Source: Chryseobacterium indologenes (GTDB taxonomy: Bacteria > Bacteroidota > Bacteroidia > Flavobacteriales > Weeksellaceae). From it: DNA of 64,000 nt. The stretch lies in assembly GCA_016025055.1 (NCBI GenBank), contig CP065590.1, positions 2,356,001-2,420,000 on the forward strand, given 5' to 3'. Numbering within the stretch: position 1 is the first letter of the stretch; each line of letters opens with the position of its first letter. The position numbers and the translations under genes are program-made. The notes below the pieces were generated by a model that did no database searches, had not been told where the DNA came from, and saw only the letters and a program-made list of their open reading frames with translations. Shown here one piece after another: positions 1-64,000 of this stretch.

Positions 1-1086
1 TCCACGGAACAACACACCATGAGGCAGAACAATAGCCATTGTTCCATTCTCTGCCAAATGATAAATCATGTGTTGCACAAATGCAAAGTCAGCTTTGCTT
101 GAAGGAGCTAATTTTCCATATTGGCTAAAACGGTCATCATTTAAAAATAATGGATTGGCACTCCATTTCGCTGAAAAAGGAGGATTTGCGACAATTGCTT
201 CAAATGGCATATCGTTTAAATGCTGTGGATGTTCTAGTGTATCCTCTTGTTTTATATCGAACTGACGATAATGCACTCCATGCAAGATCATATTCATGCG
301 AGCAAGATTGTACGTTGTACGGTTCATTTCTTGTCCGTAGAAATTATTGACATCTTTTACTTCTCTTGCAACACGTAATAGTAATGATCCTGAACCACAA
401 GTTGGGTCATATACCGATTTTAAACGATTTTTACCTGTTGTAACAATTTTTGCAAGAATTTTGGATACTTCTTGAGGCGTATAAAACTCTCCCGCTTTTT
501 TTCCTGCACCGCTGGCAAACTGACCGATCAAATACTCATAAGCATCTCCTAAAACATCCAATTCTGTATCATTCAATTTGAAGTCAATTTCATCGAGATG
601 CTTTAGAACTTTTACAATAAGTGTATTTCTAGCATCAGCAGTTCTACCCAGATTATTACTATTCAAATCCATATCAGAGAACAAGTCCTCAAAGTCTTCT
701 TCACTTTGTGTTCCCATTGTACTGAGCTGGATATTGGTCAGGATTTTTTGTAAATCTTCAAGGATGAAATTGTTATCACCTCTTTTGGTAATTTCGCTAA
801 ATAGTTCAGAAGGCTTTAAAAAATAACCCAATGTTTCCAGAGCTTCTTCTCGAATAGCTCCAATATATTCTAAACCTTTAGGCGTATCTTCTTTGATATC
901 TCTGAATTGGATTTGATCTTCTTCCAAAATGGAATTCGCATAGATTTCCATTTTTTCAGCCAAATACTTATAAAAAATAAATCCCAAAATATAATCTCGG
1001 AATTCATCTGCATTCATTTTTCCACGTAACGTATTGGCTATATTCCAGAGCTGTTGCTCTAATATTTTCTTCTGTTCTTCTGACAT
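1..1086 (-). CDS. hsdM: Type I restriction-modification DNA methyltransferase subunit HsdM (3' end outside window)
   Basis: The minus strand reads open from an ATG at 1086 to the window edge, about 362 residues of a protein usually near 500. It begins MSEEQKKILEQQLWNIANTL, typical of the HsdM N-terminal helical domain. The SAM-binding motif DPTCGSGS lies near residue 224, and the catalytic NPPF motif of N6-adenine methylases lies near residue 302 in the phrase AIVANPPFSAKWS. HsdM methylates adenine within the bipartite target chosen by HsdS. hsdS and hsdR are not visible and presumably lie further left. The C-terminus is cut by the window, not by mutation. It sits beside a mobile-element regulator, so it is probably island cargo. 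Confidence 0.93.
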   Translation of the reverse strand, partial: MSEEQKKILEQQLWNIANTLRGKMNADEFRDYILGFIFYKYLAEKMEIYANSILEEDQIQFRDIKEDTPKGLEYIGAIREEALETLGYFLKPSELFSEITKRGDNNFILEDLQKILTNIQLSTMGTQSEEDFEDLFSDMDLNSNNLGRTADARNTLIVKVLKHLDEIDFKLNDTELDVLGDAYEYLIGQFASGAGKKAGEFYTPQEVSKILAKIVTTGKNRLKSVYDPTCGSGSLLLRVAREVKDVNNFYGQEMNRTTYNLARMNMILHGVHYRQFDIKQEDTLEHPQHLNDMPFEAIVANPPFSAKWSANPLFLNDDRFSQYGKLAPSSKADFAFVQHMIYHLAENGTMAIVLPHGVLFRG

Positions 1087-1349
1087 TGAAATAAGCGTTA
1101 TTTGATTAGGGATTTTTAATCCTTAAGAATCCACTAAAATAGTAAACTTTTAGCTACTAAACATTATGTAGGCTGTAAAAAAGGTGGTTGTTTGAATAGA
1201 TAAATTTGGTCTAGAAAATTTTAAAAATTCGTTTATTACAAGTAATACTAGGAGAAGTCATCTATTTCTTTCTATAATAATTTAAAGAACTTTTTTTTTC
1301 TTTCATTTTATTCATCTGTTTTTGACAAGGCTATCTTAGAAGTATTCGT

Positions 1350-2189
1350 TTACAAATCTTTATCCATATATTCTTCTAAAGAAGATTTCAGTTGGTCTAA
1401 AAATGCGGTTCGGGAACCTGCACGATATTTCATTCGATGGAAAGAATGATGCAAATCTCCTAAAGAAATCTGAAACATTCTTTCTAAAGCCAAACTGATT
1501 TTGCGTATTCCTATTTTACCATCAGAAAGAGAGCTATTTGCGTAAAGAGCATAAATCAGTTCTATCAAGGCATTTTTGGTATCCGTCCAAAGGATGCTAT
1601 CAGATATATCCCTCGCAGAAAAATCTGCCATTTCATCATCATTGATTTTTTGGAGAATGTAGGTATAGAGTAGTTCATTGGCTATTATCCGAGCCACTTT
1701 GTTATCATAATAAGTTGAAAACAGGGGGTCAATTTCAAATACAAAACTATTCAAACCATCGTGGAAATTAATATTACCTAATCTAAAGTAGGTTTCATCA
1801 CGGTCGGTTCTTCCTGAACGGTAATATCTGTAAAAATCTGAATTGTAGATATGCTCCCTGTATTCCTGTTTTAATTCCTTCAACTGTTCCAAAAAATAAC
1901 TCGCATACATTTTCCCTCCATCAACAGGGCAAGCTGTCTGTATGCGAAATATCTTATTGTGGTAAATAAGCTTGGAGAGAATATATGGCTTGATATTGCG
2001 AAAGAAATTGATCTCCTCCCAATGGTTTTTAAAACCTTGCTTTGTAATGTCTTCTCTTATTGACCATAAATATTCTTTTAGGTATATAGTCATTTGATAT
2101 GCTTCATCAATAGTATTAGGTGCAGACAGCGAAATAGCATTTTCTTTTCGCTGTATCTCCGATATGATATGATTTAGTGAAGATGTCAT
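1350..2189 (-). CDS. rteC: RteC-family regulator of a Bacteroidetes conjugative element
   Basis: This is a 279-residue protein resembling RteC, the regulator of excision and mobilisation in CTnDOT-type conjugative transposons. Family-like features are the C-terminal blocks LIELIYALYANSSLSDGKIG and SRTAFLDQLKSSLEEYMDKD, and a Trp/Arg-rich N-terminal half. In CTnDOT, RteC acts after the RteA/RteB two-component pair to switch on excision genes; no rteA or rteB is visible here. The 263 bases between this gene and hsdM hold nothing I recognise. The gene supports reading the whole left end as part of an integrative element whose integrase lies at 15777-17033. Confidence 0.8.
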   Translation of the reverse strand: MTSSLNHIISEIQRKENAISLSAPNTIDEAYQMTIYLKEYLWSIREDITKQGFKNHWEEINFFRNIKPYILSKLIYHNKIFRIQTACPVDGGKMYASYFLEQLKELKQEYREHIYNSDFYRYYRSGRTDRDETYFRLGNINFHDGLNSFVFEIDPLFSTYYDNKVARIIANELLYTYILQKINDDEMADFSARDISDSILWTDTKNALIELIYALYANSSLSDGKIGIRKISLALERMFQISLGDLHHSFHRMKYRAGSRTAFLDQLKSSLEEYMDKDL

Positions 2190-2301
2190 TTAGTAAACTA
2201 CTATTTGTTAGTTTTTTTCATATGAAGTATTTTGAAATACAAATAGTTAAAAAGTATTTATAGAAGCTATCCTCAAACAAGCCAAACTATTTACATAAAA
2301 A

Positions 2302-2395
2302 AAATCACTACTAACCGACAAAAAAATATAAGGAGCCATCTGTTCAGGTAGCTTCTTTTTTCATATTTTAGTTTTACTACACACTAAAAATATGA
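2302..2395 (+). repeat. Orphan left-end remnant of the IS4-family element
   Basis: These 94 bases match the left end of the element at 4163-4257 almost exactly, from AAATCACTACTAACCGAC up to the ATGA of the transposase start. I see two differences: one A fewer in the A run, and GCTTC instead of GCTCC. The match stops at the start codon, and the next bases belong to a truncated acyltransferase. It is therefore a scar of a former insertion or of a recombination event, in the same orientation as the full copy. Confidence 0.85.
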
Positions 2396-2404
2396 AGTGT
2401 TATC

Positions 2405-2665
2405 ATGCCGGGAGTTTCCATAGGAAACAACTGTATTATCGGTTCTTTAAGCGTAGTAAGTTCTTCTGTTCCAGATAATTCGGATTATGTTGGAAGTCCC
2501 GCGAAATTCATTTGTACTATTGATGAATATGGCGAACGATTGCTGACGAACAATGTGATGTATCCGCGAGAATTGGAACAAAACCGAAAAGCACTCGAAG
2601 ATTATCTCCAAAAAAATCTTCCGCACACCTACAAACCTGTGAAAAATTCTACTCCACGCCCTTAA
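2405..2665 (+). pseudogene. C-terminal fragment of a hexapeptide-repeat acyltransferase
   Basis: The 86-residue reading frame starts abruptly in left-handed beta-helix sequence (PGVSIGNNCIIGSLSVVSSS, then VPDNSDYVGSPAKFI). This is the last coil and capping segment of maltose/xenobiotic-type O-acetyltransferases, which normally run to 180-220 residues. Everything upstream is missing and is replaced by the IS remnant ending at 2395. The first ATG at 2405 is probably fortuitous. In the intact state it would have O-acetylated a sugar of a surface polysaccharide, consistent with the glycosyltransferase remnant and second acyltransferase just downstream. Confidence 0.7.
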
Positions 2666-2972
2666 CGCCAATTTTCAACATTCTTAGCGACAGTTCGCGG
2701 AAATCTCCCAACGTATTGTAAGCCGCATCTTCACTCAAAACACCGTGTGGGAAACCGACTGGAAATTTATTTTCGTTCGCCGCTTCGAAATCTTTGCTCC
2801 ATTCTTCGCTGTAGTAATAATTATAAAGTTTTTGGTAATTGGGTAGGTTCTCTTCCCATTTTTTCAATAGATTTTCCATTTCCTTGATCAACTGGTCGGT
2901 TTGGTTCAAGGCATTTTCCATCTCGGTGATTCTTTCAAGATCAATTTCCATTTCCATTAAAATTTGCTTCAA
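2649..2972 (-). CDS. DUF4298 family protein
   Basis: A 107-residue acidic protein with an N-terminal coiled coil (about residues 1-45), the signature KLYNYYYSEEWSKDFEA in the middle and GVLSEDAAYNTLGDFRELS near the end. This is the DUF4298 pattern; function unknown. It is cytoplasmic by composition, with no signal peptide. It overlaps the end of the acyltransferase fragment by 17 bases on the opposite strand and appears intact, although its surroundings are rearranged. Confidence 0.75.
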   Translation of the reverse strand: MKQILMEMEIDLERITEMENALNQTDQLIKEMENLLKKWEENLPNYQKLYNYYYSEEWSKDFEAANENKFPVGFPHGVLSEDAAYNTLGDFRELSLRMLKIGVKGVE

Positions 2973-3042
2973 AAATAAAAATTTAAAAAAGACTAAACGT
3001 ATATTTGATGAAAATTAAGTTTGCAAAGACGGTTTCCTTAGC

Positions 3043-3598
3043 ATGAAAAAAAGAAAATCCTCGTCCGAATCGGTTCTCTGCGTCATGGCGGCGCAGAAAA
3101 AGTTTTGGCGACTTTTCTTAAAAAACTTCCGGACGATAAATACGAAATTGATCTTCTACTGAATTTGTATTCCGGAAAATATCTGAGTGAAATCCCAGAT
3201 TGGATTAATGTTATTTACCTGAACAAAGGCGAGATGATTACCACCAACCGGCTTCAGGATATTCCGGTAAAAGCAATCCTTATCCGCACTTTCGGAATGC
3301 GGATTTCTTTGTTCTGAGCTCGAGATATGAAGGTTTTCCGACGGTTTTATTTGAAGCAATTACTTTAAAAAAGAAAATTATCGCCACCGAAGTTTCGGGA
3401 GTTAGCGAAATGCTGGAAAACGGAAAATTAGGACTTATTGTAGAAAATTCCGAACAGGGAATTTATGATGGAATGAAAAAAGCACTTGAAAATCCCGAAT
3501 CTTTCGACAAATACCTGGAAAATATGAAAGGTTACCAAATGCCATTTACCCTCGAAAAATCTGTGCAACACATTCAAAAAATCATCGATAATCTTTAA
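3043..3598 (+). pseudogene. GT4-type glycosyltransferase remnant with an internal deletion
   Basis: Two ends of one group-1 glycosyltransferase are joined. Residues from the frame containing RIGSLRHGGAEKVLATFLKK give the N-terminal donor-loop region up to about IPVKA (near 3272). The next recognisable sequence, in another frame, is NPYPHFRNADFFVLSSRYEG followed by FPTVLFEA, the conserved C-terminal nucleotide-sugar site with its two glutamates. Roughly 200 residues are missing between them. The likely start ATG at 3043 is also out of frame because of the A run at 3046-3052. The C-terminal part continues to a stop at 3598. The intact protein would have transferred a sugar during surface polysaccharide synthesis; this copy cannot. 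Confidence 0.75.
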
Positions 3599-3607
3599 TT
3601 TTGTCTT

Positions 3608-4213
3608 ATGCAAAGTAATCACACTAGTATCCAGAAGGATTTTTATAGGGAAAGCGGAAATTGGCTGTCTCCTTTGCAAATTTGGGCAAAATGCATCAAT
3701 CCCAACTTGCATTTTATCTATATCTTACGGAAAACCCAGCATTATAGGAAAAACTCTGTATTAGGAATGTTTTGGCGATTAGTTTTAAGGCATCATCAAA
3801 TTAAATACGGCTTCCAAATCTATCCGGAAACACAAATTGGAGAGGGTTTTTATTTGGGACATTGGGGAAACGTGGTGATCAACCCAAAAGCGAAAATTGG
3901 AAAAAACTGCAACATCGCACAAGGCGTATCGATTGCCCAAGCCAACCGTAGAAAAAATGAGGGCGTTCCTGTGATTGGTGACGAAGTGTGGATTGGTCCA
4001 AACGCGGTGTTGGTGGGAAAAATATCAATTGGCAACAATGTTCTGATCGCACCGAACGCTTATGTGAATTTCGATATTCCTGATCATTCTGTGGTTATCG
4101 GCAATCCCGCAAGCATCAGTAGCAATACCAATGCTACAATGGGATACATTAATAATAAAATTAAATCACTACTAACCGACAAAAAAAATATAAGGAGCCA
4201 TCTGTTCAGGTAG
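3608..4213 (+). CDS. Serine acetyltransferase-like hexapeptide transferase, 3' end replaced by IS sequence
   Basis: The first 185 or so residues form a left-handed beta-helix acetyltransferase of the SAT-like group. An N-terminal helical segment is followed by coils such as GWGNV-type turns, AKIGKNCNIAQGVSIAQ and DEVWIGPNAVLVGKISIGNN, and the cap VVIGNPASI. Such enzymes in polysaccharide loci O- or N-acetylate sugars. After YINNKI the frame runs into the left end of the IS element at about 4163, so the last 16 residues (KSLLTDKKNIRSHLFR) are IS-encoded. The natural C-terminus is probably near that point, so activity may be retained. It starts 10 bases after the glycosyltransferase remnant. 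Confidence 0.72.
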   Translation: MQSNHTSIQKDFYRESGNWLSPLQIWAKCINPNLHFIYILRKTQHYRKNSVLGMFWRLVLRHHQIKYGFQIYPETQIGEGFYLGHWGNVVINPKAKIGKNCNIAQGVSIAQANRRKNEGVPVIGDEVWIGPNAVLVGKISIGNNVLIAPNAYVNFDIPDHSVVIGNPASISSNTNATMGYINNKIKSLLTDKKNIRSHLFR

Positions 4214-4223
4214 CTCCTTTTTT
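4194..4223 (+). terminator. Terminator-like hairpin inside the IS left end
   Basis: GGAGC at 4194-4198 pairs with GCTCC at 4213-4217. The inner arms CATCTG and CAGGTA extend the stem with one mismatch, and six T follow. It lies between the IS edge and the transposase ATG at 4254, so it can block outside transcription from entering the transposase. The remnant copy at 2302-2395 carries GCTTC, which weakens the stem. Confidence 0.6.
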
Positions 4224-4253
4224 CATATTTTAGTTTTACTACACACTAAAAAT

Positions 4254-5481
4254 ATGAGCCATAAAAATACAGAAAAGAATTTAGTCGGTCAGCCAATTTT
4301 CAAACAAATATTGCAATTTATCCCCCGCAACAAGTTTGATTTATTGGTTAACAAGCATCAATCAGACCGATATTATAAAACATTTGATTCGTGGACGCAT
4401 TTGATGACGATGCTTTTCGGCATATTCAGCCGATGCGATTCTATGGGTGAAATATGCGATGGGATGCAAGGTTTGGCAGGGAAACTCAATTATTTGGGAA
4501 TGGAAAAATCTCCCGCCAAGAGCACGGCAGGCGATGGGCTTCGGGGCAGGGACAATGAATTTTTCAAGGATGTCTATTTTATGTTATTGGAACATTTCAA
4601 GTCCGTTTTGTCGGTCAGCCGTATTGATAATGTTTCTTTTGCCAAGCTTTTTATCTTCGATTCCAGTACCATACGCTTGTTTTCAGACATTATGAAAGGA
4701 GTAGGCAGAAACCCCAAGAACGAAGGAAAGAAAAAAGGCGGACTGAAAGTACACATGATGACAGATGCCCACAGCGATACGCCTGAATTTGTGAAAATCA
4801 GCGAAGCTAAACTGCACGACAAAAATTTTCTTCAGTATTTGAATCTGGCAGCCCACAGCATGATTGTTTTTGACAGAGCTTACAATCATTACCTGCAATT
4901 TGCCCATTGGACGGAGCAACAAGTCAATTTTGTGTGCAGATTGAAGAAAAATGCGGTATATCAAGTAGAGGAAGAACTCTTCAGACAAGAGTTGCAAGAC
5001 GGAGAATCCGGTGTTTTGCTGGAAGAGCACGTTCATCTCATTTACAAAGAAGACAATAAGCAAAAAACTTTATGCCTCAGAAAAGTAAACTACAGGGATG
5101 ATAAAGGGCGGATTTTTGAGTTTATCACCAATAATTTTGAAATCAGCCGGGAAGAAGTCGCTTTTTTTGTACAAACTTCGTTGGAACATTGAACTATTGT
5201 TCAAAAAACTCAAACAAAACTTCCAGTTACATTATTTTTATTCCGAAACAGAAAACGGCATCAAAACCCAAATTTGGTGTACCCTGATTGCACAGCTACT
5301 GTTGCAAGTTCTACGTGTAAAATCAAAGAGCAAAAAGGCATTTTCTACCATTGCGGCACTCATCAGGATTCATTTAATCAGCCATCTGGAAATATTTTGG
5401 ATGGTACAGAACAGCAGGAGAACTTACACGAAACAGAAAAAACGAAGAAAACCACCTTGGATACAGACAGAATTGTTCTGA
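4254..5481 (+). pseudogene. IS4-family transposase split by a one-base frameshift
   Basis: The N-terminal DUF4372 region begins MSHKNTEKNLVGQPIFKQIL. The first catalytic Asp lies in LFIFDSST and the second in IVFDRAYN. The YREK signature Y-2-R-3-E-6-K is complete in LYKLRWNIELLFKKLK but sits in the next frame, after the T7 run at 5162-5168. Removing one T restores EEVAFLYKLRW and a single protein of about 408 residues. All catalytic residues are otherwise intact. Either this copy is inactive or the T run is a sequencing error or slippage site. A transposase of this type would move the element by cut and paste. Confidence 0.85.
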
Positions 5482-5596
5482 AAAACAGAGAGGTGAGTTT
5501 TTGTATTCTTATAAAAACATATTGAAAAACAATGTTTTATGAAGGAATATTACTCATTTGTGTGTTTATCCGTTTGATAGTGAAAAAAATATAGTT

Positions 5597-6475
5597 TTAC
5601 CTGTTGATACTTCTTTCTAAAATCACCTCTTTCAGAATATTTGTACCGTTAATTGCTGATGGAAAGCCTGAATATACTGTCATCAAAAGCATTATTTCTT
5701 TTATTTCTGTTTCGGTAAGTCCAATATTTAAACCTGCGTTGATGTGGAATTTTAGTTGTGGTTCTGCAGTCCCTAAAGCTGCAAGTGCTGAAATTGTTGC
5801 AATTTGGCGATATTTCTCACTTAAATTGTCTCTTGAAAAAATGTCTGCATAACCGTATTCCAATATGAATTTTACTAATTCGGGCGAAAACTCATTGTAA
5901 GTATTTTTCAATCTCTCTACTTGTGAACTATCCAATTTTGATAATTCTTTTTCTCCTAATTTTAATCTGTCTGTTTGGTTAGAAATGGTTGCCGATTTTC
6001 CGATTTCATCTTTTATTCCTTGCTTTTGTCTTTCTTCCAATACTTCTTTCAAAGCATTCATTCCGTTAATGGCACTCGGAAAGCCAGAATATACTGACAT
6101 TTGCAAAATGACTTCTTTCAATTCGTTGATGGAACTTCCTGTATTTAAAGCTCCGTTGATGTGGACTTTTAATTGAGGTTTGGCATTTCCCATTGCTATT
6201 AATGAAGCCACAACTGCTATTTCTTTGGATTTTAAATCCAATCCTTCTCTGGCATAAATATCTCCGAAAGCGTATTCAATAATATATATTCCTAATTCAG
6301 GAGAAATATCTTTCAGGCTTTCAATTACTTTTTCACCTGCTTCTCCATCAATTTCCTTGAGTTTTTTCCAACCTCGCTCATATCTGTTTGATTGCATTTT
6401 ATTTGTTATTTCGGTTTGACAAAATACTTCTATACTAAAGCCTAATAGTAATATGGAGATAAAGATGTGTTTCAT
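5597..6475 (-). CDS. Secreted carboxymuconolactone decarboxylase family protein with two CMD domains
   Basis: A signal peptide (MKHIFISILLLGFSIEVFCQ) is followed by two CMD domains of about 125 residues, near positions 30-150 and 170-285. Both carry the paired phrases GDIYAREGLDLKSKEIAVVA / ADIFSRDNLSEKYRQIATIS and YSGFPSAINGMNALKEV / YSGFPSAINGTNILKEV. Neither domain has the CxxC of AhpD-type peroxidase partners, so it resembles the PcaC-like branch. The substrate is unknown and catalysis is unproven. Its ATG overlaps the stop of the upstream alpha/beta hydrolase gene (ATGA), so the two are probably translationally coupled. PcaC- and PcaD-like pairs are known in aromatic catabolism, but this pair is only loosely similar. 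Confidence 0.85.
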   Translation of the reverse strand: MKHIFISILLLGFSIEVFCQTEITNKMQSNRYERGWKKLKEIDGEAGEKVIESLKDISPELGIYIIEYAFGDIYAREGLDLKSKEIAVVASLIAMGNAKPQLKVHINGALNTGSSINELKEVILQMSVYSGFPSAINGMNALKEVLEERQKQGIKDEIGKSATISNQTDRLKLGEKELSKLDSSQVERLKNTYNEFSPELVKFILEYGYADIFSRDNLSEKYRQIATISALAALGTAEPQLKFHINAGLNIGLTETEIKEIMLLMTVYSGFPSAINGTNILKEVILERSINR

Positions 6476-7269
6476 TTCAAAAAATTAATTATTAGACGGT
6501 TTAATTCTTTAGGATTTTCTAAAGGGATATGATGTGCAGCATTCGGAATTATAAACATTTCACTATGTTTAATATTTTTCTTGATTTCTGTAGATACTTC
6601 CAGTGGGGTTGCAGTATCATCTTGTCCGCATAAGATGAGTGTAGGGCATAAAATATTAGGAAGCAATGCCGATACATTAGTTCTGTTTAAAACGGCGGTT
6701 TCAGTAGCAAGAGCCATAGCAACGGGATTTTGTCTCTGCATTATTGCTAATTCTTCTGCTTTATCTAAAGGGAAATGTTTGATAAAATGATTTGAAACAA
6801 TATTTTTCTGAATCAATTCCATTCGGTTTTTAAAATCTATTACATTCCCGTTTCTGAATGTAATAACCATATCTTGCCAAAAAGGAATTCTATGTGTATA
6901 TTCTGCTCTGGCACTTGTTCCTATGAGAATTAATTTAGACACTAATTCGGGATATTTAAATGCTAAACGCATAAAAACCATTCCTCCTTGAGATTGACCA
7001 ATCAATATCACGCTATGCAGATTCTTTTTAAGTATGAATAATCGAAAATCTTCTACTATATCATCTAATGACCAACCATTTTCATCATAAGTTGACTTTC
7101 CGTGGGCAGGCATATCAAAGGAATAACAAGTGAATTTTTTATTGAGTTCTTCTATCTGATATTTGAAAATGGTATTATCTACAAAAAGCCCGTGGGCAAA
7201 TATCACAGGGTTTCCTTTTCCTGATTGTTGATAGTGATATTCTGTTTTGTTAAGTGTAATATGAGGCAT
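6472..7269 (-). CDS. Alpha/beta hydrolase
   Basis: A 265-residue protein of the alpha/beta hydrolase fold. Oxyanion region: VIFAHGLFVDNTIF. Nucleophile elbow: GQSQGG (Ser near residue 93). The acid is probably Asp in CGQDDTATP near residue 216, and the catalytic His lies in NAAHHIPLENP near residue 246. No signal peptide. Length and sequence resemble 3-oxoadipate enol-lactonase-like esterases, but specificity cannot be read from sequence. It lies in a leftward operon between a SnoaL-like gene and the CMD gene. Confidence 0.88.
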   Translation of the reverse strand: MPHITLNKTEYHYQQSGKGNPVIFAHGLFVDNTIFKYQIEELNKKFTCYSFDMPAHGKSTYDENGWSLDDIVEDFRLFILKKNLHSVILIGQSQGGMVFMRLAFKYPELVSKLILIGTSARAEYTHRIPFWQDMVITFRNGNVIDFKNRMELIQKNIVSNHFIKHFPLDKAEELAIMQRQNPVAMALATETAVLNRTNVSALLPNILCPTLILCGQDDTATPLEVSTEIKKNIKHSEMFIIPNAAHHIPLENPKELNRLIINFLK

Positions 7270-7278
7270 ATGATTTGA

Positions 7279-7674
7279 TTATTTGAAAGCTAAATAAAGT
7301 GCATAAGAGTCTTCTAAAATTTTGTAACTACATATTTTACCATCTTCAACAACGAACTCTATCATAAAATCACTGGAAATTTCTCGTTGTGTCGGAATCA
7401 CAAAATGGGTAAAGTTTCCTATTGCAAATACTTTGTTTTCTTGCTCAAAATAATAGAGAATATTAAAATCTTTGGGCTGAAAATTTGCCTGAAAATTTTC
7501 AATAAACGAATTAATTTCTTCGATACCTTTTCTTTGACCAACGGTTGGAACGTTATCTGAACCTTTTACAGACCAAACAACTTCATTGCTCAACATTTCA
7601 AATACTTTTTCTTTGTCGCCTTTAAGAAAGTGGTCAAAGTAGGTTTTGATAATTTCAATGTTTGTTTTTTTCAT
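7279..7674 (-). CDS. SnoaL-like (NTF2-fold) protein
   Basis: A 131-residue polypeptide with the NTF2-like cone fold pattern: YFDHFLKGDKEKVFEMLSNE at the start, VVWSVKGSD, then EINSFIENFQANF and FMIEFVVEDGKICSYKILED at the end. SnoaL-like proteins bind small hydrophobic ligands or act as cyclases or isomerases. None of the family's catalytic sites can be assigned with confidence. No export signal. It is 9 bases upstream of the hydrolase gene in the same operon. Confidence 0.8.
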   Translation of the reverse strand: MKKTNIEIIKTYFDHFLKGDKEKVFEMLSNEVVWSVKGSDNVPTVGQRKGIEEINSFIENFQANFQPKDFNILYYFEQENKVFAIGNFTHFVIPTQREISSDFMIEFVVEDGKICSYKILEDSYALYLAFK

Positions 7675-7721
7675 TCCTTTTTAATTTTTAAGCAAAGGAA
7701 CAACAACATTGAGGGACAGTG

Positions 7722-8507
7722 TTAGGACTTCTTTTCGTTTTTGTGGTACTTTTCCCGAAACTCGGCAGGAGAAAAATCGGTTTTCTTTTTGAAAATTCGT
7801 GAAAAATAGGAATTATCTTCAAATCCCAATTTAAAAGCAATTTCACTTGAGTTTAAAGAAGAGTATAACAATAATCTTTTTGCTTCGGTGATTTTTACAT
7901 CTAATTGAAGTTGCTTTGCAGTAAATCCAGTTTCAGCTTTGCAAGTCTGATTGAAAATTTCAATAGTAACCCCTATTTTTTCGGCATATTGTTCGATTGT
8001 GAGGTTTTTATCTAAATTTTCACTGACCAATTTTTTAAATTTTGTAATCGTGTTATTTATTCTTGATGCTCTTGAATTGTTCAAAAGTGAAAATAAATAA
8101 GGAATTGCTGTTAGTTGATTTTTTCCTGACAACATTCGTTTAAAAATTTCTTCAATAAATTGCAAGTCGTCTTTTTGCAAGTCAACGAACGGAAATGAAA
8201 AATCAATATTTAAGTGTTTCGCAAATGGTTCATCAATAAGTAAAGTGTATCCGCAACTATCAGAAGAATAATTCCAATTGTGTACCTGTTTCGGATTGAT
8301 TGCGAAAATTCTATTTGGCAAAATTTCGTGCTCGTCAAAATCAATTACGTTTATTCCGCTTCCTTTAGTAAACCAAACCAACGAATAAAAAGCGTGTCTG
8401 TGAGGCCATTCAATTTCAGGGTCAGGTGTGTCTTCAAAAACTCCAACATAATATTGGGTGAATTGTTTTACTTCTGGAATAATGTCTTTTATGGAATAAA
8501 CTTTCAT
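7722..8507 (-). CDS. AraC-family transcriptional regulator
   Basis: A 261-residue protein with an N-terminal cupin-type sensor domain (about residues 25-100; WPHRHAFYSLVWFTKGSG and INPKQVHNW). A C-terminal double helix-turn-helix follows (about 160-258; LTIEQYAEKIGVTIEIFNQT and SSEIAFKLGFEDNSYFSRIF). It probably responds to a small ligand of the pathway encoded around it and regulates this operon. It is transcribed with its likely targets and separated from them by 47 bases. Confidence 0.92.
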   Translation of the reverse strand: MKVYSIKDIIPEVKQFTQYYVGVFEDTPDPEIEWPHRHAFYSLVWFTKGSGINVIDFDEHEILPNRIFAINPKQVHNWNYSSDSCGYTLLIDEPFAKHLNIDFSFPFVDLQKDDLQFIEEIFKRMLSGKNQLTAIPYLFSLLNNSRASRINNTITKFKKLVSENLDKNLTIEQYAEKIGVTIEIFNQTCKAETGFTAKQLQLDVKITEAKRLLLYSSLNSSEIAFKLGFEDNSYFSRIFKKKTDFSPAEFREKYHKNEKKS

Positions 8508-8545
8508 ATTAAAATATAATAAATTACAATGTCATTTTTAAATCT

Positions 8546-9199
8546 TTATTCTCCGACAAACTCTTTCGTTGTCAAATGTTCGCCAAAATGATGAATAATC
8601 TCACTTAAAAAGTACGATTGTTGCGTTTGATTAAAAGCAGAAGTCGCATCTGAAATTACATACGTATTGTAACTTCTTTCGTGTCCGTCACGCAACGTAC
8701 TTTCCACGCAAACGTGTGTAGCGTATCCAACCAAATAAATATTTTCTATTTTGTTGTTTCTCAAATAAGCATCCAAATTTGAGCCTGTAAAACCACTTGC
8801 ACCGACACGACCTGTAACCACAAATTCGCCCTCAATTGGTTTCACGGTTTCATAAAATTGCGAACCAAATTCGTTTATCGGAAAAGTTCCGGCATTCGGA
8901 ATTGCTTTTCGTAAGCCACTTTTTCCGTTGGCTAACTCGGGATAACCTTTCTCAAAACGCAATCCTACGTGAATGACAGGAATACCGTTTTTTCGAGCAA
9001 ACGCAACAGCTTTTTCAATATTAGTAATCGAATTGAGCATTATTTTTTCGTCTTTTACCAATAATTTTCTCAATTTTCCGTCTATGTGCATCCATTCGTT
9101 TTGGGTTTCAATCAGAATAAGTGCCGATTTTTCTTTTGTTTGTGCTTGTAGAATGTTCATACTTAAAAATGTCAGGAAGATTAAAATTGATGTTCTCAT
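8546..9199 (-). CDS. Secreted isochorismatase-like cysteine hydrolase
   Basis: A signal peptide (MRTSILIFLTFLSMNILQAQ) precedes a 195-residue isochorismatase-fold domain. The nucleophilic Cys is in ATHVCVESTLRDG near residue 168. The usual catalytic Asp of the first strand appears as Glu (LILIETQNEW), and the lysine position falls in VVTGRVGASGFTGSNLD, where no Lys is present. It is therefore either a divergent hydrolase or catalytically altered. Export is unusual for this family. It lies 38 bases upstream of the AraC gene in the leftward operon. Confidence 0.85.
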   Translation of the reverse strand: MRTSILIFLTFLSMNILQAQTKEKSALILIETQNEWMHIDGKLRKLLVKDEKIMLNSITNIEKAVAFARKNGIPVIHVGLRFEKGYPELANGKSGLRKAIPNAGTFPINEFGSQFYETVKPIEGEFVVTGRVGASGFTGSNLDAYLRNNKIENIYLVGYATHVCVESTLRDGHERSYNTYVISDATSAFNQTQQSYFLSEIIHHFGEHLTTKEFVGE

Positions 9200-9211
9200 A
9201 ATTTTTCGCTT

Positions 9212-10278
9212 TTAAAATTTTAGATTTAATGGATTAGGAATATGTTCGTGCGAGATTTTTCCAACAGCTTTCCAACCATCAGGAAATTTGATAAATGAAA
9301 GATAATCGGCAATGACAATTTCTTTGTTTCTGAAAAATTCGGTTTTTACAACCGCTGTTTTTCTTGTAATTTCTAAAACTTTTATCGTGTATTCCAAATT
9401 CCGAACACCCGAATTAACTTGTTCTTCCGAATTTTTGTATTGCTCTACAACATTTATCCAATCATTCAGAAACAAACGGTTCAGCTTATCGTCTTTCGCT
9501 ATCAAAATGGCAAAATCAGGATGAAAACCTTGTCGCATTGCTTCTGTATTCAATTCATTCAAAGCACCGTTTACAAAGGTTTTTTTACCATATTTTTTAG
9601 AATTTCTTCTTCTGACTGAACCCATATTTTTTGTTCTTTCAGCCAACTATCGTGAAGCCATTTTTCTGTAATTCGTTTCTGTTCGCTATTATTCCATTTT
9701 ATTTTGCGTTCAAAAGTCATTACCGAGCCATCAAATCCGACAATTACCCAAGCATAATCTTTTTGGGAAGGACGATAACATTTGTATTTCATTCCAGCCA
9801 AAACAGTTTTTTGACCATTAACCAAAATTTCTTCGTCGTGTCGTTCTATCCAAAGATTTTTCAAATCATTTGCCAATGATTTATCCATTTTTAGAAGAAA
9901 TTCTTTAGCAATTTTTTCAGTTTCAGCTTTGGAAATCATTTTTGTATCCGAATACTTTTTATTCATATTCGTAAAACCTAAAATTTGCTTGTCTTCTGAA
10001 ATTAAAAACGAAAAATATTCCCCACCTAAACCTTTGTTTTCCTGTTTTTCAAAACGGAACAAATAAGCTGAAATATTATCTGCTTTCACTTTACTAACGG
10101 AATGAAAAAGATACTCTTTAGGAACTTCAACGAACTTTTTAAACTCATCTAAATAGACTTGTGTTTCTGTCAATGAAACGATTTTCAAGTCAGTCTTTTG
10201 TGCATTCACTTTTGTTGTCATCATAGAAATTGTTAGTGCGGTTAATACTACCGATAAAATTAAAACTGTCTTTTTCAT
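9212..10278 (-). pseudogene. Secreted two-part protein (PepSY-like plus NTF2/lumazine-binding-like domain), frameshifted
   Basis: From the ATG at 10278 the first frame has a signal peptide (MKKTVLILSVVLTALTISMM, then TTKVNAQ). About 215 residues follow with no clear name, ending in WLHDSWLKEQKIWVQSEEEI. The frame closes at 9571. A second frame from about 9630 supplies TFVNGALNELNTEAMRQGFH to NPLNLKF, a 125-residue NTF2-fold domain of the lumazine-binding type. The end of frame one (EEEILKNMVKK) is the expected N-terminus of that domain. The switch point is the T7 run at 9580-9586. One base restores a single fused protein of about 355 residues. Two overlapping genes remain possible. Confidence 0.6.
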
Positions 10279-10305
10279 GCTTTTATTGTTTTTAATTACC
10301 AATAA

Positions 10306-10379
10306 TTGTAAATAATTTACAATTGCAAAATAAAGACGAATATTTTATATTTGCAACATTAATTGTAAATAATTTACAA
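10306..10379. promoter_or_regulatory. Twin palindromic operators between the MerR gene and the cargo operon
   Basis: The perfect 17-base palindrome TTGTAAATAATTTACAA occurs twice: at 10306-10322 (extended to 21 bases by AA/TT flanks) and at 10363-10379, ending one base before the MerR start codon. Centres are 57 bases apart. The rightward promoter lies between them: TTG at 10323-10325, 20 bases, then TATATTTG at 10346-10353. The right copy falls in the merR 5' leader, and the left copy lies close to the leftward operon start at 10278. The layout suggests binding by the MerR protein to control both directions; this is inference. Confidence 0.75.
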
Positions 10380-10380
10380 A

Positions 10381-10697
10381 ATGAGCAAATCAGAAAATAG
10401 TAAAGACTTGTCTTTTGACTTTGATTTTTTAGATAAATTAGTTGTTGGAATTGGGGAAGTTGCCCAAATAACAGGCATTCCGACAAGGCAAATACGTTAT
10501 TGGGAAGAGAAAGGAATCATAGAAAGCCTAACCGAAGAAGAAGGTAAAAACAGACGATATAATTACGAGAACATCAAAAAAATGTTGCTCATAAAAGAAC
10601 TAATGGAAGAAGGCTATACTTTAGATGCTTCTGCGGAAAAAGTAAAAAACGTATGGAGATGATTGAAGAAACCTTAAATAAGCTTAAAAACAAGTAA
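10381..10697 (+). pseudogene. MerR-family regulator with a one-base shift near its 3' end
   Basis: Residues 20-90 form a MerR winged-helix domain: GIGEVAQITGIPTRQIRYWE and EKGIIESLTEEEGKNRRYNY. The current frame stops at 10662 with VKNVWR. Adding one A to the run at 10644-10649 continues as KKRMEMIEETLNKLKNK to a stop at 10697, the expected dimerisation helix. The protein is then 105 residues, a small MerR without a ligand domain. It is divergently transcribed from the cargo operon and flanked by twin palindromes. Confidence 0.85.
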
Positions 10698-10726
10698 TTC
10701 ACATATAGTTTTTGAAAATAAATATT

Positions 10727-11992
10727 TTACAATCTCCTGCCTTTCTTGGTCTTTTTCTTCATCCGATTGGCAAACTGCTCTTCTTCGTAGTCCTCGCCTT
10801 GTGCATCAGGTAACAGGCTGAATAATCCTAAATCAGAATTAGGTGAATGTTCCTGTGAGATAAATTCAAATAGGTCTTTTGTCGGCAGGTTATCCATAGG
10901 GTTTGTTTTGGAAACAGAGTTATCCTGTATTTTCAATTCGGGTTTATTTCCGTTATTCCACCAATCATTGAATACATTAGCTGAAAGGTTTCTGTCTAAT
11001 TGTGAGCCGTTCCAAACGGTTCGACTTTCGTGGTCAATAAAGGTCATACCGTAAATTCGTCCTTCACTATTACGTCTTACAACTGCATTAATACCCTGCT
11101 CGGTCAACTGCTTTTTAAAATCTGTTTCGTTGCTTGTGGTATGTATGGCAAGCTCCACCATATTTTTCAGAACAGACCTTACAGGCGTGGTTTTCATTTT
11201 CTCTTTGGACTGCTTAAAGTGTTTTTGCAGTTGTGCAACGCCTGTATCTTTCCCGAAAAGCGATGCTTTAAACGGATTACTTGCCTTATTTCCGTTCTCG
11301 TCCAATGCCACATACACCAACCCGTTTACAGGTTGTCCGTTCCGCTCGCCCTTGACTTCCTCCGCAGTGATATTGAAAAGTGATAGTAAAGCATTGTAAC
11401 TACCCAAAGTTGAAAAAGTATAATACTTTGGTAGATGCCGTATTACCGAAGCAATCTGGCTTTTGATGTCGCCATTTTTATGATTTACAGGCTTGAAAAC
11501 TTTATTCGTTTGTTTCTGCTCCTGGTCGGTAGCCTTTTGCAGATTGTGTTTTGTTTCCAAATCCCGACAAATAGTCATTGAGCGTGAATGGTCGTAATCA
11601 TCGGAAATTTTCTTGCCGTCAATGCCCACGCAGGTCGAGACGATATGGATATGTGTGCGGTCAATGTCCGTATGCTTGAAAACTATGTAAGGTTGATTGC
11701 CGTAGCCCATACGCTCCATATACTCCTGAGCCATTTCGGTAAACTGTTCATCGCTGACCTTATCCGAAGGATCTGGGTTCAGTGAAATATGCCTTACTGT
11801 CTTTTCCGTTTTGATATTTGCCGATAAATACGGCTCAAAGCATTTATTAAAATAGGCTACAGAATATTTACCGTCCACCGTATCGGGTATCTTGTTTAGC
11901 AACAGAACCGCTCCATTTTCCTTATCTACTTTTTGTTGATTGTACAAAATCGCTCCGTACATATTGCTTCCCTTTCCGATTTTTGCAATCAT
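10727..11992 (-). CDS. mobB: MobB-type relaxase of a CTnDOT-like element
   Basis: A 421-residue relaxase. The N-terminal half carries MIAKIGKGSNMYGAILYNQQ and the three-histidine metal motif HIHIVST in DIDRTHIHIVSTCV (about residues 131-144), preceded by QPYIVFKHTD. The likely nicking tyrosines are N-terminal. It nicks one strand at oriT to start transfer, working with MobA encoded just upstream (4-base gap). The C-terminus is basic (MKKKTKKGRRL). Length is near the family norm, so mobilisation by a helper element is plausible. Confidence 0.9.
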   Translation of the reverse strand: MIAKIGKGSNMYGAILYNQQKVDKENGAVLLLNKIPDTVDGKYSVAYFNKCFEPYLSANIKTEKTVRHISLNPDPSDKVSDEQFTEMAQEYMERMGYGNQPYIVFKHTDIDRTHIHIVSTCVGIDGKKISDDYDHSRSMTICRDLETKHNLQKATDQEQKQTNKVFKPVNHKNGDIKSQIASVIRHLPKYYTFSTLGSYNALLSLFNITAEEVKGERNGQPVNGLVYVALDENGNKASNPFKASLFGKDTGVAQLQKHFKQSKEKMKTTPVRSVLKNMVELAIHTTSNETDFKKQLTEQGINAVVRRNSEGRIYGMTFIDHESRTVWNGSQLDRNLSANVFNDWWNNGNKPELKIQDNSVSKTNPMDNLPTKDLFEFISQEHSPNSDLGLFSLLPDAQGEDYEEEQFANRMKKKTKKGRRL

Positions 11993-11996
11993 AACT

Positions 11997-12431
11997 TTAC
12001 TCTTTTTTCAAATACTTCTCTTCAAATTCCTGTGTCAAACGGATAACTTCTTTAGTAACTTGTACCAATTCGATGGTTTCTTTTTCCAATTTAAAAAGGT
12101 ACATTCCTGCTTTTTTCTCTGAAAAATTGCGGTACAATATCTTCACAATCTGATTATAATTTGTTCCGATTGCTCGGAACTGACTAAAAAATCGGGTCAG
12201 CTTTTCGTGATATTCTATTGCATCCATATCAATTTTAACGATCTTTACTGTCTTCTGAAAGATGCAAGCCGTAATAAAATGAGCAATTACTTTCATTTCT
12301 GACTGGTCAAAGAGGGCAAGAAATTTCGCATTGTCCTCCGCATTCAGGTTGATGGAATACCGATGAACCGCAGGGTCAATCTTTGGTTTTCTTCCTGATT
12401 TCATAATCTGTTTTCTGTTTTTCTCTTCCAT
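11997..12431 (-). CDS. mobA: MobA-like relaxosome accessory protein
   Basis: A 144-residue basic protein: MEEKNRKQIMKSGRKPKIDP, then RYSINLNAEDNAKFLALFDQ, FFSQFRAIGTNYNQIVKILY, and an acidic-basic C-terminal helix. It matches the small mobilisation protein found immediately before the relaxase in CTnDOT-type elements (MobC-like ribbon-helix-helix). It would bind oriT and position MobB. It reads leftward, away from the non-coding stretch that probably contains oriT. Confidence 0.85.
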   Translation of the reverse strand: MEEKNRKQIMKSGRKPKIDPAVHRYSINLNAEDNAKFLALFDQSEMKVIAHFITACIFQKTVKIVKIDMDAIEYHEKLTRFFSQFRAIGTNYNQIVKILYRNFSEKKAGMYLFKLEKETIELVQVTKEVIRLTQEFEEKYLKKE

Positions 12432-12976
12432 AATAATCTAATTTTAATTTTACATAAACGAGCGACTTCGGAGCCGTTTCCAGCCCCTGCAAGGGCAAGT
12501 GCTCTTGAGATGCTGAAATTTATTTCGAGGACCTCAAGAGATAACTTGCTCTGAACAGGAGTTCAGAAAAATCCGTTTTGCAAACGGATTGGAGTTAGCT
12601 GAAAAAGCTAATCGCTTTCGTTACAAAGTTCGATAAGACCATCTGAATAACAACGACTTACAATCACGCCAAACAAAGCCAATAAACGCCAAATAGTACC
12701 ACCTTTATGAGGATTGGAATTGCTTTTATTTCCTTTGTAACTGGTTAGCTGGCTGATTGGTTATGCCCTAATTAAATAACTGAACAGCATAAATCCCGAC
12801 AGCAAATCTGCGTGATTGAATGCAGACGAATTATACACTTTTCAGTTAACGAAACAGCTAATTAAGGGTATGCAGGTGCATAGGTAGATAGGTTGTTATA
12901 TAGGTGCAATCGTACATACAACTGACTGCTTAGCTAGCCAAACAGCTAATTGGATATAATATTAAAATTTAGAGAT
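12432..12976. other. Non-coding region with candidate oriT: hairpins and short repeats
   Basis: This 545-base gap between divergent mobA and the DUF3408 gene has several hairpins: CTGAAC/GTTCAG at 12551-12566, a perfect AATCCGTTT-TGC-AAACGGATT at 12570-12590, and TTAGCT-GAAAA-AGCTAA at 12595-12611. Further right are phased GCCAA repeats (12668-12702), four TAGGT/CAGGT units near 12870-12912, and AAACAGCTAATT twice (near 12853 and 12941). In related elements oriT lies upstream of the mobilisation genes. The nick site cannot be placed by eye. The parA-like gene often found here is absent. Confidence 0.45.
12668..12702 (+). repeat. 10-base phased GCCAA array, copy 1
   Basis: GCCAA begins at 12668, 12678 and 12688, and a variant ACCAC at 12698. 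The exact 10-base step puts the units on one face of the helix, as in a row of protein-binding sites. A second array with the same spacing lies at 13903-13937. Confidence 0.6.
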
Positions 12977-13477
12977 ATGATACACGAAGAAAACAAAAAT
13001 CAGCAACCCGAAAAAGAGGATTTTTCTATTGAAAATTTCCTAACTGATGAAAAGAAACAACCTTTGACGGAACAACAAGGAGCAACACATCGGGAAGACT
13101 TTGCCAAACCCGAAGTAGATGAGGAAGCTATTATGCGTGTAATGGCAGGGGAAGAACCCGAGAAAATAGCAACAGAAATGGAACAAACTAAACCGTCAGC
13201 GAACAGCACGAAAAAAAGTACCTCCAAGCCAAAGAAGCTGACCAAACAGGACTACTGCGGACAGTTCTTTAAAATTCCGAACAGTACTGCAAGTAGGGGG
13301 AAATCGGTCTATGTACGGCAGGAACACCACGAAACATTTAACAAGCTGACAAGTATTATGGGTATCGACAAGTTGACAATTTATGCCTATCTGGACAACA
13401 TTATCGAATACCACTTTCAGGAGTTCGCGGATTTGATTAGCGAAATCTACAACGATAAGCACAAACCGTTGTTTTGA
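12977..13477 (+). CDS. DUF3408 domain protein of a conjugative element
   Basis: A 166-residue protein from the ATG at 12977. The N-terminal half is acidic and low in complexity (KKQPLTEQQGATHREDFAKP). The basic central stretch is KPSANSTKKSTSKPKKLTKQ. The C-terminal DUF3408 module is YCGQFFKIPNSTASRGKSVY, ETFNKLTSIMGIDKLTIYAY and LDNIIEYHF. In CTnDOT-like elements this gene lies early in the transfer region, usually with a ParA partner; DNA binding or partitioning is suspected. No parA is present, and the following transfer genes are missing, so it is probably a remnant. Confidence 0.85.
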   Translation: MIHEENKNQQPEKEDFSIENFLTDEKKQPLTEQQGATHREDFAKPEVDEEAIMRVMAGEEPEKIATEMEQTKPSANSTKKSTSKPKKLTKQDYCGQFFKIPNSTASRGKSVYVRQEHHETFNKLTSIMGIDKLTIYAYLDNIIEYHFQEFADLISEIYNDKHKPLF

Positions 13478-13988
13478 TTGTGGTGCGGTCTCGGGCGTGG
13501 TGCGTTGCTCCCTCTTAAAATTATTTTTCAAAACAAAAAAACAGAAAAAAAGAAAGCCATTCAATCAAGTCGGACAAGCGGAAAACCAAAAGGAAACGGA
13601 ATAAATCCCGAAGGGTGGCAGGGCAATCACACAACAACTGGGCGAAGCCACCATATTTGCACTGCCATTATGCCGTAGTCTTTTGGTTGGGTGGTGCGGT
13701 GGCTGTCCGACTTACATTTGCTACCTTTTTGTTCATTTTTTAATCCATTCCAATCAAAGAAAGGATACAAAAAACACGTAAAGGTTAAGGACAGGTTGTT
13801 TTTGGTATGCTTTCCTTTATCCGTACAAAACTCTTTAAACGAGTGAGGGCTTTGCGAGGAAAATTTAAAGTGTTTTAAGGATTAATTTCCATTCCTATTT
13901 GTGCCAACAGAAGCCAAATACTGCCACGTAATGCCAAATGAAAATAATACATTCTCTTGTGTTCTAAATTGTGGGAAATTTTGAACCT
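13478..13988. other. 511-base stretch without a recognisable gene
   Basis: Between the DUF3408 gene and the next small gene I find only short frames with no family features. The stretch includes the phased GCCAA array at 13903-13937. Transfer genes usually follow DUF3408 in intact elements, so this may be the scar of a large deletion. Confidence 0.5.
13903..13937 (+). repeat. 10-base phased GCCAA array, copy 2
   Basis: GCCAA at 13903, 13913 and 13933, and GCCAC at 13923: four units at an exact 10-base step, about 50 bases before the start codon at 13989. Spacing and core are the same as the array at 12668-12702. Confidence 0.6.
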
Positions 13989-14300
13989 ATGGCACAAAAA
14001 ACAATTACCGAAAAAGAGCGTAAAGAAAACGAGCTATCCGAGAAGAAAAAGAACACTCCTTTGATGCAGGTCGATAAGCATAGCGACCCGATTTCCAATT
14101 TCATTACCAACTTTAAACGTCAATTCAAAGATACAAAGGGCTTAGGTCTGGACAAGCTGTTCGGTGGCAAGCGTGTTGAACAACAAAAACAGACTACCGA
14201 ACCTGAAAGTATAATAGGTGCAACAAAAACGATTATGCTTTCGGATTTCAAAAACGATGAAAAAGTCAGATTGTACAGAAAAACAATAAGCATGCCTTGA
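13989..14300 (+). CDS. Small hypothetical protein of the mobile element
   Basis: I do not recognise this 103-residue protein. From the ATG at 13989 it is strongly charged: MAQKTITEKERKENELSEKK, then a middle block FITNFKRQFKDTKGLGLDKL and an end SDFKNDEKVRLYRKTISMP. No signal or membrane segment. The 16-base direct repeat at 14276 and 14336 overlaps its last codons, and the C-terminus may have been altered by recombination there. Position in the element suggests a transfer or regulatory accessory role only. Confidence 0.5.
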   Translation: MAQKTITEKERKENELSEKKKNTPLMQVDKHSDPISNFITNFKRQFKDTKGLGLDKLFGGKRVEQQKQTTEPESIIGATKTIMLSDFKNDEKVRLYRKTISMP

Positions 14301-14351
14301 AGACAGACAACGCAATCAAACCGCAACAAGCTCTCCAGAAAAACAATAAGC
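14276..14351 (+). repeat. 16-base direct repeat 60 bases apart
   Basis: CAGAAAAACAATAAGC occurs at 14276-14291 and again at 14336-14351. The first copy ends the coding region of the small gene. The pair may mark a local duplication or a deletion-prone site. Confidence 0.6.
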
Positions 14352-14468
14352 CAAAGTTGGGATTGTAGCCGAGTATTTTACATCTGAACGCCAAACGCTA
14401 CCTCTGACGGCAACATTGGAACGACCTATGTAAATAGCTTTTATTTTCGAGGTTTAAATGATTCAGAT

Positions 14469-14765
14469 ATGGAAATAACAGTTTTAGACATTCAGATTTT
14501 AAAAGCATTGCATAGGGAAGTAAAGGAAGTTTCCAATCTAATTGCGGAAATGACCGCACCCTACAAAGCATTGCAACAGGCAACAAAATGGCTCGACCAA
14601 CAGGAAGCCTGTCAACTACTGAACATTAGCAAAAGAACTTTGCAGACATACAGGGCAAAGGGCATTCTTGGAGCAACGCAAATCAATCGGAAAACATATT
14701 TCAGATTATCCGAAGTGGAATTATTTATGCAGGGAGAGCGACCGTTAAAAAAGCAAAAGAAATGA
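14469..14765 (+). CDS. Excisionase-like helix-turn-helix protein 1
   Basis: A 98-residue protein. The N-terminal half is a helix (ILKALHREVKEVSNLIAEMT). The C-terminal half is a MerR/excisionase-type winged helix (WLDQQEACQLLNISKRTLQT, then YRAKGILGATQINRKTYFRL). Pairs of such proteins lie near the integrase of CTnDOT-like elements, where Xis-type factors direct excision. It overlaps the next gene by four bases (ATGA), so the two are coupled. Confidence 0.85.
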   Translation: MEITVLDIQILKALHREVKEVSNLIAEMTAPYKALQQATKWLDQQEACQLLNISKRTLQTYRAKGILGATQINRKTYFRLSEVELFMQGERPLKKQKK

Positions 14766-15043
14766 AACAGATTGGAAATTCAAACGAGGATATGCTTGCT
14801 TTGCTCGAAGCTGTGGTAGGCATCAAAAATGAACTGCTGTATATCAGAGAATATTTCCACCCACTTTTGAAAGGGGAAATCTATCTGTCAGGCGAACAGG
14901 TTTGCGAGATGCTCCACATTAGCAAACGGACGTTGCAACAGTATCGTGATGACGGACTGATACCTTTTATCAAGCTCGAACGAAAAATCCTTTTCCGTGA
15001 AAGCGATATTATCAAGGTGTTGGAAGATAACTACCAGAGTTAG
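14762..15043 (+). CDS. Excisionase-like helix-turn-helix protein 2
   Basis: A 93-residue paralogue of the preceding protein: helix LLEAVVGIKNELLYIREYFH, then the winged-helix block EQVCEMLHISKRTLQQYRDD and GLIPFIKLERKILFRESDII. Probably a second directionality factor for the integrase, or a regulator of excision genes. A strong hairpin terminator follows at 15087. Confidence 0.85.
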   Translation: MKQIGNSNEDMLALLEAVVGIKNELLYIREYFHPLLKGEIYLSGEQVCEMLHISKRTLQQYRDDGLIPFIKLERKILFRESDIIKVLEDNYQS

Positions 15044-15086
15044 CTGATTGTGTGAAATTGTAAGCGTATCGGTCAATTAAAGAAAC

Positions 15087-15113
15087 AGCCCACTGCTTTA
15101 GGCAGTGGGCTTT
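15087..15113 (+). terminator. Strong rho-independent terminator after the excisionase pair
   Basis: AGCCCACTGC (15087-15096) pairs perfectly with GCAGTGGGCT (15102-15111) around a five-base loop. It sits between convergent genes ending at 15043 and 15121. Confidence 0.85.
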
Positions 15114-15120
15114 GGTATTA

Positions 15121-15690
15121 TTACATTTCTATCATTCTATTATTTAATATACTACTAAAATAGCAAGTCAAATTTGATGAAATTTTTTCAAAGACATTAG
15201 GAATATAGTCTGATATATTTTCAACAGTCAATTCCTTTTCAATAGGATAATTATGATATGTATTAAGATAGTTTTTTATATCATATTTCTCCGTATCATT
15301 GAGTTTTTCAAAGGGGTTTTGAGCCGTGTAGTTGTGGAAATCTGACAAATGAATGGAAGCACAACCAAATTTATATACATATTGAATATACCCATAAAAT
15401 TCATTTGCCTTCTCAACCATATCTTTATCTGTGATTTGTTTCCATTTGTTATTTGATGTTAAAACTGTCCATTTCTCTCCTGACAAAGTCTGGTTCATCA
15501 TTCTTTCTCGTTCATCGAAATCGGATATTCTACCTAAATACATTACTCTGATAAAAGAGTCCAACTCTTGTCTTAATATAGAAACGCAGTTGCCAAATAA
15601 TCCTTGTGAAAATAAAAGTGTCAATGCTTTTTTATTTTCTTCACTTCTATTCTGAATTAGTGAAATATATTTTTGTCTTATATCCGCCAT
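15121..15690 (-). CDS. Hypothetical cargo protein beside the integrase
   Basis: About 190 residues from the ATG at 15690 (an alternative ATG is at 15702). I do not recognise the family. It is helical and charged, with LFGNCVSILRQELDSFIRVM, a central YGYIQYVYKFGCASIHLSDF followed by HNY, and a polar C-terminus. No signal or membrane segment. The His-containing SIHLSDFHNY block is the best candidate functional site. The slot between excisionase genes and integrase often carries cargo such as defence genes, but that is only context. It is lower in GC than the element core. Confidence 0.6.
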   Translation of the reverse strand: MADIRQKYISLIQNRSEENKKALTLLFSQGLFGNCVSILRQELDSFIRVMYLGRISDFDERERMMNQTLSGEKWTVLTSNNKWKQITDKDMVEKANEFYGYIQYVYKFGCASIHLSDFHNYTAQNPFEKLNDTEKYDIKNYLNTYHNYPIEKELTVENISDYIPNVFEKISSNLTCYFSSILNNRMIEM

Positions 15691-15776
15691 TATTTGAAGC
15701 ATTTTTTCTAATAGCTAAAGTACAAAAAAAAGCCAATGTAGATAACATTGACTTTTTTAAATTGCTTTACTGGGTT

Positions 15777-17033
15777 TTATAATTGAGCCACAAAAGACTG
15801 CTCCATCCTCTTAAATTTGTGTGATACTTTTTGCATATCCTTACCTACTTTCTCGTTGAGTATCTTGGCATAAATTTGCGTTGTGGCAATGTTTTTATGC
15901 CCTAACATTTTGCTCAAACTCTCTAACGGAACTCCCTCGCTCAAAAACAGCGTGGCAAACGTATGGCGTGCCAAGTGAAAGGTTACTTTCTTTTCTTTCA
16001 GGCAGTCAATCAGTTGTGATATTCTCTTTAGGCTATCATTACAGACTGTATTTGATGGTACAGGAAATACCTTTCCGTCTTTTGAAAATCCTGCATATTT
16101 TTCGATAATCATTTTGGGAATATCCAACAGCATCACGTTTGACGATGTGGCTGTTTTTTTCCTACGTATGATAATCCACTGGTTACCGTCAAAGAAATCC
16201 TGAATATTGCTGTTTCTAAGTCTTTTCATATCTGAATAGGAAAGACCTGTAAAGCAACTGAAAACAAATAGGTCTTTGACCAATTCGTCTTTCTTTTTCT
16301 CGCAGTTGAACGTTACAAACTGTTCCAACTCGTTCCGCAACAGATAACCTCTGTCTTTGTCCTTTTTGGTATTCTTGTACTCGCTGAACGGATTAAAAGC
16401 AAGATGCTTTCTGCTCATTGCCAATCGGCAAAGCGTGGTAAAGCCAATCATATACAGCCAAATCGTGTTATGTGTCAAGCTTTGTTCGTCACGCAGGTAG
16501 TAATCAAAGTCCTGTACAAAATTAGATGTAAGGTCATTGAATGATAAGTCAGAATATCCGTATTTTGTAAGTGCAAAATTTCGCAGATGCTTCAAAAGTG
16601 TTTTGTACTTACTGCGTGTGCCATTTACCCTAAGTCCGTTATTGACTTTTTTCTCATAGTCAGATAAGAACTGTTCATAAAACTTGAAAAAGGTCATTTC
16701 TCCGCTTTCCATACCGAGAAAAGCATTTTTAAGTTTAGCACTGTTTACAGCTCCTTCGTTCTTCAGAATTTTGGAATAGCATTCCTCAATACCCAAACGG
16801 ATTTTATCAAGCTTGCCGTTAACATCTTGGGCTTCTCGGCTTTTTCCTAAAACCCTGCCGTACTTCAAATCCCAATTTGATGCAGAAATATCCAGCTTGG
16901 TACTGAATGCAGACTGATTACCGTTTACGGTAATTCTACACATAAGCGTAACTTTCCCGTTCTTCTTCGGGGCATTCTTTTTAAGGTAGAAAAGAACCTT
17001 AAACGTTGATTTTTTTGTCGTTTCCATACTCAC
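15777..17033 (-). CDS. int: Tyrosine recombinase / integrase of the island
   Basis: A 418-residue integrase. N-terminal arm-binding domain: KKNAPKKNGKVTLMCRITVN. A SAM-like core-binding domain spans about 110-210. The catalytic domain has Arg in FSCFTGLSYSDMKRLR, the HLARHTF block (His-x-x-Arg), the second His in MLGHKNIATTQIYAKIL, and the nucleophile Tyr in the same segment. It would catalyse integration and excision of the element. It reads leftward at the right edge of the island, so an attachment site is expected between about 17034 and 17300. I could not identify the repeat because the other end lies outside the window. Confidence 0.95.
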   Translation of the reverse strand: MSMETTKKSTFKVLFYLKKNAPKKNGKVTLMCRITVNGNQSAFSTKLDISASNWDLKYGRVLGKSREAQDVNGKLDKIRLGIEECYSKILKNEGAVNSAKLKNAFLGMESGEMTFFKFYEQFLSDYEKKVNNGLRVNGTRSKYKTLLKHLRNFALTKYGYSDLSFNDLTSNFVQDFDYYLRDEQSLTHNTIWLYMIGFTTLCRLAMSRKHLAFNPFSEYKNTKKDKDRGYLLRNELEQFVTFNCEKKKDELVKDLFVFSCFTGLSYSDMKRLRNSNIQDFFDGNQWIIIRRKKTATSSNVMLLDIPKMIIEKYAGFSKDGKVFPVPSNTVCNDSLKRISQLIDCLKEKKVTFHLARHTFATLFLSEGVPLESLSKMLGHKNIATTQIYAKILNEKVGKDMQKVSHKFKRMEQSFVAQL

Positions 17034-17213
17034 AATTCTTAATGATAAAATTAAACCTATGCGAGCTACGGAACAATATGAAAAACTATGCAGAAAGCTG
17101 AATTACAGTATTTTAAAACGATTGTTTCTAATATTTAAAAGTAACGTTTTAGTAACCTTACTTTTGCTAAACCTCGCTTTTTACTGCTTTTTACCTCATT
17201 ACCAAAAAATCAT

Positions 17214-17252
17214 AAAACGGCTGTAAAGTCTTTATTTACAACCGTTTTTCCT
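17214..17252. terminator. Hairpin between integrase and tail-collar gene
   Basis: AAAACGG-C-TGTAAA (from 17214) pairs with TTTACA-A-CCGTTTT (to 17249) with one mismatch, and T follows. It lies downstream of the tail-collar gene, reads well in both directions, and marks the return to chromosomal sequence. Confidence 0.65.
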
Positions 17253-17313
17253 GTTATTAATCTTTGATGTATTTTTACTGAAACTTTATTTTAAATTTGG
17301 TTATTATGTAAAA

Positions 17314-17865
17314 CTAGCTTCTTGGTGGATAGATACCCTCAACGCAGATTATATAGTTTAAACCCAGGTAAGGAGGCATATTGTTTACCGGAAGGTTTTG
17401 CCCGACAAACGAAATACTCTGAGGGTTGATAGCTGTATCGGGATCGGCATTGTTGACAAAGCTGGTGACAACATTGAAATCTCTTCCCACCTGTGTTCCT
17501 GAGATAGCAATAGATGTGGTTGCCGATGGCGTACCTGAATTGGCATTCTTATTAGCTACTTTGAGTTGAAACCCGGCCCCTACACTTGGAAGGTTAGACG
17601 CTAAAAGTGTATTTTGAGTGGTTCCTGCCACAACACCCAATGGGTAAAATTGATTAGCATTTACATTCCCTGCTCCCAATGCCATTCTTCCTTTAAGGTT
17701 AGGAAGGGCAAAAGTAGTGATTCCATCACCTCCATAGGTTGTTCCTAAAAGAGAGAACAAGGCGCTGTTCTGGGCAATACTTAAGAGGCTTCCGTCACAA
17801 AACATCCATCCTCTGGGTGCAAAATTTCCTGCAAATAATTTAACAATTCCCATATATTCTTCCAT
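17314..17865 (-). CDS. Phage tail-collar domain protein (microcystin-dependent-protein type)
   Basis: A 183-residue protein with the collar-domain signature at the N-terminus: GIVKLFAGNFAPRGWMFCDG, then SLLSIAQNSALFSLLGTTYG and LPNLKGRMALGAG. It ends with the usual NMPPYLGLNYIICVEGIYP. Such short collar proteins are common in Bacteroidetes outside prophages and their function is unsettled. No signal peptide. Its 5' leader shares a conserved element with the two small peptide genes at 37692 and 40196, which suggests common regulation or a link to secretion. Confidence 0.9.
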   Translation of the reverse strand: MEEYMGIVKLFAGNFAPRGWMFCDGSLLSIAQNSALFSLLGTTYGGDGITTFALPNLKGRMALGAGNVNANQFYPLGVVAGTTQNTLLASNLPSVGAGFQLKVANKNANSGTPSATTSIAISGTQVGRDFNVVTSFVNNADPDTAINPQSISFVGQNLPVNNMPPYLGLNYIICVEGIYPPRS

Positions 17866-17928
17866 AATACTAGTTTTTTCAGTTTTTTACTATTCCTACT
17901 CTGTTTCACCGGCTTTTCGGAGTCCGCC
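17866..17928 (-). promoter_or_regulatory. Conserved leader element, copy A
   Basis: Read on the minus strand: GGCGGACTCCGAAAAGCC (17928-17911), eight bases, then AGAGTAGGAA, then an A-rich tract up to the ATG at 17865. The same blocks in the same order precede 37850 and 40360. The outer triplet GGC/GCC here is AGC/GCT in the other copies, so pairing is preserved. Function unknown: either a protein operator or a structured 5' leader. Confidence 0.75.
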
Positions 17929-18116
17929 AACTGGTTTGATTTACTGAGTCAAAGGAACAACGAATACAAAAACAGAACTAGAGTAGAAAATACCAAATTA
18001 TACACTCCGTATTTCTACGTAATATCCGATTTGAAAATCAAGACTAATTTGTCGTCCTTAAGTTTCCCGGAGAGCACTGTATTTAGTATTTTTGTAAGAA
18101 TCCAATAAAAAGTAAA

Positions 18117-18882
18117 ATGAACGAATTTGTAGCAACAGAAATTAAAAATAATATTGCCGAAATCACATTCGGAACGCCAAAAAGCAATTCTCTTCCGGGA
18201 GCCATTTTAGAAAAGCTGGCCCATACTATTTTAGAAGAGGGGGCAAAAGATGAGGTAAAAGCCATTTTGGTCAAAAGCGAAGGCGAAAAAAGCCTTTTGT
18301 GCAGGAGCAAGTTTTGATGAGCTTTTGGCTATCGAAGAACTAGAGGCTTCCACAAAATTTTTCGGCGGTTTTGCCAAAGTATTGAATGCTATGAGAAATT
18401 GCGGAAAGATTGTGGTGGTAAGAGTACAGGGAAAAACTACCGGTGGTGGAGTAGGTATTGCCTGTGGGGCAGATTATTGTTTTGCAACAAAAGATTCAGC
18501 TTTAGCCCTTACTGAAATTAATCTGGGAATCGGCCCTTTCGTAATCGGCCCTTATGTAGAAAGAAAGATTGGAAAGTCCCAGTTTTCTGCAATGGCCATC
18601 GATGCTGATTTCAGATCTGCAGACTGGGCAGAACAACATAATATCTACCATTCTGTATCTGATACCATTTCGGAAATGGATGAAAAGCTTGACAAATTTA
18701 TGCAAACCCTGGCCTCCAGAAGCAGTGAAGCCTTAGCCCTTATTAAAAAAGTTTCATGGGAGGGAACAGACCATTTCAATGAATTGATGCCGGCAAGAAT
18801 TCATATGAGTGCCAGCCTTATTCTGGAAGATTCTGCAAAGAAAAATATCGGAGCGATTAAAGAAAGATTAAGAGCCAAGTAA
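18117..18882 (+). pseudogene. Enoyl-CoA hydratase/isomerase (crotonase) family protein, frameshifted
   Basis: Two adjacent frames form one crotonase of about 255 residues. The first (18117-18317) has NNIAEITFGTPKSNSLPGAI. The second (from 18325) has IVVVRVQGKTTGGGVGIACG and LALTEINLGIGPFVIGPYVE, with the oxyanion-hole glycines. The A6 run at 18286-18291 carries one extra base. Without it the sequence reads GEKAFCAGASFDELLAIEEL, the expected first oxyanion motif. It would hydrate or isomerise acyl-CoA thioesters. The rest of the gene is well conserved, so a sequencing error is likely. Confidence 0.88.
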
Positions 18883-18911
18883 TATACAGAGTTCAGGATT
18901 TTAAAATATTC

Positions 18912-18939
18912 AGCCATTGATAAGTTCAATGGCTTTTTT
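18912..18939 (+). terminator. Terminator after the crotonase gene
   Basis: AGCCATTGA (18912-18920) pairs with TCAATGGCT (18926-18934) and is followed by a T run. Confidence 0.8.
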
Positions 18940-18972
18940 GTTGAGACCGGAAATTATTTTTTAAAAAAAGTT

Positions 18973-19012
18973 TTGTTCATTCAAATAAAATTTTAACTTT
19001 GTAATTCAAAGT
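18973..19012 (+). promoter_or_regulatory. Promoter with overlapping palindromic operator
   Basis: A flavobacterial promoter is visible: TTG at 18973-18975, 18 bases, TAACTTTG at 18994-19001. The near-perfect palindrome ACTTTGTAATTCAAAGT (18996-19012) overlaps its -7 box. The perfect version ACTTTGAAATTCAAAGT is at 20026-20042 before the next operon. The winged-helix regulator encoded between them is the obvious candidate repressor. Confidence 0.75.
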
Positions 19013-19019
19013 TCTTTTT

Positions 19020-19637
19020 ATGGATACCAAAAACTATCACGAAGACTTATCTCATATCCGTTCCATGATGGAGCGTTCTTCCAGATTTATTTCTTTAAGC
19101 GGCTTGTCTGGAGTTGTGGCCGGAGTTGTTGCTCTTCTCGGGGCGGGATATGCATATTATGCGATGGAAAGAGAAAAGGTAAGCTATGTTCATGGCCGTA
19201 AATTCTTGTATAATCCCGATCTTGTGCAGGAATTAATAGTAACGGGACTTACCGTTTTAATAGTAGCTGTTCTTAGCGGATATATTTTTACGGCCAATAA
19301 AAGCAAAAAGAAAGGATTGAAAATCTGGGATGCTACCACGAAGCGTCTTATTGTCACATTTGCTGTTCCGTTGGCGGCCGGAGGGATTTTTTGTTCAGCG
19401 CTTATTTTTCATCATTTAGTGGTCTGGATTGCTCCCGCAACATTGGTATTTTACGGATTAGCGTTGGTGGCTGCGGAGAGATATACGCTGCCGGATATAA
19501 AATATCTGGGATATTGTGAGATTATTTTAGGATTGCTGGCTGCCTTCGTATTAGGGTGGGGATTGGTTTTCTGGTCCTTGGGATTTGGAGTTTTGCATAT
19601 TGTTTATGGACTGATTATGCATAAAAAGTATAAATAA
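19020..19637 (+). CDS. Integral membrane protein of unknown function
   Basis: A 205-residue protein with six likely transmembrane segments, the first near 27-48 (LSGVVAGVVALLGAGYAYYA) and the last near 175-197. The cytoplasmic N-terminus begins MDTKNYHEDLSHIRSMMERS, a recurring opening in flavobacterial membrane proteins next to small winged-helix regulators. No catalytic motif is visible. It heads a two-gene operon with that regulator (74-base gap) under a promoter overlapped by a palindrome. Confidence 0.8.
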   Translation: MDTKNYHEDLSHIRSMMERSSRFISLSGLSGVVAGVVALLGAGYAYYAMEREKVSYVHGRKFLYNPDLVQELIVTGLTVLIVAVLSGYIFTANKSKKKGLKIWDATTKRLIVTFAVPLAAGGIFCSALIFHHLVVWIAPATLVFYGLALVAAERYTLPDIKYLGYCEIILGLLAAFVLGWGLVFWSLGFGVLHIVYGLIMHKKYK

Positions 19638-19711
19638 AAAGCTAAATTTGCAGCTCTTTAGTCGCTAGTTTCTATAGCCTGCTGTCTGAGATCTGCAACG
19701 ATTACCTTATT

Positions 19712-20001
19712 ATGATAAAAATAAATCAACTCAACAAAGAATTTGAAAGCCGTGTAAGACTGGGGATTATGTCCGTTCTTATGGTTAATGATTGGGTTGA
19801 CTTTTCCGAAATGAAAGCCCTTCTGGAAATTACAGACGGTAATCTGGCCAGCCACAGTAATGCATTAGAAAAAAACGGATATATTGAAGTAAAAAAGAAT
19901 TTGTGGGTAAGAAACCTAAAACCTCTTACAGGGTTACCCAAAGTGGAAGACAGGCCTTTACAGATCATTTGGATGCTCTTGAAAAATTATTGGGACGCTA
20001 A
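19712..20001 (+). pseudogene. Small winged-helix transcriptional regulator, frameshifted
   Basis: Intact residues 1-60 read RVRLGIMSVLMVNDWVDFSE and MKALLEITDGNLASHSNALE, the DNA-binding winged helix of a MarR/ArsR-like family of about 95 residues. One A is missing from the run at 19891-19896. With it the frame continues EFVGKKPKTSYRVTQSGRQA and FTDHLDALEKLLGR to a stop at 20001, the standard end of the family. Probably regulates its own operon and the Coq4 operon through the two matching palindromes. The lesion is likely a sequencing error. Confidence 0.87.
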
Positions 20002-20025
20002 ACTCAATATTTTTTTTGAAATAAT

Positions 20026-20042
20026 ACTTTGAAATTCAAAGT
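20026..20042 (+). promoter_or_regulatory. Perfect palindromic operator before the Coq4 operon
   Basis: ACTTTGAA-A-TTCAAAGT is a perfect 17-base palindrome, matching the element at 18996-19012 at 16 of 17 positions. It lies 60 bases before the Coq4-like start codon and overlaps an ATACTTTG segment that resembles a -7 box. Confidence 0.7.
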
Positions 20043-20102
20043 TCTTTGTTTTATAAAATAAAGGAATAATACTGAAAATTAATCTCTTAAAATATATACA
20101 CT

Positions 20103-20588
20103 ATGAAAAAAATACGTGTTCACTTTCTGCTTTTTGTGTACGACAAAACTCAAAAGATATACAGAAAATACTTTAAAAAGAAAAAAAGACAATGGCAGTT
20201 TAATGAAAAGCAGCTTCTTGAATTTCAGGAAGATTCTCTGGGAAGGAAATTGGGGGAATTTTACCATAAACACGGTTTCTCTATGATTCCTAAAATGGAA
20301 AACCACGATGTACATCACCTCATTACAGGCTGCAGTACCCATTTCGAAGATGAAATTGCCATGCAGTACCTCTTACTGGGAAATGGTAAACTGAATGCTC
20401 ATCTTTTGGCTGCTATTGTATTGGGAACGATCATTTTGCCTGAATATGCGAAAATTTATATCAAGGCTTTTCAGAAAGGCCAAAGTATGAGACCTTTCCA
20501 CCATTGGGATTTTGAAGAATTATTGTGGCAGAACTTTGAGCATGTGAAAAACTTCATCCATCAAAAAGATACCGTTGTACTTTATTAA
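20103..20588 (+). CDS. Coq4-family protein
   Basis: A 161-residue protein with the Coq4 hallmark HDVHH (in MENHDVHHLITGCSTHFEDE, about residues 66-85) and a following Glu. In eukaryotes Coq4 supports ubiquinone synthesis by binding zinc and quinone intermediates. Flavobacteria use menaquinone, so the role here is unknown. It heads a rightward operon with three membrane proteins and is probably under the palindrome at 20026. Confidence 0.82.
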   Translation: MKKIRVHFLLFVYDKTQKIYRKYFKKKKRQWQFNEKQLLEFQEDSLGRKLGEFYHKHGFSMIPKMENHDVHHLITGCSTHFEDEIAMQYLLLGNGKLNAHLLAAIVLGTIILPEYAKIYIKAFQKGQSMRPFHHWDFEELLWQNFEHVKNFIHQKDTVVLY

Positions 20589-20595
20589 TAAACCT

Positions 20596-20913
20596 ATGGG
20601 AACAATAAAATTCAGCTTGTTGGGGAAAAGAACTTTCCTTATTTCGTTTTGGCTGGGAACGCTCCTATTGGTCGCATTTTGGATGACAAATGCAGAATGG
20701 CTGGCCATTGTCGGGTTTTATTACCTTATCATCGTTGCTATTGCCAATTTCATGATTCTTTTACATGAGCTTTTAGAATATCTGAATGATGTCTCTGAAA
20801 AGAAAAGCTCAGGAAACTCAGTACTTCTGCTCCTTGTTAATATTCCGATTGCTTTCGGTTATTTCTATCTATTCCTGCATATCGTTACTTCTTCTTTCAA
20901 CTCATCATTTTAA
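20596..20913 (+). CDS. Small membrane protein
   Basis: From the ATG at 20596 the product has 105 residues and three hydrophobic segments (FLISFWLGTLLLVAFWM, LAIVGFYYLIIVAIANFMIL, VLLLLVNIPIAFGYFYLFLH). No known motif. Seven bases separate it from coq4 and ten from the next gene, so it belongs to the same operon. Confidence 0.75.
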   Translation: MGTIKFSLLGKRTFLISFWLGTLLLVAFWMTNAEWLAIVGFYYLIIVAIANFMILLHELLEYLNDVSEKKSSGNSVLLLLVNIPIAFGYFYLFLHIVTSSFNSSF

Positions 20914-20923
20914 ATCTACTCTT

Positions 20924-22294
20924 ATGAAAACACATCAATATATACTGATCACAGCCATCCTTTTTGTTATCCTGTTTTATGAGCAGGAACCGGGGCTCAA
21001 CCTCGGAATCCTTGCTATTGTTTATACGGTACTGACCTTATTCAGGACATCGGAAAAAAACAGAACCCGGGCATTTCTCATTCTTTTTGTAACCAGTATT
21101 TTGTCCGCTGTGGCCTTTGCCTGGTATGGTGATTTTCCTTCTTTCCTGGCAGTGGTGAGTTCACTTCTGCTTCTGGCTTACAGGTCAAAGAACAGGAAGA
21201 TGAAGATATTGTTTCTCCTTCCTGTTTTTATTGTAAACTGTTGTACCTCTTTTTGCCGCTTTTTCAGTTTTGATCAATGGATGCCTAAAAGAAATGTTTC
21301 CGGATTATGGCAGAAGACATTAGCTTTTATCCTGATTCCCTTGATTCTTGTATCTGTTTTCTTTGGAATTTATTCTGCCGGAAGTGACCATTTTGCAGCT
21401 CTCTTTACAGATTATGAACTGGATATCAATTTATGGCAGCTTTTCTGTCTTTCTGTTTTGGGATTTTTTATCGCTTTTAATTACTGGAACTATGCAGTAG
21501 AAAAATTGATTTACAAAAATCATCACTTCCTGGATAATGATTTTAAGAAAGATGCACTGATTCCGAAAGCCACCTATTCTTTCCTGGATCTTGACTCCGA
21601 AAGAATGAGTGGGGTTATTTCTTTCCTTTTGCTCAATATTCTTTTGGTCTTTTTTATCATCACTTATAATTATGAACAGTTCTACGAAACTTCAAAAACA
21701 CCGGTTCAGCTGTCAGAAGAAACACATGAGAGAGTCAACGCAGTGATTATGTCTATCGTTATGGCTATTCTCGTAATCATGTTTTATTTTAAATCCGGTT
21801 TTAACTTTGATCCTAAATCCGGATTGATGAAAGTTTTAGCCAAATTCTGGATTTTTCTGAATGCTGTTCTTGTTTTGTCAGCGGCAGTGAAAAATTATGA
21901 ATATGTGGTTCAGTATGCATTGACCTACAAAAGACTCGGTGTTTTTGCTTTTTTAATGTTAGCACTCGTGGGACTTGCTTTGACCTATATTAAGATTCAA
22001 AAGAGAAAAAGAAATGCTTTTCTGTTCAATACAATGACATGGTATCTGTATGGGACAATTCTGGTTTGCAGCTATGTGAACTGGGGTGGTTTTATCACTT
22101 CTCAGAATATGAAACGTAAAGATTTTGCCGTCAATTATCATTTTATCTCCATCAATTTTAGCGAAAAGGATCTGTTGAAATATGCTGATGAAAAACATGA
22201 TCAAAAGCTTAAAAAACAGATACTGGATAAGATTAGAAATGAAAGGTCAAAAACCTTTCTTTCAAAGATTATATATTATCAGGCCATTAAATAA
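20924..22294 (+). CDS. DUF4173/DUF4153 polytopic membrane protein
   Basis: I start it at the ATG at 20924, directly after the preceding gene; the open frame extends further left but would overlap that gene. About 456 residues, with roughly ten membrane segments, the mid-protein block RMSGVISFLLLNILLVFFII and the region NAFLFNTMTWYLYGTILVCS typical of DUF4173. The C-terminus is soluble and charged. Function unknown. It shares the operon with coq4-like and DUF1361 genes. Confidence 0.8.
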   Translation: MKTHQYILITAILFVILFYEQEPGLNLGILAIVYTVLTLFRTSEKNRTRAFLILFVTSILSAVAFAWYGDFPSFLAVVSSLLLLAYRSKNRKMKILFLLPVFIVNCCTSFCRFFSFDQWMPKRNVSGLWQKTLAFILIPLILVSVFFGIYSAGSDHFAALFTDYELDINLWQLFCLSVLGFFIAFNYWNYAVEKLIYKNHHFLDNDFKKDALIPKATYSFLDLDSERMSGVISFLLLNILLVFFIITYNYEQFYETSKTPVQLSEETHERVNAVIMSIVMAILVIMFYFKSGFNFDPKSGLMKVLAKFWIFLNAVLVLSAAVKNYEYVVQYALTYKRLGVFAFLMLALVGLALTYIKIQKRKRNAFLFNTMTWYLYGTILVCSYVNWGGFITSQNMKRKDFAVNYHFISINFSEKDLLKYADEKHDQKLKKQILDKIRNERSKTFLSKIIYYQAIK

Positions 22295-22300
22295 TATAAG

Positions 22301-22978
22301 ATGAATAAAATAATAAAATCGTCAAGGTTTACAATGAATATCCTGCTGGTATTCATGACCTTATTTTGTTTCAGTCTATCTATATTCAGGTATTATGTCA
22401 GTGAAACCAAAGTTTTTTTCTTCCTTAACTGGAATTTATTCCTCGCCTGGATTCCTTTTTTGTTGAGCTCATTCATTGGTGCTTTCAAAATCAAAAGTAA
22501 AACATCCCTGGTGTTGATCATTATCGTGTGGATTTTGTTTTTTCCCAATTCACCCTATATTCTTACCGATCTTTTTCATTTAAAAATGAGGGATTCAATA
22601 CCGGTTTGGTATGATCTTATTGTCATTCTTTCTTATGCATGGACCGGGTTGATATGCGGATTTATAAGTTTACATGATATTGAAAAGCTGCTTTCTGAAA
22701 ACGGTAAAAAGAGAATGGTTACCGGAATTGTAGTGCTTTTTCTTTTTATGAGCAGTTTTGGTGTCTATCTGGGAAGGTTTTTGAGATGGAACAGCTGGGA
22801 TGTTTTTAACGATCCTTCCGGATTACTCGGTGACATTATTATTCGGTTTATCGATCCGACAGAGTATTCCGGAACATGGGGGCTTACCTTTTTAATGGGA
22901 ATTATGCTCAATTGTATGTACTTCACATTTAAACTAATGGAAAGCAATGAAAAGACCGTAATCGAGGCAGAAAAGTGA
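22301..22978 (+). CDS. DUF1361 membrane protein
   Basis: A 225-residue integral membrane protein with about seven segments. It carries the DUF1361 phrases WILFFPNSPYILTDLFHL and FGVYLGRFLRWNSWDVFNDP. Function unknown. It is the last gene of the coq4-like operon, 6 bases after the DUF4173 gene. Confidence 0.88.
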   Translation: MNKIIKSSRFTMNILLVFMTLFCFSLSIFRYYVSETKVFFFLNWNLFLAWIPFLLSSFIGAFKIKSKTSLVLIIIVWILFFPNSPYILTDLFHLKMRDSIPVWYDLIVILSYAWTGLICGFISLHDIEKLLSENGKKRMVTGIVVLFLFMSSFGVYLGRFLRWNSWDVFNDPSGLLGDIIIRFIDPTEYSGTWGLTFLMGIMLNCMYFTFKLMESNEKTVIEAEK

Positions 22979-23062
22979 ATCTGTTGACTGCAGTTGGAAC
23001 AATTTTAGCATGTAAAAAGACTTAACTGAATGTTGAATTGGAACATCCATAAATTAATTATT

Positions 23063-23602
23063 ATGAAAAAAAGCCTATTGTTAATTCCTTTGATGATCGT
23101 TGCCTGTAAAAAAGAACCGGCTGTAACAGCAGTATCGGATAAAGATTCTACCATTAAAACAGAAATGCCGGATTCTGTCATGAAAAGTGATTCTGCTGCA
23201 TTGAGAAAAAAAGATTCCATTATTAACAATGCACCTGCCACTAAAGAAGTTTTGCGTAAAGGCGTCATGAGAAGCGAAAAAGAAGGCCAGATTGTAAGAA
23301 CGGCCGATGCTTCCCAACTTCCCTTTACACTGGGAGAAGCATTTACAAAAGACGGTCAGGAGCTGGTTTTAAAACTGATCAACTATGATCAACCCAACAT
23401 TAAGGCAAAGATCACCACCAAAGAAAAGGAATTTAATATCCGCTTCAATCAGATCAAACTTCCTAATGGAGATTATGACGGTCCTTTCGGAAGAGATATT
23501 ACCTATGAAACTCCGGGGAAAGGAGAGGTATGGCTGATTATAGGGAAAAGTAATATGGCATCAGGAAACACAAAAGGTAGTTTTACGGTAAGCGTGGAAT
23601 AA
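23063..23602 (+). CDS. Lipoprotein of unknown function
   Basis: Start chosen at the ATG 23063, which opens a lipoprotein signal: MKKSLLLIPLMIVACKKEP, with Cys near residue 15. A Lys/Asp/Ser-rich linker (about 25-80) leads to a C-terminal beta-rich domain (LPFTLGEAFTKDGQELVLKL to KGSFTVSVE). No family recognised. It probably sits in the periplasm or outer membrane. Confidence 0.78.
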   Translation: MKKSLLLIPLMIVACKKEPAVTAVSDKDSTIKTEMPDSVMKSDSAALRKKDSIINNAPATKEVLRKGVMRSEKEGQIVRTADASQLPFTLGEAFTKDGQELVLKLINYDQPNIKAKITTKEKEFNIRFNQIKLPNGDYDGPFGRDITYETPGKGEVWLIIGKSNMASGNTKGSFTVSVE

Positions 23603-23660
23603 GATAAACCAATTTGGTATAATTTCTGCAAACTAATCTTTGAAGTTTAAATTTTAAATT

Positions 23661-24173
23661 ATGAAAAATATAGTTCTAACAGCAATGGCCGCTTCAGCTG
23701 TACTTGTAAGTTGCGGAACCGTACAGTCGCTGGTTCAGAATACGTTTCCATACACCACAAATGTTTTAGTTTCTACAGGAGTGCCCGCAGATAAAGAAGT
23801 GTCTTCTACGGCAACTGCTACGAACGTTCAGACATGGGTAGGAGGAAATAATAATGCAAAAATCAAAGATGTGAGAATCTCAGAGGCAAAAATCTCTGTA
23901 GCTTCACCGTCTGGAGGAAATTTAAGCGCATTCAAGTCCGTTAAAATTTACGTTTCGTCTGCCGGAACAAATGAAAGACTGATTGCATCACGTTCCAATA
24001 TATCCACCAATTCATCCAGCTTAAACCTGGATCTTAATGACACCGGATATTTGGATGAGATTGTAAAAAGTGCGGGACTTACGGTAAGAACGGTGTATGA
24101 ATTGAAAAACCAGACCAGTTCAGATATGAACATCAAAGTGGCACTTAATTTCAACAGCGTCCCTGCACAATAA
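23661..24173 (+). CDS. Lipoprotein of unknown function
   Basis: A 170-residue protein with lipoprotein signal MKNIVLTAMAASAVLVSCGT (Cys at 18). The rest is Ser/Thr/Asn-rich and beta-predicted, ending in MNIKVALNFNSVPAQ, which fits an adhesin-like or solute-binding outer-membrane lipoprotein. I do not recognise the family. A terminator follows. Confidence 0.75.
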   Translation: MKNIVLTAMAASAVLVSCGTVQSLVQNTFPYTTNVLVSTGVPADKEVSSTATATNVQTWVGGNNNAKIKDVRISEAKISVASPSGGNLSAFKSVKIYVSSAGTNERLIASRSNISTNSSSLNLDLNDTGYLDEIVKSAGLTVRTVYELKNQTSSDMNIKVALNFNSVPAQ

Positions 24174-24196
24174 TTTTTATAAAGTTTATTATGAAG

Positions 24197-24228
24197 AAAA
24201 CGTCTTTCAGAGTATTGAAAGACGTTTT
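24197..24228. terminator. Bidirectional terminator between convergent genes
   Basis: AAAACGTCTTTC (24197-24208) pairs perfectly with GAAAGACGTTTT (24217-24228). It separates the lipoprotein gene from the leftward protease gene. Confidence 0.8.
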
Positions 24229-24251
24229 CGATTTATATGGTATCGACCGTA

Positions 24252-25907
24252 TTATTGCTTTATCAGTTTTTCAACAACTCTTCGTTGCCCTTCACTGATC
24301 GTAATAATATATTGTCCGGGCAACAGGCTTGAAAGATCAATTTTTTCTTCCGGCATTGCTGTTCCCCTGATGACAGATCGTCCCTGCATACTAATGATTT
24401 CAAAATCAAGCTTTTTATTTTCCACATTTTGAAGGGTTATAACATTTTGGGACGGATTAGGATAGATTTTTACTTCCAATGATGGTAAAGCTTTAACAGC
24501 CTTTGCCGATTTGCCTTCCAATTGGAGTATGGCATTTTTTACATTGGGAAGAGGCCCGATTTTTTGATTGGCAACAGTGCCACCCTGGGGTATTCCTGTA
24601 GAAATTAAAAGGTTCTTCATGGCAGCCGGACTCAGGTACTGACCTGTGGTTTGGCGATAATATGACTGAATCAGCACCGCGGCAGAAGCTACCGTAGGAG
24701 TTGCAGAGCTTGTTCCACTGAAGTAATTGTATGTTCTGTTGTTATCATTATCATATTTGGCATAGGAACCATATCCTGCCGCCAGAACACTGCTTCCCCA
24801 ACCTTGTACATCCACCCGGTTCCCGTATGTGCTGAAACTTAGTTTTGAATGTGTGGTATTTGGTGAACCAGCTCCCACGATAATAGCACCGCTGTTTCCT
24901 CTTGACATATAAGAAGCATAGAAAGGATCATCAAGGTTCTGGTTCCCATTACCTGCTGCTGCAATAATGATTATCCCTGAATCTGTAGCCGCCTTTGTAA
25001 GATCCCAGATTACTTTGTCATATTCTGCAGGGCAATATTGACCGTCTTTACCGCCGGTTTGCATTTCATACAGGATAATATCGCCGGCCTGGGATGCATT
25101 GATGGATCTGCTCACTGCAGCGGCCCTGTTGTAGCCTACAGTGGTCCACTCCATATATCCTTTGATTTCAGAAGCATTGTAGACTGCTCCTGTAAGTCCG
25201 ATATTATCTTTTACAGAACCTAAAATACTGACTACAGCAGTACCGTGATCTCGGTAATTATTATTTGATAATCCGGAATTTGGAGAATATCCTGGTTCCA
25301 GTTGTATTGAGTTTTGATTGGCAAGCATTTCGTGAGTTTTATAAAAACCGTATTCTACATCACGGATTCTTATATTTTGTCCGGTAATCCCTCTCGACCA
25401 GGCATACTTGGCATTGATTCCGGGGTTGTCGTTCAGGTAAGTCTGAAGGTTTTCCAGATCAGGAGTTGCAACAAAAGCATTGATTAACGGAGGTTCTACA
25501 GGAGTACTGCTCATTACTGATGCATATTCAACTTCAGGAAATCTTTCAAGAGCCTGAGCCAGCCTTTGGGCATATTCTTCATTTTGAACGGGAAGGTCAG
25601 CTTTGAATATTCTTTTCAGTTTTTCGACAGATTCAGGAGAATAACCGTTGAGCTTACTGTTTCTTGCCATCTCAGAAAGTTTTTCATCAGTAAAGCCAAG
25701 GTCATAGGTAAATGACATGCTGTTTTCCCTGGCCAATTTTTCCAGCTCAGGGTTTTGTGCAAATGCAGCTTTTGCTGAAGCAATACCTTTTGAAAAACAG
25801 ACATAGATATTGGCTTTTGCATAAGAGTCTCCGTTTGAAGGTTTCTGTGCAAGACAGAGAGAACAGGAGAACATAAACAAAGAGAAAATTTGAATTTTTG
25901 TTTTCAT
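24252..25907 (-). CDS. Secreted subtilisin-family (S8) serine protease with T9SS sorting domain
   Basis: A 551-residue precursor. The signal peptide (MKTKIQIFSLFMFSCSLCLA) is followed by a propeptide region to about 150. The catalytic domain has Asp in IRIRDVEYGF, His in YRDHGTAVVSILG and Ser in SGTSSATPTVASA. The last 75 residues form a type A T9SS sorting domain (VKIYPNPSQNVITLQ ... GQYIITISEGQRR). It is predicted to cross the outer membrane through the type IX system, of which SprA (53248-60348) is the pore. Confidence 0.93.
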   Translation of the reverse strand: MKTKIQIFSLFMFSCSLCLAQKPSNGDSYAKANIYVCFSKGIASAKAAFAQNPELEKLARENSMSFTYDLGFTDEKLSEMARNSKLNGYSPESVEKLKRIFKADLPVQNEEYAQRLAQALERFPEVEYASVMSSTPVEPPLINAFVATPDLENLQTYLNDNPGINAKYAWSRGITGQNIRIRDVEYGFYKTHEMLANQNSIQLEPGYSPNSGLSNNNYRDHGTAVVSILGSVKDNIGLTGAVYNASEIKGYMEWTTVGYNRAAAVSRSINASQAGDIILYEMQTGGKDGQYCPAEYDKVIWDLTKAATDSGIIIIAAAGNGNQNLDDPFYASYMSRGNSGAIIVGAGSPNTTHSKLSFSTYGNRVDVQGWGSSVLAAGYGSYAKYDNDNNRTYNYFSGTSSATPTVASAAVLIQSYYRQTTGQYLSPAAMKNLLISTGIPQGGTVANQKIGPLPNVKNAILQLEGKSAKAVKALPSLEVKIYPNPSQNVITLQNVENKKLDFEIISMQGRSVIRGTAMPEEKIDLSSLLPGQYIITISEGQRRVVEKLIKQ

Positions 25908-26062
25908 ATAAATTTTGTTAAATGGTTGTGGATCAGTTTATGTTTATGTCAAAAATAATAATAAAATTAAAACAAATCACGTTTTTGTGAAATTATTTTA
26001 ATTTGTATGTTTTTTTGGATACATATTAATTCCGTCGGAAAAAATGTTGCGGTAAAGGGCAA

Positions 26063-26097
26063 AAAAATGTCTCACAACATGTGGGAGACATTTTTAA
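26063..26097 (-). terminator. Terminator of the serine hydrolase gene
   Basis: AAAAATGTCTC and GAGACATTTTT pair over 11 bases (26063-26073 with 26085-26095). On the minus strand a T run follows, right after the gene ending at 26102. Confidence 0.8.
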
Positions 26098-26101
26098 TTT
26101 T

Positions 26102-27235
26102 TTATTCGATATATTTTAACTGTAATAATATCCTTCGGATATGTCCGGTAATAAACGCATTATTATTGGTAAGCCAGACAATAGAAATCTGTTTCTCAGG
26201 AATGATAAGAAGATGTGATTTAAAACCTCCCTGATCCCCGGCGTGTTCGATAACCTTTACCTTTTCTTCTGTTTTTATTCCCGTATAAAACCCATTATGA
26301 ACGAACCAGGTTCCGGTATGATCGGCTATTTTATCACTTTTCCAGTTAGCAGGCTTCCATGTGGTTTGGGATTCTTTTATAGTATGACAGTCTGTAAATT
26401 TACATTGTTGAAGAGCTGAAATATATTTCTTTAAATCTTCAACAGAACTCCAGACTCCGCCATTTCCGGCAGCTGCAAAAGTAGGACATTCACCATAATC
26501 ATATTCCTCATAGATATTATTCCTGAGAACATATCCGTGAGCTACCCCTTTGTCTGGGAAACTACCGTCAGTAATGGTTGTGTTTTGCATCCCTGAAGGT
26601 CTGAATATATTTTCTGCAATAAATTGTTGCCATTTTTGATGGCTTGTTTTTTCAATGATCAATGCAAGTCCGTTATACGCAGGATTGGAGTAATTTGATT
26701 TCGTTCCGGGCTCAAATTCCAATGAATCGGTAGATTTTAATGGCTCAAAATTTTCTTTGTCCTTCGCCGTAAGATAAAATATACTGTCTTTGGCAACCTG
26801 TCTGAGATCCGGAAGGCCGGAAGTATGGGTAAGGAGGTGGCGGAGCCTGATATCTGCAACTGCTTTCCTGTTTTTGAAGTCCGGGAAGAATTTCAGAAGA
26901 TGATCTTCTATGGAGAGCTTTTTCTTATTCTGGAGAATCAGAATTCCATAAGACACAAAAGTTTTTGTAATAGAACCAACATTAGATACTGTTTTACTCG
27001 TGAATTTTTCTTTTGTTGTAAGGTCTGCAAGTCCAAATGAATTTTCATAGAGTGTCTTATTGCCCTGTTGAATCAGGATACTGCCTCCGGGACTGTTTTC
27101 ATTAAAGACCTGTGAAAAAGCGGAGTCAAGCTTTGTCTTTAAAAGTTGTTCACGGTCTTGTCCATAACAAGTAAACGCTGTAATGAGAAAGAGTAAAAGA
27201 CAATGTCTTGCCTGTAACTGTAAATGAATAAACAT
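26102..27235 (-). CDS. Serine hydrolase of the beta-lactamase / class C PBP family
   Basis: A 377-residue exported protein (signal HCLLLFLITAFTCYG). The SxxK nucleophile motif is SITK in NVGSITKTFVSYGIL, and the YxN motif is YSN in TKSNYSNPAYNGL. The KTG-equivalent region is HAGDQGGFKSHLL near the C-terminus, with His in place of Lys. This fits esterase or D-Ala-peptidase-like enzymes rather than a true AmpC. It lies alone between a terminator and the gene pair at 27264. Confidence 0.88.
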   Translation of the reverse strand: MFIHLQLQARHCLLLFLITAFTCYGQDREQLLKTKLDSAFSQVFNENSPGGSILIQQGNKTLYENSFGLADLTTKEKFTSKTVSNVGSITKTFVSYGILILQNKKKLSIEDHLLKFFPDFKNRKAVADIRLRHLLTHTSGLPDLRQVAKDSIFYLTAKDKENFEPLKSTDSLEFEPGTKSNYSNPAYNGLALIIEKTSHQKWQQFIAENIFRPSGMQNTTITDGSFPDKGVAHGYVLRNNIYEEYDYGECPTFAAAGNGGVWSSVEDLKKYISALQQCKFTDCHTIKESQTTWKPANWKSDKIADHTGTWFVHNGFYTGIKTEEKVKVIEHAGDQGGFKSHLLIIPEKQISIVWLTNNNAFITGHIRRILLQLKYIE

Positions 27236-27263
27236 GGTTTTTGTAGTTGTGATTGTATGTTTT

Positions 27264-27856
27264 TTATAATTCTGATTCCTCTTTTTTATCTTTGTGATAA
27301 AAGATATTTTTTTTATTCATGATTTCGTATTCAATTCCTAGGCTGTCTTTATCGACGCTTACCAGTTTTGCCTTCTGAATGGGCTGTGCTTCTCCCGCTA
27401 TATCATTGGTGAAATGATCCTGAAAAACTTTTTCCACAATCTCCAAATAGGGCACTTTATATATTTCTTTTTCCACAATGCCTTCGTTTTTGTAGATATA
27501 CACTTTAGGTTTATCCAGGACATTCCGACGCGTTCTTTCAATTCTATAGATCTTGTTAAGTTGTATCTGCTGATAATCATCCAATGTTGAAAAGTAATTG
27601 ACCAAAGCGAAAAAAGGAATCATCATAGGTAACATGCTCAAAAGAACAGAGAAAATGAGAACGGCAAAATATGCCTTGACAACTTTTTTCTCCAAAACCT
27701 CAGGATGATCAATAAGGTCATTGCGAGCCACATCCAATTGATGATTTTATCCGTGTAATATCCGGAAAAGCTATACTGGTTTAAAGATAAAACAACTTCA
27801 GCAAGGAAAACCAGGCTGATAAAAGCATAAAGAAGGAGAATATTTTTATTGCTCAT
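27264..27856 (-). pseudogene. Membrane protein of unknown function, frameshifted
   Basis: From the ATG at 27856 the first frame reads MSNKNILLLYAFISLVFLAE and reaches LLIILRFWRKK. It then drifts into a short unrelated tail. The second frame resumes VVKAYFAVLIFSVLLSMLPM and runs to 27264. One extra T in the T6 run at 27684-27689 (A on the coding strand) would join them into one protein of about 197 residues with three membrane segments and a soluble C-terminus (VEKEIYKVPYLEIVEKVFQD). No known family. Confidence 0.72.
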
Positions 27857-27869
27857 TGTTATCCTGCGA

Positions 27870-28319
27870 TCAGTTTTTGGTAATTGAATCCATAACAATG
27901 GTTACAGGACCGTCATTGATGAGGGATACTTTCATATCTGCCCCGAAGATTCCGCTGGCTGTTTTCAGTCCTGATTTGGCTAGTTCTTCTTTGAAATAAT
28001 CAAACAAAGGAACAGCCTTATCAGGTTTTGCCGCTTTGATGAATGAAGGGCGGTTTCCCTTTTTATAATCGGCAATCAGGGTAAACTGGCTGATGCACAG
28101 AATTTCTCCTGAAATATCTTTTACGGAAAGATTCAGTTTCCCGTCTTCATCGCTAAAGACCCTGAGATTTAAAACCTTTTGAACCAGCCATTCTGCATCT
28201 GCTTTTTCATCATTTTCATCAATACCAACCAGCAGCATTAAGCCTTTTCCGATTTCTCCTGCGATTTTTCCGTCTACTTTTACATTAGCTTCCGAAACTC
28301 TTTGTATAACGATCTTCAT
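27870..28319 (-). CDS. dtd: D-aminoacyl-tRNA deacylase
   Basis: A 149-residue cytoplasmic enzyme of normal family length. It starts MKIVIQRVSEANVKVDGKIA. The catalytic SQFTL motif is in ISGEILCISQFTLIADYKKG, and the Gly-cis-Pro motif is seen as NDGPVTIVMDS near the C-terminus. It hydrolyses D-amino acids wrongly charged to tRNA. It ends 13 bases before the frameshifted membrane gene and may be co-transcribed with it. Confidence 0.95.
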   Translation of the reverse strand: MKIVIQRVSEANVKVDGKIAGEIGKGLMLLVGIDENDEKADAEWLVQKVLNLRVFSDEDGKLNLSVKDISGEILCISQFTLIADYKKGNRPSFIKAAKPDKAVPLFDYFKEELAKSGLKTASGIFGADMKVSLINDGPVTIVMDSITKN

Positions 28320-28626
28320 TTTTAATTGTACTATGTATTTTGTGTTTTCTTATAAAAAGAATGGAAGCAAAAATACTAAGAATACTGATAATGATTTGAT
28401 CTTATTATTCAAAAGAATCATTTCTGAATTGTGAGCTCCATTGCTATCCTGGTTTTTAAGAAATGCCTATTTCATTGTATATGTTTTATAGATAAAAATA
28501 CTGTTTTTTATTCATATCATTGCGCATCGTGATTTCCATAGTGGATATGAGCAGAATTGTCCTGGATCCCGCAATGTTGAAATCAGAGATATTGACAAAA
28601 ATAAAAGATTAAAACGATATCATACC
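28320..28626. other. 307-base gap between divergent genes
   Basis: I see no small gene or stable hairpin here. It separates dtd (leftward) from the GLPGLI gene (rightward) and presumably holds both promoters, but no clear TAnnTTTG box stands out. Confidence 0.5.
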
Positions 28627-29460
28627 ATGAAGAAAATGCTTATTTTACTGTTATTGACCTTTCACTACTTGCTATCGGCCCAGAATGACCGTTTTATTTA
28701 TGAAGTGGAGTATAAGAAAGATTCAATTTCCGGTAAAACCGATAAGGAGAATTATTATTTGGAAATAACAAAAGAAAATGCCGTTTATTACAACAGACAG
28801 TATTACGTAAGAGATTCTATATTTGAAACGACAGGAATACAGGGTTATAAGGGATTCAGATTAACTTCATTTTTAACAAAAAAATTGAACGCTCCTTCAT
28901 ACGAGAATTATGAATATATCGGTGACGTCAATTTTTACAAAGTAGAGGAGCCGGTACATCTTGACTGGAAGATGGCAAGTGATACAAAGGTGATTAATGA
29001 TCTCAGAGTACAAAAGGCTGAAACGTGCTTTGGGGGAAGAACCTGGACTGCCTGGTTTACCCAGGAAATTCCATTTTCGTATGGCCCCTATAAATTCAAT
29101 GGTTTACCAGGTCTGATTGTGGAATTGTATGATTCTAAAAAGAATTATGTTTTCCGGCTCGTTAAAAGTGAAAAAATTGTAGCAAACTATAAAAGTTACA
29201 CCTTGAATGAGTACAGCAAAGGAGCGGTGTCAACCAATTACAAGAAGTTGTCTCAACTGAAGGTAGAGATTTATAAAGATCCTTTTAAATATGTTTTTAA
29301 TGGCAGATTAAGCATTCCCGAAGGGAAAAAACTACTACTTGAAGACGGAACGGTGCTGAGTAAGGATGAATTAAAACCTGCAGAGAAAAGGGAGCGAGAA
29401 AAGATCAGGTCGTTCAATAATCCGATCGAGCTGGATAAAGCGGTCAAATACCCGGACTAA
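28627..29460 (+). CDS. GLPGLI family protein
   Basis: A 277-residue exported protein (signal MKKMLILLLLTFHYLLSA). The family name motif is literal in YGPYKFNGLPGLIVELYDSK (about residues 155-174), preceded by TAWFTQEIPFSYGP. GLPGLI proteins are periplasmic or outer-membrane proteins of Bacteroidetes with no assigned function, often next to TonB-dependent receptors; none is near here. The C-terminus is charged. Confidence 0.92.
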   Translation: MKKMLILLLLTFHYLLSAQNDRFIYEVEYKKDSISGKTDKENYYLEITKENAVYYNRQYYVRDSIFETTGIQGYKGFRLTSFLTKKLNAPSYENYEYIGDVNFYKVEEPVHLDWKMASDTKVINDLRVQKAETCFGGRTWTAWFTQEIPFSYGPYKFNGLPGLIVELYDSKKNYVFRLVKSEKIVANYKSYTLNEYSKGAVSTNYKKLSQLKVEIYKDPFKYVFNGRLSIPEGKKLLLEDGTVLSKDELKPAEKREREKIRSFNNPIELDKAVKYPD

Positions 29461-29462
29461 AT

Positions 29463-29494
29463 AAAAAACCACAATAATTGTATTGTGGTTTTTT
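29463..29494. terminator. Bidirectional terminator
   Basis: AAAAAACCACAATA pairs perfectly with TATTGTGGTTTTTT around ATTG (29463-29494), between genes converging at 29460 and 29505. Confidence 0.9.
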
Positions 29495-29504
29495 ATTTAC
29501 TTTA

Positions 29505-29963
29505 TTAGTAATAAATATGTAAAACTTTGGTTGTAGGATCAAAATCATAGGTGTTATAAGTCTTTGGTGGAAGAGAGGTTTTGGAACCGGATTCCGGTTG
29601 CCCGGTTCTGAGAATCCATGTGCTGTTATCCTTCGGACATATGATGGCAATATTATTTTTCACCTCAAGAGTCGTGTTGTTATCCGGACATATGTGAGGT
29701 GCATTCCTGTCATATACTTTGAATGCATTTCCTACACGAACTATAATTAATCCTCGGGTTCCCGATTGCTGCTCATTCACATACACCCAGCCGTTGTCAT
29801 AGTTCAGATTATTGTAAGCCGGAAGGTTTAGATTCAAAGTAACGTTGATCGGGTTATTGGGAAAGCAGCTTACGGTATCTTCTCTGCTTCCGCAAGAGTT
29901 TATGTATAATGAACTGGAAATCAACAGGATGAAAATAGATAATATAGAAAAAGTTTTTTTCAT
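29505..29963 (-). CDS. Rieske-like lipoprotein lacking canonical cluster ligands
   Basis: A 152-residue lipoprotein (SLYINSCGSRED, Cys near 24). The rest follows a Rieske fold order: YDRNAPHICPDNNTTLEV and IAIICPKDNSTWILRTGQPE. Canonical ligands are CxH and CxxH. Here the first pair reads A-P-H and the second C-P-K-D, so a 2Fe-2S cluster is unlikely to form. It may keep the fold for another purpose. Function unknown. Confidence 0.7.
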   Translation of the reverse strand: MKKTFSILSIFILLISSSLYINSCGSREDTVSCFPNNPINVTLNLNLPAYNNLNYDNGWVYVNEQQSGTRGLIIVRVGNAFKVYDRNAPHICPDNNTTLEVKNNIAIICPKDNSTWILRTGQPESGSKTSLPPKTYNTYDFDPTTKVLHIYY

Positions 29964-30073
29964 TTCAATTTAAATTTTTATATATTTGTAAAAATTAAAC
30001 GATTATAACACGTAAAACATTGTCCGGCAAATGTCGGATTATTTTTTTATACTAAAACTAAATTTTGAAAATT

Positions 30074-30544
30074 ATGGCAAGCTATGTAACAAAGGAGGGC
30101 CTGGAGAAAATGAAAGCTGAGCTGGAACAGTTGGAAACTGTGGAAAGACCAAAAATTACTCAGCAGATCGCAGAAGCAAGAGACAAAGGAGATTTGTCTG
30201 AAAATGCAGAATATGATGCGGCTAAAGAGGCTCAGGGAATGCTTGAAATGAGAATTTCCAAGCTGAAAGATGTAATCTCTACTTCTAAAATTATAGACGA
30301 AAGCCAATTAGATACTTCAAAAGTTTCCATCTTAACGACTGTGAAACTTAAAAATAATGCTACCAAACAAGAGCAGGTATTTAAATTGGTACCAGATAAC
30401 GAAAGTGACCTGAAAACAGGAAAGATTTCTGTAAACACTCCGATTGCAAAAGGACTGCTGGGAAAAGCTGTAGGTGAAACTGCAGAAATTACTCTACCCA
30501 ACGGAAACAAACTTTCTTTTGAAGTATTAGACATTACACTATAG
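30074..30544 (+). CDS. greA: Transcription elongation factor GreA
   Basis: A 156-residue protein from the ATG at 30074 (MASYVTKEGLEKMKAELEQL). The N-terminal coiled coil carries the acidic tip AEARDKGDLSENAEYDAA that enters the RNA polymerase secondary channel. The C-terminal domain includes GLLGKAVGETAEITLPNGNK. GreA rescues backtracked polymerase by stimulating transcript cleavage. The upstream region has a TATATTTG box at 29981 and a small hairpin followed by T7 near 30024-30052, a possible attenuator. Confidence 0.95.
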   Translation: MASYVTKEGLEKMKAELEQLETVERPKITQQIAEARDKGDLSENAEYDAAKEAQGMLEMRISKLKDVISTSKIIDESQLDTSKVSILTTVKLKNNATKQEQVFKLVPDNESDLKTGKISVNTPIAKGLLGKAVGETAEITLPNGNKLSFEVLDITL

Positions 30545-30586
30545 TCTGATATCATCTTAGATTTCTAACCTCTAACTTCTATATAA

Positions 30587-30975
30587 ATGAGCACTATATT
30601 CACAAAAATTATCAACGGCGAAATTCCCTCGTATACCATTGCAGAAGATGAAAATTTTATCGCTTTCTTAGACGCAATGCCGCTGGTGAAAGGACATACC
30701 CTGGTAGTTCCTAAAAAGAAGTGGATCTGATTTTTGATCTTGACAGTGAAGAATACAAAAACCTTTGGGGATTTGCCCAAGAGGTAGCCAAGAAGATCAA
30801 AACTGCAATTCCATGTGTAAGAGTAGGAGTAGCGGTAGTAGGACTTGAAGTACCCCATGCTCATATCCATCTGATTCCTTTAAACAAGATGGAAGACATG
30901 AACTTCAGAAATGAAAGATTAAAATTAACGAACGAAGAATATACAGAGATTCAAAACTCAATTATTAATTCTTAA
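30587..30975 (+). pseudogene. HIT-family (HinT-like) nucleotide hydrolase, frameshifted
   Basis: The N-terminal frame from the ATG at 30587 reads MSTIFTKIINGEIPSYTIAE and FIAFLDAMPLVKGHTLVVPKK. It then leaves the family at 30718. The other frame resumes EVDLIFDLDSEEYKNLWGFA and contains the catalytic histidine triad HAHIHLIP. One A missing from the run at 30713-30717 explains it; the restored protein has 129 residues, the normal length. HIT proteins hydrolyse nucleoside phosphoramidates. It follows greA by 42 bases. Probably a sequencing error. Confidence 0.9.
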
Positions 30976-30980
30976 CCAAC

Positions 30981-31020
30981 AGAAAATCGTAAAAAAGAAA
31001 TTTTTTACGATTTTCTTTAA
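30981..31020 (+). terminator. Long perfect terminator after the HIT gene
   Basis: AGAAAATCGTAAAAAA and TTTTTTACGATTTTCT pair over 16 bases with a GAAA loop (30981-31016). Confidence 0.88.
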
Positions 31021-31042
31021 CATATACATATTATTATATCAT

Positions 31043-32230
31043 ATGAATTCAAACCAGTGTTCTTTCTGCGGTAGAAAAAGAAATGAAGTACAGATGCTGA
31101 TTTCCGGGCAGAACGGTTTTATTTGTGAAAATTGTATAGAACAGGCACATGCTATTGTAAAAGATGGTGCTTCCAAAGCGGGATATGCTCCGGCAGAAAG
31201 TATGGAAGAACTTAAAAAGCCGAAAGTGATCAAGGAATTCCTGGATCAGTACGTGATCGGGCAAGATCAGGCAAAGAAGCAGCTTTCCATTGCTGTTTAC
31301 AATCATTACAAAAGATTGCTGCATGCCCAGGATGAAAACAGAGAAGTAGAGCTTGAAAAGTCAAATATCATCATGATAGGGGAGACCGGAACAGGAAAAA
31401 CTTTGCTGGCGAAAACAATTGCCAGAGAGCTGAATGTTCCTTTCTGTATCGTTGATGCTACTATTTTAACAGAAGCAGGTTACGTAGGAGAAGATGTGGA
31501 AAGTATCCTGTCAAGACTGTTGATGGTAGCAGATTATGATGTGGAAAAAGCAGAAAAAGGAATTGTCTTTATTGATGAGATCGATAAAATTGCAAGAAAA
31601 TCAGATAATCCAAGTATTACCAGAGATGTTTCCGGAGAAGGAGTACAACAGGGGCTGCTGAAGTTGCTGGAAGGAAGTATTGTAAACGTTCCGCCGCAGG
31701 GAGGCAGAAAACACCCGGACCAAAAGTACATTCAGGTGAATACCCAGAATATCCTGTTTATTGCAGGAGGGGCTTTTGACGGGATCAAAGAGATCATCGA
31801 AAGAAGAATGAATAAGCAGGCCATTGGGTTTAGCTCTGAAAAAATCAATAAAGTAGATGAGGATGAATATGTATTAACAAATATTAATGCAGTCGATCTT
31901 CGATCTTTCGGATTAATTCCCGAACTTTTAGGAAGATTTCCGATCATTACTTACCTCGATAAACTCACGAAAGAGACTCTGGTAAGAATCATGAAGGAAC
32001 CAAAAAATTCAATCGTGAACCAATTTGTTGAACTTTTCAAGATGGATGGCACAGATTTGGTAATTACCGACGGGGCAATTGAAAAAATTGTTGAAGAAAC
32101 AATTGAAAAGGGATTAGGAGCCAGAGGGTTGAGAGGAACTACGGAAAAAGTTCTGGAGGACTATATGTTTTCAATTGGAGAAGAGAAAAATATTATCCTT
32201 TCCGAAGATAATATTTTGATTAATAGATAA
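31043..32230 (+). CDS. clpX: ATP-dependent Clp protease ATP-binding subunit ClpX
   Basis: A 395-residue AAA+ unfoldase. The N-terminal zinc-binding domain has CSFC and CENC (residues 6-31). Walker A is GETGTGKT, Walker B is [12 protein letters not shown], and the arginine-finger region is [16 protein letters not shown]. It feeds substrates to the ClpP protease. The start at 31043 gives the standard N-terminus. No clpP is nearby. Confidence 0.96.
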
Positions 32231-32260
32231 AATATTTTTTTTTTTTTTGGAAAAAAATAA

Positions 32261-32268
32261 TACCTTTG
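32261..32268 (+). promoter_or_regulatory. Candidate -7 box TACCTTTG for the surface-protein operon
   Basis: TACCTTTG matches TAnnTTTG and lies 41 bases before the ATG at 32309. The expected -33 TTG is not clear because a long T run precedes it. Confidence 0.5.
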
Positions 32269-32308
32269 CGGGTGAAGATTGTATTAACACACAAATATAA
32301 TTTATACA

Positions 32309-34294
32309 ATGAGAAAAAGTTTATTTGCTATAGGTCTTTTAGCCGTTAGCTATTCTGTTCAGGCGCAGAATGTTCTATGTCATGTAGACACTAACGCTAA
32401 TATGTATGTGAGCGAAGGCACCCTAGTGTATAGCGGTGGCGGTGTACAAACAAGAGGTAATGGCCTTTTGGATCTACACGGAAACATGATGGTTGTAGGA
32501 TCAACTACAGACGCCTTTAAAACAATTGATGCATCCGGTGCAGATAAAACTGACGGAGGAAACATCATTGTAAGGCTGAATGATCCCGCCAATTATGCAA
32601 CCTCTACTTATGGCCAGTTATATATTCAAGGTTTATCCCAAGCCGGAATTACTGGTGTTGTAAGTAAGGAATACAGAACTAACAAACAGGGTGACGGAAA
32701 CTACTTCCAACAAATTGCCCTTCCTTTCTTTGGTAAAACATTCAATTCATTATCTACTGAACTAGGCAAAACTTTTGGAACTACCAGAAGTGTAAACAAT
32801 GCCAATTCTGTAAATAATGATTTGATCTTAAAATGGAATAACACAAGTGCTGTGTCTGACCATTTTACCAACCTTGCCAATACGACATCTGACGGTTCCG
32901 GATACTATATGTTAGGGTCTAGAAATAACAACCTGAACTTAAGTGCTCCTGCAACGGGTAATGTATTTACTCTTACAGGAAAGCCGTATGCAGAATTTGC
33001 AGCTCCTGTTAACTTACAAAACGCAGGAAATGTAAATTTTGGACCTAACGGAACTTACAAAAACTCTTATCAGGAATATTACTATACCTATATCCAGGAT
33101 CAGTTTGACCTTCCTAATGGTTCTTGGACAGGAACTTACGGTAAAAATATTTACCAGTTCGGTAATCCATTCTTAACCAATTTAGATTTATCTAAAATCG
33201 GGTATATTGAGAACGGAACAATTACAGACGGGAATAACATTACCAACATTATGGGTATTGAATACACCTCAGGTAATGTAGTTACTCAAAATTCAGGTGG
33301 TTCTTCTGCAACTTATACCACAGGGGCCCAGATTCAGACGTTTGCTTTGAATGGTGTTCCGGTAGGAGATACAGGATTGATCATCAAGCCAATGCAGCCA
33401 TTTATTATCAAGCTTAGGGATAATACAGCTCAAACTTTAAACTTCAACACGCTTAGAAGATTCAAAGATGTTGTTAGAGCAAACGGAGTTGATTATAACG
33501 TTAATGCTGCAAAGATGAGCAATGGAGGAAGCAAGACAGACAGAGGAACTGTAAAGCAACTAGGGGTTATTGGTCTTGATGCTAATAAAAACGAAATTGC
33601 AAGAACTTACTATGTAGTTACTCCTACTTCAGCTACTGGTCACCAGACTTCTATTGCCAGTACTGTACAGGCTGCTGCGACTCCAATGAACCTAATCGGA
33701 ACTTTTGAAGAAGCGGTGAACGGAGGATATGATAATAACTATACTGGTCAGTATTGGTTATATATCAATGAAGCCAATGAAAGTGATTTCCAAGGTAAAA
33801 ATGTAATGCTTGTAAATTATGATCAGACTAAGATCAAGTATTACAAGTTTGAAATAAAAGAAAATGCTGAACCAATTCCTGCAGGAGCACACCAGCTTTC
33901 TGCCGGTATAGGATTCTATTTCAAAGCTGAAAACGGAACTGTACAGCAGGCTAAACAAGGAGATATTGTTCCTGTAACTCATGAGGAGTATAATTTATAC
34001 TACGGAGAGCCTAATAACGGTACGTTAGCAATTGATAAAAAAGAAGCAAGACCTTCAAGAACAGCGGTGGTTTACAATCCGGCAATTACAAACTATATTG
34101 TCAGATTTGATCCAAACTGGAAAAAAGCAGATATTGAAGTTTATGATATGAGCGGTAAACTGGTAATCTCCAAAAAGGCGGTTGATGCATCCAGAGATTT
34201 TGTAATTGAGCTCGATAGCTCTGTTAAAAACTCTTACGTTGTAAAAATTGTCTCTGATAAAGGAGAAACTGTTAACACTAAAATCTTAAAATAA
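32309..34294 (+). CDS. T9SS type A sorting domain-containing surface protein
   Basis: A 661-residue secreted protein. Signal peptide MRKSLFAIGLLAVSYSVQAQ. A long Asn/Gly/Thr-rich beta region follows with no catalytic motif. The final 75 residues carry a T9SS sorting domain (ADIEVYDMSGKLVISKKAVD, end VNTKILK). It is probably anchored on the cell surface. The Gly-rich small gene follows after 5 bases, so the two are one operon. Large size and abundant Asn suggest a structural or adhesive role; this is inference. Confidence 0.87.
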   Translation: MRKSLFAIGLLAVSYSVQAQNVLCHVDTNANMYVSEGTLVYSGGGVQTRGNGLLDLHGNMMVVGSTTDAFKTIDASGADKTDGGNIIVRLNDPANYATSTYGQLYIQGLSQAGITGVVSKEYRTNKQGDGNYFQQIALPFFGKTFNSLSTELGKTFGTTRSVNNANSVNNDLILKWNNTSAVSDHFTNLANTTSDGSGYYMLGSRNNNLNLSAPATGNVFTLTGKPYAEFAAPVNLQNAGNVNFGPNGTYKNSYQEYYYTYIQDQFDLPNGSWTGTYGKNIYQFGNPFLTNLDLSKIGYIENGTITDGNNITNIMGIEYTSGNVVTQNSGGSSATYTTGAQIQTFALNGVPVGDTGLIIKPMQPFIIKLRDNTAQTLNFNTLRRFKDVVRANGVDYNVNAAKMSNGGSKTDRGTVKQLGVIGLDANKNEIARTYYVVTPTSATGHQTSIASTVQAAATPMNLIGTFEEAVNGGYDNNYTGQYWLYINEANESDFQGKNVMLVNYDQTKIKYYKFEIKENAEPIPAGAHQLSAGIGFYFKAENGTVQQAKQGDIVPVTHEEYNLYYGEPNNGTLAIDKKEARPSRTAVVYNPAITNYIVRFDPNWKKADIEVYDMSGKLVISKKAVDASRDFVIELDSSVKNSYVVKIVSDKGETVNTKILK

Positions 34295-34299
34295 ACAAT

Positions 34300-34521
34300 A
34301 TGAAAACTATTAATAAACTAGTATCCGCAATTTTTCTTCTTGCTGTAGTATTCGTACAGGCTGCACCACCGGTACCGGGAGGAGGCGGAGGTACAGGAGG
34401 TCACGGTACAGGAGGGGGAGACCCAGCTGCACCAATCGATATGTATGTATATGTACTTTCTCTCGTAGCTATTGCATTCATTGTATTCTTTACCAAGAAG
34501 TATAAAAGCGTAAAAGCATAA
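34300..34521 (+). CDS. Tiny Gly-rich single-pass membrane protein
   Basis: A 73-residue protein. An N-terminal signal (LVSAIFLLAVVFVQA) leads to a linker PPVPGGGGGTGGHGTGGGDP. One transmembrane helix (YVYVLSLVAIAFIVFFT) and a basic tail KKYKSVKA follow. The layout (export signal, Gly linker, helix, Lys/Arg tail) resembles sortase-like or exosortase-like tails, but no such motif is certain. It follows a T9SS cargo gene with the same 5' region and presumably the same transcript. Confidence 0.75.
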   Translation: MKTINKLVSAIFLLAVVFVQAAPPVPGGGGGTGGHGTGGGDPAAPIDMYVYVLSLVAIAFIVFFTKKYKSVKA

Positions 34522-34540
34522 AATTTTATTAAAATAATAT

Positions 34541-34572
34541 TAAACTCTCTGATTAGTCAGGGAGTTTTTTTA
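34541..34572 (+). terminator. Terminator after the Gly-rich gene
   Basis: AACTC-T-CTGA pairs with TCAG-G-GAGTT around a short loop and is followed by seven T. Confidence 0.75.
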
Positions 34573-34582
34573 TTTTTACTTT

Positions 34583-35875
34583 ATGAAAAAGATTTATACA
34601 CTATCTGCAGTTTTAGCTGCATTTGCTTTGCAGGCTCAATTTTCAGTTACTATTCAGGCTCCTGCAGACTTTAAAGATCAGGACGCTATTCTATATACAT
34701 TAAACGGTTCTAAAGATGTTGTTGTTACCAAAGAACAAAGTAAAAATAACACCTGGACATTCAAGTATCCCAATAATTATATGGGGATGATGAAAGTGTA
34801 TTTTCCGGGTTCCAACAATACCGTGAACTTTATTTCTGAAAATAAAAATGTCAGCTTGAAGCTGGATGTTCAGAATAATAAAGTAAAAGATATTATTTAC
34901 CTTGATGAAGCCAATGAGCTGATGAGTAAACAACAGGAAGGTTCTCAAAAGAAAGAGCTTATTCTTCCTGCTCTGAGCCAGATCAAAGAATATTACAAAG
35001 ATAATACAGACTTCGGAAAAGCATTGAAAACCGAGATTGAAAGACTTTCGGGTAACTCTGGTGCCATTGATGCGGCAAAACATCCGTTTATCTCATATTA
35101 TAATACCAACTACAGTAAGTTCCTTTCTAATCCGTCAGATCCTGCTAAAAAACCCAGCCAGGACGAGATAATCAATTTCCTGGATAAGTCTAATGATATG
35201 CTGGAAACATCATCCTTATTGAGACCGGTATTGGTCGCATATCTTAACTCAGGCGGTAATACAAACGTCACCGGTTCTGTAGATAAGCTTCTTGATCGTC
35301 TGAAGGTGGAAACTCCAAGAGGCCAGACTGTTTTATCGGAACTGATCGACATTTTTGACGTCTATCAGATGGATGAGTTTAAAAGTAAATATCTGGGGCT
35401 TGCTAAAAACCTCAAGTGTACCATTACCGACAGACTGGCTTCTACCATCAAATCTAATGCTAATGTAGAAATGGGGGCAGCTTTTCCAAACTATAAGTTC
35501 CAGTCTCCTGTAAATACGACTGCAAAATCACTTTATGATGTAAAGGCAGATAAGAAGGTGGTTGTTTTCTGGTCATCTACCTGTTCGCACTGTGAAACCG
35601 AGCTTCCCAAGCTTTTGGAAAAATATAACGAGTTAAAGGGAAAAAATATTCAGGTTGTAGCGCTTTCTTTAGATGTTGATAAAAATTCATACACTAAGAA
35701 AATAGCTGCTTTCCCATGGGTGAATGATTCAGAATTGAGAGGATGGAACAGTAGCTATACTGAAACTTACAATGTACACGCTACTCCGACCTATTTTATT
35801 TTAGATGCTAACAATAAGATAATCAATAAACCAGAGCATGTTGGCGATGTTTTAGAATATTTTAAGCTAAAATAA
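34583..35875 (+). CDS. Exported TlpA-like thioredoxin-fold protein
   Basis: A 430-residue protein with signal MKKIYTLSAVLAAFALQAQ. An N-terminal beta and helical region of about 290 residues (DUF4369-like in layout) is followed by a C-terminal thioredoxin domain. Its redox motif CSHC lies in VVFWSSTCSHCETELPKLLE, and cis-Pro in YNVHATPTYFILDANN. It probably reduces disulfides in the periplasm. It starts 61 bases after the Gly-rich gene, beyond a terminator. Confidence 0.88.
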   Translation: MKKIYTLSAVLAAFALQAQFSVTIQAPADFKDQDAILYTLNGSKDVVVTKEQSKNNTWTFKYPNNYMGMMKVYFPGSNNTVNFISENKNVSLKLDVQNNKVKDIIYLDEANELMSKQQEGSQKKELILPALSQIKEYYKDNTDFGKALKTEIERLSGNSGAIDAAKHPFISYYNTNYSKFLSNPSDPAKKPSQDEIINFLDKSNDMLETSSLLRPVLVAYLNSGGNTNVTGSVDKLLDRLKVETPRGQTVLSELIDIFDVYQMDEFKSKYLGLAKNLKCTITDRLASTIKSNANVEMGAAFPNYKFQSPVNTTAKSLYDVKADKKVVVFWSSTCSHCETELPKLLEKYNELKGKNIQVVALSLDVDKNSYTKKIAAFPWVNDSELRGWNSSYTETYNVHATPTYFILDANNKIINKPEHVGDVLEYFKLK

Positions 35876-35877
35876 TT

Positions 35878-35907
35878 TTGGTAGATAAAATATATTTTCT
35901 ATATTTG
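35878..35907 (+). promoter_or_regulatory. Consensus flavobacterial promoter of the tRNA gene
   Basis: TTG at 35878-35880, 19 bases, TATATTTG at 35900-35907: an exact match to the TTG-N19-TAnnTTTG pattern. Transcription would start a few bases before the tRNA at 35920. The -33 box overlaps the end of the upstream thioredoxin gene. Confidence 0.85.
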
Positions 35908-35919
35908 CACCACCGAAAA

Positions 35920-35993
35920 GGCGAGGTAGCTCAGTCGGTTAGAGCGCAGGATTCATAACCCTGAGGTCACGGGTTCAATTCCCGTCTTCGCTA
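35920..35993 (+). tRNA. tRNA-Met (anticodon CAT)
   Basis: A 74-base cloverleaf. The acceptor GGCGAGG (35920-35926) pairs with CTTCGCT (35986-35992, G-U pairs at the first and sixth positions). Anticodon CAT is at 35954-35956 and the T arm is ACGGG-TTCAATT-CCCGT. Discriminator A is at 35993; the CCA end is not fully encoded. A CAT anticodon could also belong to tRNA-Ile2 (lysidine-modified) or initiator tRNA. The non-mismatched first pair argues against initiator; elongator Met is the best guess. Confidence 0.92.
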
Positions 35994-35995
35994 CA

Positions 35996-36035
35996 AAAAA
36001 CCGCAGTCATTGTTTATAATGATTGCGGTTTTTAT
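35996..36035 (+). terminator. Terminator of the tRNA gene
   Basis: AAAAACCGCAGTCATT pairs with AATGATTGCGGTTTTT (one G-T pair) around GTTTAT, and T follows. Confidence 0.88.
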
Positions 36036-36390
36036 TTTACAATAGGTCGTCTCCCTTTTATCATTTTACTGAGATTTCAGGGATCAGGTACAGAAGTCGG
36101 GGGCTGCACAAAAAGTTTGGTTAATCTGCAAATAAAAAGTTTCGTCTTTTTACACTGTGAGTTGCAATCTGAAGTTTTACAAAACACAAAACAAATGTGA
36201 TTCCTGTAAGAGGGGAAGAAAGCCATCAAGTAGCTGATGAATCTTTGTGGATATACATGCGCTCACAAAGAATAAGTTCAGGAGAAATTTTATGGGAAAA
36301 TAATGGAGGATAAGAATATATAAGTACAAAAAGGAAATGCCATTTTCACAGCTTGTGAAAATGGCATTTTTTGTTTTATCCGATGCATAA
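36034..36390. other. 357-base gap with a strong hairpin at 36335-36372
   Basis: No gene is convincing here. Near the right end AAATGCCATTTTCACA pairs perfectly with TGTGAAAATGGCATTT over 16 bases with a three-base loop (36335-36369) and T follows. It closes the peptide-secretion operon that ends at 36391 and could also stop rightward transcription. Confidence 0.7.
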
Positions 36391-37689
36391 TCAGGATTGG
36401 TATCCGAGGAGCTTTCTGATTTGATAGAAAAACCTCTCAATAAGCCTTAAATCCTGCGTCACGATCTCTGCACTTCCCCGAAGTTCTTTATCGAAAATAA
36501 GGGTCTTATTATAGCTTGTTTTTAATCCTTTTGGTAATACTACATCTACATAGTAATTTCCTTTATCATCAGGAATCAGCGATATATTCTGTACCTTACC
36601 CTCAATAATCCCATATTCCTGAAAACGGTAGTTATCCAATTTAATCAATACCTTCTCTCCCGGAATGATTTTTCCGGAGTTAACTGTAGGTACAGACATT
36701 CTGCCAACCAGCTTCTCTTTATTTTTAGGTAAGATAGATAAGATCGGTTCTCCCACTTTTACGAATTGATTTTCGCCGAAAAACTGCTGAAAGCTGGCTA
36801 CCCCATCGGTTGATGAAATAACAAGGTAATTCTGCTCCCATTGCTTCAGAGATTTTCGAAGCTGCTCAAATAGCTGTAGTGTTTGTGAAGAGTAGGTGAT
36901 TTTATCTTTTTCAGTATTAATGGCTGTTCCGCTTTTTGTTTTATTAAGATTGGAAATACCTTCTTCTGTTTGTGATATGGAAATATTAATATTTTCAAGG
37001 TTTTGCTGGGCCTGAAGATATTTGATTTTTTCATTTTCAAGTTCCATAGAAGAGATGACCCCCTGATTAAAGAGTTCCTGTGACCTCTGGAAACTTTTCT
37101 TGGTTAGGTCATACTTGGCCAACTCCAGATTTTTCTGTTGTTTTAAAGTTGTAATTCTTGTTCTGTATTCAGAAATACTGTTGTTGGCGGCCAGGTTTTC
37201 CGGAGCATAAGGCTGTAAACGGGTAAACAGGGCTTCATCCTGAAACGCCTTTGCAAAGCTGTTGTAATCTCCCTGTAATTCACCAAGTTTAAACCTTGAT
37301 GCCTGGGCTAAAGGGAAGGAAGCTATCTGGTTGGGAGCAATTGAATCAACCAGTTTTTTAAGCTCTAATACATCTTTATAGTTGGCAGCAGATTGCATAA
37401 CCATCAAAACTTCATTTTTTTTGACCTCCTGGTGATCTTTAATGAATATCTTTTCAATTTTGGAACTGATTCTTGCCTCCATTTTTTCCGGAGGATTCTG
37501 AGAGGTTACAATAATGGGAGCCGGTACAAACTCAGGGTATTTTATTATATAACTCATAACAAGGATGAGCAGGAGAATAACAAATATAACCGTATTGCCC
37601 CAGCGTATCATCCAATGCGGAGGCTGGGTTAAGATATCTTGTACGCTTTCTGAGCGGAGTTCAATATTATCTAAAACGTCTTCTTTCAT
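36391..37689 (-). CDS. HlyD-family membrane fusion (adaptor) protein of the peptide exporter
   Basis: A 432-residue protein with one N-terminal transmembrane helix (VIFVILLLILVMSYIIKY, about 32-50). A lipoyl-like half follows (MEARISSKIEKIFIKDHQEV), then a long coiled coil (about 180-270) and a C-terminal beta barrel (ENQFVKVGEPILSILPKNKE, YYVDVVLPKGLKTSYNK). It would link the inner-membrane ABC exporter to the outer membrane. Its ATG is 2 bases after the stop of the small peptide gene at 37692, so expression is coupled to it. Confidence 0.92.
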   Translation of the reverse strand: MKEDVLDNIELRSESVQDILTQPPHWMIRWGNTVIFVILLLILVMSYIIKYPEFVPAPIIVTSQNPPEKMEARISSKIEKIFIKDHQEVKKNEVLMVMQSAANYKDVLELKKLVDSIAPNQIASFPLAQASRFKLGELQGDYNSFAKAFQDEALFTRLQPYAPENLAANNSISEYRTRITTLKQQKNLELAKYDLTKKSFQRSQELFNQGVISSMELENEKIKYLQAQQNLENINISISQTEEGISNLNKTKSGTAINTEKDKITYSSQTLQLFEQLRKSLKQWEQNYLVISSTDGVASFQQFFGENQFVKVGEPILSILPKNKEKLVGRMSVPTVNSGKIIPGEKVLIKLDNYRFQEYGIIEGKVQNISLIPDDKGNYYVDVVLPKGLKTSYNKTLIFDKELRGSAEIVTQDLRLIERFFYQIRKLLGYQS

Positions 37690-37691
37690 TT

Positions 37692-37850
37692 TTATAAGAT
37701 AAAATTCTCCGATGTTTCGGAGGAAATATAATTAAATAAATGGGGAGTTTCTGCTGTACCATGACACCAGGGCCCACAACAATTTCTTTGTGGACACACC
37801 GCCCAGCTATTAACGGAAATCAGGTCTAAAAGTTTTCTCAGATTTTTCAT
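37692..37850 (-). CDS. Small Cys-rich peptide gene between exporter and adaptor
   Basis: A 52-residue product, MKNLRKLLDLISVNSWAVCP then QRNCCGPWCHGTAETPHLFN and a 12-residue tail. The first six residues match the leader of the peptide at 40196 (MKNL-K/R), and there are four Cys (19, 24, 25, 29). There is no Gly-Gly cleavage site, so it may be processed differently, be a decayed copy, or carry a base error. Conserved leader element B precedes it. Its position, 2 bases before hlyD, argues for a real translated gene. Confidence 0.6.
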   Translation of the reverse strand: MKNLRKLLDLISVNSWAVCPQRNCCGPWCHGTAETPHLFNYISSETSENFIL

Positions 37851-37899
37851 ATTAATAGCTTTTTAGTTTTCCTACTCTGTAAGCTTTTCGGATTCCGCT
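37851..37899 (-). promoter_or_regulatory. Conserved leader element, copy B
   Basis: Minus strand: AGCGGAATCCGAAAAGCT (37899-37882), then AGAGTAGGAA ending at 37869, then 18 bases to the ATG at 37850. It lies 20 bases after the ABC exporter stop codon, so it could drive separate control of the peptide and adaptor genes. Confidence 0.75.
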
Positions 37900-37918
37900 G
37901 TCTTCATATTCGTGGATA

Positions 37919-40111
37919 TTAATTTCCTAATTCAAGCTGATTTCTTACCAACCTGTAATATTCTCCCCTTAGGTCTACCAATTCTGCGTGGCTACCTTCT
38001 TCTACGACTTTCCCATTATCTAATACTATGATTTTATCAGCATGTTTTACGGTTGAAAGTCTGTGGGCAATAACCACTGCCGTTTTACCCCTAAAGAACT
38101 GTTCAAGGTTTTCCATAATAACCTTTTCATTATTGGCATCCAATGCGGAAGTTGCTTCATCAAACAGAATATATTCGGGAGATTTGTATACGGCCCTGGC
38201 GATAAACAAACGCTGTTTCTGGCCTCCACTTACGCCAACTCCTTCATTCCCGATCTTTGTATTATAGCTTAACGGAAGCCCTTCTATAAATTCTTTAATA
38301 TTGGCAATTTCTACGGCGCGCCTTAGTTTTTTCTTATCGATATGATCTTCACCGACAGCAATATTATTGGCAATCGTGTCATTAAAGACGTAGCCTTCCT
38401 GCATTACCACTCCGCAATGATCCCTCCAGTATCTTGGGGAAATATTTTTCAGACTGGTATTTCCGATTCTGATTTCACCCTGATCCGGATCATAGAATTT
38501 CATCAACAGCTTTAGCAGTGTGGTTTTTCCGCTTCCACTGGCTCCTACAATTGCTGTTGTTTTTTGATAGGGTATGCTAAGGCTTAAGTTTTCAAAAACC
38601 GGAACATCAGAACCTATGTATCTGAAAGACATATTGGAGATCTCAATATCTCTTTGGGGAATTTCTGTAGCGTATTGTTCGTTTTTATCCTCTTCATCTT
38701 CCTTATCGTGAATTTCACCTAATCTTTCAAGGGAAATTTTGGCATCCTGAGTTTGTTTTATAAAGTCGATAAGCTGCAGGAGAGGGCTGTTCAGCTGTCC
38801 GATAATATACTGTACCGAAAGCATCATCCCCAGGGTAAGATTTCCGCTAAGGACCAATTTGGCAGAAAGGAAGCTTACAAGAATATCTTTCATCTGATTG
38901 ATGAAGTTTCCTCCTACGGATTGCCATTGCTCTAACGATAGAGATTTTATTCTGATTTTAAATAATTTCACCTGAAGAAACTCCCAATCCCATCTCTTTT
39001 GTTTTTCGGCATTATGCATTTTGATCTCCTGCATACCGTTGATCAGTTCAATCACTTTACTTTGTTCCTGCGAAACCTGGGAGAACCTTTTATAATCAAG
39101 TTCTTTTCTTTTTTTCAGGAAAAAGCTAATCCATCCGATATACAATACAGCTCCGACAAGATATACAATGAATAGCCTGTAATCATAGAATAGTAAAACA
39201 ATACTGAAAATGATAAGGTTTACGAGAGAGAATAGTGTGTTCAGTGATGAACTGGTAAGGAGTTGCTCTATTCGGTGGTGGTCATTGATCCTCTGCATGA
39301 TATCTCCTGTCATCCTTGTATCAAAAAAGCTTATAGGAAGTTTCATCAGCTTGATAAAGAAATCTGATATGATGGAAATATTTATCCTTGCAGATAAGTG
39401 GAGGAGGATCCAGCTTCGGATCACTTCTATTCCCATTCTGCCAAGAAACAGCATGATCTGCGCAAGCAAAACCATGTAGATAAAGTTGATATCCTGATTT
39501 TGTATTCCGACGTCTACTATACTCTGGGTAAGAAACGGAAAGATCAGTGAGAGTAAACTTCCTCCCAAAAGCCCGACTGCCAGCTGTATAACAAGTGTCT
39601 TATATTTAAGCAGGTATTTGGATAGAAATGTGAAGCTGGCTTTGCTTTGATCTGTATCAAACTCAGTCTGGAAAAATGCAGGGGTAGTTTCCAGAATCAG
39701 AACAATTCCTTCTTCTGTATTTTCATTGGCATTTTCGCCGATCCAGAATTGGATAAACTCATCGCGGGTGTAGGTGATCAGCCCGTAGCTGGGATCTGAT
39801 ACATATACTTTGTTATTTTTGTCAATCTTATAAACAACAACAAAATGATTTTTATTCCAGTGTGCGATACATGGAAAGGGCACTTCTTCTACAAGGGTAT
39901 TAAAGTCGATCTGGACTCCCATAGAACGGAATCCCAGGTTTTCGGCAGCATCACTCAGCCCAAGAAGGCTGCTTCCCTCACGAGTGGTCTCAGAAAGGTT
40001 ACGGATTTGTTGCAAGGATATGCTTCTGCCATAATATTTACTTACGATTCTAAGGCAGGTAGGCCCACAGTCTTTAGTGTCTGGTTGCTTATAAAAAGGA
40101 AATTTCTTCAA
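37919..40111 (-). CDS. Peptidase-containing ABC transporter (bacteriocin/peptide exporter)
   Basis: A 730-residue PCAT. The C39 peptidase domain (1-130) has catalytic Cys in DTKDCGPTCLRIVSKYYG, His in CIAHWNKNHFVVVYK and Asp in VSDPSYGLI. The membrane domain (about 165-450) has six helices. The nucleotide-binding domain has GASGSGKT, signature GVSGGQKQR, Walker B YILFDEATSALD and H-loop AHRLSTV. It would cut substrates after a Gly-Gly leader and export the core. The start codon is TTG at 40111; no in-frame ATG precedes MKKFPFYKQ. It is separated from the peptide gene by a terminator. Confidence 0.95.
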   Translation of the reverse strand: MKKFPFYKQPDTKDCGPTCLRIVSKYYGRSISLQQIRNLSETTREGSSLLGLSDAAENLGFRSMGVQIDFNTLVEEVPFPCIAHWNKNHFVVVYKIDKNNKVYVSDPSYGLITYTRDEFIQFWIGENANENTEEGIVLILETTPAFFQTEFDTDQSKASFTFLSKYLLKYKTLVIQLAVGLLGGSLLSLIFPFLTQSIVDVGIQNQDINFIYMVLLAQIMLFLGRMGIEVIRSWILLHLSARINISIISDFFIKLMKLPISFFDTRMTGDIMQRINDHHRIEQLLTSSSLNTLFSLVNLIIFSIVLLFYDYRLFIVYLVGAVLYIGWISFFLKKRKELDYKRFSQVSQEQSKVIELINGMQEIKMHNAEKQKRWDWEFLQVKLFKIRIKSLSLEQWQSVGGNFINQMKDILVSFLSAKLVLSGNLTLGMMLSVQYIIGQLNSPLLQLIDFIKQTQDAKISLERLGEIHDKEDEEDKNEQYATEIPQRDIEISNMSFRYIGSDVPVFENLSLSIPYQKTTAIVGASGSGKTTLLKLLMKFYDPDQGEIRIGNTSLKNISPRYWRDHCGVVMQEGYVFNDTIANNIAVGEDHIDKKKLRRAVEIANIKEFIEGLPLSYNTKIGNEGVGVSGGQKQRLFIARAVYKSPEYILFDEATSALDANNEKVIMENLEQFFRGKTAVVIAHRLSTVKHADKIIVLDNGKVVEEGSHAELVDLRGEYYRLVRNQLELGN

Positions 40112-40127
40112 AACTAATATTCATTAT

Positions 40128-40158
40128 AAAATGTCGTCAGAAAGATGACGACATTTTT
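40128..40158 (-). terminator. Terminator/attenuator between peptide precursor and exporter
   Basis: AAAATGTCGTC (40128-40138) pairs perfectly with GACGACATTTT (40147-40157). On the minus strand four T follow. It lies after the precursor gene, so it can make the precursor more abundant than the exporter. Confidence 0.8.
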
Positions 40159-40195
40159 ACTTTTATTCAATGTTACAATTCAGTTCAACGGTGGA

Positions 40196-40360
40196 TTAGT
40201 AATAACACCATTTATTACAAGCGTTTATTGCTCCTTCTTTTGGAGGATTTATTTTAGATTCACAGTAGCTTGCTTCACTTTGGATTCGGGCACACTCCTC
40301 GGTAATTCCTCCCTGCAGAGTTCTTAAGTTTTCTCTCGAAAGTTGTTTAAGGTTTTTCAT
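40196..40360 (-). CDS. Double-glycine leader peptide precursor (bacteriocin-like)
   Basis: A 54-residue product. Leader MKNLKQLSRENLRTLQGG ends in Gly-Gly at 17-18. The 36-residue core ITEECARIQSEASYCESKIN + PPKEGAINACNKWCYY has four Cys (core positions 5, 15, 30, 34), fit for two disulfides. It sits directly upstream of a C39-peptidase exporter and 100 bases downstream of a disulfide-forming enzyme gene, so cleavage after Gly-Gly, oxidation and export are expected. Activity is unknown; bacteriocin and signal peptide are both possible. The leader element C and terminator frame it as its own unit. Confidence 0.88.
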   Translation of the reverse strand: MKNLKQLSRENLRTLQGGITEECARIQSEASYCESKINPPKEGAINACNKWCYY

Positions 40361-40413
40361 GATCAATAGTTTTTCGTTTTTTCCTACTCTTTTATAGCTT
40401 TTCGGATGTCGCT
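40361..40413 (-). promoter_or_regulatory. Conserved leader element, copy C
   Basis: Minus strand: AGCGACATCCGAAAAGCT (40413-40396), then AGAGTAGGAA ending at 40381, then 20 bases to the ATG at 40360. Upstream, TATCTTAG resembles a -7 box with one mismatch. Confidence 0.75.
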
Positions 40414-40459
40414 TTTACTTTTCCTAAGATAGTGAAAATTTTATATCAGGGATATTTAT

Positions 40460-41977
40460 TTACTGGAAGTCTTCATCCTCTATCAATTCATCAATAAAAT
40501 AGACAATATCTTCACGATCATATTTGTCCGGGAACTGATAGCCGTTGATGATGAGAATAGGAGTAAAGTTTAAGCCAGCTTCACTGTTTTGATTTGACAT
40601 TTCAATAATTGGATGTAAGTTTTCCGAGGTTGGAACACCTCCGGACAATGTGTTGATTTTACTTTCATCTTTTGTTTCAAACCATTGCTCGATAGCGTGT
40701 AGGAAGTCTTTTTCCGGCTTATTGTTGTAAATATAGGTAAGGTCGGAGATTAACCGAGTATATTTTTCGTTGGCCCTGTCCGGTGTGTAATTGAATCTCA
40801 TCTGCAAAGAAACACCATCAGGATATTTTTCTAAAATAGATTCTACCAATTTGTGAGCGTCTTTACAGAACCCGCAGTAAGGATTTGAAACAATGGAGAT
40901 GCGTAAATTTGAATCTTTTTTTCCTACCGAAAATGTATGGGTATCCTGAAATTCTATTTTTTCAGTGGTCAGTAATTGACTTTTGAACAGCTCATAATTT
41001 CTTTTGAATCTGAGATTTTTTGCATTGGATTTTTGCAGGGTTTCTTTTTGCTCCAGAAGTGTACTGAAATAGAGTACCGCAGAGAAAATAATCACCCAAA
41101 GAATAAGAGTGAGCAAAAGCACTCCGATTCCAAATGGTGAATTTTGGAAAAAGATACTACTGATGATCAGCTGCGCAACTAAAATGGAAATGATTAAGAG
41201 ACAGATTCTACAAAAAGCCTTTTCCACGAAAGCCTGAATGTATAAAGAATATCCAATGGCTAACAGGGAAACAAATGTAAATCCCTTTACAATATAAGAG
41301 GTTGTCGGTAAGAATAATCCCAATATCGTAAGACCAATGAAATAGATCAGTGAAAAATCTGCAAACTTTAAGCCTAAAATACTGGTTTTATCCTGCTTGA
41401 TAATTTTATCACACGAATTGGTGGTTTGGCTGGCAGCAGCACCTCCGCCACCGCAAATACTTCCGATAACGGTAGAAACATTTCCAAATTTCTGATTAAA
41501 AATCTCAAGGGAAATATATACACCAGCCAATGATAAAAGATTGAAGATAGCTTCATATAAGCTTTGGCTCAAAAATGAATAAACGACAATAATGGCAAAT
41601 ACTGCGTAAAGAATTGGCTTGAAATTGAACGCCAGTTTATTCTCAGCATTTTCAGTTTTTTCAAATAAAAGTACAAAATCCGTAGATTTTTTATAAAGTT
41701 CTTCCTTATTCAGTGTTTTTGCTTTCTCTGAATATACGGAGTAGGTATTTCCTGATTTTTTTACTAATGAAAAGGAATTTTCAACAATAGCAATAAACTC
41801 TTCCGGAAGTTCATCCCAATATTCCTTATCAAGTTCATAGGCATCATTCTTTACTCCAAGGAAATTTAAAGTATCGCTGAAAGCCAGTGCTGATGGGTAA
41901 TTGGGGTGAGAATTAAACTGGAAAATAAATTCCTGTTTGTCAAGTTTCAGATAGTGTATTAGTTTGTCAAAAATCAT
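40460..41977 (-). CDS. C39-like / vitamin K epoxide reductase / DsbA-like thioredoxin fusion
   Basis: A 505-residue three-part membrane protein. Residues 1-110 resemble an inactive C39 peptidase domain (SHPNYPSALAFSDTLNFLGV). Residues 125-310 are a VKOR domain with a loop Cys pair (SICGGGG and NSCDKII) and active-site CRIC in AFCRICLLIISILVAQ. The C-terminal thioredoxin domain has CGFC in SNPYCGFCKDAHKLV and cis-Pro in FTPILIING. It would take electrons from cysteines to quinone, making disulfides in periplasmic peptides. It lies upstream of the precursor in the same direction and is the likely oxidase for its four Cys. Confidence 0.88.
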   Translation of the reverse strand: MIFDKLIHYLKLDKQEFIFQFNSHPNYPSALAFSDTLNFLGVKNDAYELDKEYWDELPEEFIAIVENSFSLVKKSGNTYSVYSEKAKTLNKEELYKKSTDFVLLFEKTENAENKLAFNFKPILYAVFAIIVVYSFLSQSLYEAIFNLLSLAGVYISLEIFNQKFGNVSTVIGSICGGGGAAASQTTNSCDKIIKQDKTSILGLKFADFSLIYFIGLTILGLFLPTTSYIVKGFTFVSLLAIGYSLYIQAFVEKAFCRICLLIISILVAQLIISSIFFQNSPFGIGVLLLTLILWVIIFSAVLYFSTLLEQKETLQKSNAKNLRFKRNYELFKSQLLTTEKIEFQDTHTFSVGKKDSNLRISIVSNPYCGFCKDAHKLVESILEKYPDGVSLQMRFNYTPDRANEKYTRLISDLTYIYNNKPEKDFLHAIEQWFETKDESKINTLSGGVPTSENLHPIIEMSNQNSEAGLNFTPILIINGYQFPDKYDREDIVYFIDELIEDEDFQ

Positions 41978-42124
41978 ATTAATATTTTTATCTAAAATAC
42001 ACAGATGTTTTAAATATACAAAAAAAATTTTCTGTTATTGGTGAGATATAACAGGATGTTGGTAGATTTGGTTTGAATTTCAATATTTTATTTTTATGAA
42101 TGATGAGTTTTTGAGCTTATTAAT

Positions 42125-42440
42125 TTATGTGTTGAAGGATTTTTCAATCTGCTTAGTATCTATAGAAAGGCTAGTACCCGTTTTTTTTCTTAAAAGCCAA
42201 AGAAAAGGCCTGTGCGTTATTATAACCCAATTCCTCAGCAATTACCGGTACCTTGTAAGCCCGAAATTTTTTATCTTTTATCAATCTATTTAAAGCAAAA
42301 TCAATTCTAAGATCATTAAGATAGGTAGCGAAGTTTTTTCCCTTATGAGTATTGATTGTTTCTGATAAGTAATTTGTGTTTGTTTTTATATTTTTTTGCT
42401 AAACTGGCTAGTGTAATTCCTTTTTAAGAAAAGTTCTTTG
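42125..42440 (-). pseudogene. AraC-type HTH fragment with several frameshifts
   Basis: On the minus strand, near 42125-42360, an AraC double HTH reads NFATYLNDLRIDFALNRLIK and AYKVPVIAEELGYNNAQAFS then LAFKKKTG, ending at TAA 42125-42127. Upstream, GITLASLAKKY is out of frame at the A run of 42390-42400, and a second shift follows. No N-terminal ligand domain remains. It probably was a regulator of the adjacent peptide locus or a neighbour. AT-rich surroundings to 42890 hold nothing else I recognise. Confidence 0.7.
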
Positions 42441-42892
42441 AATTCAAATATAAATAGAGGTAGGGACTTCATTATTTTGTAAATACATAATAAAAATACG
42501 CATTCGTTATGTAAGTGAGGAGAATACGTGGCAGCCAATCTGAGAATTTTAATCATATGATGACAGATCATTACCTCATTACTATCTTTATAAAAATGTC
42601 TGTTCGAAGGATTAAAAGTTCCTCGAACTTAGTCGCGAATTTTAGAGATATGTTCAATTATAAAGGAATAACTCTAATTTTTTATGTAATCAAAAAGTAA
42701 AATAACTGGAATATTTATTTATCAAACAAATGTTTAAAATTTTAGTGTTTTTGTACCCTCTGTCCACTTTTAATGATGTTTTTATGAAAGATATAAGAGG
42801 TTACTATGATTAGTGTTATCATGAGCTGAACTCAAAAAAACTTAAAAAATCATAAAGTTTTCATAAAGTTTTAAAAAAGAAAAGAAATGTTT
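42441..42892. other. 452-base AT-rich gap
   Basis: Only short, unconvincing frames occur. It leads into the candidate small RNA promoter at 42893. Confidence 0.5.
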
Positions 42893-42921
42893 TTGTATTT
42901 ATAAAATATGTCGTACTTTTA
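42893..42921 (+). promoter_or_regulatory. Candidate promoter of a small RNA
   Basis: TTG at 42893-42895, 18 bases, TACTTTTA at 42914-42921 (TAnnTTTG with one mismatch). Confidence 0.55.
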
Positions 42922-42926
42922 CATCG

Positions 42927-43014
42927 CCTTGAATGAGGGAACAAGTCAAGGTAATAAATTTTTTTTCATCATTTGTGTTTTTAGAATCGTATCGCCTGAT
43001 ACGATTCTTTTTTT
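42927..43014 (+). ncRNA. Candidate 88-base small RNA ending in a strong terminator
   Basis: Between a promoter-like element and a terminator lies a hairpin CCTTGA (42927-42932) / TCAAGG (42946-42951), then an AT-rich linker, then the terminator AGAATCGTATC-GCCT-GATACGATTCT with a T run (42983-43014). The T run is on the plus strand only, so the terminator serves a rightward transcript, yet no rightward gene is present. No protein longer than a few residues is encoded. It may act as a small regulatory RNA or overlap the 3' end of the DUF3810 gene as antisense. Confidence 0.5.
42983..43014 (+). terminator. Perfect 11-bp rightward terminator
   Basis: AGAATCGTATC / GATACGATTCT with loop GCCT and TTTTTTT. 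It faces right and ends 3 bases before the stop of the leftward DUF3810 gene. Confidence 0.85.
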
Positions 43015-43016
43015 GT

Positions 43017-43973
43017 TTATTTTTCGTAGTTTAAAAGGAGATCAATAAAGTACGAATAGGTGACAGCACCCTCTTGTTGGTTGGTCTTAAGAAACAGATT
43101 ATTAGTATATCCAAAGAAATCATCCAACCACCCCTGATGGGTAAAGATGAATTTTTTTTCATAAGCTCTGTCTCTTTTCATAGCGGGAGAGTAATTGTCA
43201 AGAACAGATTTTACAAACTTTGGATCCTTATCACTTATAAACCTTAAAAGGCTTTTTAACGTAAAATATTCTGTACTGTATTTCAAATCCGTATTGCCGG
43301 AATTTACTCCTATCAAATACCCCACAAAATTAGCTTCCTGCTCTCTGGCAAAGCCAAGCTGATGAGAACTTTCATGAGCGGTAGTAAAAGGGATAAAAGT
43401 AGACGGCAATTCCGAATTGTATTGTGCTTCAGCAGTAAAAGGATTATAATAACCGAGAATACCCGTAAAACTCATCACATACTTGAATATACTAGGCTTC
43501 ATACTCAAAACCTGTGAAGCTTTTTTATCCGAAATATTCCTGGGTAATCTGGTCTGCTGCAGAAGGATTTCCTGTTGTACAGATTTCAGATCACGGATGA
43601 TAAATACCCCGCGGTGATCTTCATGCACGGATTGTCTGGTTGTTTTGCATTTTTCAAGATAGCGTAAAGCCAATTTTTTTGCCTTTTCTGTTTCCGGCTT
43701 TTCCTGGCTGGAAAGCTTTTTAATAATAGGGGTCTGAAAATAAAGCATTCCCCAGAACACCTGATAGATAAAATAGAAGACATTGAGGATGATGAGCATC
43801 TTTAGCATGGAGGCAGCTCTTTTCTCTTTTTTAAACAAACGGATAAAGAGGTAGAGTATTGCTCCTCCCAGCATAATGTAGAGCACGTCTCCCGCAGAAA
43901 AAGGAATCCAGCTGAATAAAACCTGATGTGATTTTTTCTGAAATTCAAAGAATTTTTCAAAAAAAGAAATCAT
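43017..43973 (-). CDS. DUF3810 zinc-dependent peptidase-like membrane protein
   Basis: I choose the ATG at 43973 (MISFFEKFFEFQKKSHQVLF); an alternative at 44003 exists. About 318 residues. Two or three N-terminal membrane helices precede a domain with the zinc-binding block PFTTAHESSHQLGFAREQEA (HExxH-like: HESSH), typical of DUF3810. Substrate unknown. It is the last gene of a four-gene leftward cluster with a sugar transporter, PlsC and GtrA. Confidence 0.87.
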   Translation of the reverse strand: MISFFEKFFEFQKKSHQVLFSWIPFSAGDVLYIMLGGAILYLFIRLFKKEKRAASMLKMLIILNVFYFIYQVFWGMLYFQTPIIKKLSSQEKPETEKAKKLALRYLEKCKTTRQSVHEDHRGVFIIRDLKSVQQEILLQQTRLPRNISDKKASQVLSMKPSIFKYVMSFTGILGYYNPFTAEAQYNSELPSTFIPFTTAHESSHQLGFAREQEANFVGYLIGVNSGNTDLKYSTEYFTLKSLLRFISDKDPKFVKSVLDNYSPAMKRDRAYEKKFIFTHQGWLDDFFGYTNNLFLKTNQQEGAVTYSYFIDLLLNYEK

Positions 43974-44063
43974 GAATACAGATTTTGAGAAAAAATAAAA
44001 CAAAAGAAATTGGGCAAGTAATATACCTGCCCAACTTCTTTTTTATATAGTATTTTTGTAAAA

Positions 44064-45509
44064 TTAATGACCATCACCTTTAGATATTTGATCCAGATTG
44101 ATACCCTGGGCCTTTAGAATTCCCGTTACCCGGATTGCATAGAATGCAAGATAAGCAAAACAAATAACACCGATGATATAGCTAAAGTGAATATTTGTTA
44201 TATCTGCTACATATCCCTGAATAAGACTTACAATTCCTCCACCCATAATCATCATGATCAGATAACCGGATCCCTGATTGGTGTGTTTTCCAAGACCATT
44301 AATAGCCAAGGCGAAAATACACGGCCATAGGGTAGAACAGAACAGACCTACACTGGTAAAAGCGTATACGGAAACCATTCCTGTAGTAAACATACCGATA
44401 AGTAAGGCAGCAATTCCCGCTACTGAAAAAATTAAAAGCATTCTTGCAGGGTTTCCCTTACTCATGATATCACAAATGATCATAGCAATGATAACAAATC
44501 CATATACATAAAAAGGAGACAGGTCATGCTTAGCAATCGCATTGACCAATAAGAATACACCAAATGCAAGGTAAGGAGCAAGGAATCTTAATATTTTTTT
44601 AAATCCTGCGTTCACGTCAAATGCCTCTACCGCACCTGTCCAACGACCAATCATGAGTGATGCCCAGTATAATGAAACATAGGGAGCCACATCTTTGGTT
44701 TCAAAACCAAGGTTTTTTTCCATATAAGCTGGCAGGTTACTGGCAGTAGAAACTTCTACACCCACATAAACAAAAATGGCAATCATTCCCATCACCAATT
44801 GAGGATATTGGAATGCCGAACTTCTGTGCTCTCCCGGGGTAGCGTCGTCAGTATCTTCAGTATTGGTTGGAGTTACTGTAGGAAGAGATGAGAATTTCAG
44901 CATGATAGCCACTAAAACAAAAGCTACTCCTAAAATCAGGTAAGGGATTTTTACACTTTCAATGCTTGCTTCCGTATTGGCAGCAGAAGCGGAACCGAAA
45001 ATAGCAAATGCAACAATAAGCGGTCCGATTGTCGTTCCAAGATTGTTGATTCCCCCGGCCATTGTTAATCTCTGTGATCCTGTTTCCTTTGGGCCCACTT
45101 CAATGGCCAACGGATTGGCAACAATCTGTTGTAAAGAAAAACCTAAACCTACAATAAACAGTCCGGAGATCATCAGAGGGAAAGACCCCAGATTTGCTGC
45201 TGGATAAAATAATAGAGTTCCTGCAGCAGAGATTAGAAGTCCCAGGATAAGCCCGTTTTTATACCCTATTTTATTGATTAAATCCTGTTGAAGGCCTTTC
45301 GAGATAATCATATAAATTAAAGATCCTACGGTATAAGCAACATAAAAGCAGATTTGTACGAGCATACTTTCAGTTTGCGTTAAGTGGAAGGCTTTTTGAA
45401 ATACCGGGATCAGAATATCATTGCTGGCAGCTACAAATCCCCAGAAGAAGAATACAGTAACCAATGGAATGAATTGTGCCCAATTGGTTTGTTTAGAATA
45501 ATTTGACAT
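44064..45509 (-). CDS. FucP-type sugar:proton symporter (MFS)
   Basis: About 481 residues, twelve membrane helices, MFS fold. The FucP family phrase FFFWGFVAASNDILIPVFQK is at the start, and FSLQQIVANPLAIEVGPKET in helix four. The central loop TNTEDTDDATPGEHRS is acidic. Family members take up fucose, glucose, galactose or N-acetylglucosamine. The cargo cannot be fixed, though a GlcNAc-kinase-like gene is nearby. I prefer the ATG at 45509; one at 45527 exists. Confidence 0.9.
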   Translation of the reverse strand: MSNYSKQTNWAQFIPLVTVFFFWGFVAASNDILIPVFQKAFHLTQTESMLVQICFYVAYTVGSLIYMIISKGLQQDLINKIGYKNGLILGLLISAAGTLLFYPAANLGSFPLMISGLFIVGLGFSLQQIVANPLAIEVGPKETGSQRLTMAGGINNLGTTIGPLIVAFAIFGSASAANTEASIESVKIPYLILGVAFVLVAIMLKFSSLPTVTPTNTEDTDDATPGEHRSSAFQYPQLVMGMIAIFVYVGVEVSTASNLPAYMEKNLGFETKDVAPYVSLYWASLMIGRWTGAVEAFDVNAGFKKILRFLAPYLAFGVFLLVNAIAKHDLSPFYVYGFVIIAMIICDIMSKGNPARMLLIFSVAGIAALLIGMFTTGMVSVYAFTSVGLFCSTLWPCIFALAINGLGKHTNQGSGYLIMMIMGGGIVSLIQGYVADITNIHFSYIIGVICFAYLAFYAIRVTGILKAQGINLDQISKGDGH

Positions 45510-45547
45510 ATTTATTAAAGATTTCACAACAAATATACTTATTTCCT

Positions 45548-46276
45548 TTATACGGAATACTTAATGAGTGTTTTTTTTATTTCTTCGAAAGAATCTGATT
45601 TTGAGTCCTTTGAGACTGGTGTAGGATCTATGATACCATTAAAATATACCTTTACTCTTCCGGGATAGCCCTGAGAGTTGTCAAAAGGAAACATTTTTTT
45701 TAATCCTATAAAAGTATGAACTGCAATAGGGGAGTTGTGTTTTGAAGATAAAATAAATGCCCCATCCTTGAAATCATCCAGAATAATGGAAGTATCATCC
45801 GGAACGCCTCCTTCAGGAAATATGGCAATACTGTTACCTTCTTCCATTTTCTCAGCACATCTCCGGTATACATCGGCACGGCTTCTTGCACTTGCTCTGT
45901 CGACCATTACACAGATTCTTTTATATATAGTTCCAAAAATAGGAATCTTTACAAGTTCTTTTTTGCCTACAAAACAAATAGGATGGTGTGGAGACAGGAT
46001 GCAGACCAGCATGATATCCATGATGGAGGTATGGTTGGATATAAAAACATAAGGTTTGCTTTTATCCAGTTTTTGTCCGGATAACTTAATGAGGTCATAT
46101 CGGAAACCCATTCCGTAAAACATTCCGAAACACCAGAGACGGATAAATTTATAAGCATATTTATAATGCTTTTTATTAAAGGATAAAATATAGACCGGGA
46201 TTCCCAAAATGACAGTCAGAAAAAATGCTAACACCAACAGCCAGAACCTCCAGAGATAATTTAAAATTTTTGTCAC
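45548..46276 (-). CDS. plsC: 1-acyl-sn-glycerol-3-phosphate acyltransferase (PlsC family)
   Basis: A 242-residue membrane-associated enzyme. An N-terminal helix (FWLLVLAFFLTVILGIPVYI) is followed by motif I NHTSIMD and motif III FPEGGVPDD. It esterifies lysophosphatidate to phosphatidate in phospholipid synthesis. It lies 3 bases after gtrA and upstream of the sugar transporter. Confidence 0.92.
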   Translation of the reverse strand: MTKILNYLWRFWLLVLAFFLTVILGIPVYILSFNKKHYKYAYKFIRLWCFGMFYGMGFRYDLIKLSGQKLDKSKPYVFISNHTSIMDIMLVCILSPHHPICFVGKKELVKIPIFGTIYKRICVMVDRASARSRADVYRRCAEKMEEGNSIAIFPEGGVPDDTSIILDDFKDGAFILSSKHNSPIAVHTFIGLKKMFPFDNSQGYPGRVKVYFNGIIDPTPVSKDSKSDSFEEIKKTLIKYSV

Positions 46277-46279
46277 CGC

Positions 46280-46738
46280 TTAACCGTTAAAAATTACTTT
46301 CTTTTTTACCGAATAATTAAGAATGGAAACCAATAAGATCGCTGCAATTTTGCTGATCATTTCCGGGCTCAAGGTATAAAAAAATAAATTGATATTATCT
46401 TTAAATATAAAACTATAAAATACCTGGAAGAAACTTAAACTTAATAAAGTCGATACAAAAGAGACGGCCATAAAATATACAAACTCTTTTTTCTTGGAAT
46501 GCTTTCCTCTTTCAAAGACAAACCAGATGCTCAGAAAGTAATTGGTAATAATCCCGCAAGACGTAGAAAAAATATTACTCAAAGGATAGTGTACCCCATG
46601 AAAGTTGGTTTCTCTTGCAAGAAACTGTGGAAGATAAGTGCTGAATATTTTGAAGCTGCCAATCTCTACAATGGCGCTCAATCCTCCTGCAATGATGAAG
46701 AACAAAACCTGTTTTTGGCGTAAGAGTATTTCTTTCAT
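46280..46738 (-). CDS. GtrA-family membrane protein
   Basis: A 152-residue protein with four transmembrane helices, starting VLFFIIAGGLSAIVEIGSF and including ITNYFLSIWFVF, the GtrA pattern. GtrA proteins often flip or present polyprenyl-linked sugars for surface glycan synthesis. First gene of the leftward cluster. Confidence 0.87.
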   Translation of the reverse strand: MKEILLRQKQVLFFIIAGGLSAIVEIGSFKIFSTYLPQFLARETNFHGVHYPLSNIFSTSCGIITNYFLSIWFVFERGKHSKKKEFVYFMAVSFVSTLLSLSFFQVFYSFIFKDNINLFFYTLSPEMISKIAAILLVSILNYSVKKKVIFNG

Positions 46739-47094
46739 GTAATTAATATAAAAAATAAATTCATATCATGCTTTCAATCAGTATGTTTTGTGAAAAGATA
46801 CCTTCTGATCCTACGTTTCTGGGCAATAAATAATGCTGGATGCCCATTCCTGAAGGAGATGCTTCATCATATGAATATGCAAATTTATAACTATATGTTA
46901 AACACTGAAAAAAGTTGTTAAAATATTTTTTTTAATAAAAATAATTTCTAATTTTAATACACAGAATGATGTAACAACACCTGATAATAAATTCATTTTC
47001 AAACCCTTGTGTTAATGGTTTTTTCTATCTTGTAATGCACGGTTGAAGGCATACTACTCCAACATTTTATGATCCAATTGATAATAATATTTGT
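46739..47094. other. 356-base gap between divergent genes
   Basis: AT-rich, with no convincing gene or hairpin. It presumably holds the promoters for gtrA (left) and the coiled-coil gene (right). Confidence 0.5.
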
Positions 47095-47358
47095 ATGAAA
47101 CGTCAAAACAAATACAGAAAATTCCAGCTTCAACAGAAAAATATTGAAGCTCTTGAAAAAGAAAACTCTCGCTTCAAACGAGTGTATTCTGAGTACGAAA
47201 ATATGTCTGATGAACTTTGGAATCTTGAAAACTCCAAAGGAGAACCTGTTCCTGATGATTTTATTAATGCAATGGTTTTACAGACTTCTTATCTTGAAGA
47301 TGAAATAGAAGACTGGCTTCTGCAATTCAATCAAAAAAAGACTGATATAAAACAGTAG
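47095..47358 (+). CDS. Small coiled-coil protein
   Basis: An 87-residue soluble protein, highly charged, with heptad-like LQQKNIEALEKENSRFKRVY and ENMSDELWNLENSKGEPVPD. Family not recognised. Its small size and charged helices fit a structural or regulatory partner. Confidence 0.65.
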   Translation: MKRQNKYRKFQLQQKNIEALEKENSRFKRVYSEYENMSDELWNLENSKGEPVPDDFINAMVLQTSYLEDEIEDWLLQFNQKKTDIKQ

Positions 47359-47443
47359 TGATTTTAGACAGCTTCAGGGTTGTTTATAAATGCTAATTGA
47401 AGATAAATTCATAATTTAGCATCCTTAAATTAAAATCAAAAAT

Positions 47444-48295
47444 ATGGTTGCTATTGTAGATAGTGGTTCTACTAAAACGGATTGGGTAATATTGGACGAC
47501 TTCAAAAAAGTCTTTCTGAAAACAGAAACAATTGGCTTTAATCCCAATTTTATCAATAGAGAACTTATCGCTCCTGAAATTCAGAAGAACAGCAACCTTA
47601 TGTTGGTGAAAAATTCTATTACCAAAGTCTTTTTTTATGGTTCAGGATGTGGTGTGAAAAAGAACTGCGAAACCATAAAAGAAGAAGTTAAAAAAGTATT
47701 TGGTAAAGCTGAAATCATTGTAAAAGAAGATCTGATGGCTGCAGCTTATGCAGCATACAGCGGAAAACCTGCAATCGTGTGCATTCTTGGCACGGGATCA
47801 AATTCTTGTTATTTCGACGGTGAAAATCTGAAAATAGAATTGCCGTCCCTTGGATTCCTTATTGGGGACGAGGGAAGCGGAAGTGCCATCGGAAAACAAT
47901 TGGTACGCAGATATTTTATGAAAAAATTGCCTTCCGATCTTCACGGTGAATTCGAAAAGGAATACAACCTTACTATAGAAGAGGCATTGAAAAACATGTA
48001 TCATACACCGAGACCCAATGCCTATTTAGCCAATTTTACCAAATTTGTGATCGAAAGAAAGGATCATCCTTATTTTAATGATATGGTTTTTGAAGAAATG
48101 AAAAGTTTCTTTGAATACCAGGTACTCCCTTATCATGAAGCAAAAGATGCCGAGATTAATTTCATTGGCTCTATTGCTTATTATTACGAAAATATTCTAC
48201 GTTCTGTTGCTACAGAACTTCATTTAAATGTGGGACATGTTGTTCAGAAACCAATTGAAAGCTTAGTAGATTACCACATTAAATATATACTCTAA
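47444..48295 (+). CDS. BadF/BadG ATPase-family, GlcNAc kinase-like protein
   Basis: A 283-residue actin-fold kinase. Phosphate-1 loop IVDSGSTKTDWVIL at the start, phosphate-2 region CILGTGSNSCYFDG and adenosine region LIGDEGSGSAIGKQLVRR. Similar to eukaryotic-type N-acetylglucosamine kinase within the BadF/BadG/BcrA family. It may phosphorylate amino sugars from cell-wall recycling. It precedes maeB by 16 bases and is probably co-transcribed. Confidence 0.85.
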   Translation: MVAIVDSGSTKTDWVILDDFKKVFLKTETIGFNPNFINRELIAPEIQKNSNLMLVKNSITKVFFYGSGCGVKKNCETIKEEVKKVFGKAEIIVKEDLMAAAYAAYSGKPAIVCILGTGSNSCYFDGENLKIELPSLGFLIGDEGSGSAIGKQLVRRYFMKKLPSDLHGEFEKEYNLTIEEALKNMYHTPRPNAYLANFTKFVIERKDHPYFNDMVFEEMKSFFEYQVLPYHEAKDAEINFIGSIAYYYENILRSVATELHLNVGHVVQKPIESLVDYHIKYIL

Positions 48296-48311
48296 CAAAA
48301 AACGAAATTTT

Positions 48312-50596
48312 ATGTCAAGTAAAAACCACCGCGACGAAAAGAACTTTAGCCAGGCCGCGTTAGATTATCATAAAGCAGAACCCAAAGGAAAAATAGAAGT
48401 TATCCCATCAAAGCCCCACTCTTCTCAGAGAGATTTGTCATTGGCTTATTCCCCGGGGGTAGCCGTTCCTTGTATGGAAATTCACGAGAAACCGGAAACC
48501 GTATACGATTATACAGGAAAAGGAAATCTGGTAGCTGTAATTTCTAACGGTACTGCAGTACTTGGATTAGGTGATATTGGTGCGGAAGCTTCCAAACCGG
48601 TAATGGAGGGGAAAGGACTTTTGTTTAAAATCTTTGCAGATATCAATGTATTCGATATTGAAATTGATGAGAAAGATCCTGATAAATTTATTGAAATCGT
48701 AAAAGGTATTGCTCCAACTTTTGGAGGAATCAACCTTGAAGATATTAAAGCTCCGGAAGCATTTTATATTGAACAAAGACTGAAAGAGGAATTGAATATT
48801 CCTTTGATGCATGACGATCAGCACGGAACAGCTATTATCTCCGCAGCTGCATTAATCAACTCTCTGCAGATTGCCAATAAAGATATCGCCCAGGTGAAGA
48901 TGGTGGTGAATGGTGCGGGAGCGGCAGCTATCGCATGTACGAAGCTTTATATTTCATTAGGACTTAAAAAAGAAAACGTTCTGATGTGTGACAGTAAGGG
49001 CGTAATAAATCATAAAAGACAAAACCTTACTCCTGAAAAACTAGACTTCATTGCCAATACAGATATCGAAACGCTGGAAGATGCTGTAAAAGGGTCGGAT
49101 GTTTTCGTTGGGTTATCTAAAGGAAACGTAATGACGCCGGAGATGTTGTTGAGCATGAATGATAATCCTATCGTATTTGCTTTAGCTAATCCTGACCCGG
49201 AAATTGCTTACGACCTTGCCCTTGAAACACGTAAAGACGTAATCATGGCAACAGGAAGAAGTGACTATCCTAACCAGGTTAATAACGTATTAGGATTCCC
49301 TTATATTTTCCGTGGTGCATTGGATGTTCAGGCTACGGGTATCAATGAAGAAATGAAGTTGGCAGCGGTACATGCTATTGCTGATTTAGCAAAAGAACCT
49401 GTACCTGAAGCGGTAATTTTAGCCTACAACGTTCAGAGCCTGCAATTCGGAAGAGAATACTTTATTCCAAAACCATTTGATAACAGACTGATCACAAAGG
49501 TTTCAAGTGCTGTGGCCAAAGCAGCTATTGAAAGCGGTGTAGCAAGAAAGACGATCGCTGATTTTGAAGAATATGAGCATCAGCTTCTTGACAGAATGGG
49601 AAGAGATGAAAGGTTGGTAAGAATGATGCAAAGCCGTGCAAAATCCAATCCAAAAAGAATTACCCTTGGAAATGCAGAAGAATACAACGTATTGAAGGCA
49701 GCCCAGATTCTTTATGAAGAAGGAATTGCTTACCCAAGCCTTTTAGGAGATAAAAAATATATCAAGGAGCAAATGGAGCGTTACGGGATTAATCTTGATG
49801 TTCCTATCATTGATCCAAGTGATGATGATCAGAAGGAAAACAGAAAAAATACAGAGAAACACTTTGGAAACTTCGTCAGAGAAAAGGAATGAACGAGTAC
49901 AAAGCAAAAAGATATGTTCGTCAGAGAGATTATTTCGGACCTCTGATGCTAAAACACGGGGATACTGATGGTCTTATCGTAGGATTCTCTAAAAACTATA
50001 CTTCTGTACTGCGTCCTGTTCTTGAAGTGATAGAAAAGGATAAAGGCGTAGATAAAGTAGCGGCAATGATGATGATCCTGTCTGAAAAGAAACCTATTTT
50101 CTTTGCAGATACCTCCATCAATCAGAATCCTACATCAGAAGATCTTGTGAATATCGCTAAAATGGCAGAATTTACCGTGAAATCGTTTGCGATCGAACCG
50201 AGAATTGCCATGCTTGGTTTTGAAAACTTTGCAGCGATCTCCGAAACTTCCAAGAAAGTAGCAAAAGCGGTAAGTATTCTTCACGAGAAATATCCGAAAA
50301 TGATCGTGGACGGTGAGATTCAACCTGATTTTGCAATGAATGCTGATCATTTAAGCGATTATCCTTTCTCAAAATTAGGAACAACGCCTGCGAATACTTT
50401 TATCTTCCCTAATCTTGAAAGTGCGAACCTGTCATATAAAATTCTGAGAGGAATGAAAGTTGCCCAGGTAATAGGACCAATCCTAATGGGATTAAAGCAG
50501 CCTGTTCACGTACTTCAGATGCGTTCAAGCGTAGACGAGATTGTGAATCTTGCTACCATTGCCGTTCTTGACGCTCAAAGGAGAGAAAAGAAATAA
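48312..50596 (+). pseudogene. maeB: NADP-dependent malic enzyme (MaeB type, with phosphotransacetylase domain), frameshifted
   Basis: One protein of about 761 residues is split in two frames. The first part is the malic enzyme domain (LAYSPGVAVPCMEI, VVNGAGAAAIACTKLYISLG, MATGRSDYPNQVNNVLGFPY) and the first part of the linker and phosphotransacetylase-like domain. The frame then goes wrong at the A6 run 49844-49849. Adding one A continues KYRETLWKLRQRKGMNEYKA then KRYVRQRDYFGPLMLKHGDT, the correct sequence, to 50596. Malic enzyme makes pyruvate and NADPH from malate. High conservation on both sides argues for a base-calling error. Confidence 0.92.
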
Positions 50597-50629
50597 TACA
50601 GAAAATGTATACCGGTAAAGACCGGAACC

Positions 50630-50658
50630 AACCAGACGAATATCCGTCTGGTTTTTTT
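50630..50658 (+). terminator. Terminator after malic enzyme
   Basis: AACCAGACG pairs perfectly with CGTCTGGTT around AATATC, followed by a T run. Confidence 0.88.
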
Positions 50659-51123
50659 TATGACCTTACAATAGAGATAAGTACGCAGGATTTAGGGTTG
50701 AGTAAAGACAAACCTGGTTTAAAATTTACTTTAACTGGAAGGTGAAACTTAATTTACATATCACTTTTGACAAGTGATGCTGTAAAAAATATTTTGATAT
50801 GTTTTTTTTAATGAATACTTGCTGCTTTTTTAAAACATGACTGTATAATTTAATATCTTTGATATCATAAAACACAAACATTCTAAGACCCAAAAGTACA
50901 AATGCATGAAAAAGATATCCAGATGTATCATACTATCTCTTTGTAAATGTATTGAATGATTGATATAATCCTATTCCTGATTCAGGAAAGGATTTTTGAT
51001 ATTCAGTATTTTATAAACACTGTGAAATCCTTGTGCTTTTGATGAAGAAACAGATGCTCTTATTCTGTTCAAAATATGTATTGTTTGTAGGTGGTTTTTT
51101 AGAAATAAACCTTTAGAAACACT
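50659..51123. other. 465-base gap before the porin gene
   Basis: AT-rich, no convincing reading frame. It probably contains the promoter of the LamB-type gene, but no exact TAnnTTTG box with a spaced TTG was found. Confidence 0.5.
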
Positions 51124-52422
51124 ATGAGAAAAAAGAAGTTCGAGAAATCAGTATGCCTGCTATTCCTTGCCGCCGGTACCTTCTGTCTTGCACAAAAAAT
51201 CAATTTAAAATCCCATGAATTATCACTCAATGGATATATTCGGACAGGCTTCGGATGGTCAGATGGTGGCCCAATGGTAAATTTTACTGCGCCGGATAAT
51301 GTTCATAAATTCAGAATGGGTAATGAAGCCAATCATTATGGTGAACTTCAGTTTAATTACCGGTACAAAAACAAAGATTCGGTAAATATCTATGAAGTCA
51401 CGTATATGATGGCAAAGTTTATTCCTTTCGGAGATGACGGATATCAACAATTTCCAGAAACTACCCAGCTTTTCGGTAAAATAAATAAGGTGATAAAAAA
51501 CGCAAATCTATGGGTCGGAAAGAGATATTATGATCGTAGAAACGTAGAATCTCTGGATTATTTTTGGATTAATTCTGCGCAAAATTCACAGGTTGGTATT
51601 GGGTTAGAAAATTTTCAGGTTAAAAAGTCAGGTACTATGAATCTTGCTTTCATGAGATTTAAATACGGAAATAATGATGCTCATTCCTACGTGGCAGATT
51701 TCAGGTATCTGGATCTTCCTGTTTCAAAACATTCCAAACTGAATTTTTTAGGTCAATACAGTATAAAAACACAAAATGAAATGACCAATACCCCACAATC
51801 TACAGGATATGCACTGGGCGGATGGTGGACGTATTCCCAAAAGAATATCAGCAATACTTCTACAATACTGTTTCGAAAAGGTAGCTCAATAGTAGAAAAT
51901 CCTTACTCCGGAAAAACAATATCAGAAAATGCAGGCAATAAAGTGCTCTATGATCTCGATAAGGCAAATTCGTTTGATGTCATAAATAATTTTGTCTATG
52001 ATGATAAAAGAAAACATGCTGTACAGGCATCTCTTAGCTATCAGTACAGAGATTTTGGAATTGGTAATACCGATGAAAAGGGGACGATTCTGGATCATAA
52101 AGTGTCAAAAAACTTTGTGAGTATAGGCTTTCGTTACCTGTATTATATCAACAAACATTTCAATCTGGCTTTAGAAGCAGGAAATGATTATATGAAAAAT
52201 AACAGATCGGGAGTGGAAGGAAGTTTACAGAAAATTACATTTTCACCACAGATCTCCTGGGATTACGGGTATTATTCAAGGCCCGTTTTGCGGCCATTCG
52301 TTACTTATGCCCATTGGTCGGATGATTTTATGGGGAGTACTGGTGTTTCGGATTTTAATACCAGGCTTACTGGCAAAAATAATGGGATATCTTTTGGTCT
52401 CCAGCTGGAAATATGGTGGTAA
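51124..52422 (+). CDS. LamB-type (maltoporin family) carbohydrate porin
   Basis: A 432-residue outer-membrane beta-barrel. Signal SVCLLFLAAGTFCLAQ, then the family pattern SLNGYIRTGFGWSDGGPMVN and MGNEANHYGELQFNYRY. Mid-region WVGKRYYDRRNVESLDYFWI and C-terminal VTYAHWSDDFMG, ending in aromatic IWW. It admits oligosaccharides. The gene stands alone; no sugar enzymes are adjacent, so its cargo is open. Confidence 0.88.
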   Translation: MRKKKFEKSVCLLFLAAGTFCLAQKINLKSHELSLNGYIRTGFGWSDGGPMVNFTAPDNVHKFRMGNEANHYGELQFNYRYKNKDSVNIYEVTYMMAKFIPFGDDGYQQFPETTQLFGKINKVIKNANLWVGKRYYDRRNVESLDYFWINSAQNSQVGIGLENFQVKKSGTMNLAFMRFKYGNNDAHSYVADFRYLDLPVSKHSKLNFLGQYSIKTQNEMTNTPQSTGYALGGWWTYSQKNISNTSTILFRKGSSIVENPYSGKTISENAGNKVLYDLDKANSFDVINNFVYDDKRKHAVQASLSYQYRDFGIGNTDEKGTILDHKVSKNFVSIGFRYLYYINKHFNLALEAGNDYMKNNRSGVEGSLQKITFSPQISWDYGYYSRPVLRPFVTYAHWSDDFMGSTGVSDFNTRLTGKNNGISFGLQLEIWW

Positions 52423-52656
52423 GACATAACCCTCGCCGGATAATAAGACTTCTTTTATGTAAAATCTCCAATTGAGATAAATTAAACTTTATCATCGCAG
52501 AATTTGAGATCTATGAAATCTTGATTTTGAGATCTTTTATTTTTATAACAGATTGATTGAATATAGCTTCAAAATTTAAGTTAAAAATCATTCGTACATC
52601 AAATGAAAATATTAATTAGTTTAAATTGCTATATTTGGGAGTTTTAAAAATTAATA

Positions 52657-53241
52657 ATGATATTTTCTTTACAAGGCAACGTTCAAGAACTTACGCCTAC
52701 CTATGCTGTCATCAATGTACAAGGAGTTGGTTACTACGTGGGTATCAGTCTAATGACCTCACAGACGCTGGTTTTGAATCAGCCGACCTTTTTATTTATT
52801 CAGCAGATCATTCGTGAAGATGCCCATCTTCTCTTTGGATTTAACACTCGTTCAGAAAAAGAAATGTTCAATCTGTTAATAAGCGTTAATGGAGTAGGAG
52901 CAGTTTCAGCTCTTATTCTCTTGTCAACTTTGACGCTGGATGAGATTGCTTCGGCAGTACTTTCCAAAAATAGTGCATTGATTCAGAAAGCAAAGGGTAT
53001 CGGTGCGAAAACAGCAGAAAGAATTATTGTGGATCTTAAAGATAAGGTACAGAAATTCAATGGTACAGCCGAAAACATTTCTGTGCTGGTGGATAATAAA
53101 ATTAAGGAAGAAGCGTTATCTGCATTAGAAGTTTTGGGCATTCCAAAGCGTATGAGTGAAAAAATTGCAGATAGAATAATAAAGCAAAATCCAGAGATCT
53201 CGGTTGAAGAACTGGTAAAACAAATTTTAAAAAACATTTAA
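52657..53241 (+). CDS. ruvA: Holliday junction branch migration protein RuvA
   Basis: A 194-residue DNA-binding protein: N-terminal OB fold (MIFSLQGNVQELTPTYAVIN), helix-hairpin-helix pair (NLLISVNGVGAVSALILLST and IQKAKGIGAKTAERIIVDLK), and C-terminal RuvB-binding domain (EEALSALEVLGIPKRMSEKI). It targets RuvB to four-way junctions. A TATATTTG box lies at 52630-52637. It is followed by sprA after 6 bases. Confidence 0.95.
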   Translation: MIFSLQGNVQELTPTYAVINVQGVGYYVGISLMTSQTLVLNQPTFLFIQQIIREDAHLLFGFNTRSEKEMFNLLISVNGVGAVSALILLSTLTLDEIASAVLSKNSALIQKAKGIGAKTAERIIVDLKDKVQKFNGTAENISVLVDNKIKEEALSALEVLGIPKRMSEKIADRIIKQNPEISVEELVKQILKNI

Positions 53242-53247
53242 CATTTG

Positions 53248-56200
53248 GTGGCTAATAACAAACATTTTAACATCTTCTTGTTCCTGTCGTTCCTGTGTAT
53301 TTCCGTGGGTGCATTTGCCCAACAAAAGCAAACGGATACACTGATCATAAGAAAACAATATGAAGTGGCTGACCCTACAAGGTATGAAGCCTATTACGAC
53401 ATAAAAACCGGGATGTACTATGTATATCCCAAAGTCGGAAATACAATAACCGGTCCCCCTACAGCAATGTCTCCTGAAGAATATAAGGAATACATGCTTG
53501 CAACACAGACCAAAGCCTATTATAAAGAGAAATCTGAAAAATATAATCTCCTTTTCAGAAAAGATAAATCTGATGCAAGAAAAAAAGGTCTTATTCCTTC
53601 CTTACTCATCAACAACAAACTGTTTGAAACCATATTCGGAGGCAATAAAATTGAAATTATCCCTTCCGGATATGCTTCCATCGACTTTGCAGGGTTGTAT
53701 CAGAAGATTGATAATCCGCTGATCCTGCCGCAGAACAGAACCAGTTTCACCTTTGATATCGATCAGAGGATTCAGTTAGGATTATTAGGGAAGGTAGGTG
53801 AAAACCTGCAACTGAAAGCCAATTACGATACTCAAAGCGGTTTTGCTTTTGAAAACAGGATGAATCTCGTTTGGCAGTCAAAAGGAAGCTGGAAAGATCT
53901 CCAGAAAAAAGGTCTTGGAAATTTAGATAAACCTAGCGAAGGAGGAGAAGATAAAATCATCAAAAGAGTTGAATTTGGTAATGTTAATATGCCTCTTTCC
54001 ACCAGTTTGATCCGTGGTTCACAATCTTTGTTTGGGGTGAAGACAGAATTCCAGCTGGGAAAAACTTTTGGAACAGTGGTGCTTTCTCAACAACAAGGGG
54101 AAGCCAGAAATATTGTAGTGCAGGGAGGCGGTGTGATGAATAACTTTAAGGTCAATGCCATTGATTATGAAGAAAATCAGCATTTCTTTTTAGGACATTA
54201 TTTTCTTAATACATATGATAATGCTTTACTGAACTATCCTCAGATCAATTCAATCATAAACATTACCAGAATGGAAGTGTGGGTACTGGATCAGGGGAAC
54301 AGTAATCTGGCCTATCAGAAGAGTATTATCGGGATCAGGGACCTTGGAGAAGGAGCTGGAGGAGGCACAATGCCGGACAACTCTCTGAACGGACTCTATG
54401 ATGATATTTCAACGGCCGTTGGTACAAGAGAAGCAGGTAAGAACTATGGTACGATTTTACAGGGGAAAACTTTTGCAGGTAGTACGGAACCTTATCAAAA
54501 TGATGAACATTTTATCTTCAACAGCAAAGCAAGAAAGCTAAACTCCAACGAATTTGTATTCCAACCACAGTTAGGATATATTTCATTGAACCAAAAGCTT
54601 AATGATAATCAGCTTTTAGCCGTTTCTTATTCCTATACCGTCAACGGAAGTAATAAGGTATACAAAGTAGGGGAATTTTCTGAAGAAAGCCCTGTGTTAA
54701 TTACCAAAGTATTAAGGGTAAACAATAAAGTAAACACACAGTCTCCAATGTGGAAGCTGATGATGAAAAACGTATATTCTTTAGATGCAGGCCAGGTTTC
54801 ACCGGACGGGTTTATTCTGAATGTATTGTACAGAGACCAGAAAACCGGAGGTAAAGTAAATTATCTTCCGGATACTTCTGTAAAGGATCTGAATTTATTG
54901 AAATTATTCAATTGGGACCGTTTAAATATGAATGGGGATATTCAGATCAATAAGGACGGTACCAATGGAGACGGGGTCTTCGACTTTGTAAACGGAATAA
55001 CGATCAGACCGGAAAACGGAAGGGTAATCTTTACCAAAGTACAGCCCTTCGGTGATTATATGCAAAATGTATTGGGAAGTAATGATCCAAAGTATGTTCT
55101 TCATGACCTTTATGATAAAATAAAACAAACTCCAAGTCAATCATCAGTACCTCAGTGGTATACCATAGAAGGACGATATAAAGGAGTCCAGGGACAAGGA
55201 ATATCCCTTGGAGCGGTCAACGTACCACAAGGATCCGTAAAAGTTTCAGCCAATGGAGTACAACTTTCAGAAGGAGTAGACTATACCGTAGATTATATGC
55301 TGGGTACAGTGACGATCATTAACGAAAATGTGAAACAATCCGGACAGGCGATCAATATTTCATTAGAAAACCAACTGACCTTTAATACCCAACGAAAAAG
55401 ATTTTTAGGGCTAAATTTAGAAAGGAGGCTTAATGAACACTTTATTTTAGGCGGTACGGTAATTAACTATTCCGAATCTCCGCTTACCCAGAAAGTGAAC
55501 TTTGGACAGGAAGCCGTGAATAATACAATGGCAGGGATCAATTTGATGTATAACAATCAGGCACCATTCCTGACAAGATTGACAGATAAACTTCCATTGA
55601 TCAAAACAGAAGCACCATCCAACATCAACTTTAAAATGGAAGGAGCTTATTTGTTGCCTGGACTCAATAAAGGAACCAATAACCAGTCTTATATCGATGA
55701 CTTTGAGCAGACGACTTCTAAAATATCTTTAAAAGAACCGGCAGCATGGAGCCTTGCTTCAAAACCTGAAAAGAATACAGAACCACCATTCAATACGCCA
55801 CCTGCTAATGATGATATTACAAGCGGATACGGAAGAGGATTGCTGTCCTGGTATACGATTGACCCAAGATTCTGGAACATCGGAGGAAAATCACCCGCAG
55901 GAATTACACCGCAGTCAGTCTCCAACCATGCTTCAAGAAGAGTTCAGACTTCTGAGATCTTTAATAACAGAGATTTCGTAGCAGGGGAACAAACCTATAC
56001 AAACACGTTTGATATTTCATATTATCCTAAAGAAAGAGGACCTTACAACGTGAACCCGGGAACAGAACAGGCGCAAAGCAGATGGGCCGGGATCATGAGA
56101 CCGATCAGTGTTCCTAACTTTGTCAGTTCAAATATTGAATATGTCGAGTTCTGGATGATGGATCCCTATGCAGACGGAAAGCCGCTAGGGGATAATGCAA

Positions 56201-59200
56201 AACTTTTACTACAGTTAGGAAACGTTTCTGAAGACGTTTTGAAAGATGGAAAAATGTTGTATGAAAATGGACTTCCAACTCCCGCGACTCAATCATCTAC
56301 GACCACTTCAAACTGGGGGGTACAGCCGAAGCAGCCTCCTATTTTATATGCATTTTCTACGGAAGGGGATGACAGAAAAAAACAGGATGTAGGATATGAC
56401 GGATTAAGTTCAGATCAGGAATCAATGAGATTTGGAAATACATTTGTAAACCCTGTAACGAATATCGTTGACCCTGCTGTAGATGACTTCGTATTTTATA
56501 TGTCGGATAAATTTACAGGAAATCAGGCATCTTCACTTATTGAACGTTATAAGTACTTCAGAAATCCGGATGGAAACTCTGAGGCCAACTCTCTGAATGT
56601 TTCTTCACAGACTCCGGATGCAGAAGATATCAACAGGGATTATAACCTGGATCAGACAGAAAATTACAATCAATATACAGTAGATCTTAGCCAACAAAAA
56701 TTAGCATTAGGTCAAAATAATATAGTGGATGTAAAAACAGTAAAAGCAAATTTCCAAAACGGGCAGTCTGCTGATGTAAAATGGTTTTTATTCAGAATAC
56801 CTGTGTCGGGATACGATCCGGACCAGGGAGCCGCACAACCGTCTGTATTGAACAACGTAAGATTTGCGAGGTTAATGCTGACAGGATTTGAACAAACTTC
56901 TACCATAAGGTTTGCAAGCATGGACTTGGTAAGATCAGACTGGAGAAAATATCCTAATAAAATTGCCGGGGTAGCTGATACTGGAACATCAGAAGGAACC
57001 GGAGAAGTGTTAAATAAAGACTTTGAAATAGGAAGTGTAAATATTGAAGAAAATGCTTTTAATAAACCTCCATATGTATTGCCTCCTGGAATTGATCGTC
57101 AGGTTCTAAGTGGGAATGCCGGGGCACAAAGACAAAATGAAGCTTCTCTATATATGAAGACAAATCAATTGGAAAGTGGAGAGGCTAGAGGTGTATTTAA
57201 GAATACTACACTGGATATGAGAAGGTACAAAAAACTTAAAGTCTTTACTCACGCTCACGATCCAGGTAATAGGGATAGAAATATTGGAAGAATAGATCCT
57301 AAGACCAAATTTTTTATTCGTTTCGGAAATGATGCCACAGACAATTATTATGAATATGAAGCATCTTTGAAACTAACCAGAACTACGGAAACAACACCAA
57401 TGGAGATCTGGCCAATGGAGAATGAAGTTGATCTGGAAATTCAAAATTTCGTAGATGCGAAGATCAGAAGAGACAAAAATAATTCTGATAAAATCACACA
57501 AAGAATACTTGACAATGTTTTTGGTGGTGGAGATAATGCAAAAAAAATCTATATCAAAGGTCGCCCAAGCTTAGGGAATGTAACAACTATTGTAATTGGG
57601 ATAAGAAACGGTATTGCAAGAGGAGAGGAATATGCTGAATCCATAAATAGAATCCTTTGGGTTAACGAACTGCGTCTTTCTGAAATTGAAAACGATGGAG
57701 GATATGCAGGAAATGCCAGCTTAAACTTCAATATGGGAGACTTTGCAACCGTAAACGCGAATGCTTCTTATACTTCGGTTGGCTTCGGAAATATAGACTC
57801 AAAACCAGCTGAAAGAACCCAGTCTACACAATCTGCATTTAGCATCAATACGGCGATCAACGTAGATAAACTCCTTCCTGAAAAAACAGGAATTAAAATT
57901 CCTTTAAACTATTCGTACTCACAGACGATTGAAGATCCGAAATACAATCCTTTGGATACGGACGTTGAATTCAGCAAAGCGCCTAACAGAGAACAATTAA
58001 AAAAGGTAGCAAGAACGTATACCCAGCAGAGAAGTATTGGTGTCGTGAATATGCGTAAAGAAAGAGTGAATCAGAATAAAAAGCCAAAGTTCTATGATAT
58101 CGAAAACGTTTCTGTGACTGCGGTGTATAATGATGACTATTTCAGGGATATCTACACCAAGAAAAACTACAGACAGTATCTGAAAGGCTATATTGATTAC
58201 AACTACACTTTCAAACCATGGGTAGTGAAACCTTTCAATAAAATGATCAGTGATACGGCAAAATCAACCAAGTATCTGAGATGGGTAAAAGAGTTTAACT
58301 TTAATCCTGTTCCTACAAGATTATCTTTCAGAACAGAAATTGACAGGAATTATAATGAGCTTGAGTTTAGAAATGTACAGGCCATCTTAAACGGTGATAT
58401 GATCAGTAATTTTGACGCTATCAGAAACAGAAACTTCTTTTTTGGATGGCAATACGGATTAGGATTTAATTTTACCAAATCATTAAAACTGGAAATCAAT
58501 TCCGCAACCAGAACATTGAATGACAATATGGATGTCAATTCGATGGACAGCAAATCGATTTTCGGAAATGTATTCAGAGCGGGAAGACCGGTGCTGTATA
58601 ACCACAGAGTACAGTTAAACTATAAACTGCCGTTCCAGTATCTTCCTTACCTGGACTTTATCGATGCTGAGGTAGGGTATGGATTTACGTATAACTGGAA
58701 TGCAAGATCTACAGCCTTACTTTCAAGCCCTCAGGGAAGCTTAGGATCAATAGGGCAGAATACCAATGTGATCCAGGCAACGGCTTCAGCAGATCTTCCT
58801 AAATTCTTCGGACAGTTTAATTATTTTAAAAATATCAATGCCAAACTTCAGAAGAGAAAACAGGAAATGGATTCTTTGAATAATGTTTATACAAAACAAT
58901 GGGAAAAGAACAGATACAGATACAAAAAGTACAAGTTTAAAAATAAATTATCCATTCCTGAAAGCGCAGCATTCTTCCTGACTTCTTTCAAACAGTTGAA
59001 CGTAAGCTATAATGAAACCAATGGAACTGTACTTCCGGGATTACTTTCCGCTCCGAACTGGTATGGCTACGGACAAACTTTAGGTGGCCCAACAATAGGG
59101 TTCCTTTTAGGTTCTCAGGCTGATATCAGAAGACTGGTAATGGAAAACGGTTGGGTAAGTGACTCCAAGTTTATGACGGACCCGTATGTCAGGATGTCTA

Positions 59201-60348
59201 CCAAAGAATTAAAGGCAGACTTACAGATGATGCCGATGAATGATCTTAGGGTAGATTTCAATGTGTTGCATACTTATAACAGTAACTTTACACAAAGCGG
59301 ATTTAACTATAGAGATTCAGACACAAAAATTGTAAATCCTGATTTTACCTTTGCAAATGAGATGGTAACCTATTCCAATTCTACGATGCTGCTGAGCACA
59401 TCCTTCAAAGATGGACAGGCAGTGTACCAGGCGTTGAGAGATAATGCAAGAACTTTATCACAACAGTTGGGTGGCACTGCTAACATCGATAATAATGGAT
59501 ATGCAAAAGGTTATAGTATTGCTAATGCATATATTTTAATTCCTGCGTTTAGAGCAGCCATGGAAGGGAAATCGGTGGCCCCGATGGGTAATCCTAAAAA
59601 ATCAGGTTTCCCGTTACCAAACTGGCGGATTACATACTCTGGATTGAAGAATATTCCAATCATCAGCGGTCAATTTAGTAAGTTTGATATTCTCCATGGA
59701 TATACAGCAACCTATACGGCAACAGGAATCCAGAGAAACATCGACTATTATAATAATCCTAATGGAAATTATCCGGCTGTAGACGCTTCCGGTGTGGTAG
59801 TTAAAGATGGTGGAGATAAAATCAATCCTTACACGTTTGCTCAGATAGGATATGTAGAATCCTTTTCACCACTGATCGGAATTGATGTGACCATGAGAAA
59901 CAATATGCAGTTCGGTATCCAATACAACAGAAACAGAATGATGGTACTCGGATTGGTGAACAGCACCCTTACTGAAGATTCAAATACAGAATACGTAGTG
60001 AGATTAGGATATATTGTCCGAAACTTCAGATTAGGAACTGCCAATATCAGAGGAAGAGGAACCAGAGGAAAAGGAAGTGACCTTAACATCAGAGGTGATA
60101 TTGCGTTAAGAGACAGTAAGACGTCCATTATGAATATCCTGCTGAATGATTCTCAGGTAACAGGAGGACAAAGGCTAATGAATATTAAACTTTCTGCCGA
60201 CTATAATGTTTCAGAAAATCTTAACCTGAGAGTGTTCTACGAACAAATGACCTCCAAGTATAAAATTTCAACGGCATTCCCGTTATCAACCATTAGAGCC
60301 GGTATTTCTGCCACATTTACATTCGGTGATTCCGGAGGCGGATTCTAA
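53248..60348 (+). CDS. sprA: Cell surface protein SprA (T9SS outer-membrane translocon)
   Basis: An intact giant gene of about 2366 residues, which is the normal length. The start is GTG at 53248 (TTG at 53245 is an alternative). Signal FNIFLFLSFLCISVGAFAQQ. It matches the SprA family, the 36-strand outer-membrane channel for T9SS cargo. Many strands carry the pattern of paired aromatics, and the C-terminus ends AGISATFTFGDSGGGF. It serves the T9SS cargo proteins at 24252 and 32309. Unlike its neighbours it has no frameshift. Confidence 0.96.
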   Translation: MANNKHFNIFLFLSFLCISVGAFAQQKQTDTLIIRKQYEVADPTRYEAYYDIKTGMYYVYPKVGNTITGPPTAMSPEEYKEYMLATQTKAYYKEKSEKYNLLFRKDKSDARKKGLIPSLLINNKLFETIFGGNKIEIIPSGYASIDFAGLYQKIDNPLILPQNRTSFTFDIDQRIQLGLLGKVGENLQLKANYDTQSGFAFENRMNLVWQSKGSWKDLQKKGLGNLDKPSEGGEDKIIKRVEFGNVNMPLSTSLIRGSQSLFGVKTEFQLGKTFGTVVLSQQQGEARNIVVQGGGVMNNFKVNAIDYEENQHFFLGHYFLNTYDNALLNYPQINSIINITRMEVWVLDQGNSNLAYQKSIIGIRDLGEGAGGGTMPDNSLNGLYDDISTAVGTREAGKNYGTILQGKTFAGSTEPYQNDEHFIFNSKARKLNSNEFVFQPQLGYISLNQKLNDNQLLAVSYSYTVNGSNKVYKVGEFSEESPVLITKVLRVNNKVNTQSPMWKLMMKNVYSLDAGQVSPDGFILNVLYRDQKTGGKVNYLPDTSVKDLNLLKLFNWDRLNMNGDIQINKDGTNGDGVFDFVNGITIRPENGRVIFTKVQPFGDYMQNVLGSNDPKYVLHDLYDKIKQTPSQSSVPQWYTIEGRYKGVQGQGISLGAVNVPQGSVKVSANGVQLSEGVDYTVDYMLGTVTIINENVKQSGQAINISLENQLTFNTQRKRFLGLNLERRLNEHFILGGTVINYSESPLTQKVNFGQEAVNNTMAGINLMYNNQAPFLTRLTDKLPLIKTEAPSNINFKMEGAYLLPGLNKGTNNQSYIDDFEQTTSKISLKEPAAWSLASKPEKNTEPPFNTPPANDDITSGYGRGLLSWYTIDPRFWNIGGKSPAGITPQSVSNHASRRVQTSEIFNNRDFVAGEQTYTNTFDISYYPKERGPYNVNPGTEQAQSRWAGIMRPISVPNFVSSNIEYVEFWMMDPYADGKPLGDNAKLLLQLGNVSEDVLKDGKMLYENGLPTPATQSSTTTSNWGVQPKQPPILYAFSTEGDDRKKQDVGYDGLSSDQESMRFGNTFVNPVTNIVDPAVDDFVFYMSDKFTGNQASSLIERYKYFRNPDGNSEANSLNVSSQTPDAEDINRDYNLDQTENYNQYTVDLSQQKLALGQNNIVDVKTVKANFQNGQSADVKWFLFRIPVSGYDPDQGAAQPSVLNNVRFARLMLTGFEQTSTIRFASMDLVRSDWRKYPNKIAGVADTGTSEGTGEVLNKDFEIGSVNIEENAFNKPPYVLPPGIDRQVLSGNAGAQRQNEASLYMKTNQLESGEARGVFKNTTLDMRRYKKLKVFTHAHDPGNRDRNIGRIDPKTKFFIRFGNDATDNYYEYEASLKLTRTTETTPMEIWPMENEVDLEIQNFVDAKIRRDKNNSDKITQRILDNVFGGGDNAKKIYIKGRPSLGNVTTIVIGIRNGIARGEEYAESINRILWVNELRLSEIENDGGYAGNASLNFNMGDFATVNANASYTSVGFGNIDSKPAERTQSTQSAFSINTAINVDKLLPEKTGIKIPLNYSYSQTIEDPKYNPLDTDVEFSKAPNREQLKKVARTYTQQRSIGVVNMRKERVNQNKKPKFYDIENVSVTAVYNDDYFRDIYTKKNYRQYLKGYIDYNYTFKPWVVKPFNKMISDTAKSTKYLRWVKEFNFNPVPTRLSFRTEIDRNYNELEFRNVQAILNGDMISNFDAIRNRNFFFGWQYGLGFNFTKSLKLEINSATRTLNDNMDVNSMDSKSIFGNVFRAGRPVLYNHRVQLNYKLPFQYLPYLDFIDAEVGYGFTYNWNARSTALLSSPQGSLGSIGQNTNVIQATASADLPKFFGQFNYFKNINAKLQKRKQEMDSLNNVYTKQWEKNRYRYKKYKFKNKLSIPESAAFFLTSFKQLNVSYNETNGTVLPGLLSAPNWYGYGQTLGGPTIGFLLGSQADIRRLVMENGWVSDSKFMTDPYVRMSTKELKADLQMMPMNDLRVDFNVLHTYNSNFTQSGFNYRDSDTKIVNPDFTFANEMVTYSNSTMLLSTSFKDGQAVYQALRDNARTLSQQLGGTANIDNNGYAKGYSIANAYILIPAFRAAMEGKSVAPMGNPKKSGFPLPNWRITYSGLKNIPIISGQFSKFDILHGYTATYTATGIQRNIDYYNNPNGNYPAVDASGVVVKDGGDKINPYTFAQIGYVESFSPLIGIDVTMRNNMQFGIQYNRNRMMVLGLVNSTLTEDSNTEYVVRLGYIVRNFRLGTANIRGRGTRGKGSDLNIRGDIALRDSKTSIMNILLNDSQVTGGQRLMNIKLSADYNVSENLNLRVFYEQMTSKYKISTAFPLSTIRAGISATFTFGDSGGGF

Positions 60349-60375
60349 GAAAACAAATAAAGACTCACAAATAAG

Positions 60376-60407
60376 TATCCCTTTCTCTTGAGAAGGGATA
60401 TTTTTTT
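60376..60407 (+). terminator. Terminator of sprA
   Basis: TATCCCTTTCTC pairs with GAGAAGGGATA (one bulge), followed by seven T. Confidence 0.85.
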
Positions 60408-60456
60408 GTAATAACTGATGTTTAAATGATATAAACAGCCCATTGTTTATAAATTA

Positions 60457-60482
60457 AATCGCTGCTCCTGCAGCGATTTTTT
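60457..60482 (+). terminator. Second terminator in tandem
   Basis: AATCGCTGC pairs perfectly with GCAGCGATT around TCCT, with T following. No gene lies between it and the terminator at 60376. Confidence 0.85.
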
Positions 60483-60521
60483 ATTTTCATTCAAAATTTT
60501 ATAAAGATGCCCATTAACACT

Positions 60522-60551
60522 TTGAACCTTTTAGAATTTTGAATACATTTG
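60522..60551 (+). promoter_or_regulatory. Consensus promoter of gcvH
   Basis: TTG at 60522-60524, 19 bases, TACATTTG at 60544-60551: an exact flavobacterial match, 21 bases before the ATG. Confidence 0.85.
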
Positions 60552-60571
60552 TACAAAATAAAAATTAAAAA

Positions 60572-60949
60572 ATGAACACACCATCAGAATTAAAGTACAC
60601 CAAAGATCACGAATGGATCAAGATTGAAGGTAATGTAGCTACAATTGGTATTACAGACTTCGCACAGGGAGAACTTGGAGATATCGTATACGTGGATATA
60701 GATACTGTAGATGATGATCTTAATGGAGGAGATGTTTTCGGAAGTGTAGAGGCAGTAAAAACTGTTTCAGACTTATTCTTACCGATTGCAGGAAAAGTGA
60801 CTCAATTCAACTCAGATTTAGAAGATCAGCCGGAACTATTGAATACTGATCCTTATGGAGACGGATGGATTATTAAATTGGAAGTTGCTGACGGTGCAGA
60901 TTTATCTGAATTGCTTTCTGCTGAAGAATACCAGGCTATCATTGGATAA
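60572..60949 (+). CDS. gcvH: Glycine cleavage system H protein
   Basis: A 125-residue lipoyl protein of normal length. The lipoylated Lys lies in FGSVEAVKTVSDLFLPIAGK. Other family blocks are TKDHEWIKIEGNVATIGITD and YGDGWIIKLEV. It carries the aminomethyl intermediate between the P, T and L proteins. Its stop overlaps the VanZ start. Confidence 0.96.
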   Translation: MNTPSELKYTKDHEWIKIEGNVATIGITDFAQGELGDIVYVDIDTVDDDLNGGDVFGSVEAVKTVSDLFLPIAGKVTQFNSDLEDQPELLNTDPYGDGWIIKLEVADGADLSELLSAEEYQAIIG

Positions 60950-61301
60950 AATTTCAAAAATATTTAGTAAGATCTTGCCCATTTATTGGGCATTTCTTAC
61001 TTATATGCTTCTCAGGCCCGGACAAGAAAATCATGAATATTGGTTTATGTTCAGCGGGATCGATAAAGTTCTGCATTTCTGCATTTTTGCATTTCTGGGA
61101 TTTTCGTTCATCGCTACATTTCCCAAAATAAAATTCTCCTACTTTTTTCAGATCATTCTTATATATGCATTCCTTACCGAAATCCTACAGGAAGAAATGG
61201 GACTCGGAAGATCTATGGAAACATTGGATATTGTAGCAGACGCTATAGGATGCCTCGTTGGATACTATACGTATAAAATATTCATAAAACATTTTTTCTG
61301 A
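60942..61301 (+). CDS. VanZ-like family membrane protein
   Basis: About 119 residues from a TTG at 60942 (MDKISKIFSKILPIYWAFLT). Family features: LLRPGQENHEYWFMFSGIDK, VLHFCIFAFLGFSF and EILQEEMGLGRSMETLDIVA. Four membrane helices. The frame overlaps gcvH by 8 bases. VanZ-like proteins are of unknown role outside glycopeptide resistance. Confidence 0.88.
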   Translation: MDKISKIFSKILPIYWAFLTYMLLRPGQENHEYWFMFSGIDKVLHFCIFAFLGFSFIATFPKIKFSYFFQIILIYAFLTEILQEEMGLGRSMETLDIVADAIGCLVGYYTYKIFIKHFF

Positions 61302-62147
61302 TCACACATTTTGTGACTCATTTCAGGTTTCGTCACGCTCCAACCCTCCAATTCATTCATTCTCCGGCTTTCAAACATATTCAGGAGCTGTTTCCCGCTA
61401 TCCGCTCATACTCCTCGCGCCCTTGCGCTCCACGTCTAACCCTTATATTCTCCAGCGCCTGCTGTGGGGTAACCGCTTCTATCGGGGCTAGGAAATGGTA
61501 AAAAGTTGAAAATGGAAAATGGAAAATTGAAAATGGAAGCCTAATCAACATGCTTATTTACTCATCTGTGCAATCTGCGTGATCTGTGGTAATCTTTATT
61601 CATTAGGAGCGGGCTTTAGTCCGCTTAATTAAATACCTCTTTCCTTGGGCTTTAGCCAAAACCTAATAACTTCCCAGCCATCTCCATGCAGTTTGTCATC
61701 CCGTAGGAATCAGAACATAGTCATTCTCACATACTCTTATAATATATATGTATTATCCATTATCCTCTGTGTAGATCCGTGTAATCTGTGGTAAAATCAA
61801 GTTCACTAGGAGAGTGCTATAGCTGATCAATACATTATTTATCACCATTAATCTGATATTCTACTCACTTGTCCTCCCGCAGGAATCACAACATCACCAT
61901 TTTCATATCCTTTTATAATATATAGTATATAGATTATCCATGATCCTCTGTGTAGATTCGTGCAATCTGTAGGAAAGGTTCTCATCCCTCTCAAAAATCC
62001 CCCTTCCGACCTCTGATTTCCCTCCACACTCTAACCCTCCCACGCTCCAACTCCCTCCCTTCGAACATTTGTTTAAAATTTTTCTCCCTGCCTTCCAGTC
62101 GTTTACCCTCCAATATTACAATAAAGTAAAATTTATGTTAAATAAAC
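61302..62147. other. 846-base repeat-rich spacer before the rRNA operon
   Basis: No gene. It contains short tandem GAAAATGG units (61507-61541), hairpins with shared loop GGGCTTTAG (AGCGG..CCGCT and TTGG..CCAA near 61609-61662), the degenerate direct repeat at 61693 and 61869, and C-rich strings such as CTCCAACCCTCC. It resembles decayed intergenic repeat units common in this genus. Confidence 0.6.
61693..61973 (+). repeat. Degenerate ~100-base direct repeat, two copies
   Basis: Copies at 61693-61791 and 61869-61973 share TTGTC-TCCCG-AGGAATCA, a TATAATATATA tract, ATTATCCAT-ATCCTCTGTG and GTAGAT-CGTG-AATCTGT. A third, shorter partial copy of the last block lies near 61565-61597 (TCTGTGCAATCTGCGTG). 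Confidence 0.7.
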
Positions 62148-62178
62148 TTGTGGGGTATTGAGGAAGTCTCTATCTTTG
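62148..62178 (+). promoter_or_regulatory. rRNA promoter P1
   Basis: TTG at 62148-62150, 20 bases, TATCTTTG at 62171-62178. Confidence 0.8.
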
Positions 62179-62329
62179 CCCCACTGAAAAACGAAAGATA
62201 TTCAGTAAGCGCAGAAGGGCTTTTAGATAAGCAAAAACAAAATACTCTTAAAAGAAACAGACGAAAAAAAACTTCAAAACTTTTTACAAAAAAAAAGTTG
62301 CCGGTTAAAAAAGAGTTTGTATCTTTGCA

Positions 62330-62337
62330 GTCCCAAT
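62330..62337 (+). promoter_or_regulatory. rRNA promoter P2 (-7 box only)
   Basis: TATCTTTG identical to the P1 box, but no TTG at proper spacing; the nearest is 29 bases upstream. Confidence 0.5.
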
Positions 62338-62423
62338 TAGAGGGAGCGCAGGAGTAGAGGGATTAAGGTTTCGAGAAGGGTTTAGGGTTACACAATAAAC
62401 TTTAAATTTTCTTCAAAAAACAT

Positions 62424-62454
62424 TTGGTCAATTCAAAATAAAGTTTTACTTTTG
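62424..62454 (+). promoter_or_regulatory. rRNA promoter P3
   Basis: TTG at 62424-62426, 20 bases, TACTTTTG at 62447-62454, about 140 bases before mature 16S. Confidence 0.8.
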
Positions 62455-62594
62455 CACTCGCAAATACGGAGCAACACTGACAGAAAGATTGCTTCGTTAT
62501 AAAGCGGAAGATATAAAGATCATTGACATACAATATAACAACCAAGTAAGGAAAAACTAAAGCGTTAAAAACTTTGAGTGAGTCAGACAAACAT

Positions 62595-64000
<1,406 letters not shown>

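Follow-up and report, generated by a model that had tools for sequence, protein, structure and literature searches.

The closest described system to the RNA element analyzed here is the Rfam family RF02914 (DUF805b, clan CL00115), whose model line contains a single stem, P1. The DUF805b description reportedly comes from Weinberg 2017. A literature search by name, with this source paper outside its scope, returned no paper on DUF805b RNA or on the DUF805 RNA or motif. The related family RF03081 (DUF805) has the core GAAAA ... GAGUAGGA in common with our copies but differs by an extra upstream hairpin and by the consensus ACC/GGA at the place of the pseudoknot described below. A further small leader RNA is the preQ1-I riboswitch, an H-type pseudoknot of about 33 nt in the 5′ leader. 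To our knowledge, mRNAs of Bacteroidota do not carry Shine-Dalgarno sites, which raises the question of how start sites are chosen and tuned in this phylum without Shine-Dalgarno pairing. In Flavobacterium johnsoniae, good translation goes with A at positions -3, -6, -12 and -13 and with low structure from -20 to +20 (PMC6847099).

Results

Three leaders in the window carry DUF805b

The window, i.e. the whole 64,000-nt stretch of DNA analyzed, was originally predicted to contain one common element in three minus-strand leaders (17866-17928, 37851-37899 and 40361-40413) that fits no described motif. The common element was indeed present with its blocks at these places. It is not a new motif, though, but Rfam RF02914: the three leaders are copies of DUF805b, a catalogued RNA element. 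All three score above the family cut-off of 35.6 bits, with E-values of 1.2e-9, 3.7e-9 and 4.1e-7, which places the joint match of the blocks far beyond chance. A test against RF03081 (cut-off 51.1 bits) reported no match for the window copies. The elements and their parts are:

17893..17930, minus strand: DUF805b element 1 (RF02914, 37.8 bits)
17929-17926 with 17913-17910, minus strand: P1 of element 1, outer pair U-G
TCC 17921-17919 with GGA 17896-17894, minus strand: pseudoknot of element 1; GAAAA 17918-17914, AGAGTA 17902-17897
37869..37901, minus strand: DUF805b element 2 (RF02914, 43.8 bits)
37899-37897 with 37884-37882, minus strand: P1 of element 2, starting 19 nt past the ABC exporter stop codon
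TCC 37892-37890 with GGA 37872-37870, minus strand: pseudoknot of element 2; GAAAA 37889-37885, AGAGTA 37878-37873
40381..40415, minus strand: DUF805b element 3 (RF02914, 45.2 bits)
40413-40411 with 40398-40396, minus strand: P1 of element 3
TCC 40406-40404 with GGA 40384-40382, minus strand: pseudoknot of element 3; GAAAA 40403-40399, AGAGTA 40390-40385

The outer triplets change together as noticed earlier (GGC/GCC in the 17.9-kb leader, AGC/GCT in those at 37.9 and 40.4 kb), and the base pairing that this had hinted at is real: they form stem P1, supported by covariation. Every copy forms the three inner P1 pairs; in elements 2 and 3 the fourth and outermost pair is non-standard. The predicted order of the blocks stands, but its layout needs correction, as four bases (GGAC, GGAA, GACA) separate the 5′ triplet from TCC. 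The Rfam match spans 38, 33 and 35 nt in elements 1, 2 and 3, the rest of each leader being an A-rich linker, and GGA lies 28, 19 and 21 nt from the ATG. Exactly three copies each of TCCGAAAAGC and AGAGTAGGAA occur in the window, every one inside a leader. When up to one mismatch was allowed, TCCGAAAAGC gave 12 window matches versus 4.8 expected (12 was reached by 0 of 100 shuffles), and the 8 matches of AGAGTAGGAA were not unusual (9 of 100 shuffles get there).

All three elements have a gene downstream on their own strand. The gene products are those predicted, a collar protein (Pfam) and two short peptides:

17314..17865, minus strand: tail-collar-domain protein gene, 183 aa (PF07484, 1.3e-27), downstream of element 1
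36391..37689, minus strand: HlyD-family secretion protein (PF13437), directly after the 52-aa peptide gene
37692..37850, minus strand: cysteine-containing 52-aa peptide gene (ORF), downstream of element 2
37919..40111, minus strand: C39 peptidase-containing ABC exporter (PF03412, PF00664, PF00005), between both peptide genes
40196..40360, minus strand: 54-aa peptide gene with Chryseobacterium-type leader (NF047798, 32.5 bits, cut-off 23.5), downstream of element 3
40460..41977, minus strand: VKOR and thioredoxin-domain protein (PF07884, PF13462), upstream of the 54-aa peptide gene

The family matched by the 54-aa peptide at 40.3 kb, NF047798, is a bacteriocin-like leader, and for the 52-aa peptide at 37.8 kb neither Pfam nor NCBIfam gave a match at E 0.001.

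Covariation supports a pseudoknot

Besides P1 there is a second helix, a pseudoknot in which the base triplet immediately 5′ of GAAAA pairs with the triplet that follows AGAGUA. This pairing is added here to the Rfam model; since covariance models cannot carry pseudoknots, the curators of RF02914 may already have been aware of it. Mutual information was calculated for 241 sites, found with a search pattern blind to P1 and the first pseudoknot pair (5 of 246 sites were dropped as duplicates). The three P1 pairs and the first pseudoknot pair were the top 4 of 325 column pairs, with values of 0.64-0.97 followed by 0.22 for the next column pair, and genome and viral sets behaved alike. All four Watson-Crick types occur at pseudoknot pair 1. 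Pair 2 was fixed by the search patterns in all covariation sets, and P1 and pair 1 were free in the 241- and 120-site sets. All three pseudoknot pairs are present in 73 of 76 genus/family sites, the middle C-G pair being fixed by the script; pair 3 is C-G, T-A (4 sites) or T-G (2 sites) and never C-A. Among 120 genome sites unselected for pairing, 87.9% of structure cells were paired versus 64.7% after shuffling, and the covariation score was 0.498 versus 0.129 (0 of 500 shuffles; pseudoknot pairs 2 and 3 pattern-fixed). Two of the five measures in this shuffle test were not above the shuffles.

Two crossing helices are thus backed by covariation, and the element is an H-type pseudoknot of about 33-38 nt, composed of P1 (3-4 bp), a crossing 3-bp helix NCC/GGN and the loops GAAAA and AGAGUA. 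Together with the Rfam match, both helices support the earlier suggestion of a structured RNA. The first pseudoknot position is unpaired in 24 of 201 sites with a P1 of at least 3 bp, and 10 of the 120 genome sites have A/A there, as in the DUF805 consensus. A Shine-Dalgarno-like role of GGA was rejected because the triplet varies (GGC, GGG, GGT, AGC, AGA) together with its partner. Nested folding, a method without pseudoknots, yielded thermodynamically weak structures for the three window leaders (z-scores 0.88, -1.26 and -0.31), and these energies were set aside as uninformative. In these folds, base pairs connect the linker to parts of the element.

DUF805b is widespread in Bacteroidota and viral contigs

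The window's own genome contains at least 13 RF02914 matches, 10 of them above the cut-off; 150 of 3730 first-look candidates were scored, so weak copies may be missed. Genus-wide, 97 of the 98 genomes searched (own included) have matches, with up to 21 per genome. The genus/family script missed one own-genome copy, L014, which scores 49.4 bits against the RF03081 cut-off of 51.1, and repeats of one site were merged. DUF805b occurs across Bacteroidota and in viral contigs: Rfam placed 16 of 18 loci chosen from 113 genome loci above the cut-off (15 DUF805b, 1 DUF805), and 19 of 20 chosen from 120 viral loci. One copy lies in the cultured phage NC_048835.1, where it starts 4 nt past the gp40 stop; a search of cultured phages with two of three viral proteins gave no match. 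The bare pattern was rejected as a sign of presence in distant genomes, where a reversed control pattern matches too.

The element lies at a narrow distance from the start codon

A site was considered validated when P1 was present and the first pseudoknot position paired. The original prediction would have been contradicted by random positions in a genome-wide search, and gene starts were found instead: for 164 of the 174 validated sites, an ORF of at least 30 aa begins with ATG within 80 nt. The element ends 16-28 nt before the ATG in 141 of the 174, in 12 of 24 sites that have P1 but no pairing at the first pseudoknot position, and in 6 of 45 that lack P1 (3 of 246 sites were omitted as truncated). 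Since half of the 24 still keep this distance, the first pseudoknot pair is not strictly needed. For genus/family ORFs the distance is 17-28 nt in 72 of 73.

Linkers have a G content of 2-3%. Genes with the element carry A more often than other ORFs of those loci, both at -3 (0.65 versus 0.44 in genomes, 0.80 versus 0.55 in viral contigs) and at -12 (0.73 versus 0.49 and 0.79 versus 0.57). The element overlaps the end of a mechanically called upstream ORF or lies within 20 nt of it in 37 of 78 viral, 6 of 77 genome and 11 of 71 genus/family cases. At five loci (L074, L122, L147, L191 and L283) adjacent genes each have their own copy.

Downstream genes are diverse

We scanned 99 of 101 genome and 80 of 85 viral proteins (very long, short or doubtful ORFs omitted) and 71 of 73 genus/family proteins (identical ones omitted). 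The 99 genome proteins fall into 49 Pfam families, many unrelated, and viral contigs are likewise diverse; a shared copy therefore says little about shared function. The proposal that the collar gene and the peptides form one regulon is not supported, as the 13 genome matches precede unlike genes, and it matters less because the element is not specific to these genes. Element genes are mostly accessory, and phage ParB-like genes occur among them. The families listed, for the genome set 25 of the 49 from Pfam and 25 of the 50 from NCBIfam, include neither ribosomal proteins nor elongation factors. This counts against a general enhancer, which might be expected to serve such genes.

Promoter-like boxes lie upstream of some copies

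One such box precedes element 3:

40422..40436, minus strand: promoter-like box TTCACTATCTTAGGA (TAnnTTAG), about 10 nt upstream of element 3 P1

A similar box was found upstream of 14 of 76 genus/family copies, comprising 14 of 45 leader-type peptides (loose pattern) and 0 of 31 others. Element 1 has only a variant box, recognized by eye, and no box was seen upstream of element 2, which closely follows the exporter gene. TAnnTTTG occurs 2, 2, 1 and 7 times at 0-9, 10-19, 20-29 and 30-39 nt upstream of 70 genus/family sites, with 0.2 expected per bin. Enrichment in these bins is weaker for 78 viral sites (2, 2, 1, 5 versus 0.67) and not clear for 75 genome-set sites (1, 1, 0, 1 versus 0.6). 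The element is likely transcribed, since promoter-like boxes are enriched upstream of the genus/family copies, and we infer the same for the three window sites.

Discussion

We consider it fairly probable that the DUF805b pseudoknot acts in cis and influences how translation starts on the single gene downstream of it. Speaking for this are its place close to the start codons of very different genes in Bacteroidota and viral sequences, the Rfam match, the covariation, the linker composition and the copies at upstream ORF ends; the thermodynamically weak structure, the mostly accessory genes and the sites whose first pseudoknot position is unpaired speak against it. With its end about 20 nt before the AUG, it would sit at the upstream edge of the mRNA part covered by an initiating 30S subunit. 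There the pseudoknot probably docks on the ribosome, or on a factor associated with initiation, and may enhance rather than repress. In the window, the two peptide genes would then be translated at a rate differing from the adjacent exporter genes. A bolder version, which we put forward only tentatively, is that DUF805b and DUF805 represent a portable, phylum-wide initiation element of Bacteroidota and their phages, docking at the 30S mRNA exit side as an equivalent of the Shine-Dalgarno helix for selected genes.

It is unlikely, in our judgement, that the pseudoknot is instead the aptamer of a small riboswitch that senses a widespread signal, for instance a nucleotide second messenger, and steers many accessory genes at once. 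Its size and H-type fold resemble preQ1-I, constant loops within a weak structure suit an aptamer, as many as 21 matches in one genome are reminiscent of c-di-GMP riboswitch regulons, and the linker of the 37.9-kb leader can pair with its element at -6.4 kcal/mol (-4.6 and -3.6 for the other two). However, pairing of linkers with their own element was no better than with swapped linkers (as low in 83, 47 and 100 of 100 for genus/family, genome and viral sites) and weaker than with shuffled linkers (98, 98 and 100 of 100). Linker-element pairing thus gave no sign of a general expression platform, and the gene families are very diverse, phage ParB-like genes included. Gene diversity and linker test together disfavour a single-metabolite riboswitch in particular. 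We also doubt that the element is the site of an RNA-binding repressor or activator that defines a true post-transcriptional regulon. Constant GAAAA and AGAGUA loops with freely varying stems would be typical of a protein site, and a target set of accessory and phage genes would be in keeping with a global repressor or activator, but a protein recognizing sites across much of the phylum and in viral contigs would need to be equally spread, and we know of no candidate that binds DUF805b.

A DNA operator or promoter part seems very improbable. P1 is an inverted repeat in DNA as well and promoter-like boxes lie close to part of the copies, yet these boxes, where found, are upstream of the element. 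A sequence-specific operator would not be expected to have two crossing helices whose bases co-vary freely, and neither the narrow ATG distance nor the many viral copies located where an upstream ORF ends fits one. As for recent duplication or chance likeness of the three leaders, nothing except the common blocks speaks for it; the RF02914 E-values, the 13 genome-wide matches and the covariation refute it, in line with the earlier view that this is no simple recent duplication.

An orphan RNA family with a covariation-backed pseudoknot at a narrow AUG distance in genomes and phages offers a small, testable handle on start-site choice in Bacteroidota, and DUF805b might serve as a component of expression tools for this phylum. 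The distance rule, the viral copies and the bacteriocin-like genes were derived here and may also stand in the family's source paper. Compared with known systems, the window copies are like RF02914 in score, stem, constant blocks and place 5′ of genes. They differ from preQ1-I in sequence and in that DUF805b does not sequester a Shine-Dalgarno site. With the Kozak-like start region of Bacteroidota (PMC6847099) they have in common A at -3, -6, -12 and -13 and low structure from -20 to +20; DUF805b differs in placing a pseudoknot just upstream of such a region.

The leaders belong to the DUF805b family

The original prediction that one leader element precedes the collar gene and both small peptides was borne out by sequence and block searches of the window. 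In the Rfam covariance search, all three leaders exceeded the cut-off of RF02914 (DUF805b), which Rfam's own listing gives as cis-regulatory. The features are:

17893..17930, minus strand, element 1, before the tail-collar gene (17314..17865)
37869..37901, minus strand, element 2, before peptide 1 (37692..37850)
40381..40415, minus strand, element 3, before peptide 2 (40196..40360)
15777-17033, tyrosine recombinase gene, just behind the collar gene

At E 0.001, the C. indologenes genome holds 13 DUF805b matches, 10 of them above the cut-off (150 of 3730 first-look candidates scored). Matches were found in 97 of 98 genus genomes, a sample from a larger group with our genome counted in, with a maximum of 21 per genome. 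The family, with the genus included, gave matches in 76 of 120 genomes and 23 of 33 genera, above the cut-off in 56 genomes; none of 14 control genomes had one.

The element contains a covarying pseudoknot

The Rfam model line holds a single stem, P1, the outer stem of the element. On visual inspection, the triplet preceding GAAAA is complementary to the one following AGAGUA, and the two change together. The 76 genus/family sites carry TCC/GGA (35), GCC/GGC (18) and CCC/GGG (10), more rarely GCT/AGC, TCT/AGA and ACC/GGT (two each), wobble forms (four) and first-pair mismatches (three). The regular expression behind this set required 2 bp of P1, which missed locus L014, and fixed the middle C-G pair while allowing C/T and A/G at the third; C-A was never seen there among the 76 sites, though permitted.

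We also report an unbiased pattern, CCGAAAA(4-14)AGAGTAGG, in which pairs 2 and 3 of the pseudoknot are fixed but its pair 1 and the whole of P1 are unconstrained. With a single genome taken per species, it matched at least 113 stretches, and in viral contigs at least 120; the matches listed comprise 246 sites. Among these, 201 have at least 3 bp of P1, with pair 1 Watson-Crick in 166, G-U in 11 and unpaired in 24. For 241 unique sites among the matches listed, taken without selection for pairing, mutual information was 0.965, 0.850 and 0.636 for the three P1 pairs and 0.699 for pseudoknot pair 1; the next-best of the 325 column pairs reached 0.215. Taken separately, the 120 genome sites and the 121 viral sites put the same four pairs highest, with the next pair at 0.280 and 0.305 respectively, again among the matches listed.

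In alignment A3 of the 120 genome sites, the structure paired 87.9% of cells versus 64.7% after shuffling, with a covariation score of 0.498 versus 0.129 that 0 of 500 shuffles reached. Of the five measures, two were not above the shuffles: pairs with both bases changed (461/500) and further pair types (89/500). Shuffling leaves the relatedness of the sites in place; that relatedness caused the covariation is argued against by slid versions of the structure, which scored at most 0.096, and by the agreement of two separate collections. The leaders are members of DUF805b, and the element forms a pseudoknot.

Titles were examined for 80 of the at least 113 genome-set loci, and 76 were Bacteroidota by name, covering Flavobacteriales, Sphingobacteriales, Chitinophagales, Cytophagales and Bacteroidales. 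An Ignavibacteriaceae bin site has P1 with an A/A first pseudoknot pair. A Ruminococcus bin site has both P1 and a paired first position (hereafter, validated), possibly through misbinning. The remaining two, from Pseudomonas and Patescibacteria, are chance matches with P1 of only 1 and 0 bp. The bare pattern matched 87 of 296 genomes of the phylum, a figure not usable as a presence count because a reversed control pattern matches as well.

Elements precede start codons of diverse genes

The element lies on the same strand as its gene. Among the matches listed, 141 of the 174 validated sites end 16–28 nt before an ATG, as do 12 of the 24 that have P1 but no pairing at the first pseudoknot position and 6 of the 45 that lack P1; the median was 22 nt for the 164 validated sites with an ORF. 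In the genus/family set the ATG was 17–28 nt away for 72 of 73 ORFs, and three of 76 sites had no ORF.

Downstream families were counted at E 0.001; they overlap, and one protein can match several. The 71 genus/family proteins include the bacteriocin-like leader NF047798 (33), CCPGW (24), DUF6520 (14), Collar (2), DUF805 (2) and caspase (1). Among the matches listed, the 99 genome-set proteins spread over 49 Pfam families, the biggest with four members, and NF047798 matched seven; the 80 viral proteins include one ParB-like PHROG (19) and a methyltransferase PHROG (11), with seven Pfam families altogether. The cultured Flavobacterium phage vB_FspS_lillamy9-1 has one copy (52.1 bits) between gp40 and the ParB-like gp41. 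No common pathway was visible across the three sets.

Several loci deserve separate mention. Pfam Toxin_12 was matched by seven of the 71 genus/family proteins (L003 at 21.5 bits, cut-off 21), consistent with small cysteine-rich peptides. A DUF6520-like gene behind the copy at C1:133289-133323 of the C. indologenes genome (L009) has an apparent frameshift near its start, which puts its first open ATG at 56 nt rather than at about 20. The pseudoknot is a mismatched ACC/GGA in two same-genus copies (L047, L061), which precede an apparent decayed collar gene, with no ATG ORF of at least 25 aa found within 120 nt. In six genomes (L020, L027, L029, L030, L032, L046) the same two elements occur together on opposite strands; a CCPGW-type peptide follows one of them, and a conserved 197-aa protein follows the other, whose pseudoknot is CCC/GGG. 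At L231:5512-5670, on a viral contig, there is a permuted tmRNA gene.

Upstream signals

Promoter-like boxes upstream of the element were clearly enriched in the genus/family set and weakly in the viral set; enrichment was not clear in the genome set. Copies overlapped the end of the preceding ORF or lay close to it in 37 of 78 viral and 6 of 77 genome cases (both among the matches listed) and in 11 of 71 genus/family cases.

Of the 76 genus/family copies, 14 have a second shared signal, TTCACTAnnTTAGGA-like, roughly 10 nt ahead of P1:

40422-40436 of the window
upstream of L016-L019, L023-L025, L033, L035, L037, L043, L045 and L062

By a loose pattern, it occurs before 14 of 45 leader-type peptides versus 0 of 31 others. 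The C. indologenes genome has one exact and 21 one-mismatch sites, versus 11 for the reversed control. The signal may be a special promoter, with TAnnTTAG instead of TAnnTTTG, and may be a better candidate for a peptide regulon.

Genomic context in the window

The minus strand reads VKOR/thioredoxin gene, element 3, peptide 2, C39 ABC exporter, element 2, peptide 1, HlyD; judged by sequence, this group is a bacteriocin-type export cluster. One element lies ahead of each peptide, and the Rfam search of the window reported none ahead of the exporter genes. Element 2 starts 19 nt after the exporter stop. This layout fits gene-by-gene control at translation. The collar gene behind element 1 may be part of a mobile region, since the tyrosine recombinase gene lies directly behind it.

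Mode of action

The linker between element and ATG is A-rich, with 2–3% G. It pairs with its own element no better than swapped linkers do, and more weakly than shuffled ones. Only in 37851-37901, among the three leaders, does nested folding pair the P1 3′ strand with the linker (-6.4 kcal/mol as duplex), a predicted pairing that may be chance. The weak predicted stability of the fold suggests that something may stabilise it.

Given the position of the element, the copies adjoining upstream genes and the absence of an expression platform, the element is best inferred to act at translation initiation. Start-region features of good translation are commoner at element genes than at other ORFs of the same loci, a comparison set blurred by first-ATG calls; PMC6847099 ties such features to good translation in F. 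johnsoniae. For B. thetaiotaomicron, PMC7366714 gives 23 nt as the most frequent 5′ UTR length, which would place the pseudoknot where the usual leader would begin.
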